DNA of 64,000 bases from Dromiciops gliroides (lineage: Eukaryota > Chordata > Mammalia > Microbiotheria > Microbiotheriidae), in the NCBI RefSeq assembly GCF_019393635.1, contig NC_057863.1:640947806-641011805 (forward strand), written 5' to 3'. Below the pieces are notes generated by a model. That model did no database searches and was not told the DNA's origin. It saw only the letters and a list, made by a program, of their open reading frames with translations. The stretch's first letter is position 1; the number at the start of each line of letters is the position of its first letter. Shown here in pieces: positions 1-64,000 of the stretch. The position numbers and the translations under genes are program-made.

Positions 1-621
1 ATCATAAATAGTACCTAAGGCCCGGGGTGAGTACTACTAGGCTGAGAGAGCACACCTTTCCACTTGGTCATTGGACAGACTGGACTCCGCTGCCCTGGAG
101 AACACTACCCGTTGCTGTAAACTTTGCTGCCACAGTTTCTCCTTACCAACAAGTGTTAAGAAGGCACAAGCTCCCTGGGCTACCCAGAGCAGGAAGAAGA
201 GGCAATAGCCAGGGATGTGATAACTCCTAAAGAAGCCAGGAAAACTCCCAACAGGAAGACTCAGAAGCTGAGCCCAAGTCACCCACCCACCTCTAGGCCT
301 TGAGGGCCAGGCTGGGCCTTACCGGCTAGGCAGTGTCCGACAGAGTATGAGCACCATCCACTGATCTGGAACCCCAGGTAAGTCTGCCGACCAGAGCTGG
401 ATCCCCTAGCTCTGCCCGAGTGGAGGCCTTGGGGCTACCCCAACTGCCAGGGCTGCCTCTTTGGGCACTGGGCAGAGGGGGACTTTGGGAATATGGGTGG
501 GACCAGACAGTGTGCCCAAGGGTATCCTACTCCTTTCACCCCTAGCAGTGTCAGGGGCTGACTGGACTTGGGAACATCTCCCATGGGGGAGTGAGTAACC
601 TCCAGTCAAGACTATAGCTAA

Positions 622-791
622 TGGGGGGCAGCTAGGTGGTACAGTGGATAGAGCACTGGCCCTGGAGTCAGGAGGACCTGAGTTCAAATCCAGCCTCAGA
701 CACTTGACACTTAACTAGCTGTGTGACCTTGGGCAAGTCACTTAACCCTCATTGCCCCATCAAAAACAAAAACAAAAACAAAAACAAAAAA
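622..791 (+). repeat. tRNA-derived marsupial SINE
   Basis: Full-length copy with the head 'gcagctaggtggtacagtgg' and a CAAAAA-type tail. It is flanked by the target-site duplication AAGACTATAG at 608-617 and 792-801, the mark of LINE-driven insertion. Confidence 0.92.
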
Positions 792-1781
792 AAGACTATA
801 GTAATGAAACTAAGGTAGGCATGTCCCTTTCCCCCACCTGAGCTGATTATCTCCAGGCCTGGCTGGGGGGGGGGGGGGAAACAGCCAGGCCCCCAGGCCT
901 TCTCTAACTTATCAGAAATTGTATCTGACAGATGACTGCACAAAGCCACCCTGAATTCACCTGGTGACGTCAAGTCATGTGCAGAGGAGACTCATTCTCC
1001 CCCCCTTTCCTTCATCATCCCCTGGGGCCAATTTCAGCAGGTGCCAAATGCTCAGGGCCCCTTGGAATGTCAGGCATCCGGGACTAGACTGGTTTGGAAG
1101 GGAACAGGGACCAGGCTTAAGCTCCAATCCAACGGGACTATAAGGATTCCTATTTGATGTCAAAAATACCAGGGACCCCCCGCCCCGGGTGTGACACACA
1201 CCCCTCCACCGTGTGTGTGTGTAAGCCAACAACCCTTTTCTTAGGAGCCAGTGACAGAAAATTTATGAGGAGCAAAAGCAGTCACAAATTGAAGAGATTT
1301 TAATTTTATTGATCAGCATAGTACCTAGAGGTATTTGAAGACATGGGACATGAGACATGACCTCATGGTAGGAATGATGCATCTAGAACCCGGGCTTGAA
1401 GCCTACCTTAGACATTTGTCAGTTGTGTGACCCTGGGTAAGTCACTGCCATCCTCTGAGCTTCCTGGGAAAGAGGCACAGATAGTAATTGCATGAGCTGG
1501 CTGGGGCAAGGGGAAGAGGAAGAATTGTTTAAAGGAAAATATTTAAGGCATTTGAACTGGGGTCTTTGGACTTTCAAGGCATCTGTAGGTGGATTTTAGG
1601 AAGTTTGGGAACTTGAATGCAAAAAAATAATTGCTTTATTTCAATAGAATTGGCTTCCTCTGTCATCCTGTAGATTTATCCTGAGAAGGGGTCTCTAGGT
1701 TTCACCAGATCGTCCAAGGATCCATGACATTAAAAGGGGGTGAGACCTCTGAATTACAGAAATGGATAGTTTCCATATTAA

Positions 1782-1985
1782 ATGATGATAACTGGGGTTC
1801 ATATAGTATTTTTACAATTTGCAAAGTACTTTAATTATATTATGTCAGTTGAATCCTGGGAGATGAGTGCTATTATTAGCCCCATTTTTTAGAAGAGGAA
1901 ACTGAGGTTCAGAGAAATGAAGTGATTTGCCCAAGATCTCCCAGGGAATAAGCAGGATTTGAACCTGGGTCTTCTGGCACTTGGT
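1782..1985 (-). repeat. Old MIR/THER-like SINE
   Basis: Diverged antisense copy. It shows 'gaggaaactgaggttcagag', 'gatttgcccaagatctccca' and 'ggatttgaacctgggtcttc', the reverse complement of a tRNA-like SINE with a CORE-type 3' half. Confidence 0.65.
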
Positions 1986-3094
1986 GGGAAGGCTGTGGTG
2001 GGATGATAACTTTTCCCATATGGTTTGGTGAACTCAGCGGTCCTTTATGGGATACTTATTTGGTCCACATTCTGGGGAGTCCAGAGTAAATGGGTATATC
2101 CAGGGATGGAACTGGAGCCAAGCAGATTGGACCCTTGGCTGTTGGATGGGATGGGAAACCAGGTTACCTTTAGAAGTCTGGAGTACCTGAGCCTGGGTCT
2201 GAGCCTCAGTTTCCTCATCTGTAAAATGGAAATAATAAGAGCCCGGGGTGGGCCTGGATCCCCCCAAGATGGGACTGTGTGTGGCCAGTCTATGGTGAGG
2301 GAGTCATGCCTGTTGGCAGGAGGTGGTGATGCTGTCTCAGTGTGGAAATTCCAATTTAGCTAAGTGTTCTTCTCACATTTAGTTCAGCAGATTTATTAGG
2401 GAGAGATGGGGAGAAGAGTTAGGGCAGGGGAGGGGGTAGTGGCTGGGGCTAGGAGAATCCTCCCTGAGGGGCCCCAGCCATCCCTACCCCCACACACACA
2501 CCCCTCAAACCAACAGCCTGCTTCTGGGGAATCTTGTTTAACCAGAATAATTAGGGCTGGGTTTGCTTGCTAATGACCACATGGTGGCTCCCCATAAAAC
2601 TGGGAGAGGACTGGACAAGCCCCTCCTGAGGTTGGGAGAGCCCTCGGGCACCCACCCCCATCCCCAGGGCTTCAAGCCCCCATTGTTCTGCCATGACAAC
2701 CAGAGAGGGTTTGACCCACAAGTGGCACCCTCTACTTTGGGATGGAAGCAAGGAAACAGAGTTGTACTCAGGAGGACCAAAGAGGGTAAAGGTAAAGCCA
2801 GATTCTCCCCAGAGGCAGCCTACATATCTGCCTAGGGGGTAACCCCAGAGGAGCCAAGGGGGAATTATTTCCACCCCTCTCAGACTAGAAATAACCCCAA
2901 TATACCCTCTCGCACGTCTCAAGTGTCATCAAAAGCCCTACATTGTCCTAGGAATCGGTTCATATCCGAGGAAGCCCAAGGTCTGATGAGAGAAAGTTTG
3001 GGAAGGGAGGGGAGGGAGGACAGGACAGAGCCAAGAACAGTGGGTACCTGGCTGACTGTGCAGCAGAGAGAGGGGACAAGAAGAGCTGAGACAG

Positions 3095-3244
3095 AGGGCA
3101 GCTAGGTGGCACTGCAGTGGATAAAGCACTGGCCCTGGATTCGGGAGGACCTGAGTTCAAATCCAGCCTCAGACACTTGATACCTACTAGCTGTGTGACC
3201 CTGGGCAAGTCACTTAACCCTCATGGCCCCACCAAAAAAAAAAA
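3095..3244 (+). repeat. tRNA-derived marsupial SINE
   Basis: Full-length copy ending in poly(A). It is bounded by a perfect 14-bp duplication, AAGAGCTGAGACAG, at 3,081-3,094 and 3,245-3,258. Confidence 0.93.
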
Positions 3245-3659
3245 AAGAGCTGAGACAGGGGTGTCTGTCCTACTGCCCTCCCAAGCTTTGCAGATCCCAG
3301 TTATCAACCATGGAGGTCACCTGAGCTCTGGACCCTTCCCACAAGGTGCCCCCCCAACCCTGACACATCAGAGTCTTGCCCACAGCCCCACAATGCCCAG
3401 CTTCAGACTACCCCATCCATCATGGCCCCAACCAGGTCATGACCCATGAGAAAGGACATAGGTTAGACTCCAAGACAAGTCTAGGGAAAGGAAGAGTCCC
3501 CACTTCATGATAGTCATCTTACCTTGAGTCAGAGCCAGCAAAGGACACTTTCCAAGGACTCCATCCTCACCCCTAACCCTGCAGGCACCTCTGTTGGCCG
3601 ATGGCCGTCCAACTGGCCTGGTGCCAAGAGCAGCTCACAGGCTGTGGGTTCAAATTCCA

Positions 3660-3803
3660 TAGGTTGTTTTGGTTGTAGTTGAGTTGTTTCAGTCGAGTCT
3701 CTTTGTGACCGCATTTGGGGTCTTCTTGACAAAGATATTGGAGAAGATGGTGGAGGAAAGGCAGTAAGCCAGTTAAATTTACAGATGAGGAAATTGAGGC
3801 CAT
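3660..3803 (-). repeat. 3' module of the long marsupial SINE
   Basis: Antisense fragment of the extra 3' module of the longer SINE type ('gtctctttgtgaccgcattt', 'ttgacaaagatattggagaa'), reaching the 'gaggaaattgaggc' box. Confidence 0.7.
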
Positions 3804-3971
3804 GGGCAGGTAAATGGCACAGTGGAGAGAATATAGGGCCTGGAATCATGAAGACCTGAGTTCAAATCCTGCCTCAAACATTTAGTAGCTGTGCCAGCTT
3901 GGACAAGTCACAACCTTGTTTGCTTCAGTTTCCTCATCTGTCAAATAGGAGTAATAAAAATAGCACCTTCT

Positions 3972-4130
3972 GGGGGCAGCAGGTGGCGCAGTGGATAGAG
4001 CACTGTCCCTGGATTCAGGAGGGCCTGAGTTCAAATCCTGCCTCAGACACTTGACACTTACTAGCTGTGTGACCCTGGGCAAGTCACTTGACCTTCATTG
4101 TCCCATAAAAAAAAAACAAAACAAAAACAA
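3972..4130 (+). repeat. tRNA-derived marsupial SINE (inner copy 1)
   Basis: Complete copy with an A-rich tail (CAAAACAAAAACAA), nested in the older SINE around it and directly followed head-to-tail by a second copy. Confidence 0.9.
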
Positions 4131-4272
4131 GGGGCAGCTAGGTGGCACAGTGGCTAGAGCACCGACCCTGGATTCAGGAAGGCCTGAGTTCAAATCCGGC
4201 CTCAGACACTTGACACTTACTAGCTGTGTGACCCTGGGCAAGTCACTTAACCCTCATTGCCCTGAAAAAAAA
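4131..4272 (+). repeat. tRNA-derived marsupial SINE (inner copy 2)
   Basis: Complete copy abutting the preceding one. The host duplication AATAGCACCTT follows it, so the two behave as a single tandem insertion or as an insertion into the tail of the first. Confidence 0.9.
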
Positions 4273-4993
4273 TAGCACCTTTCTCCCAAGGCTGTGAGAG
4301 CCAGATGAGTTAACATGTGTAAAGTGCTTTACAAACCTTGAAGTTCTAGTTGCCATTATTATTATTATTATTAGTCTCAATTTCCTTATTTGTAAAATAG
4401 GAATAATTCCACCTACAGTCACTCCCTCACAAGTTATTGTGAAAAAGCCCTGTGCAAACCTTAATGTGAGGAGTTGTGCGTTTGTGAGCGTGCGTACCTG
4501 CCTACTCACGTTTGTTTGAGTGAAGGGTTTGGAGAGATACTGAGAGCTGAGTGTGGGAGGCTCCCAGAGGCCCGGCAGTGCCTGGCGGGCAAGGAAGGAA
4601 GCAGGGATGCTAGGTCTGAAGGGACCTAGCAGGGAGGCCTCCCCAAATCCTTCAGGTGGAAGACATGATTTCCTGACCCAGGATAGTCAGTCTGTTATTA
4701 CAAAAGTTGACTCTGTGAGATCTCCTCACTCTGTGTCGGACAGGAACATCAGGCTGGGGCAGTTCCTTTGCCAGGAGACAGGAAATGCACCTTTCAGAAG
4801 ATCCTAGACCTTGCAAAACCTGCCTTTGCCCTGCCCAAACCTCCCACCCCCAGCCCAATGCATAGAAGGGCAAGAGCCAGCCTAGGGGCTGAAGCAAGTG
4901 GGAGAGGAAGGGAAGGCAAAGGGGACAACCTTGAGGCCTCGCTCTTAGATCTATGTACATTTCCAGTCAGGGAGGAGGCCCATGGTTATTTTT

Positions 4994-5151
4994 GTGTTTT
5001 GTTTTTTAATTTTTGTAGGGCAATGAGGGTTAAGTGACTTGCCCAGGGTCACACAGCTAGTTAAGTGTCAAGTGTCTGAGGCTGGATTTGAACTCGGGTA
5101 CTCCTGAATCCAAGGCCAGTGCTTTATCCACTACACCACCTAGCTGCCCCC
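4994..5151 (-). repeat. tRNA-derived marsupial SINE, antisense
   Basis: Full-length antisense copy with a T-rich tail on the left. The duplication CCATGGTTATTTTT occurs at 4,980-4,993 and 5,152-5,165. Confidence 0.92.
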
Positions 5152-5455
5152 CCATGGTTATTTTTAATATTCTCAACAGCCCTTCCAAAATACTCTTGAG
5201 TCCTACAAAACGCATCCACACTACCCTGTGAGAGACAGAGTACAGGTATGATTGTCCCCATTTTGCAGATAAGGAAACTGAGGCTCAGCCATGTCAGAAC
5301 CAAGACTTCTCCTTTGTGCAAAGCTAGCACTTTTTTTCTGCAGAAGCCTCACTCCCATAAATGAGGCCATGGGTTTCCATATGAGCATTACAGTCACCTC
5401 TCAGTGGTGGGCATGCAAAAAAAAAATACTTAAAATGACTAGCATGTATAGAGCA

Positions 5456-5699
5456 GGGCAGCTAGATGGCACAGTGAATAGAGCACTGGGCCTGGAATCA
5501 GGAAGATCTGAGTTCAAATCCAACCTCATTTACTAGCTGGGCGACCCTGGGCAAGTCACTTTACCCTGATTGCCTCAGTTTCTTCATCTGTCAAATGAGC
5601 TGGAGAAGGAAATGGCAAACCACTCCAGTATCTTTGCCAAGAAAACCCCAAGTGGGCTGGCAAAGAGTTGGCCATAACTGAAATGATTCAAAAACAAAA
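5456..5699 (+). repeat. Long marsupial SINE with 3' module
   Basis: The tRNA-like head is followed by the extra module 'ggaaatggcaaaccactcca', 'tctttgccaagaaaacccc' and 'aactgaaatgattcaaaaac'. This is the longer, older type of the family. Confidence 0.88.
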
Positions 5700-6446
5700 G
5701 CACTTTGAGAAATATATATAAAAATATATAAAAAATAAAGCACTTTATAAATATTATCTCATGTGATCTTCACAACAACCCTGGGAGGGAGGTGCTATTA
5801 TTATCCCCATTTTTACAGATTGGGAAACTGAGGCAGAGGCAAAGTAGCTACTAAGTGCATGAAGCTGGAATTGAACTCAGGTCTTCCCACTTCCTGGGCC
5901 AGTGCTCTGTGTACTGTGGCACCCTCTAGTGCCTTTCTGGGGCAGGAAGCCCTAGCCTGGTTTCTGGCCCTATTGAAGCTTTGAGGTTTGTGGTCAGCCC
6001 CGCCCCCATCTGTATCCTTCCCACCCTTCTGAGGAGACCTCGATTTAGTCCAGTGTAATCCAATGAGCATTTATGAAGCACCTACTATGTAGCAGGAAAA
6101 ACCCCTGCCCTCCAGGAGCTCCCGATTTACTAGAAGGGATCCGTTCTAGAGCTGGCTTCCGGCTTCATTTTGGAGGGGTGTGCCTCCCCTCCCCCCAAAA
6201 GCACACATGCCCATTGCACTCAACTCGATAAAAATTACAAGTGGGATCAACAGGAATTAATTAAACACCTACTATGTGCCAGGGATTCAAAGAAAGACAA
6301 AAGACAGTTCCTTCCCTCAAGGAGCTTACACTCTGATGAGGGAGACAACATGCTAACAAATATAGAGAAAGCAAGCTCGGTACAGGATAAATAGGAAATA
6401 ATTAATAAAGGGAAGGGGCTGGGGAAGGTGTCCTGTAACCAGTAGG

Positions 6447-6481
6447 ATTTTATTTTTATTTTTATTTTCATTTATTCATTC

Positions 6482-6534
<53 letters not shown>
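6447..6534 (+). repeat. TATC microsatellite in a SINE tail
   Basis: TTTTA-type repeats run into about 13 copies of TATC (6,484-6,534). They sit at the tail end of the antisense SINE to the right, so the microsatellite probably grew from the SINE tail. Confidence 0.9.
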
Positions 6535-6669
6535 GGTGAGGCAATCGGGGTTAAGTGACTTGCCCAGGGTCACACAGCTAGTAAGTGTTAAGTGTCTGAG
6601 GCGGGATTTGAACTCAGGTTCTCCCGACTTCAGGGCAGATGTTCTATCCACTGCGCCACCTAGCTGCCC
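6535..6669 (-). repeat. tRNA-derived marsupial SINE, antisense
   Basis: Full-length antisense copy. An imperfect duplication (tgtaaccagtagg and tataaccagaaga) lies outside the tail repeat and after the head. Confidence 0.88.
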
Positions 6670-6679
6670 TATAACCAGA

Positions 6680-6862
6680 AGAATTTTGTCGTTGTTCAGT
6701 CACATCAGACTCTTTGGGTTTCTTGACAAAGATTTTGGAGGGGTTGGCCATTTCCTTCTCCAGCTTATTTGACAGATGAGGAAACTGAGGCAAGCAGGGG
6801 GAAGTAACTTGCCCAATAAGCATCTGTGGCTGGATTTTGAACTCTTGGCACCACCTAGATTT
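6680..6862 (-). repeat. Long marsupial SINE, antisense, decayed head
   Basis: Shows the reverse of the 3' module ('tttcttgacaaagattttgg', 'catttccttctccagcttat') and then a degraded tRNA-like part ending 'caccacctag'. The SINE at 6,535-6,669 may have inserted beside it. Confidence 0.75.
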
Positions 6863-6877
6863 AAAGAAAGCCAGGGA

Positions 6878-7041
6878 AGGGGAAGCTAGGTGACACTGCA
6901 ATGTATAAAGCACCGGCCTTGGATTCAGGAGGACCTGAGTTCAAATCCAGCCTCAGACACTTGACACTTACTAGCTGCATGACCCTGGGCAAGTCACTTA
7001 ACCCTTACTGCCCCCCCCCACACACACACACAAACACACAA
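6878..7041 (+). repeat. tRNA-derived marsupial SINE with C/ACAC tail
   Basis: Full-length copy whose tail has turned into poly(C) plus a short CA repeat. Imperfect duplications aagaaagccaggga and aagaaagcctggga flank it. Confidence 0.88.
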
Positions 7042-7133
7042 AAAGCCCCAAGAAAGCCTGGGAGGTCAATAGTCAGAGAGACAGTCACCTGGCAGTAGCA
7101 AGAGATAGTCTCCAATTAAGAATCCTACTGGTG

Positions 7134-7287
7134 GGGTGGCTAGGTGGCGCAGTGGATAGAGCACCGGCCCTGGAGTCAGGAGGACCTGAGTTCAAATCTG
7201 GCCTGAGACACTTAATACTTACTAGCTGTGTGACCCTGGGCAAGTCACTTAACCCCAATTGCCTCACTTTAAAAAAAGGGAAAAAAA
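7134..7287 (+). repeat. tRNA-derived marsupial SINE
   Basis: Complete copy with a perfect 16-bp duplication AAGAATCCTACTGGTG at 7,118-7,133 and 7,288-7,303, which suggests a fairly young insertion. Confidence 0.94.
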
Positions 7288-7969
7288 AAGAATCCTACTG
7301 GTGACTTAAGAGTGCAGGCACATTCATTGAAGGTGGAATTCTGTCTTTGATCTAGAGAATGGGGAAGCTAGAAGGAAGTTCAGAGACCATCCAGTCTCAC
7401 CCCCTCTTTAGAAGCCTAGAGAAGGCCAGGGACTCATAAGATGGCCCAGAGGATCAGTTGCTGAGTCAGGACTCAAACCCGTGTCTCAGACCGCTACGCA
7501 ATGCACACTGTTAGTCAAATGACAGTCACATGCAGCCATCCCCAGATCTTATGTTTTGATGGCGTCACCGGCCTGCAATTCTCTCAGGTTCTGATTACCC
7601 AACTCCTCAGGTATCTAGCATGGAACCTGCCCCGAACCTGCTGGGTTCCTACAGTGACAAGCAGCCAGGTCATGGCCTCAGATGTGACTGTCCCTTTCTG
7701 GAACCCACCCCAGTGAGGAATAAATATTTGTTGGCCCTAATGACTCTGTTACTAAGGGAGGTCCAAACAGGTTCTGACCTGAGGAGATGGGGATTGGTGT
7801 TGGGGACAGCCTGGGAACTAGCTAAAGTCAAGGGCAGCCTGGCTGGGCCCTCACAGGCCTCAGGTCAGCTCCATGGCCAAGGGAGGCTCACTAGGAGTCT
7901 CAAAGTTCTTACAGTCAGTCCAGCCAGTCAGTAAACATTAATGTTTGCTGACCCCCCCCCCCTCTCTTT

Positions 7970-8104
7970 TTTGGTGGGGCAATGAGGGTTAAGTGATTTG
8001 CCCAGGGTCACACAGCTAGTGTCAAGTTTCTGAGGCTGGATTTGAACTCACATTCTCCTGAACCCAGAGCCAGTGCTTTAGCCACTGCGCCACCTAGTTG
8101 CCCC
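7970..8104 (-). repeat. tRNA-derived marsupial SINE, antisense
   Basis: Antisense copy from 'ggggcaatgagggttaagtg' to 'cgccacctagttgcccc'. Confidence 0.9.
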
Positions 8105-8550
8105 AAAAAACTGTATGCCAAAAACTATGCCAAGTGTTAGAGATACAAAGAAAGGCAAAAGACAGCCCCCTGTCCCCAGGGAGCTTACTGCCTGATTGAG
8201 AGGACTGTTTGTAAGCAACTGTGGTCATATGATGTAAAATGGAGTTAGTCCCCGGAGCTGGAAGGTACTTGAATTAAGAGGGATTGGGAATAGTTTTCAG
8301 AGGCAAATCTTACAAGCATTTATTAAACAATTGTGCTGAGGCTGCACAGAGAGGTAAAACAAATTCCCTGTTCTTCAGGAGCTCACAGGGATTGACAGCA
8401 AGATACAGATATAGGTATAGGTATAAAGGGAAGGGATGAATGGGAAATAATCTGAGAGGGAAGGCACTGGCACCGAGGAACTGGGAAAGACTTTTTGTAG
8501 AAGGGAGACTTGGAGGGAGTCAGGGAAGACAGAAGGCCCATAGGTCATTT

Positions 8551-8683
8551 AGATTTCCTGGGTATATAAGTACACAAAATAGATATGCATAACCTTTAAC
8601 TGTTGCACATTTTTCACAATCCCCACATTCAGTTACTTGATCCCATATGGGGTCTCCACCCACAGTTTAAGAAGTTTTTATTT
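8551..8683 (-). mobile_element. Non-autonomous hAT-like element, antisense partial copy
   Basis: Reverse complement of the same element seen complete near 41.55 kb. It shares 'cttcttaaactgtgggt', 'gtaactgaatgtgggg' and 'aaaggttatg' in order. Only part of the length is recognisable. Confidence 0.65.
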
Positions 8684-8708
8684 AGTCTACCCCCACCTCA
8701 TCTTATCT

Positions 8709-8940
8709 TGGCAGCTAGGTGGTGCAGTGGATAGAGTGCCAGGCCTGGAGTCAGGAAGACCAGAATTCAAATTTGGCCCCAGACACTTACTAACTGTGTG
8801 ACTGTGCAAGTCGCTTCACCCTCTTTGACTCAGTTTCCTCATCTGTAAAATGACCTGAAGGAAATGGCAAACCACTCCAGGATTTTTGCCAAGAAAACCC
8901 CAGATGGGGTCATGAAGAGTTCAGACACAACTGAACAACT
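8709..8940 (+). repeat. Long marsupial SINE with 3' module
   Basis: Head 'ggcagctaggtggtgcagtg' through 'aaatggcaaaccactccagg' to 'cagacacaactgaacaactt'. Confidence 0.88.
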
Positions 8941-9148
8941 TTGTCTTATTTAATTTTACAGAAAGGGAAACTGAGGCGCAGAGAGAAGTGACTTGTCCAA
9001 GGTCCCAGAATAGTAAGGATTTCAGTCCTGGAGTACTGGCCCCAGATCGTAGGATCTCATTACATCAGAGCTAGGAGAGGTCTCTGCAGCTATGCAGTCT
9101 GGTCCCCACCCCCAAAAATCCTCACTCCTAATAAGAGCTAGCATTTTT

Positions 9149-9291
9149 TTTTTTAGTGAGGCAATTGGGGTTAAGTGACTTGCCCAGGGTCACACAGCTA
9201 GTAAGTATTAAGTGTCTGAGGCTGGATTTGAATTCAGGTACTCCTGACTCCAGGGCCTGTGCTCTATCCACTGCGCCATCTAGCTGCCCCC
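9149..9291 (-). repeat. tRNA-derived marsupial SINE, antisense
   Basis: Complete antisense copy. The perfect duplication AGAGCTAGCATTTTT lies at 9,134-9,148 and 9,292-9,306. Confidence 0.93.
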
Positions 9292-9414
9292 AGAGCTAGC
9301 ATTTTTATAGCATTGTAAGGTCTGAAGCCCTTTGCTTGTATTCTCTCACTGGGATCATCCAGCCTCACCTTGAAGGCGTCAGTGGGCCAAGCTTTGGAAT
9401 CAGACTGGCAGAAT

Positions 9415-9640
9415 AGAGTGGGTGCCATGTCCTGGGTTCAAATTCAGACACTGATGCCTGTGAGCTGTATGAGACTCAGGCAAGTCACTTCCTATGGATG
9501 AGCCTCAGTTTTCTCATCTTTAAAACAGGAAGACAGTGGTCAGTGGAAAAAACACAGGCCCTGGAGTCAGGGGATCTGAGTTCTATTCCTTCTGGTACTC
9601 AATTACCCCAACGACCTTGGACAAGTCATTTAACCTCCCC
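9415..9640 (+). repeat. Old MIR/THER-like SINE pieces
   Basis: Two diverged tRNA-like segments ('cctgggttcaaattcagaca' to 'cagttttctcatctttaaaa', then 'ccctggagtcaggggatctg' to 'ggacaagtcatttaacctcc'). Confidence 0.55.
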
Positions 9641-9660
9641 AGCCCTTAGGGTTTGGTTTC

Positions 9661-9813
9661 TTTTTCTTTTCTTTTTTTTTAGTGAGGCAATTGGGGTTAA
9701 GTGACTTGCCCAGGGTCACACAGCTAGTAAGTGTCAAGTGTCTGAGGCCAGATTTGAACTCATACTCCTGAATCCAGGGCCAGTGCTCTATCCACTGCAC
9801 CATCTAGCTGCCC
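9661..9813 (-). repeat. tRNA-derived marsupial SINE, antisense
   Basis: Complete antisense copy inserted next to the older SINE. Duplication GGGTTTGGTTTC at 9,649-9,660 and 9,814-9,825. Confidence 0.93.
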
Positions 9814-11416
9814 GGGTTTGGTTTCCATAGCCCCTGAGGTCCTTTCCGGATGAAGGATCCTTTTATCTCCCATCTCTATGCAGAGGGAAGAGGTGGGACC
9901 TCTAGGACAGAATCTGACATGGGGCAGGGAAGAGAACAAGTGAGGCATTTTGTGTCACTGGGGGCCCTCTCATTAATGCCCCAAGCATTTGTCAGCATCT
10001 GCTACTAGAGGACTCTGGTAATGCAGGATGAAGAGCATCACAAAGCCCCTCCCTGAAGGGGCTTACTTTCTCCTAGGGGAGGAGGAGAAATCTGAAGGGC
10101 CCCAGGACAGTGGGAGGAGGAAGAGTGTGGGGATGGGAGATCAGGGAAGGCTTCCTGGAGGAGGCAGTATCTGAGCTGAGTCTGGAAGGAGAAGGATTGT
10201 GACTAGGGGGGATGAGGAAGGAGGGGCATTCCAGGCTTGTGTGTGGTAAATCACTGCCCTACTCTGGACCTCAGTTTCTCTATCTGTAAAATGGGCACTT
10301 GATCCCAGTCATGACCAGCTTACACAGTGCACGAAAAGTGCCAGAACACAATGTAGGTTCCTGTGATGATAGGATAACGATGACAACGTGAACTTACCCC
10401 CCCAACCCACACACAGGGTGCTTAGCCATTGGAGAACCCCAGCCCAGGCTTGGGGGACTGAGGGAATGACTTTGGGGTGTCTATAGGCCTCTAAGTTTTA
10501 CTTTGCACATGTTAATGAATTTAATCCTCACAGTTCTAGGAAGGAGGTGCTATTAGGGCTAGGGAATGGACTTCTGCTTTCATCGACATAGGGAACTCCC
10601 TCTACCTTGGTAGGTCAGCAGCTTCAGGGCACTGAGAGGTTAAATAATGTCCCTACGGTCACCCAGACCAATATTGATAGCCTGGGTGACACTGGAATCC
10701 AGGTCCCCCTGAGGCCCTCTATCCATTGCCTCACACTGTCTCTCAGTGATTAATTTGGGAGCTGTGGGGGTGGAGCAGGGAGAGCCCAGAGGCAAGGAGA
10801 TCTGTATGCACGGGTGTCTTGTTTTGCACATAGGAGTCTGTTGAATTGAATAGAACAATCTGAGTGAGGGGTGATGATACTGGCATCCTCTGTGAGTGGG
10901 GACAACAGGACAGATGCTGAAATGGAATTGACAAGACTTGGTCCCTGATTGGCAGGGGAGCTTAGGGTGACTTCCAGGTTGTGAACCTGGGTACCTAGGT
11001 GCACCATCTACAGAACTAGGGAGCCTGACACAGGAAGGTTGGGGAAGATGATGAGTTCAGCTTGGAACACATGTCCTCCTTCAGGTTTGAGGCTCCCTGA
11101 AGCTCCCAGATCCTCCCAGTTCCCCTCTTTCCCTTGGCCAAGGCCATTGTGAGCCCTACAGCTTTGGGCAGGGTCCTAGGCTGGAAATGAGGATGTGATG
11201 AATGAGAGCTGACAACCCCCTCCCCCCACACAAACCTAAGGAAACAAGAGCTTCTTGTCTCTCCATCCAATGTCTTCCCCATCCCCCACCCAAAAGGCCT
11301 AATGAAAATTTTTTACCCCTTAACCATGACAGTCCCCATGGCTCCCCTTCTCTTTCCCAAAGCAGCTCTGGATGGAGGGGGACAAGGCAGGCCTTGGACG
11401 TTAGCCCAGCTTTCTC

Positions 11417-11452
11417 TCCCTCCCTCCCTCCCTCCCTCCCTCCCTCCCTCCA
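11417..11452 (+). repeat. CTCC microsatellite
   Basis: About nine uninterrupted copies of CCCT. Confidence 0.9.
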
Positions 11453-11535
11453 CTCAGCCAGCCCCTCATGGGTGATTAAGTTGGAACCCCAGAGCTGCTT
11501 GGGAGGGAGGGGTTCTGTAGCTACTCTCCCCTAAT

Positions 11536-11565
11536 ACACACACACACACACACACATATATATAC
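11536..11565 (+). repeat. CA/TA microsatellite
   Basis: A short run of CA dinucleotides passing into TA repeats. Confidence 0.85.
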
Positions 11566-11703
11566 TCAAGTGCACAGAGCTTAGCCTTCAGAGAATGGCA
11601 GCTCAGGCTTGATAAGGGGGAAGGGAGCCCAAAGAAATAAGGGGTGATTAGCAAGAGATGTCGACTACTTTCCCTTTTACTACTGCAAGGTTAAACTGAG
11701 AAT

Positions 11704-11946
11704 GGGGGCATCTAGGTGGCGCCATAATGCATAGAGAACCTAGATTCAGGAAGATCTGAGTTCAAATTCCACCTCAGACACTTACTAGCTGTGAGACCCT
11801 GGGCAAGTCACTTAACTTTGCTTGCCTCGGTTTCCTCATCTGTAAAAAGAGCTGGAGAAAGCAATGGCAACCCCCTTGTGGTATCTTTGCCAGGAAAACC
11901 CCAAATAGGGACACGGAGAGTCAGACATGACTGAAATGACTAAAGA
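11704..11946 (+). repeat. Long marsupial SINE with 3' module
   Basis: Diverged long-type copy: 'gcatctaggtggcgccataa' head and 3' module 'tctttgccaggaaaacccca' ending near 'catgactgaaatgact'. Confidence 0.85.
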
Positions 11947-12049
11947 AACTGATCACTTCAGTTAAAGGGTATCTTTCTCACTGAATGTGGCGTCAAGGAG
12001 ATTTCGGTTTTTGAATTCAACCTTTGTGGGCCAGAATTCCAGTTCTTAG

Positions 12050-12420
12050 AGGCAGCCTGGCATGGCTCATAACGTGTTAGTCCTGGACTGAGTAGGATAT
12101 GGGTTCAAATCCTGCCACTGACATTAGCTTAACCCTGATGGGCCCCAACCTCTTCATCAGTAAAATGGGAATAGGGGCAGCTAGGTGGCGCAGTGGATAA
12201 AGCACTGGTCCTGGATTCAGGAGGACCTGAGTTCAAATCTGAACTCAGATACTTGACACTTACTAGCTATGTGACCCTGGGCAAGTCACTTAACTCCCAT
12301 TGTACCTCAAAAAATAAAATAAAATGAAATGAAAATTTTTAATGGGAAAATAGCAATGCCTCAGTGGTTGTGAGGATCAAAGGAGAGAATGTTTATCTGT
12401 GTGAGCTCTACTCCAAGAAG
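12050..12420 (+). repeat. Old MIR/THER-like SINE, split
   Basis: An older SINE ('gggttcaaatcctgccactg' to 'catcagtaaaatgggaatag') is interrupted by a younger SINE and resumes with 'aatgggaaaatagcaatgcc' and 'ggttgtgaggatcaaaggag'. Confidence 0.65.
12174..12340 (+). repeat. tRNA-derived marsupial SINE
   Basis: Complete copy with an AAAATAAAAT-type tail, inserted in the older SINE. The host word AATGGGAA occurs on both sides. Confidence 0.9.
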
Positions 12421-12611
12421 GTTGCGGTATCATCTAGGCCAAATGGAGGGGCAGCGGATGGATTCACATCATGACTTGAGTCAGGTATAAAACAGGACTT
12501 TCCTAGAACTGAGGGCACAACGGTGCTGCCAAGCCTCCTTCCTTCCCTGAGGAATTTGGAGAAGGAGAGATGGGGTGAGAGGAGGGAGCGCCTCTCAGAT
12601 CTCTGACTCAG

Positions 12612-12631
12612 TCTCTGCTTTGTCCCCCCAG
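12612..12631 (+). promoter_or_regulatory. RNF223: Splice acceptor of the RNF223 coding exon
   Basis: The pyrimidine-rich run 'tctctgctttgtcccccc' is followed by AG. The exon then starts at 12,632 and the ATG is at 12,641. Human RNF223 likewise carries its whole reading frame in one late exon. Confidence 0.75.
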
Positions 12632-12640
12632 ACCAGAAGC

Positions 12641-13381
12641 ATGTCTTCAACCCAGCAAGTGTGGCACACGGGGGTACCCCCACCCGACGTGGGCAGCCCC
12701 ACAGCGGTGGTGCCCATGATGCCCCTGTCCCCTCCTGCCCCAGGCTCCCCCGAGGATGGATCGGAGAAGGTATCGTCCCCGTTGGAATGTTCCATCTGCT
12801 TTACGGGCTACGATAATGTCTTCAAGACGCCGAAGGTCCTCTCTTGCACTCACGTCTTCTGCCTGGAGTGCTTGGCTCGTCTCATGGCGGCCCAGCCGGC
12901 CGGGCAGGCGGAGGACACAATCTCCTGCCCCCTCTGCCGCCAGGCCACACCCGTGCCGCTGACCGGGGTCCCCGCCTTGCGCACCAACCGAGAGCTGCTG
13001 GCCTCGCTGGCCCCACATCTGCGCAGGGAGGAGCCCGTCTGGATGGACGGGAGCAAACTCTGCTACAGACCCCCCTTGCCTCCCAGCACTTCCGGGCCCC
13101 CAGCCTGCATCTGTTTGGATGTGGCCATGCACAAGCCGGAGGCCGTCCATCTCCCTTCCCCTGCCCCGCCCCGGCGCAGAAGGTTCCTGGCCCGCTGCTC
13201 TTACTGCAGTGACTGGAAAAGGGTCGTTCTCATCACAGTGCTGCTCGTCATTCTCTTCTGTATTGTCCTGTGGCCCGCGCAGTGCGCCCTCAAGACCGGC
13301 AACCTCCGCTGCTTCACCCACCCCCCTTCCTCCATACTGTACCGGCCCACCCCCTCCCAATTGCCCCTGAATGAAAATTAG
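12641..13381 (+). CDS. RNF223: RNF223, RING-finger membrane protein
   Basis: Intact 246-codon coding exon. The start (MSSTQQVWHT...) matches human RNF223, which begins MSSGQQVWHT and is 249 residues as I recall it. A C3HC4 RING finger is complete: C50, C53, C69, H71, C74, C77, C96 and C99. Such RING domains recruit an E2 enzyme for ubiquitin transfer. A proline-rich stretch follows, then one hydrophobic helix at about residues 194-211 and a short cysteine-containing end, as in the RNF183/RNF186/RNF223 group of tail-region membrane E3-like proteins. A good acceptor (pyrimidine tract, AG at 12,630-12,631) lies nine bases before the ATG, so at least one non-coding exon lies upstream, which I could not place. 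An upstream in-frame extension to 12,575 would cross the acceptor and is not used. Direct evidence of activity or substrate is not visible here. Confidence 0.95.
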   Translation: MSSTQQVWHTGVPPPDVGSPTAVVPMMPLSPPAPGSPEDGSEKVSSPLECSICFTGYDNVFKTPKVLSCTHVFCLECLARLMAAQPAGQAEDTISCPLCRQATPVPLTGVPALRTNRELLASLAPHLRREEPVWMDGSKLCYRPPLPPSTSGPPACICLDVAMHKPEAVHLPSPAPPRRRRFLARCSYCSDWKRVVLITVLLVILFCIVLWPAQCALKTGNLRCFTHPPSSILYRPTPSQLPLNEN

Positions 13382-13662
13382 TCAGGCTGGGCCCCGTGCC
13401 CGCCCCCGCCCCCACCTCCGATAAGTGCAATAATTTAGCCTGGACCCCTGGCTAGCCAACTACTAGCAGCTGGACACCCCCACCCCCCAGCCTTCTCAGC
13501 CTCCCAGACTCTCGATGGGACTGACTCAAGGACCTGATTGTCTGATTGTTTGGGGGGGGGGAGGGGGTTATGAAGTGAGGAGATAATATTTAGTCATAGG
13601 AATGTCAGAGCTGAAAGGGACCTTACTGGTCACCTGGTCCAGCTCCTTTACAAAGTGACTTG

Positions 13663-13817
13663 GGGCAGCTAGGTGGCGCAGTGGATAGAGCACTGGCCCT
13701 GGATTCAGGAGGACCTGAGTTCAAATCCGACCTCAGACACTTAACAATTACTAGCTGTGTGACCCTGGGCAAGTCACTTAACCCCAATTACCTCACCCCC
13801 CCCAAAAAAAAACAAAG
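13663..13817 (+). repeat. tRNA-derived marsupial SINE in the RNF223 3' UTR
   Basis: Complete sense copy. Duplication AAAGTGACTTG at 13,652-13,662 and 13,818-13,828. Confidence 0.93.
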
Positions 13818-14184
13818 AAAGTGACTTGTCCAAGGTCACCCAACGAGCCAGGGACAGAGCTGAGACTTTCCCCCAATTCTGCTGGCTCCCAGTCCAGTAG
13901 CTCTTCCTAAAGGATCCTTCATTAAAATGTGAAAAAGGACTAAGTGGGAGGGTAGGGTGGGTGGGCTAGGGTGGGGGCAAAAAGCCTGTCTTCCCCATGA
14001 CAGCGATATGTAATTTTCTATAGTTTGTATGTATATTATTTTTATTTTTATGTGGACATTTCACCCCTGAGGTTCTGGTGTCTTTCATGCCATCCTCTCC
14101 CTAGGGGTACCCCCAGGCTGGGCAGGGCTGGTCCCTCCCTTCCCCTGGACCCCATCCTGCTCTCCAATTCCCCTCCTCAAGGAT

Positions 14185-14185
<1 letters not shown>

Positions 14186-14253
<68 letters not shown>
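14186..14253 (+). repeat. CA microsatellite
   Basis: About 34 uninterrupted CA units inside the RNF223 3' UTR. Confidence 0.97.
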
Positions 14254-14255
<2 letters not shown>

Positions 14256-14524
14256 CCCTGGTCTGGCTGACTCTGACCTTACCCCCTCCTCCTCCCCACC
14301 AGTCTTTGTGTCGGGGCACTGAGCCAGACTTTGCTGACCACCCTAATACCACCCCCCACTTTATTCCACTGGTCTGAGCAGATCTTGGGCATTAACTGAC
14401 CTCCAAAGCTTCTACTACCCCATCCTCCTACCCACAACTGACACCCCCCCCCCAATCAGGGAGCTAGCAGGAAGCCAGGGGCAATATCTGGCCCCCTCCT
14501 TTGTTCATTGCTGTTTGTTAGTTA

Positions 14525-14535
14525 AATAAAATAAA
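14525..14535 (+). terminator. RNF223: Polyadenylation signals of RNF223
   Basis: Two overlapping AATAAA hexamers (14,525-14,530 and 14,530-14,535) followed by a T/GT-rich stretch, the usual arrangement for 3' end cleavage near 14,550. Confidence 0.75.
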
Positions 14536-15094
14536 TTATTTTGTATCTTTGCCCGTGGAAAAAAGTTCATAAAACCTTGACTTCAACCTCTGAGGGTTTC
14601 TAGGTCCATCTCAGGTATACTGGAGTTCCAAGAAGGTGCAAGTAAGCTCGCCCTGGTGTCCAAGGTTATGGCCCAAGTTCATTTCTGCTCTCCGTATCTC
14701 CAGTGCCCAGTATGGTGACTGGTCCTTCATAAGTGTGTGTTAAATGAATTAACAGGAGAGGTGTGGGGGGGACGGTCTGTTTCAGCCACATTAAGATGGA
14801 AATGCTGACAGATGGTCCAGGTGGCTATGTGTCTATCAATGATGGACTGGAGAGACTGAGACTGGGGGAGATCTGGGAGTTCTCTGCATGGAGGTGATAA
14901 TGAAAATGAGTGCTGGGGGAGGGAGTGGTTAGATCTGTCCAATGCAACAAGCTTTTATTAAGGAGGAGAGCAAAGAGACAATACCCAAGGAGAGAGACAC
15001 ACACATACACACAAACACTTGGGGGGGGGGCGGAGAGAAAGAGGAGCAAGGCCAGAAGACAGGAGTAACCAGAGAGGCAGGAGGGGAGGCAGCC

Positions 15095-15610
15095 TTTTTC
15101 CTTTCAAAGAGGACTAATGGCATTGTGGGTGATGTCCTGCATGTGAACTGGATTTAGGTGAGGCTGACTCCCTCACTCCCTGAATCACTGAAGGCCGGAG
15201 GCAGGACAAAAGTCAGGAAGACCACAGATGGATGCAGATGGACGGTGATGGCGTAGGATGGAGTGGATAAACCTTGTTGTCTTTGATGTCTGACTAAGCT
15301 CTAAGCGCTCCACAGCACCTGCCTCAGCTGCCTTCATGACCGTTGGAACAAATTGTTCTCATCCGCTCATTTCTGCAGCTCTTCTCCTTTTTGGAGTAGA
15401 TACCCCCGCTTCACCAGGGGTTTGAGGCCCCTCAGTCAACCTCCATCCTTCTGGGTTAGCTCATCTGCCAAGATGGGTTTGTTGGGGTGTGGCCGACATA
15501 TGCAGCTCCAGCTTCCTGGAGCCACAGGTTAGTTAGAAGTTGGACACCAGCCTTCCTACCAGAGGTGCTAGTCCTCCTCAAACACCCCAAGGGAGGAGAC
15601 ACTTTCCAGG
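15095..15610 (+). repeat. Unclassified interspersed repeat, copy A
   Basis: Shares an ordered series of blocks with a second copy at 61.38-62.08 kb. These are 'aagaggac(t/c)aatg', 'gtgatgtc(c/t)tgc', 'tgtgaa(c/t)tggattta', 'aggacaaaagt', 'cttcatg(a/g)c(c/t)gttggaacaaa', 'ttctcat' and the 'gtttgaggcc' region. I know this sort of sequence as a common marsupial repeat but cannot assign a family name. No coding frame is apparent. Confidence 0.75.
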
Positions 15611-15984
15611 ATCCAAGTTAAAGGGGAGAACTGAGCAGGGAAGATGGACAATTGCTAGAGAGAAGTCCTGAATGTTGCACCTAGAAGTAACTTGAGATCT
15701 GCTCGCCCCAGGCACTTGCAGGGGCTTGGAGGACAGACTAGGCTAAGGGCAACTCTCTCTGGGCAGAAATAAGCATACAAAGGGCATGGGGGATGTGAAA
15801 TGGGCAGTGAGACCTTCTTCCCCTCCCCCCCAGACTATCAGCTGTATTGTCTTTGGGGCCAAAGCCCTCAGGTATCCCCCCACACACCATCCAACCCACA
15901 TCCCTCAAATGGGACTCTCCAATCTTCAGACTCCATAAACCATCCCCTGCAATAGAGATGTTTGTTTGTTGGGGGGGGGGGTTT

Positions 15985-16119
15985 GTAGGGAAATGAGGGT
16001 TAGGTGAATTGCCCAGGGTCACACAACTAGTAAAAGTCAAATGTCTGAGGTCAAATTTGAACTCAGGTCCTCCTGAATCCAGAGCTGGTACTTTATCCAC
16101 TGTGCCATCTAGCTGCCCC
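15985..16119 (-). repeat. tRNA-derived marsupial SINE, antisense
   Basis: Moderately diverged antisense copy from 'gggaaatgagggttaggtga' to 'gtgccatctagctgcccc'. Confidence 0.88.
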
Positions 16120-16654
16120 CTCCCTGCAGTGCAGATGAATTGAGCCTAGACAAAATATAGTCACATCAGTGTGTCTTCTCCCCCTCCTTCCGAGTGGGGG
16201 GTGTCCAATGCAGTGCTAGTCACCCAGGCTGACTAGGAAGGGCCAGGGAGGGAAAAATTCCTGAGTCCTCCCATCACCTTTGCCTCTAACCTCCCAAGAC
16301 AGAGTCAACTTCCCCATGAAACTGCTTGATCCTGAGGGCAGGGTGAGGGCAGGGTCGCCCCCTTTGGAGCACCCAAGCCAACTCCAATTCCCCCTCCCCC
16401 ACACCCAGACACAGGAAAAATAGATGCTCCGAGCCAATATTGTGAGAAGGTCCAGAATTTACTAGAAACAGTCTTAAGGGGCCAGTTGTATGCTGGGGCC
16501 AAGGGGGGACCGATCACCCAAAGCTACAGGGAGCCAGAGGTACCGGAAGAGAGGAGGGGAAGGGAGACCCCCAACCCAAATTCATACACACATTTGAACA
16601 TGCAGTTATATGGACAGTCACAGACTTGGATGCAGTCACACGAGGTTTTGCCGA

Positions 16655-16780
16655 CTGTCTCCCCCACGAATCTGTGAGCTCCTTGACCTCTGAGACAAGT
16701 GCTCTCACCTTTCTCTGCATCTCTGGTGCTTGGTTCAGAGCCCAAACACAGTAAGCACTTAATAAATGCTTGTTGACTAA
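16655..16780 (+). repeat. L2-type LINE 3' end
   Basis: Typical tail: 'tctgtgagctccttgacctc', 'tctctgcatctctggtgctt' and 'agtaagcacttaataaatgc' ending in TTGACTAAG-like repeats. Confidence 0.75.
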
Positions 16781-16795
16781 GTGATTCACACAGAT

Positions 16796-16939
16796 TCACA
16801 CACACACACACAACTCCTCATCTGTAGTCACAGACACACAGCAAACAGCGCACACATTCAGCGTCACACACACATTCAGTTACACAGAGAAACACACCAG
16901 AAGATCCAAGCAGACCCCCTATGTGAACACAGTCGTGCA

Positions 16940-16975
<36 letters not shown>
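16796..16975 (+). repeat. Interrupted CA-rich simple repeat
   Basis: CA tracts with interspersed ACACAG and CACATT units. The cleanest run is 16,940-16,973. Confidence 0.85.
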
Positions 16976-16977
<2 letters not shown>

Positions 16978-17626
16978 TACCCCCTAACCCCGACCCCTGT
17001 CAGTTCAAAGGGCACTTTTCCCCTGAGCTGTTCTTGCTCCTTCGGGCAGGGTTCAGATGCAGAAACAGAGGATGGGGCTGGCCCCTTCCTCCCTCTAGGC
17101 CTCAGTCCTAGCTTGATCTCACAAAGAAAGGGGGTGGGGAGAGTACGGGCTGAGAAAAGGGGACCCCAACCCCTCCAGAATCTATCTTCCTGGAAAGGTC
17201 TAGTCCCTAGAAGTCATTCTATCAATTTTTTTTTTTTTGCTTTTACAAAACAACCCCCCCCAAATTCCTTTTTTTTTTAACCCCCAACCAAGAAAAGCCT
17301 GTAGCCAGTCTGGCATTGCCAGGGCAGGGGGAGCACAGTCAGCCCCCAGACCACATGTTCTCCCCCTTGACTCCCAGGTGGATTCCTGCTGCAGACTCTA
17401 GTCACCACTCAGGGGACTGTGCTCCAGCAGGAGGAGAGGGTGGACAGATAGACAGACAGATGTGAACGTGACCAGCCCTGGGGAAGGAGAGGGAAGGGTG
17501 TAAGGTCTATGCCCAGAGCAGAAGAGCCACCCCCCCAACACACACACTCCAATGCCCCACCTAGGCTTGGCATCATCTACACCAAGCTCCACCCAGCTCC
17601 CACGGGCTACCTGTGAGACCTCAGCC

Positions 17627-17711
17627 TTATCTTCCCACGTTGCTTAGTCCAGGCACTGAGGGGGCCCTAACGTTCAGGTTTTCATAGATGCAAGCGGAAT
17701 CCTCGCTCATC
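17627..17711 (-). CDS. SHP paralogue, exon 15 (last coding)
   Basis: Follows acceptor 'cttccccaccag'. It encodes M568 to R594 with [12 protein letters not shown], equivalent to the SHP-2 tail around Y580 (EDSARVYENV), then TAA at 17,627-17,629. IYENL is a YxN motif of the kind GRB2 binds and is closer to SHP-1's VYENL. Confidence 0.9.
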
Positions 17712-19259
17712 CTGGTGGGGAAGAAAGTGGAGTCTCAGACCTAAGGAGGGGAAGTGCTTCTGGGCAGACCAGGAGGCTAGCAGCGCCCCCTCCTTCAGCC
17801 CCCACCCAACCACCAAATCTATTTTCCCGTATGTTTTGGGGGTTCCTACCAGTCGTCCCCTATCAAGTCTCCCCAAGAGACAACTTAGCTCTTGAGGGGT
17901 GGGGGTGGGGTCACTCAAAAGCCCCAGGCTACCCAATAGGGTCCATAGTCATCTGCTGCTCCCTGGTGGGAAGCTTGCCTAATGCTGGGGGTGGTGCAGG
18001 ATGGGCCGGTGTACCGGCTCCCTCTCCCTTAGTGCCCCCATGGACAGCCTAGGCCCAAAACACACCATCCACTTCTGAAGTCCCATTCATTGCGCCCATC
18101 CCCCCACCATGTCTCATGCCTGTATTCCCCTCAGGTTCCCCCATCCCCATAAGCCACTTTGCCCCCATCCCCCGCCCCCACTCACACAGACTGTGCCCTG
18201 GAGGGTGATAGCCCTTTGCTTCTGGAGGGGTCCGAGGGAGGGGAGCGAATGTTTAGATATTCCCGCTCCTTCCGCCTATTGCGCTGCAAGATTGGGGGAG
18301 CAGAAGTCAGTATGGGGGATGCCAAGGGCAGGGAAAGGAGCTGGAATGGGGAGAGGAGACTGAATCCCAGGGTGGCAGTGTGGGGGATGGGGCCCATGGG
18401 GTCTAGAAGGGGCAGGGGGAGGGAACTGGGAGGGGTGGCCTGCTCCACCTGCTCCTCCTGCAGCCTCCACTGCTCTCCCTCAATATGCCTCTGCACGGCC
18501 ATGTAGACGAACTTATACTGGGCCTCCGTCTGCACCATCCCTGAGCGCTGCTGCCTAACCCGCTGGATGGTCCTAGGGATGTCAATATCACAGTCCAGGC
18601 CTGGGGGAACAAGAAGAGACACTTCTTCATGGACATGGGGTCTAGGGCCACAGAGTCCAGCCCTAGATGGCGGTGGGGGGGAGGCAGAAGAGACATGCAG
18701 TTCATGTGACATGGAAGGAACGCGGGAGTTACGGGAGTTATGGGGTCAAGCTGGAGGAAGGGAGTGCCCAGGGGCCAGCGGGCAGACCCCAACACGGGGT
18801 CCTAAGATCCTGCATTGATGAGAAGACTAGAGTCCTCTAACAGAAACCCCCTTGGTCCTGCCTTGTCCATTTCTCAGGCTCCCTCAGCATCATCCCTCCC
18901 ACCCCCTCCCAGGCACAGAAGATAAGCCAGCCAGCCCTACTACTCCAAACAAGCCAATCCTCCCTGCTCCCCAGGCCCCATCCCCATCCCCCATCCCCAT
19001 CCCCCTCATCCTCAGAGCATTCTTCCCCTCTCTCTTCCTCATTTCCCTCACAAACATTTTCACATCTCCCCAGTCTCTCTTTAAGCACTCAATAGGCAGT
19101 GGATAAAGCACCAGCTCTGGATTCAGGAGGACCTGAGTTCAAATCTGACATCAGACACTTGACACTTACTAGCTGTGTGACCCTGGGGAAGTCACTTAAC
19201 CCTCATTGTCCCACAGAAAGAAAGGAAGGAAGGAAGGAAGGAAGGAAGGAAGGAAGGAA

Positions 19260-19333
<74 letters not shown>

Positions 19334-22300
19334 GAAAGAAAGAAAGAAAGGAAGAAAGAAAGAATACTCAGTGGGCTGACCTGTGGAAAGAGGGATGAGC
19401 CTTAGGGGAAGGGAATAGGCATTTATATGGCACTTACTGTATACCAGGCACTGTTCTAAGTGCTTTAAAAACATTATCTCATTTGATCCTCACAACAACT
19501 CTGTGAGGTAGGTAGTATGACTGCCCCTATTTTACAAATGAGGAGACTGAGGTAGGCAGAAGTCAAGTGACTTGCCCAGGGTCACACAGCTATTAAGTGT
19601 CTGAGGTGAGATTTGAACTCAGGTTCACCCAACTTCAGAGTCAGTGCTCTATCCACTGTGCCACCTAGCTGCTCTGCTTATCAACTGGCACAGGTAGGAA
19701 AGGCCAGATATGGGATTCGAACCCACATCTTATACACTTCAGAACCAGTGATCTATTTCCTGGTCTTTTTCCATGCCATCTCTTCCCTCCCCGTACAATT
19801 AAACTAGAAAAAGTTGTCTACACATGAAGCCTCCACTTCCTTAAGACCCACTCTGTCTTGAAGCCATTCTGGCTTCTGTCCTCACCACTCCACTGCAATC
19901 CGATGACCTCTCAGAGGTCACCAATGACCTCCTATCCCAAATCTAACAACCCTTTCTCAGTCTTCATCCCCTTCGACCTTCCTACAAGCAATCAACACAG
20001 TAGAGCAACTAGGTGGCAACAAAGTACAGAGAACATTTGTTCTGGAGTCAGGAAGACTCATCTTCCTGAGTTCAAATCCAGCCTCAGACATTTAATAGCT
20101 GTGTGACCCTGAGCAAGTCACTTCACCCTGTTTGCCTCAGTTTCCTCACCTGTAAAATGAGCTGGAGAGGAAATGGTAAACCACTCCAGTCTCTCTGCCA
20201 AGAAAATTCCAAATGGGGTCATGAAGGGTAGTTCCCAACTGAAAATTACTGAACAACATCAAACTTTCCTAAAGTCTATCTATCCTCTCCTCCACTGATT
20301 TTAGAGATTCCCCCCAGTTCCCTTATAGCATCTCTAATAACTGTCCTCTCTCCTCCACTGCCTCATCTTCTCCCAGCCCTGTCACATGGCTGTTGTCCAA
20401 GGGTCACTTGTTGCTTCTCTTGACCGTCTTTCCCTCAGCAAACTCATTCAGATCCAAGCTAGAACTTTTCTAACCCTAATTCTGAACAATCTTCAGATCC
20501 TATCTGTAGTCAAACAGCGAGGTGGCTCAGTGGATAGAGCCCTGGGGCCAGCAGTCAGGAAGACCTGAGTTCAAATCTAGCCTCTCTAATGGTGTGACCT
20601 TGGGAAAGTCACTTGATTTCTGTCTGCCTCAGTTTCCTCATTTGTAAAGTAGGCATGGTAATACCACCTACCTCACAGAGTTGTGAGGATTAATATTTGT
20701 AAACCACTTTATAAACGTTAAAGCACTATAGGAACACTAGTTATAATGATGATGTAGGAGGGGGTCCTTGAAGAATTGGATCCTAAGTGGAAGAAGAGGA
20801 AGGGGAGCATTATGGGGATAAAGCTCAGACTGTGCAGGGGCATGGAGTCCATGAAGAATAGCAAGGAGGCTGGTTCTACTGCAGCCCCATCATTCCCCTT
20901 GTCCCCTTCATTCTCCCCATCTTGTATCCAGTCCCCAAGCCCTGCCAAGTTCCATCTCCATCCCTCCTACCCACAATCCTTCCTGTCTGGTTTTTTTTTT
21001 TTTTTGGGTGGGGGGGGAATGAGGGTTAAGTGACTTGCCCAGGGTCACACAGCTAGTAAGTGTCAAGTGTCTGATGCCGAATTTGAACTCAGGTCCTCCT
21101 GACTCTAGGGCCAGTGCTCTATCCACTGCGCCACCTGGCTGCCCCCTTTCTGTCTGTTTCTATAAGCATCATCTTGGTCCAAGCCCTTCTTACTGCCCAA
21201 GAGACTGTTTCCATCAATTCCTTCTCTCTCCTCTCTGATCTCTCCTTCACGCAGCTGCCACAAACACCTCTCTCAAGGATGAATATGGTCGTGTCCCTCC
21301 TCCCCATGGTCTTCCCGTGGCTCCCTATGGTCTCCAACAAAAGTTCAAATTCTTTAGGCCAGCATTCAGAGCTTTCCATAGCCTGAAACCACTCTGTCTC
21401 GCTCCAGCCAACCTGAATTTCTGTCTATTCCCTGAACGCACCTGCAATCTCTCACTTCTGTGCATTTGTCCACCAGGTTCCCTATGCCTGGAATGGTCTT
21501 CCTCGCTCACTCTACCTGTGAAAGTCCAGCTCATCCTTTAAAGCCCAACTCAAATGCCACCTTCTCCAGGGAGCTCCCCATGATCTCCTTGCCTTGGTAA
21601 TGGCTTCACCCTTGACACACTTATTTTGAAGTCTTGCCAGTTTATCCGTGTTCATGTCATGTCCCCCACTAGACTTCAAGCCCAGGGAGGGCAGGGATCT
21701 TGTTTTATCTAAACTGTGTGTCTCGACAAACAGTAGGAGCTTGGTAAATGCTGATGGACTGACAGGAAGCTTGGGACCTGGAGAGGACGTGGGAGTGTTG
21801 GGAACAGCCATACCCTGCCTTCGAATGGTATCCACCAGGATGTCGATGACGATGATGGTACCCGTGCGTCCAATGCCAGCACTGGGGATAGAAGCGAGTC
21901 ACCCCAGTGGGGCTTGTGGGTGGCCTCTCCACCCCCACCCCCACTCCCACCAATCCCTTGGGTCGAGCCTTCCCCAGCAGAGCCCAGGGGCAACAATACC
22001 TGCAGTGCACGACAATGGGACCAGAGCCTGGCACGCTGCTCTGGGCTTGGTTCACCTGGTCCAGGAAGCTGAGAACACCACCGGGCTCCGTGGGAACCCC
22101 GTGGTCTGGCCAGCTGAAGTACTGGTAGTGTGCGACCTTCCGCGGTAGCTCCTCCTGAGCCGAGGCAAGGGAAAGGAGAGTCTGAACTTTGCATTTAATC
22201 TAGGTGTGTGTTTCTGGCCCAATAGGAAGAAATTGATGCCAAAAGTGAATTGACCTGACCAAGGTCATTGGTCTTTCTTGGATTCCCAATGCTTAGCATC

Positions 22301-25300
22301 CTACCTGGCCCCCAATAAGAAATCTTTAATAAATGCTTGTTGACTGACTGATGGATTGATATGATTACTAAGTGTCAGATGTGGGATTTGAACCCAGATA
22401 CTCTGATCTCAGGACTCTTTCTAGAATGTAAGCTTCTTAAGGGCAGGAACTGTCTTGATTCTGTCTCTGTCCCCCTTCTCCCCTACCTCCTAGCACAGTG
22501 CCAGGAATATAGTGATCAATGTTCATTAACTCAAGCTAAATTGAGAATCAGGAGCATCGAGAGAGGGATGAGAAGCTCTTGGGATGAAGCTGCCTTTCTC
22601 CTCCCTCAACTGTCACCCCTCCACTTTTGTCTTCTGGGTGGGCACTGCCCACTAGCTAGGCTGGCTCCTAGGCCTCTGAGCCCCCTCCCAAACCACAGCA
22701 GGGAAGATCCTCCCCCTTCTTTCCCAATGTTCCCCCACACTGTGGCCCAGAGGCTCACCCTGTCCGTGCGCCCCATCTCCAGCTCTCTCACATAGTATCC
22801 TTGGGCCTCCCTTTCTGTTACATGACGCACACGCACACAACCATAGTCCTTGGTGCAATGCTGATCTGGCCAGTAGCGGAAACACTTGTTCTGGGGGGTT
22901 AGGGAGAGACAGTGACGCCCAGCCCTGTTGGGAAATGTGACCCAACCTCCCCCCGCCACGCCCACCAAAGTCTGCCCCTAACCCGTCCTCTCTCCATCTC
23001 CTTGGTTGTCATGACGATGACATGGGTGTTCTCTTGGTACACCATGGCCCAGAAGTCATTGACGGTGGTCTGTAAGCAGCCCTGGGTCGCTATGTACACC
23101 TTCGAAGGTTCCTGGCTCTGCCCATCCTCAGGGATGCTCTGAAAGAGGGGGTGGACAGACTGCTCAGAGACCATGGTCACAGTCATTCTTGCTGCTAGCA
23201 GCCCCCTGGGCCTGGGGCTCCTCAGGCTCCTAACCTCCTAGGGGGGAGGTGGGAAGAGGAGAGCAGAGCCCTGGGACAGGGATGGCCGAGCAGGAGCCCA
23301 AAGAGTCTTCCTTCCAGATCAAAGGGAACAGCCTGGTGGAGATGGCCGCTGGGAAAACCGTGAATTGAGCCTTCAGCAGACAACAGAACGTGCAAAGGGG
23401 CAGGAGATAGATGAGTTTGTGGATGAGGATGTGGGCAGTAGCCCCGGCATAGTCCCCTGTTTGGGGCTTTGCCCAGGAAGGGAACTTTGAAGTAAAGGGA
23501 GCCTTTGTTCTAAGACACTAGCAGAGAAAGCCTGCCAGCCCCTGACACCCCTGGGTCCCTGGGGCCATCTCTAAGGGTAACCAAGCTTAGAAATGGAAAG
23601 TGCCTTAGAGGCCATCGATTTTACAGAATGGGAAACTGAGGCACCAAGCTGTGAATGTGACTTGCCCAGGGTCACTGCTTCGTCACTTGCTTCAGTGAGC
23701 TGCCGAACTGGTCTTCAGACCCCGGCCATCAGACTCCGAATCCAATTTCCCTTCACTCCACACCACGATCTCTACCCACAGATTCCTTTGTATGAACAAG
23801 GTCGCAAGCGCGCGAGCTGACAAGTCCCTTACAGGGGCTTCTAGCCTTATCCTTCCACACTGTCCACCCATTTTACAGAGGAGAAAAGTGATGCCCATTG
23901 AGGTCAAAAGTCACAAAGTGAGGGGGCAGCTCGGTGGCGCAGTGGATAAAGCACCAGCCCTGGATTCAGGAGGACCTGAGTTCAAATCCAGCCTCAGACA
24001 CTTGACACTTACTAGCTGTGTGACCCTGGGCAAGTCACTTAACCCCCAAAGTCACAAAGTGAGTAGGTAGCCAAGCCAGGCCTCTAACTCCAAAGTTAAT
24101 ATTCTTTTCACTAGACACACATGACCACACCAAAAGCTGCATGCGTGGGTCACATCTGCATTCGAACACACACACACACACCTTAATGTAGTTCGCATTA
24201 ATGTAGTCAGCACCTGGCACACTCCCATCCACATCTCGAAGGGTAACACGGGTGGTGTCAACTGTAGGAGGTAGGGAGACAAAAGGGAGAAAGGAGCAGG
24301 AAGGGTTGGGAGCTGGGGAGAAAAGAGGCCCAGGACTCCTAGGGCACTGGACACCAGGACACAGGGTGCCCTGGTCCCCTCCCTCCTTTGACCTGCCTGA
24401 GGTTGAAGAGCAGAGGAAACTGTGGTAGACAGAGGGGGGATGTGAATGCCTGAGGAATGTGTGTGGAAGAGTATGGGAGAGTGTGTTGTGGGGGCAGGGG
24501 AAAAGTGATGGAATCAGTTAGCATAGGGCATGAAGGATTCATAGAACTACCCACTGGAGGGAGGTAAGGAAGAAAGAAATCCAGGACTAGAAAGGGCTCT
24601 CTCCCACCCCCAGACTCCCACCCCGAGATCCTCACAGGGAAGAATGTTCTTGTAGCGGTTCTTGGCTTTGTTCTCAGGGCGCTGCCCCTCCTTTCGAGGG
24701 TACAAAAGTTTACATTCCTGCTGCTGCAGCATCTGGAAAAATAAAATCCACTCTGGCTCAGTCCTACAGCTCAGCCTTGGTCCCATCCCCTGCCCCACAG
24801 CTCAGCCCTGGTTCCAATCCTCTGTTTCAGTTCTGACACCAGACCTGACTCATGCTCCATAGCTCTCAGCCTTGGCACTGACCTTAGAACCCAACCCTAG
24901 CTAATCCTAACCCTACCCAGCCCCCAGATCCAAAACCTCTTCCTCTTAGGTCTCATACCCCATCTCGGACCAAGATCATCCTTATCCCTTCTTTGTTCCA
25001 GGCTCAGAGAGACTCAGTTCCATAATCAAGACCATAATGCCAGGCAAGGACAGAGCCAGGATGAGACCCTAGGAGCAGCAGTTCCTCTAGTGCTGGGTCT
25101 GGGGGCTTTAGGGGCCAAGATTAGGGGCAGCAAGCAGATCTCCTGCCCTTACCTCAAACTCCTCCCAGAATCCTTGCTTGGCCTTCTCACTCTGGTCTGC
25201 CATCTTGGTGAGCTCTCGGACACGGTTCTCAATGTTGGCAGCATTTATCCTGGTGGCATTAAATGGCTGGCAGAAAGAACGGGGTCAGGGTCAGCTCTGC

Positions 25301-28300
25301 CAGTCCTCTGCTTCCCCCAGACCTAGCTCTTCCAATCCTCTCCTCCCCATCTACCCCAGCACTAGGTAGACGGGAGCTGTAGTAAAAACTCATCCAGAGA
25401 AACTTGGATGTTTAGTTGCAATTGATCAAGGCTTCTAGACTCCCCCAGCCCCACTTGCCCATCCTGCACTAAACAGCCAAACATATATTCCTAAAGCACA
25501 GGTCTGACCATGTCACTCCACTACTCCAAAGCCTTCTGCGGCTCCCCATTGCCTCTGTGATGAAAAGAAACCTGCCCAAGCCTGACATTTTTTTTAAGGT
25601 CAATGAGGGTTAAGTGGCTTGCCCAGGGTCACACAGCTAGTAAGTGTCAAGTGTTTGAGGTCTGATTTGAACTCAGGGCTTCCTGAATCCAGGGCCAGTG
25701 CTCTGTCCACTGCGCCACCTAGTTGCCCCCCCAAGCCTGGCATTTAAAGCCTTCCACAATCTGGCCACCACCCACCTTCCCAGGCTCATGGCATGGCTCC
25801 CCTTCACACACTCTGGGTTCTAGACAAACAGATCTACCAGCTGTTCCTTTGACTCTGCATGCCATGTCTTAACCTAGATTCCCTTCTCTATCTCTTAGAA
25901 GTCCTTCATCCTTCGGGGCTCAGGTGCCACCTCCTATAGGAAGCCTTCCTGGATCCCTCCCAGTCCTTAGTATTAATAAGTCAATCAATCAATTGATCTC
26001 AGATTGCCTCATATTGATTTATCTGTCTACAATTTTATCCCTCAGGATAAAAGTCCCTTCTTGTCTTTCCCTAGTAGCCACATAGAAAATGCTTGTTAAA
26101 TGAAACTAAATTGATTATGGACATTCTACTAATCCTGTGGCTCTACCACCCGGGCTTCCTAGGACTTTCTCACCCTCTCTCAAAGAGTTTCTTTTGATTA
26201 GAATGTAAGCACCTTGAGGGCAGGGGATGATTGGGTTTCATCTTGTATCTGTGATCCCTAGCATCTAGGAGCTCCAACCCCTTTGGATCCCAGAACCTCT
26301 GAGCTGGGAGGGACCTGAAAGACCAACTCCTCTACTCCATGCCAGAAAGAGAAACTGGCACCACCCGCCCAACTGCCAACATGCCCAGAACGTAGTGACT
26401 CTATGTGGAGCAGGAAGCCCATTGCATGCTGGGACATCTCTCATTGCTGGGAAGTATTCTCTGACATCCAGCCTGCATCTGCCCCTCTGGAGCTCCTCTT
26501 CCCCAACCTTTACAGCCCAACCCCCAATGGCTCCTAGCTTTCTGCCTACTGAGGCCAAGCAGAATGGGGCTAATCCAGCTTTTACATGCTAGAAAAGGCT
26601 GGATGGCCACTCAATAGGTGTGTTGTAGTGGGGATGAATGGGTTAGATTAGATGACCTCAGAGGTGCCTGCCACGCTAACATTCTGAGCTTCTGGGATAG
26701 CCGAATACTTTGTTGTCATGCCTGACTCTTCATGATCCCGTTTGGGGCTTTCTTGGCAAAGATACTGGAGTGGTTTGCCATTTCCCTCTCCAGCTCATTT
26801 TACAGACGAGGAAACTGAGGCAAACAGGGTTAAGTGACTTGCCCAAGGTCACATGGCTAGTAAGTGTCTGAGGCCAGATTTGAACAAAGTTCTTCCCGAC
26901 TAAAGGCCTGATGTTCTGCCACTGTGCTACCACTGTCATAGCTCAATACTAGAACAATTATAACCCGCCTTGCTCCCCCAAACAAGTTTCTTCTTCTCCA
27001 GGCTAAATCCAGGCACCATAAATCTCTGAGCTAAAAAGGACCTTGTGGGTCACCAGGTTCAAGCCCTCACTTTGCAGATGAGGAAAGTGAGTCCCAGCAT
27101 TCCTGGGTCCTTGCTCCAGGTTGCCTTCCTCATCCTGGCTGTGGATGCCAGAGCCCCTCCCCTTGGATGGGGAAGGGGCCCTCTAATCCCTGAGGGTCGG
27201 TCCTGAGGCTCAGGGGCACTGGTAGGTACCTGTTTGAGATGCACGACGGCCCCTGATTTCTCCACCATGGGGTTCTTCTTATAGTGCTCCACAAGGTCTG
27301 TCAGGGTGTCGAAGCGTTCCCCTCCACCCACATCATACTTGCCGTCCACCTGGGGAGAAGGTGTGTGAGTGGGCGTCCCCAGTGCCCTCCCCCGCCCACT
27401 CTCCCTGCCCCCCACAGCCAGATGCCACACCTGGAAGCGGATCATGACGTGGGTAACCCGGGGCCGGCGGTCACCGCCATCCAGCTTGTCTAGCTCCTGG
27501 GTGAGGACAGAGAGAACAAAGTCCCCGGGCTTGCTCTGACTCTCTCGTACCAAGAAGCTCCCCGGCTTGCCTTTCTCTGTCAGCAGCTTCTCGGCCTCCT
27601 TGCCAAAGAGATGTCCGTGGTACCACCTGGTCGGGGTAAAGAGGGTGGGACAAGTGATAAGCCCAGGAGAATGATGGGATTCCCCTGTGCCAACTCAGGT
27701 TAAGGGCTACCCACAGACAGATACACCAAGATGAGGGGTTACTCTGGGAGCCTACCTAAGGCGGGACATGGATTTCCTCCTCATCTCTGAGATCACAGGA
27801 TCTGAAGAGTTGGGTGACCTCGGCAGTCACCTTGTCCAACCCGAACCCACAAAGGAATCCCTTCTCTAACATCCTTGACAAGCAATCATCCAGCCTTTGC
27901 TCGTAGACCTCCAGGGACGGGGAGCTCACTACCTCTGGAGGCAGCCTCCTCTACTCTGGGAGAACTCAAATGGCTAGGGAGTTTTTCCCTGACATCAAAC
28001 CTACATTCACCTCTTGGACCCTTCCTCCCACTGCTCCCGGACCCTCTGGGTTTCACACGCCAGCTGTTAAGGTGCTCAAACCCGCCGTGGCATCCTCCCC
28101 CAAGCATTCTCACTGAAGCCTGGACTGTCTTAGTTCCTTTTACTAAGTGGGAACAAAATCACTTAATGCAGAGCATCTTGCCAGCCCCAGACCACACTTT
28201 GCATCCACATACCTCAAACATGTTGCCATCTGCCCGGCTGGTACGTTCATAACCCCACCCCCCATTTCTATTTCAGGAATCAAACCATCACTACCATCTA

Positions 28301-31300
28301 CTCTGGAAAGGGCTTGGCTGCCAACTGCCCTATGGACCAACTCAACATCCCTGGGATGCTCCAGACTCCCTGGATGCCCCTCTCCTGTACAGATTGTCTC
28401 ATCTCATTAGACAGGAAGCCCCTCAGACACAGGACTGTCTCCCTCTTTCCATTTCATAGGGAAGGGCTGGAGAGGAGCTCAGAGGTAATCCTGTTTTACA
28501 GATGGAAAGGTCACACAGATAGCAAGTGTCAGAAGCAGAATTCAAACCCAGGCCCACTGGACACCAGAACCTCTCTGGGGTGGTGGACTTGTATTCCCCA
28601 CAATTAGCGCAATGACTGGCTAGAATACGTTTTCTTTCATCTGTCTGGCAGGGAACCAAGGCCTCCCATCATCCCACCCATCCCCCTTCAGATACCCTGC
28701 AGTTTCTCAGTCTTTTTTTTTATTCTTTTTCTGCAGGGGCTGGGGGAGAAGGAAAAAAATTGGGTCCAGGGTCACAGCAGCTAGTCCGAGGTCAAATTTG
28801 AACTCAGATCTTCCTGACGCCTGAGCCAGTGTTCTACCCACTGTACCACATAGTTGCTCCCTCAATATCTTTTTTAGACTGTGGCACCCAGAAGTGAACA
28901 TATGGGGTCTGACCAGGGCAAAGGACAGTGGGACGACATCACCTTCTTATTGCTCAAAGTTCTAGCTCCCTCCCCCAAAGCACCCAGCACAGGACTGGGG
29001 AATGAGACAGGAGACCTGAGCGATGCTTAGAGGACTAACTATGGCATCAGAGGATCCAAATTCAAATCCCACATTCGGAGGACCTGAGTTCAAATCTGAC
29101 CTCAGACACTTAACACTTACTAGTTGTGTGACCCTGGGCAAATCACTTAACCCCAATTGCCTCACCAAAAAAAAAAAAAAAAAAATCACACCTTCTCCAG
29201 GAAGCCTTTCCTAATCTCCCATAATTCTAGTGCCTTCCCTCTGTTGATTACTTCCCATTCAGCCTGTCTAAAGTTTGTTTGTATGTAATTATCTGCTTGT
29301 TGTCTCCAGGTTAGACTGTGAGCTCCCTGAGGGCAGGGACTGTCTTTTTGCCTTTCTTTGTATCCCCAGCACTCAGAACAATGCCTGGAACACAGTAGGC
29401 ATTTAATAAATGCTGATTGATTGACTGACTGACTACCTGCCTGTGTGACCTTGGGCAAGTCACTTGTAGGCAGGTGCTGTCTTCCTTTTCCTGTTTCATA
29501 GGATTATAGAATAAGACCCAGGAAGATTGTCCCTTGGGTCTAACTTTCCTCATCTGTAAAATAAGAAGCCATAACTTGATGACCTCTGAGGTCCCTTCTA
29601 GCTCTCCATCTATGCTCCAATGATCTAACATGGTTGGGCTTCTCACAGGGGCTGGGTTGGGGCTGACTGACATATGATGGGGCAGGCCAAGGGGAGATAG
29701 TTCCCTGCAAGCCCCACATTGGCCACTAGGTGGTGGTCTCTCCCTATTCTGCAGAAATGGGGCAGAGATGGGGTGGGGAGGGCAGTTAGGAATGTCACTT
29801 TGGGGGTTCTCTAAAGGTCAGGAGGGACACAGTTTGTCCCTAACACAGACCCCTGGGTGGGGACCCTCAGCCCTGCAGCGCTCCTACCCATGCTGCCCCA
29901 AAATAACCCCCCTCCCTCACCTCCCAGCCACTTCTTACCACTACTACCTGTACCAACCTGCTTCTCACTCCCACCCCAGAGACTGCTCACAACCTAGACC
30001 TTGGATTTAGAGGCAGGTCGTGCAACCTTCCCCTCATTAGAGAGGAGGCCCACTTCCTCAAAGTCACGAGGTTAATAATTATGATTTGGTGATAATGCTA
30101 ATAATAGCTCCCACTCAAAAATATGCAGTGCACCTGCCATGTATCACCTCATCTTCTCCTCCTGACAACTCTGTGAAGCAGGCACTATTATTAATAATCC
30201 CTACTTTACGGGTTGGGAAACTGAGGTTCTGGGAAGTTAAGTGGCTTTTGCCCAAGTTCCCACAGCTAGTAAGTGTGACTGTGGGGGAGCAGAATGCCCA
30301 AGTGTTCCTGCCTCCTGAGGCTAGCGATCTATCTGCTGCATCTACAACCCACAGAGCTAGTCAGCGCCTGAGCCAGGCCTTCTGAGTCCAAGTCTAGCAC
30401 CCCCATCCCTCCTGCTTCATGGACAGAGCTCCAGTCTCCTTCCTTCAGTCCTGGCTCAGAGGGGCTCCCAGAGTCCATCCTGGGCTGAGCTGTGCTGATG
30501 TTCAGAAATAGTGAGTAAGTCCAGCTTGACTGGAACACAGAGTGTATGAAGAGGGGTAATGAGGTTTAAGTCTGGAAAGGTTAGCTGGGGCCAGACTGTG
30601 GTGGGCTGCTGAGGGCATGCCAAGGAGTCTGTGTTTTATCCCAAAGGCGAGAAGCCGCCCTTGAAGGTTGTGGGCTGGGAGATGGGCTTTAAGGAAATGA
30701 TTCTAGCAGCTGTATGCTAGAGAGAGCAAAGTGGAGGCAAATGGGAGAGGGACTGAGCTGCTGAGCGAAGACATTGGCCATGTGAGCGGGGAGAGGTTTG
30801 GTCGCCAGAGGTGTTGGGGCTGATGTGGAATGACAACTGATTGGCTGCATGGGGGTTGGGGAGAGGAAAGTGAGCTCAATGAGACAGGCAAGTGTGGATT
30901 GCAGAAGGTGGGTCCCATTTGGGATGCCCTGAGTTTGAGAAGTAGGTGGAGATGCCCAGTGGGCAGTCAGGGTTGCCAAAATGGAGCTCAGAAATGACAG
31001 AGTTGGGAGTCATCTGGGTCAAGATAATAATTAAACCCCAGGAGGGGATAAAAACCATCAAGAGAAGGGGCAGCTAGGTGGCGCAGTGGATAGAGCACCA
31101 GCCCTGGATACAGGAGGACCTGAGTTCAAATCCAGCCTCAGATACTTAACACTTACTAGCTGTGTGACCCTGGGCAAGTCACTTAACCCCAATTGCCTTG
31201 TAAAAAAAATCATCAAGAGAGGTTAGAGAGGAAAAAAAGAGAAGTAGGGCCTGGAAAGCCTTGGGAGACACCCACAGATGGGGGTGGGGGTGGGGGCTGG

Positions 31301-34300
31301 ACCCAGACGAGGCATCCAGCCTGAGCAGCCCAACACTATCAGATGGAAAGGGGAACCAGGAAACCAGCTCATCACAAAAGCCAGCAGGAGCAAGAGGGCC
31401 CAGGAGGAAGGTGACCCAGTGTCAGAAGTGGCAGAGGAGTCACTGGGTGAAGACTGAAAAAAGCAGACAGGGTTTTGTGGTCAAGAAAAAGTGCTGGCAA
31501 CGTCGGAGAAAACAGTTCAATTGAGTGGTCAGGACAGAAGCCAGATCCCAAGGAGCTGAGGAGGGAGAGAAAGTGGAGGAAATCAATCTGTGTTTTCTAA
31601 TTTGGCTGAGAATTAGAGAGCAACATAGGATGGGAGATGGAGGGGATGGTGGGGGGACAATGAAGGGTTTTGTTGCTTTAAGAAAGGAGGAGATCTGGGG
31701 GTGTTTATAAACAGCAGGGAAGGAGCCAGTAGATAAGGAGAGATTAAAGATGAGAGGCAGAGGAACTATTGACTAGGTGAACTGCCAGAGGATACAGAAG
31801 GTGAAGATAGCAAGGGAATGAGTAAAGAGGATGGTCTAGGCAAGAAGGGCCACTTTATCAGAGAGGAGCAAAGGAAGAGAGAGTTGTAGATAATGTAGAA
31901 GGGTTTGGGAGTACAGACAGAACTGGGGAGAGAAAAGGAAGGTCACAAGGGATGGTCTTTATTTTCTCAGTAAAATAAGAGGCAAAGTCCTCTCTCTACT
32001 AAGGAGAAGAGTAGATGTAAGAAGCTTGAGAAGATACAGAATAGCTATTGTTGGGGGAAAGGGGGTAGGGATAGAGGGGAGAGAGAAGAAGGAGGAGGAG
32101 GTGGGGGAGGAGGAGAGGAGGAAGGGGAAGAGGAGGAGGAAGAGGATGTAGAGAAGAAGAAGAAGAAGAAGAAGAAGAAGAAGAAGAAGAAGAAGAAGAA
32201 GAAAGAGAAGGAAGAGGAGAAGGGAGGGAGGGAGGAGAGACAGACAGACAGAAACAGAGACAAAGAGCCAATAGGAAAGAATAAAAGTAGGGGCCCAGTG
32301 GAAATTCGATAACATGCATTTCTAGCAGTCAGCACCCTTATGGGACTCACTTGGACATGATTCACCAACATGTGAGAAGAAACAGAGAAAATAGGTGGTG
32401 CAGTAACCCAGGACTGGATCGGAAACTTAGTTTGAAGCCCTCCCGTTTCAAGGAGCCTAGCACCTCCCACAGGAGCCCAAAGTTTTCCTCTCCAAGCCCC
32501 AAACTGCTCCTCTCTATGTTCTTCCTGCTCCTAGTTTTGTGTTCTAGGGCCAAGTAGTACAAGTTGATTCCTTCTTGTACATTTAGTACGGTGTACTCAT
32601 GTACACACACACACACACCCCTCTTCACTCCAGCTTATCAATGCCCTTCCCAGAATGTCTTGCCTGCCAAGACTAAACCTGATCTTCCCCCAGATGCCGT
32701 CTGCCCAGGGCAGAGGACTGTGAGCCTATCACATCTCTGGTCCTGGATGCCATCCCTCCCTGAATGACCACATTAAGGAAGGCATTGTCTCCCAAAGGAG
32801 GTAGGAAGACATTTTAACAGGGATACACCGGAGATAAAGAATACCCACTTTAAGGAGGCTGCAAAAACGTCTGCCTGTAGCCATGGAGAGTGGACCATGG
32901 AGAGAACGCACTTGCTCCATCCTCCACCTCCCACCTCTGGCTGCTGTTACCTAGAATCATGGACTGTCCAGAAGGGGTGGGGACTGTAGAGATCACGGAG
33001 CTGAGACCCAGAGAGAAAGGGATTTGCCCGAGGTGCCTCAGGAGCTGTGGTAGGGCTGAGGCTAAACCCAGGTCTGCTGGGTCCTTCCCACTTCCCCACA
33101 ATGACTTCAGACTAGAGAAACCAGGGCAGAGCTGAATAAAAGCACTCAGTCTTCTTGATCTTCCTGGGGTACTCCTCCACCCCACCCCTGCTATTGCCCC
33201 CCATAAGGGGAGAAAGGGGTTGAGCCCCAGGGAGGGTTTGGTTACAAAGGCTCTCCAATAGCCTAGAAAGAACACTAGACAAAACGTCAAGACCTGAATT
33301 CAAATCCCAATGATACTTTCTAGCTGTTTGACCAGGGGCAAGTCACTTGGCTTTGGAATCTCAGTTTCTTCATCTGTAAAAAGGAGATGAGAAGCAGTAT
33401 AGTAGAGGGGATGGTGTACCAGGCTTAGTATCAAAAGACTTGGGGGGCAGCTAGGTGGCACAGTGGATAGAGCACTGGCCCTGGAGTACCTGAGTTCAAA
33501 TCTGACCTCAGACACTTAGCACTTACTGGCTGTGTGACCCTGGGCAAGTCACTTAACTCCAATTGCCTCACTAAAAAAAAAAAAAAAGACTTGGGTTCAA
33601 ATATCCTGCTCTGATACTTACTGGCTGGGTGACTCTGGGAAAGTCCCTTTGCCCCTCTGAGCCTGACACAACTCCTTAGGTTTTCACTTAGAGATGGGCA
33701 GGGAATCCCACACCCACAAGATTATGTATTGATGTAAAAATAATCATGTTATTTGTGTTACCTACCCCACAGGCCTATAAACTGCAAAACAGTATAGAAA
33801 TGTGAGTTCTTATTTATAACTGGTCACCACAGCATTAGGGGGAGGCCCTGGTGGGGAGAGGCGGGAAGGGGGCTCAGCTGGAGGAAGTGAGATTTGGCCA
33901 GGGAGCCTCTCTCCATTTCCCTTGCCTGGGCCTCCCCTTCTGACTGGCATGTGTATGTGTCTGGGTGGGTGGGGAGGGTGGGGAAGGGGACAGCACCAAA
34001 GGGTCCCAGAGAGGGAAGGGAAGGGTCACTGAAGGTCAGAGCCAATTAGTAGCTATAAGTAGAAGAACTGGAAAGGAGCCATACCCACCCACCCCCCACC
34101 CCCAACTCACCCAGTTCCTCATTCCGGCACAGACTTGTTTCAAGGAATCTTACCATTCATTCTGTCCCCAGGCAGGGCCATCAAGCTAAATCCCTAACTG
34201 TGGGTCTCTGGGTGGAGAGCACAGTTCTGAGGAGTCTGAACTCCCCCTCACGAGGGGGGGGGGGCTGGTAGAGGCAGACACCTGACTCTCCTTCCTGAGG

Positions 34301-37300
34301 TCTAACCTCAGTCTTTCTTTTGTTTTTGTTTTGTTGTTTTTGCGGGGCAATGAGGGTTAAGTGACTTGCCCAGGGTCACACAGCTAGTAAGTGTCAAGTG
34401 TCTGAGGCCGGATTTGAACTCAGGTACTCCTAACTCCAGGGCCAGTGCTTTATCCACTGTGCCATCTAGCTGCCCCCTCAGTCTTTCTTGATGCTCAGCC
34501 ATGGACAGTTAGCCAGCCTGGTATAGTCCAAAGGGCTTTAGGCTTGGAGTCAGAAGAGTTCAGGGTTCAGATCCTGCCTTAGTAATTGTATTACCCTAGA
34601 CAAATCAATTCATCTTTCTGAGCCTCAGTTTCCTCATCTGTAAAATAAAGATAACCTCCAGTACTCTACTCATAGAGCTTTTGTAAAGAATATTTTGTAA
34701 CCCAAAAAGCACTAAACAAGTGTCAACATTTTGGGGGGCCATGGGGGGAAGGTCTGATTCCCATCAGGGTGGGAATTCCTTTCACTGATGCATATTAGTA
34801 ACTACTCTGTAACTTAGACTGGTTATAGAGAGTCACCTAGGGCATTGAGAGATTAAATGATTTGCCCAGGTTCATTTAACATTACCAGTATGGGTCAGAG
34901 ATAGGATTTGAATCCAAGTCTTCCTGAAACAATCGTCACCACCACCATCCACCATCATTATCACCATCAGTAACAACATTGCCATCGCTATCGCTGTCGC
35001 CATCACCACCACCATCATCCCTGGGATAAGTTAGAAAGCAGCCCTGTCCAGCCTCTTTGTGAATCCCTCTCCAGGCATGAAGCTGGGGAGGTAGAGGGGC
35101 CTGGAATGTCTCACCAGGCATTTGGAACTTACCTCTCAGATGTTGGGTCTTGGCAATTGAGTGGGTATCTGAGCTCAATAACATCCCCATTCTTCTCCCT
35201 CAGCAGGCCGTGCTGTTCTGTGTAGTACTGCACAAGCTCAGCCAGGGTGGCAAACTTCTCGCCCCCATAGAGGTCATAGTAGTCCCCCGAGTTCTGGATT
35301 TTAATATGGGTCACCTCCTCATTCCGTCTGCAGAGAGCAAGATCAGTCAAGGCCTTGGGGGAAGGGGGAGAGCCCTGGGTGGGAAGCCATCCCTAGCCTG
35401 GACTGGGGCCCAATGTACATCCCCTTGGCTGTTCCTCACACCAGACACTCTATCTCCTGACTCCAAGCATTTTTTCTGGCTGTGCCTCATACCTGGAATG
35501 CTGTCCCCCCTCATCCCAGCCTCCTGGATCCCCTGCCTTCCTTCAAGTCTCAGCTAAAATCCCACCTTCTCCAGGAAGCCTTTCCCAATTTCTCTTCACT
35601 CTCCTGCCTTCCCTCGGTTAATTCTATTCTATTTATCTTGAAGATAACCTTGTTTGTACCTAGTGGTTTACATGTTGTCTCCCCCCCCCCAATTCGATTG
35701 TAAGCTCCCTGAGGGCAGGGACTGTCTTTTGTTTTTGTATCCCCAGGATTTAGCACAGTGCCTGACACATACTCGCTACTTAATAAATGTTTATTGATTG
35801 ATTGATTGTGTCTTTCTTTGTATCCCCAGTGCTGGGCACATAGTAGGCACTTAATAAATGTTTGTTAACTAACTGTCCAGAACAGGGCTCCTGTTTAATC
35901 ATAGATGGTCCCCCTTCCTCAGAATAAGAATCCAAACAGCCATCCCCAAGCTTCCGAGGGAGATTGCCAGCAGGAAAGGTTATAGGATTCTAGATATAGA
36001 ACTGCAATCAACAGGTCATCCCATCCAGTCCCCTCTTTTTAGAGCTAGATAATGAAACTGAGGCACAGTGAGGTTAAATGACTTGCCCAGGGTCACACAG
36101 GGGCAGAATCTGAATTCAGGTATTCCTGACTGCAGGTCCAATGCTCCATCCATTTTGCCACCTCAGGAGCCCCATTTCCCCTGGCTGTTTAATGTCCCTA
36201 GGAAGTTGCTCTGAGAGTCTTCCTCATTTTCTATTCCTCCAGAGAGGAAAGAGGGCTGGGCTTAGAGTCAGGAAGACAACCTGGGTTCAAATCTTGTTTC
36301 AGGATGTTACTAGCTGTGTGACCTTGGAAAAGCTACTTTCTCTGCTCATCAGTCTCCTCATCTTTAAAATGGGTATTAAAAATAGCCCCTTCCTTACAGG
36401 GGTAATAGGATCCTCGAGTAAGATCACATACAAAATGCTTTGTAAATCTTAAAGCTTTATATTAATGTCAGTTATCATTTCCCAAGTCTCAACCCCAGGC
36501 TGTGGGGTTCATCTTGGCATCTAACTTCTTACTACTCTGTCCTCAGTGGAGATCTCTGAAAGGCTTGGAGAGTGTTCTGATGCTTTATCCCCCCACCCCA
36601 AATGCCTCCCCTCACCCCAGTCTAGCTTGTGGGGCTCAGGTAACTCCCACTCTCTTGGGTGGGAAATCCCAGGGTGCTCCTCTCCAATTTCCTCCCCTCC
36701 CCCCACACAATGCCCTTGTTCAAGGAGACCATTCCTCCCCCAAACTTCAACCCCCTCCTGAATGGGCGCCCCAGCCAGACAATTGAGACCATTGATAGAC
36801 CAGAGCCCTGAGGGAGCCCAGACTGGACCAGGCCCTCCCCTCTCCCAGCGCAGCTAACAGGCTCACACAAAGAACATGGGCTATGGCGGGGGAGGGGGGT
36901 ATACATAGAAACCCAAGCCCAGAGAAAATGGAGATGAGGAAGGGGGAAGGGACCCTCTCACCCCCTATCAAGGCTATGGGCTTATCCTCCCCACTGGGAC
37001 TGGCTCTAGGGATGGGGCTGGAAGACAGAGCTCTTGATCTAATGTTCTCCCCCCCCAAAAAAATTAGGGGGGGAGGGCCTCAGGGCTGCTTAGAGCAGGA
37101 GACCATAGAAGAACAGATGTGTTTGTGGGGGTAGAGGCTAGACTAGGAGGGTCTCATTCCCTCCATGTCCCCCTCCCCTCGTTCTAAGGGGAGAAAGTTC
37201 ATTCCTGACACATCAAGGTTAATTGCAACTCCTGACCCTCACCAGCACACAGACGATGCCCGTGTCCAGAGGGAGACAGGGAGGGGACATGGGAATCTGG

Positions 37301-40300
37301 GCTCAGGAGAGAGCTCAATCCTCTCCCAGATGCTGAGTAATCTGGCTCAAGAGGAGACCCCACCCCATGCATTGTCCCTCCTCCTCTCTGAGGAGCCAGG
37401 GAGTGGAGAGGGAGTCCCAGGTGTCCTGGCCAAAGACCCCGGAACACTTCGGCTCCTGTGCAGGCTCCCAGGCCTCCTGGCCTCCAGGCCTAAGGGTGCT
37501 GGTCTCCTAGGGTGGGGCAGATCCTTCCCAGTGACCTTGGTACAGAGAAGCATCTTCCCTCCCACACACCCCTTACTCCCAGGCTCTGAGCACATCTCCT
37601 GGACACACATATAAATATTTGGCGACTCCAGGAGCCACAGGCCTCTATCAGCACGCACATCTGTCTGCAGCTGAAGAAGTGGGATCTGGGAGGGGTGGGG
37701 GAGGGGAGTCTGACATTCACCTTGCCTTTGACCTTTGCTAGATGAAAAGAAGAGTCTTCCCCTAGGCCTCTGCCCTGATGATTCCCAGCCCTTATCCCCA
37801 TCTGGTCCCAGAGTCTCTTTCCCCTTAGAATCCTAGCCCTCCCTTCCAGCTGAGAAAGTAAAGCTCAGCCCCCTTGCCCCCACACCCCCACTCCCAGAGG
37901 GGCCCAGGCTTCCTTACCTGACCGAGAGGGTAAAGTCACCCGGGTTGCTTTTGCTTGGCCGGGCCAGAAAGCTGCCATGTACGCCTCGGGTGAGGAGGAG
38001 CTTCTCAGCCTCCAGCCCACTGATGTTGGGATGAAACCACCTGAGGAAGAAAGAGATGGCACACATAGTCAGCCCTGCCCAGCCCGAACTCCACCAGGAT
38101 AATGGGGGCCCTGTTCTAGCAAATGGGATGGCCATGAACCACAGGCCCAGTGTCCAGAGATCTAGTCCTGACTGGTCTTCCATCACCCCCACCACATACA
38201 GGGAACTGGGCAAGCCCCCCAAGTCCCCCCAACATACACCTGGATACTCAAAGACCCCCCATTGCTCCCCAAATACACTGGGAGGGGGCAGCTAGGTGGC
38301 TCAGTGGATAAAACACCGGCCCTGGATTCAGGAGGACCCGAGTTCAAGTCAGGCCTCAGACACTTGACACTTACTAGCTGTGTGACCCTGGGGAAGTCAC
38401 TTAACTCACATTGCCCCACGAAAAAAAAAATACACTGGGAATGAAAGCCCCCCTCATATCCCCCAACACATTTGGATACTCATTGACCCCATCGCTGCCC
38501 CCAGCATACATTGGGATTAAAGTCGTCCAACACATACCTGGATACTGCCCCCCATACACCCAAATGCATACTAGGGCCAAATAGCCCTATGCCATTGCCA
38601 CCCCAATATGCACCTGGATGCTGACTTATTTTCCCCATTATACCCCTCTATACAACTAGAGAATGAGGTCCCTTGTTTGGCCCCCAAACTATCCATATTC
38701 CCTCCTCCCAATGTTCCCAGTGGGAGGCTGATTTGGGGGAGGAGCTGAAGTGGGGGGAACTGTCTGGTCTCACAGAATACAGGCAAAGAGATTTGCTTTC
38801 AGCCTAGTAGCCCCCAGAGTAGAGTCTCTTTAGGGCAGGAACTTGCCCAGGGTCATACAACTAGTAAGTGTCAAGTGTCTGAGGCCAGATTTGAACTCAG
38901 GTCCTCCTGAATCTAGGGCCAGTACTTTATCCACTGTGCCACCTAGCTGCCCCTGGGGCAGGAATTCTTTTTTTTTTTTTTTTTGCGGGGCAATGAGGGT
39001 TAAGTGACTTGCCCAGGGTCACACAGCTAGTAAGTGTTAAATGTCTGAGGCCAGATTTGAACTCAGGTAGTCCTAAATCCAGGGACGGTGCTTTAACCAC
39101 TGTACCACCTAGCTGCCCCCATGGGGCAGGAATTCTTAACCTTTGTTGTACCCCTTCTAAAAATCATGTTTTTCAATCCATCAAATTCAGAGAATTACAA
39201 AGGTAGCCAATCATATCAAAATAGAATTATCAAAATATTTTTCAGCTAAAGTTCACAGATCCCAGTTTAAGAACCCCTGCTTTAGGAAATTTTACCCTGA
39301 GCCCTTCCAGACACGACCTGCTGGGGAGTATACCTCCCCATTAGAGCAGAAAGGGAGGGATGTGGCAGATACCAAGCTGGAGAAAATAGTGATACTCAGT
39401 GGTGAGCTCCCATCTTTCCCAGGAAAAGGTAAACTTTGACATCTAGCTAGAAAAGGGACTTGTGAACTCTACCCCCCACACCTAGGAAAAACAAGGGGGG
39501 AAGCCCCGATGAACTTTTGCAATAGCCTCTTCATTGATCCAACTCCATTCCAATTCATCCCCCATTCAGCCCGTTACTGACTCTCCTATTAGTTCCTATT
39601 AGCTCCAGGATCAAATACAAACTCTTCTCTCTTCTCTGACACAAGCTGACTTGGCCTGTTTCCAACTTTATTTCACATCATTCCACTCCAGACACCCTAT
39701 GGTGCCTCCAAAGGAGCCTTCTGTATGTATTTTTTTTTGGTAGGGCAATGAGGGTTAAGTGACTTGCCCAGGGTCACACAGCTAGTAAGCGTCACGTGTC
39801 TGAGATCGGACTTGAACTCAGGTCCTCCTGAATCCAGGGCCGGTGCTTTATCCACTGTGCCACCTAGCTGTCCCCCAAGGCAGCCTTCTATAAATTCTTC
39901 ACATGTGACCCCTCCATCCCCCTTCTCATGCCTAGAACACCCTCCCTCCTCACCCTGGCCTTAGCTCCAATACCACTTCCCACATAAAGCCTTCCAAATC
40001 CCCCAGCAGGTAGTGCCTCCTTCATCCCACCCCAGAACAATTACCATGTAACTGTTTTCAATATACTTTTACATGTATGTGTTTCCTGCCTCAAAAGGAT
40101 ATAAACTGCTTGAAGGCAAGGAATCTTCTAGTTTTTACTTTGTAACCCCCACACAGAGCCTAGCACACAAATTAGGCAATCAGGAAGTGCTACTAGATGG
40201 ATTTGCCCACCTCCCACATAGCCCTCATGCTGTCCAGCTCTGTCATTATAACACTGTAGCCTATGACTGGCAATTAACTGGCAATCGAAACATTGTAACC

Positions 40301-42181
40301 TCGGTGCAGAGTAATTGAGTGATTGAGAAGAATGACGACCACGCGTTGGGGAGGGTAGGGGTGATGAACGGGAACTCCCAGCATCTGTTTAGGTCTAAGA
40401 TGAGGGGAAATAAACAATGCTCTCTGGGTCCCCAGCCTTTTAGAGAATTATGGAATGTCTTAGAGGGAAGGGAGTGTACATGGTCGTGTAGTCCCGCAGA
40501 CAGGATGTTGGAGACCATCAAGCCTTTACATACAATAATAACAATAATATTTTGTAAAGCACTCTTGAGGTTTACAAAACACTTTATTGATTATCTCATT
40601 TGATCCTCACAATAATCCAGTTGGGTAGGTGCTATTATTATTTCTCCTTTACAAATGAGGTAACTGAGGCTGTGAGAAATTGATTTGCCCAGGGTCATGC
40701 AACTATTAAGCAGGATTTGAACTCCAGTCTTCCTGTCTCTAAGTTGAACACTTCATATACTGAGTGACCTCGATGTCTCACGCAGATCTAGAGTTGAAAA
40801 GGACTCCAGAGGACATCACATCCAACCCTCTTTTACAGGTGAGGAAAACTGAGACTCAGGGAAATAGTGATTTGCCCAGATTCACACAGGTGATTAAGCC
40901 AAAGAGCCAGGATATAAGCCCAGGTCCTTCCTTCCTCTGCACCCCACCAAGGAAACTGCTAAGCACAGGGATAGGGCTGGTCCAAGGGCCAAAGACCTCC
41001 AGGTCTACGGGAAGATCAGTGGCTGCAGATTCAATTCTGGCCTAAGCTGGGTTCTAGCTTGACCACTCTCCAAAGGAGGAGGGGAACCTTCATGATCTTT
41101 CCAGAATGGAATCAATAATCATGATCTGCCCACCTGCCTGCCAAGGCACAGCCTCACAAAGGGAACCACTCAACAAAACACAGCCTCGAGAATGAATGCA
41201 CTAGAGCTGAGGCTGGGACCTGAACTGGGCTGGGGTCTTGTGAACCCTTTCTTTGCAGGGCATGATGGGGGTTGCAGAGGTTTTATCCCAGATTGGGATG
41301 GCCTGGCTCTTCCACTAGAAACATCTAGGGAAGGATGGACCTTCAGAACCCCCTTCTAGCACTGGGGCCTCTGCCCACCCTTTGAGACAGGGGGGGCGGG
41401 GCAAGGAAACAGGAAGACCAGGGATCAGAGATCCCTTGAAGGGATTGCTGAGGATATCTAGGTCAATTGGCCCATTTTAGAGATGAGGAAACTGAGACCC
41501 AGGGAAGTCATGAGATCCTTGATCTCAAGCCAAAAGAGACCTAACAGGCCATGTAGACCAAAGCTTCTTAAACTGTGGGTTACAACCTCATATGGGGTTG
41601 TGTAACTGAATGTGGGAGTCATAAAAAAAATTGGCAACAACAAAAGGTTATGTACATTTATTTTATATAGCTATATATCCAGGGTCACGGAAAAATTTCT
41701 TAAGCAAAAAGGGGTCTCAGGTGGAAAAAGTTTAAGAAGCCCTGCTCTAGGCCAACTGCCTCATTTTCCAAATAAGGAAACTAAGGCCCATTGCAGCGGG
41801 GAGGGGGGGGGGAATGGGACTTGTCTATGGTCACACAGATAGTAAACATCAGAGAGAGGCTTCAAACCTGAGTCTTCTAACTTCAAAATCAGAGAGAGGT
41901 GGGAAGAGGGAGAAAGGCTGACAAAGACAGAGAGACAGAGATGCAGAGGAAAATATGAGAGAGAGAGAGACAAAGAGTGTCAGAGAGAAATAGAGATGAT
42001 GGAGATAGAGATATAAAAGAAGAGGGGAGAAAGGAAGGGAGGTGAGGGAGAGAGGAGAGAGAGAGGGAGGAAGAAAGAAAGAAAGAGGGAAGAGAGAGGG
42101 AAGAAGGGAGAGAAAGAGAGGATGGGGAAAAGAGAAAGAGAGGAGAGGGAGGGAGGAAGAGGAGAGAGAGGGAGAGAGAGA

Positions 42182-42251
<70 letters not shown>

Positions 42252-43831
42252 AGACAGACAGAAAGACTTGCTAGGCAAGAGTCCCTATCACAAAGAACAA
42301 AGCATTTGGAAGCTGCCACCCTTTTTCCCCAATGAGGAAGCTCCACTGCCCCAGTAAACTGTCAGCTCCTTCAGGGCAGGGATGATATTTTCCTGTGTCT
42401 TTGCACCCCCTGGTGCCTACCTTGCACATAGTAGGTACTTACTAGCTTTGCATGCCCTTGGAGACTATCAAGTCCATCCCCCCCCCCCATTTTGCAGAGG
42501 AGTAAACTGAGACCAATAAATTGGAGTGACTTGCCCAGGGTCACATGGCTTGTGAGTATCTAAGGTGGGCTGGGAAAGCCACGTCTTCCTGACTCTGAGC
42601 CCACTGCCCTCTTCAGGATCTTTTTTCCAGGGTAATGCCAGGCATGCTCAGGAAGGCCCACTTAGAATAGGAAAAAGGAACAGGGAAGGGGAAGGCTGGA
42701 GAGGCAGGTTGGGATTGGATCTTGGGGAGCCTCGAATGCCAAGCTAAAGAGTTTGGATTTTATCCTACAAGCAATGGGGAGCCATATAAGGGTTTTGAGG
42801 AGGACAGTAGTTCTTGAGGCAGATCTCAAGCTCCTGGCACATAGTGACAACTTAATAAATATTTGCTGACTGACTTACTGACTGATGCTAAGCTGCCTAG
42901 GTGGCAAAGGGAGAAACCAGACCTGGGGAGCTCAGTTTGGAGGCTATCACAATAGTCCAGAAGAATGGTAATGAGTGCCTGGACTCAGGTAGGGGACATG
43001 AGAGTGGACAGGATGGGTAGATTCAAGAGATTGAGATAGAGGGGGAAGAATGGACACCACCTGGCAATAGATGAAAGACCAAGAGAAACAGACAGAGACA
43101 GAGAGACAGACAGAGAGACAGAAAGACGGTGACACAGAGACAGAAACAGAGACAGAGACAGAGACACAGAAAGACAGAAACAGAGACAGAGACAAAGACA
43201 GAGAGAGACAGAAAGATAGAGACACAGAGAGACAGAAACCGAGACAGAGGCAGGGCGGGGGGGGGGGGGGGGGGCAATGACCAGCAGAGACATATAGGGA
43301 TGGAGACAAAGACACAGTGAGAGGGTGAGCTGTTTCCATCACAGAGACTCCCTCCCTGCCCAGCATCCGCCTCCATTGTGGAAAATGCTGAGTGAGGGGC
43401 TCTGGCAAGGCTGAGTGAGGGCCCCACTTGGGCCCTGGAGTCAGGGTGTGGGGGAGGGAGCTGGGCCAGAGCTGTGGTTTTGGGGGAGGGGGGCCAGCCA
43501 GGTTGTTTTTTCCTTTGGTAACTTCTATTCAGATTTTCCATCCCCCCCCCCCACCCCAGCATCTCACTCTCAAGAGTGGCTCAGGTCTTATCAAAGCGGA
43601 AATCTCCTCAAGGGGCCAGATTGGACCCCAGGTCCCCATGAGCTTTGTGGCCAGCCTGGGCAAGAATAAACTCCAGGGTCTCCCCCTCCCTTTCACCTTC
43701 GTCCTTCCCGGGCCAGGAGGCCCGATCTGGAAGGAGCTGAGGCCTTCTGTGCTGACCTCAGGCTGGGCTGGGGAAAACCAGAGGCATCTATCCCTGACCT
43801 AGTCACTGCAGTCTGTCCTGGAGCAGGGGAA

Positions 43832-43876
<45 letters not shown>

Positions 43877-46800
43877 GTGTGCATGCGTGTGTAGTGTGTA
43901 GCCCCTTCCCTGCCCTGGGCCCATGGATCCTCACTAAGATAAATACTCACTAAAAATAGATTGAGGGACAGCTAGGTGGTGCAGTGGGTAGAGCATTGGC
44001 CCTGGAGTCAGGAGGACCTGAGTTCAAACCCGAACTCAGACACTTAACACGTACTAGCTGTGTGACCTTGGGCAAGTCACTTAACCCTCATTGCCCAATC
44101 AAAAAACAAACCAAAAAAACCCCACAGATTGAAGCCCCAACTTTCTGTCAGGGGAAGCTGGCCGTATTTCTATTGTTTCTGGAGCTAAGTTTTGGGGAGA
44201 GCTTCTTGGCACAGTGGGAAGGAGGTTGAATTCCGAGCTACAAGACCTGGGTTCAAATTCTGCTTCTGCCACCTACCTTGGGGGAACAGTCACCATCTCT
44301 GGGCCTCACTTCCTCCTTTCAAACGAGAAGTTTGTGCTAATTAGCCTCTGAGGCCCCCTTTCAGCTCCAGGCCTGTGTTCTTATACATGGGACCTTGGGC
44401 AAATCTCTTTACTTCCCTGAGTCTCAGTTTCCTCCTCTGTAAAATGAGGAGATTGAACCAGAGGGTCTGTAAAGCCCCTTCCAGCTCTGTATCAATTTAC
44501 CTAAATCATCTAGTCTACCTGGGCCTCTGTTCTCTCATCTACTAAAAAAGGGGTTGGCCTCTTCCGGCCCTCTATGTGGGGGCCTACATCCTGCCCTCCC
44601 GTCTGGCCCCAGAAGAAGTGGCAATATGATGGTGTGTCTGTGCCCAGTGGGGGCCCTGGAATGGTGGCCCTGGTGAGGACACAGCTGTGGCCACACCCTG
44701 GCCTTCATGGGAATGGGGGCAGGGGACATTGTCCAGGACGGGATGGCTGCTTTGCTCTTCCCATCTCCCTGGCAAAAGGGCAGGTGGATCTGGGCGCGGG
44801 GTGGGGATGGGGCTGGGGATAGTCCCAAGCAGAGGGCCAGCTGCTTCCTAAAGCCAGGTTGGGTGGCCCCACCCCTGCCCCCTGGCTGGATTAGCAGACT
44901 GTCATTAGGGAAGTGAGACCAGTCACCCAGCCCCTCCTGGTCTCATCTCCCCCAGGAAGTGAATCATAGCTTAGGGTCCCTGGGCATCGCCTACCCCCAC
45001 CTCCACCCCCACCCCAGCAGATGGACCCGAGATACCCAGCCCTGCCAGTGACTCAGGCTGCATCCATGGCCCCTAGGCATTTTCGAGTCCCCTCCCCGAC
45101 CAGGTAGCAGGGCCCCCGCTCTTCCCGAGGCAGTGCCTGCTCAGCAGGCCTCCCGAACTCCAGGAAGCCTTACCCAGCTTTTCCCCTATGTCAGTGAGCT
45201 TGGGGAGAGGCTGCTATGCCTCAGTGCCTGGTCCCCGGTGCCTTCCCCCGGCTTCTAACACTTCGTTCCCCAAATCTCCACGTCCATAGACTCCTGCAGC
45301 ACCTTCACTTAGAGAGGAAGGAGGATGGGAAGCCTCAAAGGTCAGTCTATGAAGCTAAAGGGATTCTGAGCTCCTGGCCAGCTCTCACCCCTAAAATTTC
45401 CAGAGCTTGAGGGGACCCCAGAGGCCACCCACCTGGCAGCAGCAGAATTGGAATCCAAGACCTCTGCTTCTGAATCTCTTGGCAATGTGTCACATTGCTT
45501 CTCCCCACCTTACTGAAGGTCTAGATTCCAGAAATTCTGTCAAACCCTTTCCCTAAGGTGCCTGGGTTCCAATCCCACCTCATCCTTACTCCCTCTGTGT
45601 CTTTGGCAAATGACTTGATCTCTCTGGGTCTCTGTTCCCTCATTTGTAAAATGAGGAGGTTAGACAAGAGCCCCCGCCCCTTTCAGGATCCCATGAGAGT
45701 CCTAAATGTCTTCTCTGGGGCTCTTGCCCCATGTCCAGAGGCTGGGGGCAGGGGCAGCACTGAGAGAGCCTAGGAAGGATCTCAAGTCATCTAGTCCAAC
45801 CCTATTTCACAGATGAGAAACTGAGTCCCAGCCAAGGAAAGTGACTTGCTCAAGGTCACACAGGGAGTAGGTATTGGAGGAGGATTCAAACTCAGGTCCT
45901 GAGGTTCCAAACCTAAAGCTCTTCCCCCAGCAAGATGTGAGTTGCCTGAAATAACACAAGACAGATGAGAGGAATGTTTGTGTGTCCCTGGGAGCCAGCA
46001 GCCTCCCCCTTCCACGACCAACATCCAATGCCCAAGAGGGACCCCCCCCATTTCCCCAGGTGGCTTCAAAACCCCCTCCCTAGCAGCATCGCACAATGGA
46101 ATGAGCATTGGACAGAGTCAACAGGTCCCAGGCTCAGATCTCAGCTTCATCCTAGGTGACTGGAATAGGGGACAGAGTAGCAAACTTAAAAGCCAGGAAG
46201 ACCTGAGTTCAAATCCAGCCTCAGACACTTCTACTAGCTGTGTGACCCTGGGCAAGTCACCTCTCCTCTGCTTGCCTCAGCTTCCTCATCTGCAAAAACG
46301 CCAACGGTACGATAACAATAGCATTTACCTCCCAAGGTTGTATGAGGATCAGATGAGCTAATATTTGCCCATTGCCGGCTGTAGTCATCTTTGACTTTGG
46401 ACAAGCCGGTTCATCTCTCCGGGCCTCAGTTTCCTCTTCTGTACAATAAGGGCCTTGTACTAGATAGTCTCTGAGGTGCTTGCCCCACCCTAGCTCTATG
46501 TCCTCTCAGATACTTTCTGCATTAACCATCCCAGGAGATGGCTGGGCAGTTTGGACTGGACACAGTCCAAGTCACTGGGTCAGCCCAATGTCCCTGTGGA
46601 TAAATGAGAGGGACATGTATCCGAGAGGGTGAGAACGGCCACACCAGTCTAGGGAATGTGGAAAGTCACCCAAGTGGAAGTATGAGCCAGAGGAGGGGGC
46701 AGTGGCTACGGGCTCTGAATGGGAAGGAGTCTCTCACACCCCTCCCCAGAATGCCAAGCTTCAGGCTTCCTCCTAGAGAGGCAGCCTGAGAGTGAGCCCA

Positions 46801-49800
46801 CACCAGCCACCCCCTGCAAGGGGCTCACATGCACCGAGGGTCCCCTGGTGTGCCCCCACAAGAGAAATCAAGCCTCCCACATCTACCGCTACCCTCTTCA
46901 GGAAGTCTCTGGAGGCCCCAGGACTGACCTCACTCCTCTCCTGGACCCAAAAGATCTGGGGTCCCTTGGTGCCGATGCCCAGTGATACTGGTGATGGTGC
47001 GATGCCAGAGCATCTGTATGGAAGGCCCCCAAATCAATTCAGACTTGTCATAAAGACCCTCTACCCTTCCATCCTCGGTACTCAGCCAAGATAATCCCAG
47101 TCACACCCTCAACATAGTCCCTGGGCCAAGATGCTGCCAGGAGGCCAGCCCCCAGAACAGATGTGATACTTGTCCTATCCCCAAATCAAATATACACAGA
47201 CCATCCCTAGAGGTACCCCAACACCCCCATGCCAGGATTAATCAGAGGAGAAAAGGGACCTGCCTATCCACGCAGGGCTTCCCTACCTTCACCTTGGCAG
47301 AGGGAACAACCTCAGTGGGAAGGTCCAAAAGCAAGAGGAGACCCCAGCATCCCCCTCCACCTGGGGACCCCCACCGGCCCACAGGAAGCCAGGGACAAGA
47401 AAGACCCCGGGGAATTAAATGCCTTCCAGGCACATTGGGGAGCCCAGGAATAGGCCAGCAGGTGCCACCGCTAAGCTGTGTCCCTCATGCCCCCATGCCC
47501 CGTGTTCTCCCTACCTCACCATGGCCCTGGGCCCCAGAGACACAGCCAGAGACCTCCGTCTGCCTGCCCGTCCAGCTCCGAGGCAGACCAAGACGTTAGT
47601 CCACAAACCACAGGACACCAAGGGAGCAGGAGCCGGGGGGAGGGGGGAAGGGGGCGGGGAGTGGGCGCCCTAATCGGGGACTTGGCTGAGCTCTGGCTGG
47701 GCGTGTGGCAGCCTGATAGGGGCACGGCCGGGGCCAAGGGGACAGGCCTGAGCTTCTGAGGGACGAGGGACAGCTGGGGCCCGAGGTCTGGCTGGAGGGC
47801 AGCTCCAGGGAGCTGGGCCAAAAGGAGCCAGGACATCAAGGCTCAGCCCAACCCCTCTCTCCTCCAGGCTGGGCCGGCTCAGCTCAGGACATGGTGAAGG
47901 GGAGGGGGAGGGAGAAGGACGTGCAGGCAGTGGGGAGGCTGACTTTCTGAACCAAAGGGTAAAGCAATGCCAGTGGATCCTACCTGCTGGCTTCTGAGTT
48001 AGCCCCTCAGGCAGTCTGGGGAAGGACTAGACAGAAAGAGCTTCCCAAGGTGCTGAGCGAAGTCCGAGGCCCTGGGAGCCGGGGCAAACCTTCCCCCTGG
48101 CTTGGTACGGACACAGGGCTGGGGAGGAGACTGGGAGAAACCCACTTGGAGTCCCAAGGAATCTGTCAGGATCCTCAGCATCACAGGCTTATGCAGCTGG
48201 AAAGGACCTGAGAAGTCATCCAGTCCAGTCAGCCCATTTTATGAATGAGGAACTTAACTTCCCCAAAGTTATATAGATATTAAGTGGCAGAACCAAGATT
48301 TGAACCCAGGCCTTTTGACCCCCGAGTCAGCACTTTGAATTCTGTTGCATCTCTTCCCTAACCCCTGCCCAAAGACAAAGCTGCATTTCACCCTGCAGAG
48401 GCAGGATGGGGCTCTCCCTAAGCTCCTCCTATTCTGGAGGCTCTCAGATCCCTCAGCTGTTTATTTTAGTAACCTGCTCCCGGCAGGAAGTTCTTCCTTA
48501 GATCTGACCCAAGCACATCCTGCTGTAGTCTCAGTCTATTCCTCTTAGAGTAAGGGGTGGTGGGGTGGTGGGGAGAGGGAAACAGAAAGAGAGAAAGGGG
48601 GAGAGACAAAGAAAAATAGGAAGATAGAGTGGGGAGAGAGGGAGAAAGAAACAGAAAGAGGGGGTGAAAGAAGAGAGAGAGAGTCAAAGAGGGGAGAGAA
48701 AGGGGAGAGGGGAGAGGGAGAAAGAAACAGTGTTGGGGAGAAAGGGTAAGAAAAAGAGACAGTGGGAGAGAGAGAGTAGAGAGAGAGAGGGAGAAAAAGA
48801 AGAGAGAGAGAGAGAGACACTGAGTGGAGAGAGAGGAAGAAAGAGACAGAGGGTGAAGGAGAGAAACTGAGACAGAGAAAGGGGCAGAGAAAAAGACAGA
48901 AAGGGGGGAGAGAGAGAGAGAGAAGAGAAGGAGAAACAGAGACAGATACACAGAGGGAAGGAGGGAAGGGAAGGGACCAAGTATTTATTAGGCACCTTCT
49001 TTCTGCCAGGTACTGTGTGCTAAGCACTTTACAAATACTCCCATTTCATCCTCACAACAGCCCAGGGAGGCAGGGACTATAGTTAGTCCCATTTTACAGT
49101 TGAGGAAATTGAGACAGACAGAAGTAGTGACTTGCCCAGGGTCATAGCTAGAGGTAGAATTTGAACTCGGGTCTTCCTGACTCCAAGCCCAGTGTTCTGT
49201 GCACCCCAACAGAGAAAGACAGAGAGACAGAGAAACACAAACACAGAACAGCAGGAAAGGCCAAGTATCCAGAGGCTCTGGCCACTGCTTCCTTGCCTTC
49301 CTCAAGTCCCACCATCCCCAGGTCCACAAAGCCCTTGCTGAGTCTGTGGCAGGGCTCTCCAAATACCAAGACAAGTGAAGTCTGCCTCTCCCTGAGAGGG
49401 GCCAAGGAGTCATGTCGAAGTAAGGGGCATTTCATCCAACCCAAATGAAGCCATTGATGATTCATTGATGATTAGAGCTGGGGGGAGCCCGCAGATGCTA
49501 ACCCCTGCTCCGACGTCCTCAATACAGACAGGAAAACAGAAGGTCAAGGCTCAGGTAGAGCTGGACAGGTATGCATGTGAGGCTGGGTTATGGCAATTAT
49601 GAAATTCTATGGTTTAGAACCTTTGGGGCATCAAGTCTATTACTCCACCCAATTCGTGGATGAGACTCAGAGATGAAACTGTTACTAGGCGGAAACTTCA
49701 GCTGAGCTACTTGAGGATGGGGATGGATTGTCACCCAAAAAACACTATATGCTCCATTCTACTAGGAAATAGGAACATTCTATTGGCCAGAGAAGCTGGT

Positions 49801-52800
49801 TCTTGACTTCATGGGGGTTGAGGGCGGGAGAGGCAGGCTACCCTTCTGCTCCTCCAAACCCCTCCTTAACTCCCCCCCCCCATGGCTCTTCTCATAGAAG
49901 TAGAATGATTTGTCCAAGGTCACACAATTAGTATGTAGCCAAGGCAGGATTTTTTTTTTTTTGGTGAGGCAATGAGGGTTAAGTGACTTGCCCAGGGTCT
50001 CACAGCTAGTAAGTGTCAAGTGTCTGAGGCAGGATTTGAACTGAATACCTCTTCCCAAACATTTGGGGCATTTTCCATGCCACCATACCCTATGTGGAAT
50101 ATTTTGAAGAGGACATTCCTCAGCCTGGTCTTGGGGGAGTGGCTCAGGTTTAGGGCTTACTTCAGGCAGCGGCATCGATGAGGTAGGTGACTTCTAAAGC
50201 TCTCTGATTGCCGGATATGGAAGAGGTAGGGCAGAGGAGAGCCTGAGGGCAGGGGGTACTCTCTCTGACTAGGCTCCCATCCAATACCTGGCAATGCCAC
50301 TGGCCAAACCCCTGTCCCCACACCAGGCTTCCTCCCTCCCCCCTCCCCCCACCAACACCCCCTCCATGATCCAAGAGCAAGAGCCGAATTAAGAACATCA
50401 GGGTTAAATTGGGAACCCTGGGCACTGGGACAGAGTCACTTTTAGCCCTGGGCAAGGACAGAGAAGCTATTTCTGCCTTCACACTTCATGAGGAATTTTT
50501 GTTTTGGGGGGGAATCAAAGGAGCTGGCACTCGAAGGATTTCAGTCGCTGTGCCTGGGACACCTGGAGCCGGGGCGGGGAGGAGGGGATGGAGCAGCTAG
50601 AGCTCTCCCTGCATGGAAGAAGAGAGCACAGGTGTATTTCCCACAAGCCACTCTGACAGGTATGAAGATCAACCCAAAGTGGAGGGGGAAGATGACACCA
50701 ACACCCCCCACCCTGCTGCAGCCAGGTCCACCACAGACCCCAGGTCTGTAAAGTCTGGACTAAATGACCCCTGAGGTCTCTTTCAACTCTAATTTGATTC
50801 TCCTATGACTTCGGGCAGGTCAGGTGACCTTTCTATGCCTCGGTTTCCCCATGTGCCAAATGAGGAGGAGGTTGGGCTAGTTGCCTTCTGAGGCCCTTCC
50901 AGCTCCAGAGGGGTGATCTCTTAAATGGAGGAAAAATAGCCACACCATTCCTGTACAAGGATGTTGGAGGGAAGTGATTTATTAGTACACTTTGGAAGCA
51001 TGCTTAGCCATAGGACCTATCCTATCAACCAGCCATATCCCACAATTCAGACCCATTGAAAGTCGTTTTTGTCTCATGTGCCTAGCACAGTCCCTTGAAC
51101 ACAGCAAGTGCTTAATAAATGCCTATGGGGGGGGGCGGGAATTGTCCACCATAAACACTGGCCTTTCCATATTTGCAAGGTCGGAGATGGAAAAGTGCAG
51201 TTCTCTAGGTGGCAGGGCTGGAACTAGCAAATTCAATTTAGGGGCAAGGACCAACAAAGATTGAGTTTGGGTTAGCCCTCCATCAGGGGACCCAGCCTGG
51301 TGGTAGGGAGACAGAAAGTCCCTGAATACCGGTTCAAGACCACTTCTGGAAAGGCTGCTGAAGGGGAGAGGAGAGAGCTCACCTCTCTCCACAGAAGGAC
51401 AGAAAAGGCTGTCAGCACTCTCTAAATTTGGCACCCTGTGGCAGAGCCCCAGTCACCTTGTCCTAGTTACAGCTATGCCAGGATGAAGTCAGTCCAGCCC
51501 CGATCCACCCCTCTCATTTCAAACCTGAGAATCATTGACTCTGTTTTACAGGTGAGGCGACTGAAGCCCAAAGAAGTTCACAGAGCTGGGGGAACTGGCC
51601 CAGGGAAGTGATTTGCTTCCTTGTCTCCTTCAGAGATCTGAGGACAGACTCACAGGCTCATAGATTTAGAGCTAGAAGCCATCTAGTCCAACTTCCTCAT
51701 TTTACATATGGGTAAACTGAGGGACAAAGAGGGGAAGTGATTTGTTTCTAAGGTCTTGCTAGCAATAGAAACCAGCAGAAGTAGGATTGGAACTCAAGGC
51801 TTTCGACTGCAAACCTAGTGATCTTTTCAGTGTAACAAACCTTCTCCCTGCTAGGTCAAGGAACTGTTTGTGGGGGAGGGGTGGAGAGCCTAGAGCTGAG
51901 CTCCCTGAGCAGACATAACTCCCCTGACTAGGGCCAAGGCCCTTCCCTCCTAGCTGTGAGCGCCTTCCCAGCCCCCACCCCCATTGCATGCTGAGCTGAG
52001 CTCCCTCCCTCTCCCAGGGAAGGAGCATCCCCCTTCCAGTGTCAGGGGAGCATGGGTGTGGCGTGATCCCAGAGAACATCTTAGAACCTGGATTCACAGG
52101 CTGCCTATGTCACTTGCTTAGCATCTGACCATAGGAAAGTCCCGTCCCCTGTGGGACCTCAGTTTTCTCATGTGTCAAATGAGAGGCTGGGGGAGATGAT
52201 AGCTAAAGTCACTGTTAGCTCTAAGACCTAGGATTCCGCCTGAAGGTTGGTGCCAGCCCCCCCCCTCCCTTCCCAGACCCGGGGATTTCCATGGGTGATG
52301 GTGGAGACGGGGGAGGTTCAGAACTGGGGCAAAAGCCCTGGCCAGGTTGAAAGACGAACTTGCCCCTGGCCTGCCTTAGGGCCTGTCCCTAGATGCTGCA
52401 CATTGGGAGAATTCCTGTAGCTCCTGCCCAGGGGACTATGTAGAAGTCCTTCTGAATGTCCCTCTCAGGCACCCTTTGGGGGTAGCCTCACTGATTCCCC
52501 TACTGTGGCACGGGAGAGCCCCCTCTTCTTCTCCCCTCACTCTTCCCTTCTCTCTCAAGAGTACTGTGTCAAGGGCAGCTAGGTGGCACAGTGGATAGAG
52601 CACCGGCCCTGGAGTCAGGAGTACCTGAGTTCAAATCCGACCTCAGACACTTAACACTTGCTAGTTGTGTGACCCCGGGCAAGTCACTTAACCCCAATTG
52701 CCTCACTTCAAAAAAAAAAAAAAAAGAGTACTGTGTCAGAGATCACAGCCCAAGCTACTGGGAGCATGCTTCACATCAGGGTTATCAACAAGCACTATAA

Positions 52801-55800
52801 GCACCTAGTGTTTGCCAGGCATTGTGCCACACATTGATGATACCAAAGGAGGAGGGCAAAAACAGCGCCTGCCCTCAAGGAACTTGAAATCTAACTTACA
52901 AATAAGCCATAGCCAGAAGCCAGATGATCAGGAGAGAGGAGGCACTGAAATTAAGTGGGCTGGGGAAAGGCCTCCTGGTCATTGGCAGCCTGATCAATGA
53001 CCATCCCGTGGGTGGTTAGTATGGGACCAGGTCACTGTGCACATCTCCTGCCTCTGTTTAACATGGGGGGAGTTGGAGAAAGGCAAGCACCCGTCAGGGG
53101 TGGCTCATCCTGGGAGGCTGCTTCAGGCAGGAGAAATAGCTGATTAATTAGAAGGAGGGACACAGGAACACGGAAATGAAGTATCTCAGGTTCTAGATGC
53201 AAAGCTGGAAGGGACTTCGAAAGTTGGCTATCTTAACCCCCCATTTTACAGATGAAGAAACTGAGGCCCCCAAAGTAAAGTGATTTGCCCAAGGGAACAC
53301 AGTAACTAGTCACTCAGACAGCAGAGGTGAGTTGTGAGCGTGGGCCTCTTAGCTCCAAGAGTCTACAATCCCAGAGCTCAGGTTCCTATGGGATTTTAAA
53401 GTTTGTCCATGGCTTTCCATATAGTAGAGATAGTGTCTGGAATGGAGTCAGGGAGAACCAAGTTTGAATCCAGTCTTGGACACTTACAAGTTACTTCATG
53501 TCTGCCTGCATCAGTTTCCTTAATGGTAAAGTGGGGGAAATAATAGCACCTAACACCCCCAACCCCCCCCCCGTTGTTGTGAGGATCAAAAGAGATATTT
53601 GTAAAGCCCTTAACATAGTGTCTGGTATACAGTAGGTGTTTTATATATATATATATATATACATATATACATATATATATACACACACACACATATACAT
53701 ACATACACACATGTTATACATAGGTATTATATACACACACAGGTATTATATACACATGTATTGTATGTGTATATGTGCTAGTTATTATTATTATAATTAT
53801 TAATCTCGCGTGATTTCCTACTCCAGTCCTGGGAGACAAAGACTACATGTGATTATTGTCTCCATTTTACAGATGAGAAAACTGAGGCTAAACAGGGGAA
53901 AGTATCTGAGGAAGGATTCAAACCCAGTGTTCTAAACGCCAAGTCCAACACTCGATCAACTGGTACGTGAGAGTTTTTAGAAACAGCACAGAGAACACTA
54001 GATTTGGAGTCAGGAAAAGCTGGTTGGAATCCCAGTTCCATAAGGCAAGTGACTTTAACCCCTCTCCACCTCAGTTTCCCCATCTGTCAAATGAAGAGTT
54101 CGGACAACATGATCAAGTTCTAAATTGGCTCCTAGGAGCCTCTTGAGAGACAGTGTTTGAGGGGCCAGAGAGATACAGTCTCTCTAACACAAAGCTGCTA
54201 GGGGGGCACGTGGCCCTAGTTCTTACCCTCCCACCTTCAGAGTGAGAACCCAGGCAGAAACAGCAGGAAGTGCCCAGTTCCTGCGAGAGTTTCCTTCTTC
54301 CCTCCCGCCTCAGACAGGAAGCTTTGGCCTAGGCCCAACATCTGTCCTGTCCTCCCCCATTTCCTGTTGCTTTCATTCCCACCCACCCCCACCTCGACCC
54401 AGGAGAACTTAGTAGGTGGGAAGGGGAAGGCATGCCCCCAGTCCAAGCCTCCAACCTCCATCCCCATCCTGAAAAAACTAAATGAGGTGGGAGCTAAGAA
54501 AAGGACCCAGAATTCCCTGTGCCACATTTCCTATACTGACCACTGAGCAATGCAGGATACAGGACATGAAGGGACGGTATGAGAGCTGGTATCTCAAGGG
54601 AAGTGGGGCGTGGGGAGTGGGACATGGGCTCTCCCTTCCCCAGGGAGCTCAAGTCTCCTCACTCAGGAAGTAGGATCAGAAGCTGTGAGGGGCAGTATGG
54701 GACAGAGAAAAGAATATGGGTCACCCACTACTTTCTCCTAGAGGCTTTTCCCAGTTCCTCCAATAGCTAAAGGCATCCCCTTTAAGGCTACCCTCCACCT
54801 CTCAATGCATCTCATTTGTACCTAGTTATATACCCATTAGATTGTAAGCTCCTTGAGGGCAGGGACCTTTTGCTTTTCTTTGTATCTCTAGAGTTTAGAA
54901 CAGTGCTCGGCACACAGCAAGAGTTTAATAAATGCTTGGCAACTGGAATAAGAGGAGCTCAGCTTAAACACTTGCCCAGTCATTTACCACCTGTCTGACT
55001 TCGGGCAATGGTAACCTCACTTTATCTGTAAACAAGGGGTGGGGTGGACTATGGAATCTCTAAGGTGCTTTTCAGTTCTAAATTCAACAGTCTGCTGGAG
55101 ATATCCCCAAGCATGCTCTCAGCACCCCCTCCTACACCCCATGTGCACAATTAGCTCCAGGATCAAACAACTCCTCAGGGAACAAATATGTCCATTCCCA
55201 CTTGGGAAGACAGATCCAGAGACCCAGTCCTTGTTAAAGAGATGGGGGAAGGACTCCCATCCGCACCACCACCACCAAAGAGTGCTAGGGAAACTTCTCT
55301 GGACCCAAAAGAAGATAGGGGAAAAGCTCGAAGGCCTCTTGTGGCTGATCAATGTCAGTGAGGGATTGGCACTGAGGTCTGAGTTCAGATGGACCCAAAG
55401 AACCTGAGCAGGCCGGAGGGCTAGGAGTCCCAACAGGGTTCTGGAGAGGGAGCAGCATAGTGACCAAAGCAGCAGGCAGAGAAACCAACTTGGTAGGAAC
55501 TCCACCCCCTAGATGTGAGCGCCCTGGGCCAAAGCCCCGTTCACCCAGGGCTAGGTAAAGTTCTGACCCTGAGCACTGGGAGGAGCCTATGGGCAGAGAA
55601 GAGCTTCCTGGCTAGCCCTCCCCCCACCGCTACCTCCAGGGGTTGGAAGTCACACCCCGCTGATGTGAAGGCCGCTCCCGGTAGAGGGTTCCTGTTGGTG
55701 CCTTGAGCTCAAGCATCCTCTAAGGGCCAGTGATTCAGTCTCAGGACGAAGGCGAGCTAAGGAGATCGAGGGTCCCTGGGGCCAGCCCCGAGGAGGTGAG

Positions 55801-56602
55801 TCAGCGCCCCAGGGACTGGAGGGAGGGGTTGGGTGGGAAGAAGGGAGAGGCTATCTCGTCAGCTGGGGGGGGGCGGTTATTGGCCAAGGGGTCTCGGAGC
55901 GTCCTGTGGTAGGTGCGCAGGTTGGGCGCATCTCCCAAATCCCAGCTCCGCTGAGGCAGCAACGGCGGCTACGCGAGGGCGGACCGGCCCGCCCAGGGCT
56001 ACTCAGCTCAAGGAAACCAGAGTGTTTCCTTTCTGACGGGCGGTGAGTCAGACTGCCCTGGGAACCTCGGCGGGCTGGGAACCCAGGAGTCCTGGGCACC
56101 GGGGCAGCCCCCGAAGGGGCCGAGTCCAAGTCGGGGACGGGGGCGAAGTAGAACCCGAAGTGAGAAAGGCGTAGACCGAGCGCAATGTAGACACCCCCTC
56201 CTCACTAGAGCGGCCGCTCCTCCAGAGGCCGAGAGGAGTCGGCTCCCTGACTCTCTGCCCGCCCCCACCACCTCCACGAATGCGCCCACGGTAGCAAGAG
56301 AGTGGACGTGGGAGGAGAGAGGGAGACAAATTCCCCGCGCCGGCCCATTTCCCGAAGCCGACAAATCGAGGCTCGCGGGACCAGCCCGGCGGTGGCCTGG
56401 AGTGTTTGTTTCGCGGCTGGGACCGGTCGATTTCAGAAGACAGATCAGGGTCTTTGGGGGCCCCCTCCCCGCCCCGAAGGCACCACCTTCAATGATTCGG
56501 ATCGCGGCCCCAGCCCACCCTCCGCGAGCTCGGGCTGGTGGAGACCCAGCCCAGGCAAGGCAAGGGAAGGTCGCGACGAGAAGCTCACCTGCGGGAAGTC
56601 AT
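17627..56602 (-). CDS. Third SHP-type SH2-domain protein tyrosine phosphatase (15 exons, intact)
   Basis: Joined exons give 1,785 coding bases, i.e. 594 residues (human SHP-2 has 593, SHP-1 has 595). The N-SH2 domain (about 6-102) has its phosphotyrosine-binding R32. The C-SH2 domain (about 112-216) has R138. The PTP domain (about 247-525) keeps Y281 in KNRY, the WPD loop D426, the signature [10 protein letters not shown] with nucleophile C460 and R466, and Q507. The tail carries Y543 (EYLNI) and Y576 (IYENL). Autoinhibition residues D61, A72 and E76 of SHP-2 are all present, so the usual closed/open switch is expected. Exons 2, 3, 6, 7, 8, 10, 11, 12 and 13 have exactly the PTPN11 lengths. 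Exons 4 and 5 are one codon longer and exon 9 one shorter. The protein would dephosphorylate phosphotyrosine in the cytosol after docking on ITIM-like motifs. Much of the N half reads as SHP-2, but '[20 protein letters not shown]' in exon 11 is SHP-1-like. No stop, shift or lost splice site was found. The - strand gene is convergent with RNF223. I saw no clear poly(A) signal before the antisense SINE at 16.1 kb. Confidence 0.93.
18186..18283 (-). CDS. SHP paralogue, exon 14
   Basis: 98 bases after acceptor 'aatcttgcag', ending in phase 2 at the strong donor GTGAGT. Encodes [14 protein letters not shown] and a short Ser/Pro stretch. Y543 corresponds to SHP-2 Y542 (EYTNI) and SHP-1's EYGNI. It is 15 bases shorter than PTPN11 exon 14 and lacks the PPCTPTPP proline-rich piece. 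Confidence 0.9.
18449..18600 (-). CDS. SHP paralogue, exon 13
   Basis: 152 bases, the same as PTPN11 exon 13. Encodes [25 protein letters not shown] (Q507 of the Q-loop) and the final PTP helix ending LQEEQ. Its donor GTGGAG is weak. Confidence 0.95.
19095..19214 (+). repeat. 5'-truncated tRNA-derived marsupial SINE
   Basis: Starts within the head at 'ggcagtggataaagcac' and runs into the GGAA/GAAA repeat that follows. Confidence 0.88.
19215..19365 (+). repeat. GGAA/GAAA microsatellite
   Basis: About ten AAGG units followed by about 24 AAAG units. A pure purine tract in intron 12, derived from the SINE tail. Confidence 0.95.
19410..19675 (-). repeat. Composite MIR/CORE-like SINE, antisense
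   Basis: Contains 'attatctcatttgatcctca', 'ttttacaaatgaggagactg' and 'gtgccacctagctgctctgc': a tRNA-like head joined to a CORE-type 3' part, read in reverse. Confidence 0.75.
20003..20255 (+). repeat. Long marsupial SINE with 3' module
   Basis: Diverged copy: 'gagcaactaggtggcaacaa' head, 'ggaaatggtaaaccactcca' and 'ctgccaagaaaattccaaat' module. Confidence 0.82.
20515..20745 (+). repeat. Old MIR/THER-like SINE
   Basis: 'gcgaggtggctcagtggata' to 'cagtttcctcatttgtaaag', then a CORE-type part 'cctcacagagttgtgaggat' and 'ccactttataaacgttaaag'. Confidence 0.7.
20991..21146 (-). repeat. tRNA-derived marsupial SINE, antisense
   Basis: Complete antisense copy with a T16 tail. Imperfect duplication cttcctgtctgg and ctttctgtctgt. 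Confidence 0.92.
21814..21881 (-). CDS. SHP paralogue, exon 12 (catalytic P-loop)
   Basis: 68 bases, as in PTPN11. Completes the signature (C)SAGIGRTG and continues [15 protein letters not shown]466 of the CX5R loop is present. Acceptor 'tctatccccag', donor GTATGG. Confidence 0.95.
22000..22154 (-). CDS. SHP paralogue, exon 11 (WPD loop and catalytic cysteine)
   Basis: 155 bases, as in PTPN11, ending in phase 2 after HC. Encodes [13 protein letters not shown], with the general acid D426, and GPIVVHC with C460. Wording here is SHP-1-like. Donor GTATTG is weak. Confidence 0.95.
22250..22545 (+). repeat. L2-type LINE 3' ends (two pieces)
   Basis: 'aatctttaataaatgcttgt' with TTGACTGACTGA and, after it, 'agaatgtaagcttcttaagg' with 'cctagcacagtgccaggaat'. 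Confidence 0.6.
22759..22890 (-). CDS. SHP paralogue, exon 10
   Basis: 132 bases, as in PTPN11. Encodes [10 protein letters not shown]...[11 protein letters not shown]...YYVRELEM, matching the SKCVKYWPDE...KEYGVMRVRNV segment of SHP-2. Donor GTGAGC. Confidence 0.94.
22983..23138 (-). CDS. SHP paralogue, exon 9
   Basis: 156 bases, one codon shorter than PTPN11. Encodes [20 protein letters not shown], then [13 protein letters not shown]. Strongly conserved PTP core. Donor GTTAGG is unusual. Confidence 0.94.
23923..24047 (+). repeat. tRNA-derived marsupial SINE
   Basis: Complete head and body, minimal tail. Perfect duplication AAAGTCACAAAGTGAG at 23,907-23,922 and 24,048-24,063. It lies in intron 8, about 140 bases from exon 8. 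Confidence 0.94.
24182..24261 (-). CDS. SHP paralogue, exon 8
   Basis: 80 bases, as in PTPN11. Encodes [20 protein letters not shown] then NANYIK, where SHP-1 has DYINANYIK and SHP-2 DYINANIIM. The donor lies at the start of a GT repeat. Confidence 0.93.
24636..24732 (-). CDS. SHP paralogue, exon 7
   Basis: 97 bases, as in PTPN11. Encodes [20 protein letters not shown] then KNRYKNILP, the pTyr-recognition loop (Y281). Closely SHP-2-like. Donor GTGAGG. Confidence 0.95.
25153..25266 (-). CDS. SHP paralogue, exon 6
   Basis: 114 bases, as in PTPN11. Encodes [20 protein letters not shown] then KQGFWEEFE, the linker from C-SH2 into the PTP domain. Donor GTAAGG. Confidence 0.95.
25480..26110 (+). 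repeat. L2-clade LINE 3' region, split by a SINE
   Basis: 'aaagcacaggtctgaccatg', 'ccttctgcggctccccattg', then after the SINE 'aaagccttccacaatctggc', 'tataggaagccttcctggat' and 'agaaaatgcttgttaaatga'. This is the usual order of L2 3' sequence. Confidence 0.75.
25591..25730 (-). repeat. tRNA-derived marsupial SINE, antisense
   Basis: Complete antisense copy inserted in the L2 fragment. Duplication CCAAGCCTGRCATTT at 25,576-25,590 and 25,731-25,745 with one mismatch. Confidence 0.93.
26703..26937 (-). repeat. Long marsupial SINE, antisense
   Basis: 'tttcttggcaaagatactgg', 'tggtttgccatttccctctc' then the tRNA-like body to 'gccactgtgctaccactg'. Confidence 0.87.
27230..27349 (-). CDS. SHP paralogue, exon 5
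   Basis: 120 bases, one codon more than PTPN11. Encodes [20 protein letters not shown] then [11 protein letters not shown], the end of C-SH2, nearly identical to SHP-2. Only 81 bases of intron separate it from exon 4. Confidence 0.95.
27431..27626 (-). CDS. SHP paralogue, exon 4 (C-SH2)
   Basis: 196 bases, one codon more than PTPN11. Encodes [39 protein letters not shown] (R138) and, after a divergent loop, [10 protein letters not shown]. Donor GTGTGG is weak. Confidence 0.95.
28722..28860 (-). repeat. Decayed tRNA-derived SINE, antisense
   Basis: 'gggtccagggtcacagcagc', 'caaatttgaactcagatctt' and 'ctgtaccacatagttgctcc'. Several short losses relative to other copies. Confidence 0.75.
29073..29185 (+). 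repeat. 5'-truncated tRNA-derived marsupial SINE
   Basis: Starts at 'cggaggacctgagttcaaat' and ends in about 20 A residues. Confidence 0.88.
29190..29440 (+). repeat. L2-type LINE 3' end
   Basis: Clear: 'ctccaggaagcctttcctaa', 'gtgccttccctctgttgatt', 'gtgagctccctgagggcagg', 'cagtaggcatttaataaatg' and TTGA/CTGA repeats. Confidence 0.88.
30560..32000 (+). repeat. Ancient unclassified repeat, large decayed copy
   Basis: Purine-rich decayed sequence whose opening ('gaggtttaagtctggaaagg', 'ccaaggagtctgtgttttat', 'gattctagcagctgtatgct') resembles a repeat piece at 42.68-43.03 kb. Family not identified. It is interrupted by a SINE. Confidence 0.4.
31066..31210 (+). repeat. tRNA-derived marsupial SINE
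   Basis: Complete copy. Duplication CATCAAGAGA at 31,056-31,065 and 31,211-31,220. Confidence 0.93.
32055..32250 (+). repeat. GAA/GGA polypurine tract
   Basis: Long purine-only stretch including about 17 uninterrupted AAG units near 32,155-32,205, in intron 3. Confidence 0.93.
33445..33583 (+). repeat. tRNA-derived marsupial SINE
   Basis: Copy with a short internal loss, inserted in an older SINE (33,275-33,690). Duplication AAAAGACTTGGG at 33,433-33,444 and 33,584-33,595. Confidence 0.93.
34320..34476 (-). repeat. tRNA-derived marsupial SINE, antisense
   Basis: Complete antisense copy. Duplication CTCAGTCTTTCTT at 34,307-34,319 and 34,477-34,489. Confidence 0.94.
34515..34735 (+). repeat. 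Old MIR/THER-like SINE
   Basis: 'gcctggtatagtccaaaggg', 'cagatcctgccttagtaatt' and 'cagtttcctcatctgtaaaa' plus a CORE-type end. Confidence 0.7.
35133..35327 (-). CDS. SHP paralogue, exon 3 (N-SH2)
   Basis: 195 bases, as in PTPN11. Encodes [20 protein letters not shown] then [11 protein letters not shown] and [11 protein letters not shown]. Holds D61, A72 and E76, the residues that plug the active site in SHP-2. Donor GTAAGT. Confidence 0.96.
35450..35875 (+). repeat. L2-type LINE 3' end
   Basis: 'ctcatacctggaatgctgtc', 'caccttctccaggaagcctt', 'gtaagctccctgagggcagg', 'ttaataaatgtttattgatt', then a second tail copy 'gtaggcacttaataaatgtt'. It lies about 120 bases from exon 3. Confidence 0.88.
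36250..36475 (+). repeat. Old MIR/THER-like SINE
   Basis: 'gagggctgggcttagagtca', 'tgggttcaaatcttgtttca' and 'cagtctcctcatctttaaaa' with a CORE-type tail. The 1.4 kb from here to exon 2 holds no repeat that I recognise. Confidence 0.7.
37918..38040 (-). CDS. SHP paralogue, exon 2 (N-SH2)
   Basis: 123 bases, as in PTPN11. Encodes [19 protein letters not shown] then [20 protein letters not shown]. It differs from SHP-2 at only about four of 41 residues. R32 is present. Donor GTAAGG. Confidence 0.96.
38284..38428 (+). repeat. tRNA-derived marsupial SINE
   Basis: Complete copy. Duplication AATACACTGGGA at 38,272-38,283 and 38,429-38,440. About 240 bases upstream of exon 2. Confidence 0.93.
38834..38953 (-). 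repeat. tRNA-derived marsupial SINE, antisense, 3'-shortened
   Basis: Body from 'cttgcccagggtcatacaac' to 'tgccacctagctgcccc'. Confidence 0.87.
38970..39122 (-). repeat. tRNA-derived marsupial SINE, antisense
   Basis: Complete. Duplication GGGGCAGGAATTCTT at 38,955-38,969 and 39,123-39,137, next to the preceding copy. Confidence 0.94.
39130..39290 (+). mobile_element. Decayed hAT-like DNA element
   Basis: Begins 'ggaattcttaacctttgttg' and ends 'agtttaagaacccctgcttt'. These ends are inverted repeats of the 'ggttcttaa' type common to small mammalian hAT elements. Confidence 0.5.
39520..40200 (+). repeat. L2-type LINE 3' region, split by a SINE
   Basis: 'gcaatagcctcttcattgat', 'tcaaatacaaactcttctct', 'catgcctagaacaccctccc' and 'ataaactgcttgaaggcaag' in L2 order. 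Confidence 0.7.
39730..39877 (-). repeat. tRNA-derived marsupial SINE, antisense
   Basis: Complete antisense copy with a T9 tail, inside the L2 fragment. Confidence 0.92.
40540..40760 (-). repeat. Old MIR/CORE-like SINE, antisense
   Basis: 'tttacaaaacactttattga', 'tttgatcctcacaataatcc' and 'gatttgcccagggtcatgca'. Confidence 0.7.
41554..41744 (+). mobile_element. Non-autonomous hAT-like element, complete copy
   Basis: About 190 bp bounded by inverted ends, left 'gcttcttaaactgtggg' and right 'agtttaagaagccctg'. Flanks atgtagac and ctctaggc loosely fit the nTCTAGAn 8-bp target preference of hAT elements. No transposase frame, so it is a MITE-like passenger. Confidence 0.75.
41888..42250 (+). 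repeat. GA-rich polypurine tract
   Basis: Over 300 bp almost free of pyrimidines, ending in a perfect GA run of about 66 bp (42,184-42,250). Confidence 0.95.
42680..43035 (+). repeat. Ancient unclassified repeat, second copy
   Basis: 'gaatgccaagctaaagagtt', 'tttatcctacaagcaatggg' and 'ggctatcacaatagtccaga'. The middle (42,820-42,890) is an inserted L2-type tail ('cttaataaatatttgctgac'). Confidence 0.5.
43080..43274 (+). repeat. GACAGA-type repeat ending in G18
   Basis: Imperfect AGACAG units followed by 18 consecutive G residues at 43,257-43,274. Confidence 0.93.
43838..43873 (+). repeat. GT microsatellite
   Basis: About 18 uninterrupted TG units. Confidence 0.95.
43964..44125 (+). repeat. 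tRNA-derived marsupial SINE
   Basis: Complete copy with a CAAACCAAAAAAA tail. Short duplication AGATTGA on both sides. Confidence 0.92.
44225..44510 (+). repeat. Old MIR/THER-like SINE pieces
   Basis: Two tandem diverged segments: 'gagctacaagacctgggttc' to 'ctttcagctccaggcctgtg', then 'gggaccttgggcaaatctct' to 'aagccccttccagctctgta'. Confidence 0.7.
47560..47880. promoter_or_regulatory. CpG-richer, repeat-free patch in intron 1
   Basis: Contains GC-box-like strings (gggggcggggagtgggcg) and about ten CpG within 220 bp, in a SINE-free interval. It could be an enhancer or alternative promoter, but I see no start codon with a phase-2 donor. Functional status unknown. Confidence 0.3.
48560..48970 (+). 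repeat. GA-rich polypurine tract
   Basis: About 400 bp of GAGA/GGGA/GAAA units with very few pyrimidines. Serine/leucine-rich frames on the other strand are artefacts of it. Confidence 0.93.
48985..49205 (-). repeat. Old MIR/CORE-like SINE, antisense
   Basis: 'ttattaggcaccttctttct', 'catttcatcctcacaacagc' and 'gtgacttgcccagggtcata'. Confidence 0.7.
49950..50045 (-). repeat. Partial tRNA-derived marsupial SINE, antisense
   Basis: T12 tail and body to 'aggcaggatttgaactgaat'. The head portion is missing. Confidence 0.87.
52572..52723 (+). repeat. tRNA-derived marsupial SINE
   Basis: Complete copy. Perfect duplication AAGAGTACTGTGTCA at 52,557-52,571 and 52,724-52,738. Confidence 0.94.
53640..53765 (+). 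repeat. TA/CA microsatellite
   Basis: AT, ACAT and ACAC units alternate. Grown from the end of an older SINE ending 'cagtaggtgttttatatata'. Confidence 0.9.
54715..54945 (+). repeat. L2-type LINE 3' end
   Basis: 'ccattagattgtaagctcct', 'gcttttctttgtatctctag' and 'gtttaataaatgcttggcaa'. Confidence 0.8.
56589..56602 (-). CDS. SHP paralogue, exon 1 coding part
   Basis: Fourteen bases, ATG ACT TCC CGC AG, then donor GTGAGC. They give MTSR(R), identical to the SHP-2 start, and exactly the 14-base coding length and phase 2 of PTPN11 exon 1. It sits in a CpG island 18.5 kb upstream of exon 2. The exact match in length, phase and peptide makes the link convincing despite the short exon. Confidence 0.88.
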
Positions 56603-56910
56603 GTCTCTACCGCCCGGGGCCCCGGCTCCGGCGCCCCTTACACGCTCTGTGGACCGTCCGGGCCTGGCCACAGCCCTGCCCTCCTCGGCCCCGCCCCGCC
56701 CGGCCCGGCCAGCAGGCCCCGCCCCATATGGCCGCATATGGCCATGTCACGCCTCCTTCCTCCAGGAATCTCCGCCTTCTCTAGCCTTATATGGGCCCTG
56801 GAACCACGTGGCCGCCCCAGGAGGTCCCTCCCTCCCACTGAGGGCCACAGTTTCCCCAGCTCCGGGGCCCCGCCCCGTGTCATCAAGGCCACTGCCCTTA
56901 AAGGGGCCGC
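56603..56910 (-). promoter_or_regulatory. Promoter of the SHP paralogue with CArG box
   Basis: Immediately upstream of the ATG on the - strand. It has a perfect serum-response-factor site CCTTATATGG (56,785-56,794), two shorter CCATATGG/CATATGG motifs (56,724-56,740), an adjacent ETS-like CTTCC...GGAA and an E-box CACGTG (56,805-56,810). This suggests SRF/ternary-complex-factor control. The transcription start was not mapped. Confidence 0.55.
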
Positions 56911-59893
56911 GCTAGCCCCAACTCTGGTTTCCTGAAAAGTTGAAGGGAGCCGCGGCTAAGAGCGGTGTCCAGCCCGGCTACCCTGAGCGGTGCACAGGCT
57001 CGGTCATGTTTCCAAGTGCATCTCGCTAGAAAGAGAAGAGCAGCTTTTGTGCACTTTCTTTTTTGAAGTTCCGACTCAGTTTCTCCACTCACACTACCTC
57101 AGCTTGAGCAGTTTCAGGACTGATTTCTGCTATTCCTCCTCTCCTACACCCTTCCCTGGACTTAGGTTGGGAAGGTCTGTGGATGGGACTGATGCCCTGT
57201 CCCCCTGCTGCCCCGAAGCCTGCTCAAAATGGCCCCCAGGTCCCCAGGGGCTCGGGGTTGGTGCTGCCACAGTGAAGGGGGGGAGGGCAGTTATGTGGAC
57301 TGGTCCCACCTATCCACGCACAAACACACACACACCCCAGCCAGATATCCATTCTAACCTGAGGCAAGGAAGGCGAGGATGCTGGTACCCAGCCCTGAAC
57401 CTCCCCTAGCCCCTGCCAGAGAGTGCCTCCCCTCCCCCCTGGCAGCCCTCCTTTTCCAGCTAATAATAACTCCTGTGGCCTGATCATTTACTAAATATAC
57501 CCCCAGGCATGGGGTTAGGCCCCCCCACCCCCAGCAGCCGGCTCCTCACACAGGTGCGGGACAAGGTTTGCTCTCCCTCCCCCACGAGGTCCCAGACAGG
57601 ACTACCTCCAGCTTGGCCTCCCATACGGGTCACAGAAGGGGAGAGGAGAGGAGGAGAGACCCTCAGCTTGACTGGGAACTAGTTGCTCATCTGCTCTTGG
57701 AAGGTGGAGGCAGCTGTCCTGTGTTGTACCCCTGGTATGTTACTGGCTAAAAACCAATTGTGACAATATATAAAATATAAAGTTATAAATGTGCGGATGA
57801 CTGTCCCCTAACAGGCTATGAAGAATCCCTATCTTCCCGGGTCAGGCACCATTGTTCCCTGGCGATGCCACACAGATTATATTTCCATGGGCTCAGCCTG
57901 GAAGAGAACAGGTTGTGGCCCCAGCTGAGCAGAAGGGAATAAAGTCCACCTACAAATGAGCCCAGTTCAGGGTGGGATTGAATAGTGAGTGTGAGAGGTG
58001 CCAAGAAAGGTGAGGCCACTCCAGGCTATGCTTAGCACAGTGCCTAGCCCTTAGTAGGTACTTAGTAAATGCACATAGACTGACCGGCCCAGAGGAGGTG
58101 GCATCCATCCAAGCTAGACCTTGGAGAATGAATGGGTGGATCTCAACAGATGGAAACCTTGGCTTGGAGGAGTGAGGGCCATCCTGAGGTCTTTTGGAAG
58201 GAAAACAACATTTCAGCCCTGCCAGTTACCTGTGGACTTGTAAGTGCCTCCAGTATGGTGGGGAGGGGAGGGAGACATTCATTCAATAAACATATTGTTC
58301 ATGCCCTGGGGATGACACAAAAATAAAGAATTAAAATGGCTCCCTGCCTACCCTCAAGAAGCTTACATTCTGCTACATAGGGAAGGAGCAGATGGGTTAC
58401 TTATGTGCAGGACTTTTCTAAGCATCACTGGAGTATAAAAGGTCAAAGGAGCTTCTTCCCTTCTTGTCTGTTCCCCTCTCTCTTATACACATGAGGTGAG
58501 AATATGTCTCAAGGATGATGGTCAAAGAAGAAAGGCAGAGGAAGGACAATGTCCTTCCAGAAAAATGTCCAGTGAGGAAAATGACCTTCTGAGGATCGCC
58601 CCTCAGAAGTGAAGATGGACAATGCCCATTGAGGGTAATGTCTAATGATGCTCACATCACTCAAGGATAATGGCCACCAAAGACAATGCCCAGGAAAGTC
58701 GGGCTATCTCTAGTGGCTAATGGGGAGTTACCAGTAGACTACAAACTTGCCTTGGGGGTGGGGAGAGCCCAGGCTTGGAGCCTTGGAATCACCCCTCCCC
58801 CATGGAGCCTGTGCACTCTGGAGAAGCATTACATCCTAAAGATCAACAAGATAGATAATGGATCTCCATCCTCTACCCTGGGGAGTAATTCCTCCTTATC
58901 CGTGTTTCCCTTCCAAGAACCTCCGAAGTCTTTCCGGGCATCAGCTCCTTAGTGGAGGGCAGGCAGCAGAGGGGGCTGGGTAAATGGCACAGAGTGACTG
59001 GGAAGGGGCAGAGTGGGGGCTGAAGTAGGGGGGCAGTGATGGCCCAAACTTCAGCCCCAGGAGGGGAAGCAGTTGGCATGGGTGTGGGAGGAATTCAGAT
59101 GCCACCCAGATTGGTGGGGCTGGGAGAAAGAATGAGGATCATAGGAGTCCCCTCTGTGTGGGCCCATTCTGCCCAGTTTGCCCCATGGCAGCGACATCAG
59201 TTCCAAGCCCCTGGGAAGGAGAGGGGGTTGGGATTCTGTCACTCTGGCCTCGGGTATATCACTAAGCAGATATTAGGAGATTTTACTTTTCCCCAAACCC
59301 CCAGGACTGCTTGTCTCAGGGAGAGTGAGTTTGACCCAGACACACACAGTAATTGTGGGAGGCTTGAAAGGTCTTTCAAGGTGAAGCTCCCTAGTTTAGA
59401 AATCATCTCACCCATTCCCCCAGCTGGTGGGCTAAAGGCACTGTCTCCAAACTAGTCCATCCCCCTGTCTCACAACCCTCATGGCTGGGAAGCTAGGGCT
59501 GGTCTGCCCTGAATTCTTCCCAATGGAGGCCAGAAGTGACCCCACTGGTTGTTTCTGATCCTGCACAAGCCTCCAAAATCATTTCCTAAAATACCACCTT
59601 CATCAGGGCAGCAGACACTAGCGGTTAAGAACCTTTCAGATCTTCCCGTGGCCTACTGCCCATTCATTAAACATTCACAGAATGACCACATTTTGGAGTG
59701 GGACAGGATCTTAGCGGCCATCTGGTCAGACCCAGACCTGAGCAAAAATCCCCTCTTTGAGTAAGTTGTAACTTACCCAGTGAATGGGACCTCCCGGTGT
59801 GATCTCCTGAGGAAAGCCATTCCCACTGCAAGATGGCTCTCATTGCTGCTGAGTTTGTCCTTCCATTAAGGTAAATCTGCCTCCTTGTAACTT

Positions 59894-60040
59894 TTTTTTT
59901 TTTTAGTGAGGCAATTGGGGTTAAGTGACTTGCCCAGGGTCACACAGCTAGTAAGTGTTAAGTGTCTGAGGCCAGATTTGAACCCAGGTACTCCTGACTC
60001 CAGGGCCGGTGCTCTATCCACTGCGCCACCTAGCTGCCCC
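59894..60040 (-). repeat. tRNA-derived marsupial SINE, antisense
   Basis: Complete antisense copy. Perfect duplication CCTCCTTGTAACTT at 59,880-59,893 and 60,041-60,054. Confidence 0.94.
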
Positions 60041-60244
60041 CCTCCTTGTAACTTCCACCCTTCGTGGCCAAGCAAACCAGGACAATCTGTCTTCTAGACC
60101 TCAGCCCTCCAAATATCCGAAGGGACCCTCAAGGCCCTTTGGAGTCTTCCCCAAGCTAAACATGCCCAGTTGGCCACCACCTATCTGCTGTGAGGGATAC
60201 ATGACTAAGGCACAATCACTGATCCTTTGGGGATCAAATGAGAC

Positions 60245-60497
60245 TTTATTGTTTGTTGTTCAATCATGTCCAACTCTTTATGACCCCATTTGGGGTTTTC
60301 TTGGCAGAGATACTGGAGTGGCTTGCCATTCCCTTCTCCAGTTCATTTACAGATGGGGAAACTGAGGCAAACAGGGTGAAGTGACTTGCCCAGGGTCACA
60401 CAGCCGGTAAGTGTCCGAGGTCCGATTTGAACTCATGAAGATGAGTCTTCCTGATTCCAAGCTCAGTGCTCTATCCACCATGCCACAGTTGTCCTGA
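60245..60497 (-). repeat. Long marsupial SINE, antisense
   Basis: 'tttgttgttcaatcatgtcc', 'ttttcttggcagagatactg' then the tRNA-like body to 'ctatccaccatgccacagtt'. The host word 'aggcacaatcactgatcctt' occurs at both ends, giving a duplication of about 20 bp. Confidence 0.88.
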
Positions 60498-61384
60498 GGC
60501 ACAATCACTGATCCTTTGGAGATCAGTTGAGATAATGTATGGAAAAGGCTTTCTAAACTTTAAAGCCCTATCCACAGTTCCATTATTAGTATTCAGGACA
60601 GGATACAAACTCCTTGAAAGCGGGCAATGTCACTTTTGAATCTTTATATCTTTCATGCCCTCCAGGCAGTGTGGCAGAATGCTTAGAGCCAACCTTGAAG
60701 ACAGAAAGACCAGGTTGTGTGACCCTATGCACATCATTTCGGCAATGCTGTGATCTCATCAATAGAAGGAACAGGTGAGGATATTAATGTAACATGCACC
60801 CATTTCCAATGTCAGGCACAGAATGGGCACTTCAATGTTTTTGGATGGAAAGTTCATCAAATCTAAATTTAGCTTGTTTTTCAAGGCCTCCCTTGAAATT
60901 TGGTCCCTACCTACCCATGACTTATCTTCTGGAAATCACCGCTAGTGATGTCCCGGGTAGCGCTTATGTCTCATCTCCTCATACTCACTTAAAATGCCCC
61001 AGCTCTCAACTGTCCTGCAGGGAGAAGCCAGCTCCAGCCTCCCCACCGCTAATGACCTTCTCAGAACAACCCAGATAAGCCTTGATCCCCAGCCTTCTCT
61101 GAGAAGGGATATTGCACCAGCACCAATCTGGCATTAACCAGAATGCTGTGGGTGAGTCCTTGCTCTCATCTTGACTCAGGAGAGCCAGAGTAGCCCAGCA
61201 CAGGTGTGGCCATCCAGGACCCTGAAGGACCATAGAGATAGAAGGGAGTAGCAGACAAGCTGTGTCCCTGGGCATTGTACTAAGAATTCAGGACACTGAG
61301 ATTGAATTGTACCCCAGACACATAACTGGGTTGCCCTGGGCAAGTGACATCGATCTCTCTGGGTCTGTTTCCTCGACTTTTACA

Positions 61385-62080
61385 TTTTGTTTGCCCTTCA
61401 TTTTGAAGAGGACCAATGACATCACAGGTGATGTCTTGCCTCAAGTATGTGAATTGGATTTAAGTGAGACAGAGCCGCACAAAGCCATCAGCCTCACTCT
61501 CATCAATAGTCATTGAAGTCCAGTGGTAGGACAAAAGTAAAAATGACGGGCCATGGCCCGGGACATGGTGGATGACCTGGGCATCTTCCATGTTTGACGA
61601 AATTCCAAGGGCTCCACAGTGCCTGATTCTGTCACCTTCATGGCTGTTGGAACAAAATTTTCTCATGCCCTCATTCTGCTGGAGGAAGTCTTCACATGTT
61701 TGATGTAGATATCCCCCTAATTCACCAATGGGTCTGAGGCCTGTCAGTTACCCTCAACCTGGTTTAGCCCAGATTTGTCTTTTTTTTTTTCTTCTTGGAA
61801 GGAGAGGCAATTGGGGTTGTGACTTGCCCAGGCTCACACAGCTAGGAAGTGTCTGAGGCCAGATTTGAACTCGGGTCCTCCTGACTCCAGGGCTAGTGTT
61901 CTATCCACTGTGCCACCTAGCTGCCTCCCAGATGGCTTTTTACCAAGGTGCAGTCGCTGCACATGCTACAGCTTCTTGAAGCCACAGGTGAGAGTTGGGT
62001 GAAGGTGGACAACAAAGGTGAATGAGCAGCCCTCCCTGAACACCCCATGATCCCCTTCCTTGTCTAAGGGGGGGACTCAG
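61385..62080 (+). repeat. Unclassified interspersed repeat, copy B
   Basis: The better preserved of two copies in this window (the other is at 15.1-15.6 kb). It runs from 'tttgaagaggaccaatgaca' through 'ggctgttggaacaaaatttt' to 'gttgggtgaaggtggacaac'. A SINE splits it. Confidence 0.75.
61775..61926 (-). repeat. tRNA-derived marsupial SINE, antisense
   Basis: Complete copy inserted in the unclassified repeat. Short duplication CCCAGAT at 61,768-61,774 and 61,927-61,933. Confidence 0.9.
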
Positions 62081-62318
62081 TACCTGCATAGTCCCTCTGA
62101 GTCTAATAGGATCCTTGGTCCAAAGCCCCTGTTGGCTAGTTACATAGACTTGTGAGGTGTGTGTATCTTACAGTGGTGTATGGAGAACAGTTGGGCACTC
62201 TTAGTGGTCACTAGCCCGGCCTAGGTGAGGCTGGAAGTTAGAGAAGGAAGGCTTCTGGCCATGCCCCTTCCCCCCATTGTCTCATGAGACACAACAATTC
62301 CTTTTCAAGTTTTCAAAC

Positions 62319-62324
62319 TTTATT
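62319..62324 (-). terminator. Polyadenylation signal of the right-hand - strand gene
   Basis: AATAAA on the - strand within 'gaaataaagtttg', followed 15-35 bases later by 'attgttgtgtctc', a plausible GU-rich element. Confidence 0.6.
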
Positions 62325-63959
62325 TCATGGCGACTGACAAGAGACACACATAAAGTTAGTAATGGTTACATCATGCTGAGTCGGGGTAGGGAGGCCTGGC
62401 AGCCATTGCCCGAACCAGAAGAGAGCAGGGGCTAGGCCTACCTTGGTGTGGCATGGAGAGGTGTGGTGTGGCATGGTGTGGTCCCAGCCCCTCTCCCTAA
62501 CCCCCAACACCGCCCCCCCCAGGCCTCCTGGCTTCTCTTACAAACAGAAGATTAAGTGTCCGCCAGGCCCAGTCTTGAATCCTAGCTCCCAGGGGGACTA
62601 TGCCCAGCTGGGGTGGGGGTGGGAACGGGGAGAGGGCACAGGGAAACAAAAACACAAATGTTGCATTTTAAGGCGTTTCTGATCCCAGCAAACACCGCCA
62701 CCTTTCTCCCCCCCCAATATCTGGGAAAGTTTCCTAGGGTCCAGTGTTATTCCCAACATGTGAGATACCAAGACCACCTCCAGGAAGGAGGGAGAAAGTC
62801 ACAGCCCCATCCAGTGTATCATCCACCCTCCCCTACTGCAATGCCTCTCTCCCCCTTTCTTATGGGAGGCTGCCCCACCCCCACCCCCTCTGCTCCCCGC
62901 CCCAACACCCCCAGGCAGCACTGCCAGGGAGAGGGACAAAATGAAGGGACTCCAGCTTTGAGACAGGGCGCTCCCTGGGCTCCAGTGCCCAGGGACAAGG
63001 AATGGATCTCAAAAGTGTTCCCCTCCCCCAGCCCCTCACTCTACCACCCCCATGGATAAATCACCCTTTCTCAAAGACAGCTTTAAGAGCCACTTCCAGT
63101 CCTGGCTGCCTCTGAGAGCTCCACTACCCCCAACCCCCCCATCCCAACTCTAGTGCTGAAAAAGGAGAGTGGGGAGGGGAGAAAAGTCCAACTCCCAGAT
63201 GTCCTTTCTTCCAAAAGTCACCATAATTACTCCTGTAAAAGCCACAGGCCACACCCATTCTCTACAAGTTCAAAAAATGGGCCCTGGGGACCACTGCCGG
63301 AGGTGTTTCTGATGTGAGAGAAAGACCATGTTTGGAAGCCCAAGTGCGGAGGAAGGATCTCGAAGTACAAGCAGCTGGTGTGTGAAGAATCTGGAGCCTT
63401 CAAAACGATCTTCCCTTGGCCAGGAGGGCAAGGCCCGACTGGGTCTGGGCCCTCTCCTCACGGCTGAAGTGATGTTGATCCTATCTGCTCACACTCAAAT
63501 GCAGTGACCAGGCAGGAGAGGGCTAGATGGGTCCCCACCCCACTGGAGTGTGCGGAATCCATCCAAGCCAGGCTGGGAAGTATGGGAAGAGAGCCCCAAA
63601 GGCTCTTTGGGCCCAACAAATAAGATCGCTTCTATGTCACAGTATTGGCACTGAGCAAGCCTGAGGGTTCTGGGAACTGAGCCATGGATGTGCCCCAGGG
63701 CCAGGGGGATTGGAGGCTGGCACCGGTAGGTAGTGTGGTGGAGAGGGCAGAAACCGTCCTCCTCTGCCCCCATGCCCCCAATAAAGCCCACAATAAGACC
63801 CTCAGAGCTCGATCGTGCTATCTGGCTTCTGAAGAGTAAAGTCAGGCAAAGAAGGAATGGGAGACACTGTTTCCATACAGCCTTGGTGAAGCGTGCCCCA
63901 GGCACTGAGCTTCATGGCATCTAAGCAGAGGCAGCAATGTCACTAGGGAGTGCCGGCCT

Positions 63960-63990
63960 CTGTGTGTGTGTGTGTGTGTGTGAGTGTGTG
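63960..63990 (+). repeat. GT microsatellite
   Basis: TG repeats with one TGAG interruption, at the window edge. Confidence 0.9.
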
Positions 63991-64000
63991 AGTCTGTATG

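Follow-up and report, generated by a model that had tools for sequence, protein, structure and literature searches.

The window, a 64,000-nucleotide (64-kb) stretch of Dromiciops gliroides DNA, carries a third SHP phosphatase gene on its minus strand. Splicing, domain content and similarity give it a coding span of 17627..56602, with 15 coding exons running from 56602 down to 17627 and a product of 594 aa. The exons were first located by similarity to human SHP-1, and splice borders were picked by hand with similarity as the guide. In this spliced reading, 14 of 14 introns have GT/AG borders and the frame is unbroken across 594 codons (1785 nt including the stop). The initial annotation had reported the same span, the 15 exons, the GT/AG borders and the 594-codon frame, and splicing reproduced all of them; the strand was absent from it. 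At this base composition, 594 codons would stay open by chance with a probability of ~9e-11, a rough figure because the exons were chosen. Among solved structures, the predicted protein is most similar to human SHP-2 (871.6 bits for its best chain), followed by SHP-1 (758.1 bits), and the SHP-2 score by itself puts the similarity far beyond chance.

All exons are given here on the minus strand. Coding exon 1 (56589..56602), defined by splicing, begins with the ATG and encodes MTSR. Similarity, splicing and residue alignment together define exon 2 (37918..38040; N-SH2, R32), exon 3 (35133..35327; end of N-SH2 and linker, with D61, A72 and E76), exon 4 (27431..27626; C-SH2, R138), exon 5 (27230..27349; end of C-SH2, with V212 at SHP-2 L210) and exon 7 (24636..24732; start of the PTP domain, with M255 at SHP-2 T253). 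Similarity and splicing place exon 6 (25153..25266; linker to the PTP domain) and three PTP exons, exon 8 (24182..24261; DYINANYIK), exon 9 (22983..23138) and exon 10 (22759..22890). The remaining exons are supported by splicing and residue alignment: exon 11 (22000..22154) holds the WPD loop (D426) and the catalytic C460, exon 12 (21814..21881) the PTP signature SAGIGRTG (R466), exon 13 (18449..18600) the end of the PTP domain (Q507 and Q511), exon 14 (18186..18283) tail tyrosine Y543 (REYLNI), and exon 15 (17627..17711) tail tyrosine Y576 (IYENL) and the stop. Exons 2-15 start in phases 2,2,2,0,0,0,1,0,0,0,2,1,0,2, and these phases are equal in PTPN11 and PTPN6 of the same genome when all three genes are spliced alike. 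The comparison covers exons 2-15, as exon 1 of PTPN11 and of PTPN6 was not located. The initial annotation's statement that the phases match PTPN11 throughout stands for exons 2-15.

A scan of CpG observed/expected in 500-bp windows stepped through the 64 kb identified a CpG-rich stretch over exon 1 (55501..57000), which is the probable promoter. The ratio reaches 0.78 over exon 1 against a median of 0.15, and the two highest-scoring 500-bp windows both fall within this stretch. No AATAAA or ATTAAA occurs within 2.6 kb past the stop codon, the first being at 2667. A short SINE motif, which we take to be marsupial, recurs densely in the window, in 26 places; 12 of these copies lie inside 17627-56602, all in introns.

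The gene sits between a RING-finger frame and AGRN. The former is a single-exon open frame on the plus strand (12641..13381), 246 aa from the first ATG. We assume it to be RNF223-like from human gene order, in which AGRN is followed by RNF223. By eye, this frame has a C-terminal hydrophobic segment. AGRN exons lie on the same strand as the SHP gene, 6-22 kb past the right end of the window (~70.2-86.5 kb in window coordinates). Among the frames listed in the 30 kb right of the window, one at 70.4-70.8 kb matches agrin (PDB 8s9p, E 2.1e-17), and three of four further frames match Kazal, EGF and laminin-G domains in Pfam.

In the predicted protein, Pfam identifies a pair of SH2 stretches and a single Y_phosphatase domain; N-SH2, C-SH2 and one classical PTP domain are all present, in the order of SHP phosphatases. 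Residues R32, R138, D425, C459, R465, Q506, Q510 and tail tyrosines 542 and 580 (SHP-2 numbering) are retained, together with the N-SH2 contact positions G60, D61, A72 and E76 and with S502. In its own numbering, the catalytic CX5R, the WPD Asp and the Q-loop Gln residues are C460, R466, D426, Q507 and Q511, and the C-tail tyrosines are Y543 and Y576. Alignment to SHP-2 thus confirmed both SH2 arginines, the WPD loop, the CX5R loop and both tail tyrosines, as initially claimed. Overall, 30 of 35 inspected SHP-2 positions are unchanged, including catalytic residues, the phosphate-binding Arg and N-SH2/PTP contacts; for most of these positions we presume the role held in SHP-2. The five that differ from human SHP-2 are F113Y, L210V, T218A, T253M and K492R. 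The Met at the T253 position is encoded in exon 7 (24636-24732, minus strand), and PTPN6 has Gly there. We take T253 of SHP-2 to be part of the SHP099 allosteric site, and judging from this residue the enzyme, with its natural Met, may differ in its response to allosteric inhibitors of SHP-2. R32, R138, I54, V170 and L210 are among the SHP positions named in PMC12151841. The Val at position 210 (V212 in the window protein) is a feature of SHP-2L, a third SHP gene discussed below; it is also present in PTPN6 of the same genome and in a fly corkscrew sequence of unverified letters and is therefore not exclusive to SHP-2L.

A 50-residue C-SH2 query was run against the assembly from which the window comes, 3.3 Gb in 17 contigs. 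The best three of 16 matches fell on the window gene, at C1:27.56 Mb (86%) and at C5:191.66 Mb (67%). The latter two correspond to a separate PTPN11 at C1:27523278-27564670 and a separate PTPN6 at C5:191653740-191671579. Over exons 2-15, this PTPN11 is identical to human SHP-2 at 579/588 positions (98.5%) and this PTPN6 to human SHP-1 at 539/592 (91.0%), the letters of human SHP-1 being verified and those of human SHP-2 partly checked by eye. The window protein is identical to the PTPN11 product at 399 of 575 positions (69.4%) and to the PTPN6 product at 345 of 575 (60.0%). Because both genes exist separately in this genome and the window protein is only 69% and 60% identical to them, the window gene is neither PTPN6 nor PTPN11 but an intact third member of the SHP family. 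The initial annotation had made this same claim, and the orthologues on C5 and C1 bear it out.

Two other accounts of the gene were rejected. One is that it is simply a diverged PTPN6 or PTPN11, orthologous one to one, and family similarity is all that speaks for this account. The 98.5% locus for PTPN11 sits on C1 and the 91.0% locus for PTPN6 on C5, leaving orthology to either gene with next to no probability. That the gene arose by recent duplication or is decaying is also very improbable: the introns are in place with canonical splice sites, there is no frame break or internal stop, the CpG-rich stretch is kept, and identity to the two paralogues is low. SHP-2L is, moreover, reported to be intact in many other jawed vertebrates (PMC12151841).

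A third SHP gene has already been described as SHP-2L in a 2025 paper in Front Immunol (PMC12151841), so the gene was correctly seen here and is not new. According to that paper, SHP-2L occurs in jawed vertebrates as far apart as sharks and mammals and was found in most of those investigated, zebrafish ptpn11b is identified with it, and glires and higher primates have lost it or carry it in inactivated form, human and mouse both being among the exceptions without a working copy. The initial annotation's statement that human and mouse have two SHP genes only is consistent with this for working copies. Its proposal of a third vertebrate paralogue kept functional here holds as to a third intact gene; this gene is neither marsupial-specific nor undescribed. 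The words marsupial, opossum and Monodelphis do not occur in the main text of PMC12151841. Going by titles and abstract openings, the literature search brought up nothing else about an ancient third SHP gene; PMC2933243 calls zebrafish ptpn11b a ptpn11 duplicate. In salmon, zebrafish and nurse shark spleen, SHP-2L transcripts are reported to be more T-cell-associated than those of SHP-1 or SHP-2, which does not hold for cattle (PMC12151841).

We consider the window gene to be, very probably, the Dromiciops orthologue of SHP-2L, the ancient third vertebrate SHP gene, and expect it to work like SHP-2. This identification rests on AGRN linkage and V212, the compared proteins being SHP-1, SHP-2 and corkscrew. 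The legend of the synteny figure in PMC12151841 names ATN1, RPL6 and AGRN as markers, and we infer from this legend alone that AGRN marks SHP-2L; the genes drawn are not necessarily neighbours. The window gene and SHP-2L (PMC12151841, PMC3988099) have in common that each is a third SHP gene whose chromosome is not that of SHP-1 or SHP-2, with AGRN linkage, Val at SHP-2 position 210, more than 60% identity to SHP-2 and YxN tail motifs; the likeness is drawn from these traits. The window gene differs in being a marsupial copy, from a group unnamed in the main text of PMC12151841, and in the SHP-1 ancestry suggested for it below. With SHP-2 it shares the phases of exons 2-15, most inspected positions and the higher identity, but SHP-2 has its own gene on C1, the window protein has Y113, V210, A218, M253 and R492 (SHP-2 numbering), and the two tails align poorly. 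With SHP-1 it shares the same exon 2-15 phases and 11 residues, whereas SHP-1 has its own gene on C5, a lower identity and a longer, basic tail.

We examined the ancestry of the gene in trees and in linkage. With fly corkscrew as the outgroup, a sequence whose letters are unverified, the maximum-likelihood tree joins the window protein to PTPN6 with support of 96/96 (SH-aLRT/ultrafast bootstrap). The branches measure 0.195 for the window protein, 0.585 for the PTPN6 stem and 0.508 for corkscrew. Of the gapless sites at which human and own-genome copies carry the same residue, 11 unite the window protein with PTPN6, 7 unite it with PTPN11 and 7 unite PTPN6 with PTPN11. The residues common to the window protein and PTPN6, as against SHP-2 and this corkscrew sequence, are H26, T82, Y113, L152, R167, R365, Q420, Y421, E432, I470 and E540. 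For the grouping of the window protein with PTPN11, the AU test gave P = 0.061 in the main run, 0.058 in a four-protein run (the genome's three proteins and corkscrew) and 0.053, 0.054, 0.048, 0.076 and 0.025 under five models over 510 gapless columns. The values fall below 0.05 in two of the five models, and the grouping is not rejected at 0.05 in five of the seven runs. A position outside both PTPN6 and PTPN11 had AU values of 0.029 (main run) and 0.014 (four-protein run) and was rejected at 0.05 in four of the five models, the exception being LG+C20+G4. Reciprocal rooting of N-SH2 against C-SH2, which does without the corkscrew letters, did not separate window+PTPN6 from window+PTPN11, with AU values of 0.61 versus 0.46 (LG+G4) and 0.58 versus 0.51 (JTT+G4).

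For linkage, CHD (PF08073) gave a total of three matches: C5:191.18, C3:630.19 and C4:234.61 Mb. Enolase (PF00113) has 94 matches in the genome, most of which we read as processed copies; loci in exon-like pieces that contain few stops occur at C5:191.62, at C3:626.62 and 626.69, and at C4:233.11 Mb, with one more split locus at C1:492.75 Mb. Of 24 synaptobrevin (PF00957) matches, three span profile positions 13-15 to 68-69 (C5:191.04, C3:627.96 and C4:234.92 Mb), and other loci of the family lie on C2, C4, C6 and elsewhere. With the enolase and VAMP loci hand-picked from these longer match lists, CHD/enolase/VAMP triads stand at C5 191.04-191.62 Mb, C3 626.6-630.2 Mb and C4 233.1-234.9 Mb. 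By human gene order, their members would bear names such as CHD4, CHD5, ENO1, ENO2, VAMP1 and VAMP3. On C5, PTPN6 maps to 191.65 Mb; on C3, the window gene maps to 640.97-641.00 Mb; PTPN11 is on C1. As a separate observation, the two multi-exon-like enolase loci on C3 (626622753-626626882 and 626685841-626690164) are ~60 kb apart, where human gene order would lead us to assume a single ENO1. Five one-block, stop-free enolase copies (C4:239144826, C4:50283801, C3:40746124, C3:286793605 and C2:39109939) match nearly all of Enolase_C, and amid many broken copies some of these may be working retrogenes.

Taking tree and linkage together, we favour as the likely origin that the window gene is the genome-duplication sister (ohnologue) of PTPN6, SHP-1 being the fast-diverging copy. 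The tree support, the count of shared sites and the low AU values for window+PTPN11 (0.025-0.076 over seven runs) argue for this origin, as do triads on C5 with PTPN6 and on C3 with the window gene while PTPN11 is on C1. Long-branch attraction should draw PTPN6 to the outgroup, and hence act against the grouping recovered. On the other side are the five AU runs that retain window+PTPN11, the SH2 rooting values, the unverified letters of the outgroup, the hand-picked enolase and VAMP loci, the 10.8-14.4 Mb between the window gene and the C3 triad members, and the higher overall identity to PTPN11. This last point also speaks for a different origin, a second SHP-2 whose common ancestor with SHP-2 is younger than the SHP-1 split, which we regard as considerably less probable. 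Identity to PTPN11 is highest in N-SH2 (86/98, versus 68/98 to PTPN6) and is also the greater in C-SH2 (80/105 versus 59/103); functional interchange occurs in zebrafish (PMC3988099), and the wording of PMC12151841 implies such an origin. However, ancestral residues shared by two slow-evolving proteins would also give high identity, and tree and linkage point the opposite way. Sisterhood with SHP-1 is compatible with the identification as SHP-2L, 'SHP-2-like' then fitting behaviour and not descent. We lean, somewhat less firmly, towards the view that SHP-2L is misnamed: that it is SHP-1's sister from the early vertebrate duplications, in a paralogous CHD/enolase/VAMP region, and has kept SHP-2-like ancestral behaviour, SHP-1 being fast-evolving and specialised.

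By analogy, from its conserved parts and from zebrafish data, the window protein should be an autoinhibited, SH2-recruited tyrosine phosphatase acting in an SHP-2-like manner. At rest, the N-SH2 domain would block the catalytic cleft. Binding of receptor or adaptor phosphotyrosine motifs (ITIM, ITSM and similar) to the tandem SH2 domains would open the enzyme and allow the Cys-based phosphatase to act, and the two tail tyrosines, once phosphorylated, would recruit partners. The presumed autoinhibition contacts D61, A72 and E76 are conserved at the level of sequence. Zebrafish Shp2b (ptpn11b) is an active phosphatase that is more active with D61G (PMC3988099), which bears indirectly on autoinhibition of Shp2b itself. 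Shp2b also rescues ptpn11a/ptpn11b double mutants, and ptpn11b single mutants are viable and fertile. Its 64% homology to human SHP2 (PMC3988099) compares with 69% identity of the window protein to PTPN11 of its own genome. We infer the activity, expression, partners and PD-1 recruitment of the protein in this animal.

Much SHP biology derives from mouse and human, lineages without a working SHP-2L (PMC12151841). An animal with all three SHP enzymes is a natural system for the role of the third in immune-checkpoint signalling. To what is known of SHP-2L, the present analysis adds a marsupial copy and tree and linkage evidence suggesting sisterhood with PTPN6. If that sisterhood is true, SHP-1 features would be derived and SHP-2-like behaviour ancestral, and the reading of zebrafish ptpn11b experiments would change. 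Mice and higher primates, lacking SHP-2L, would then display just the opposite ends of a system built of three enzymes.
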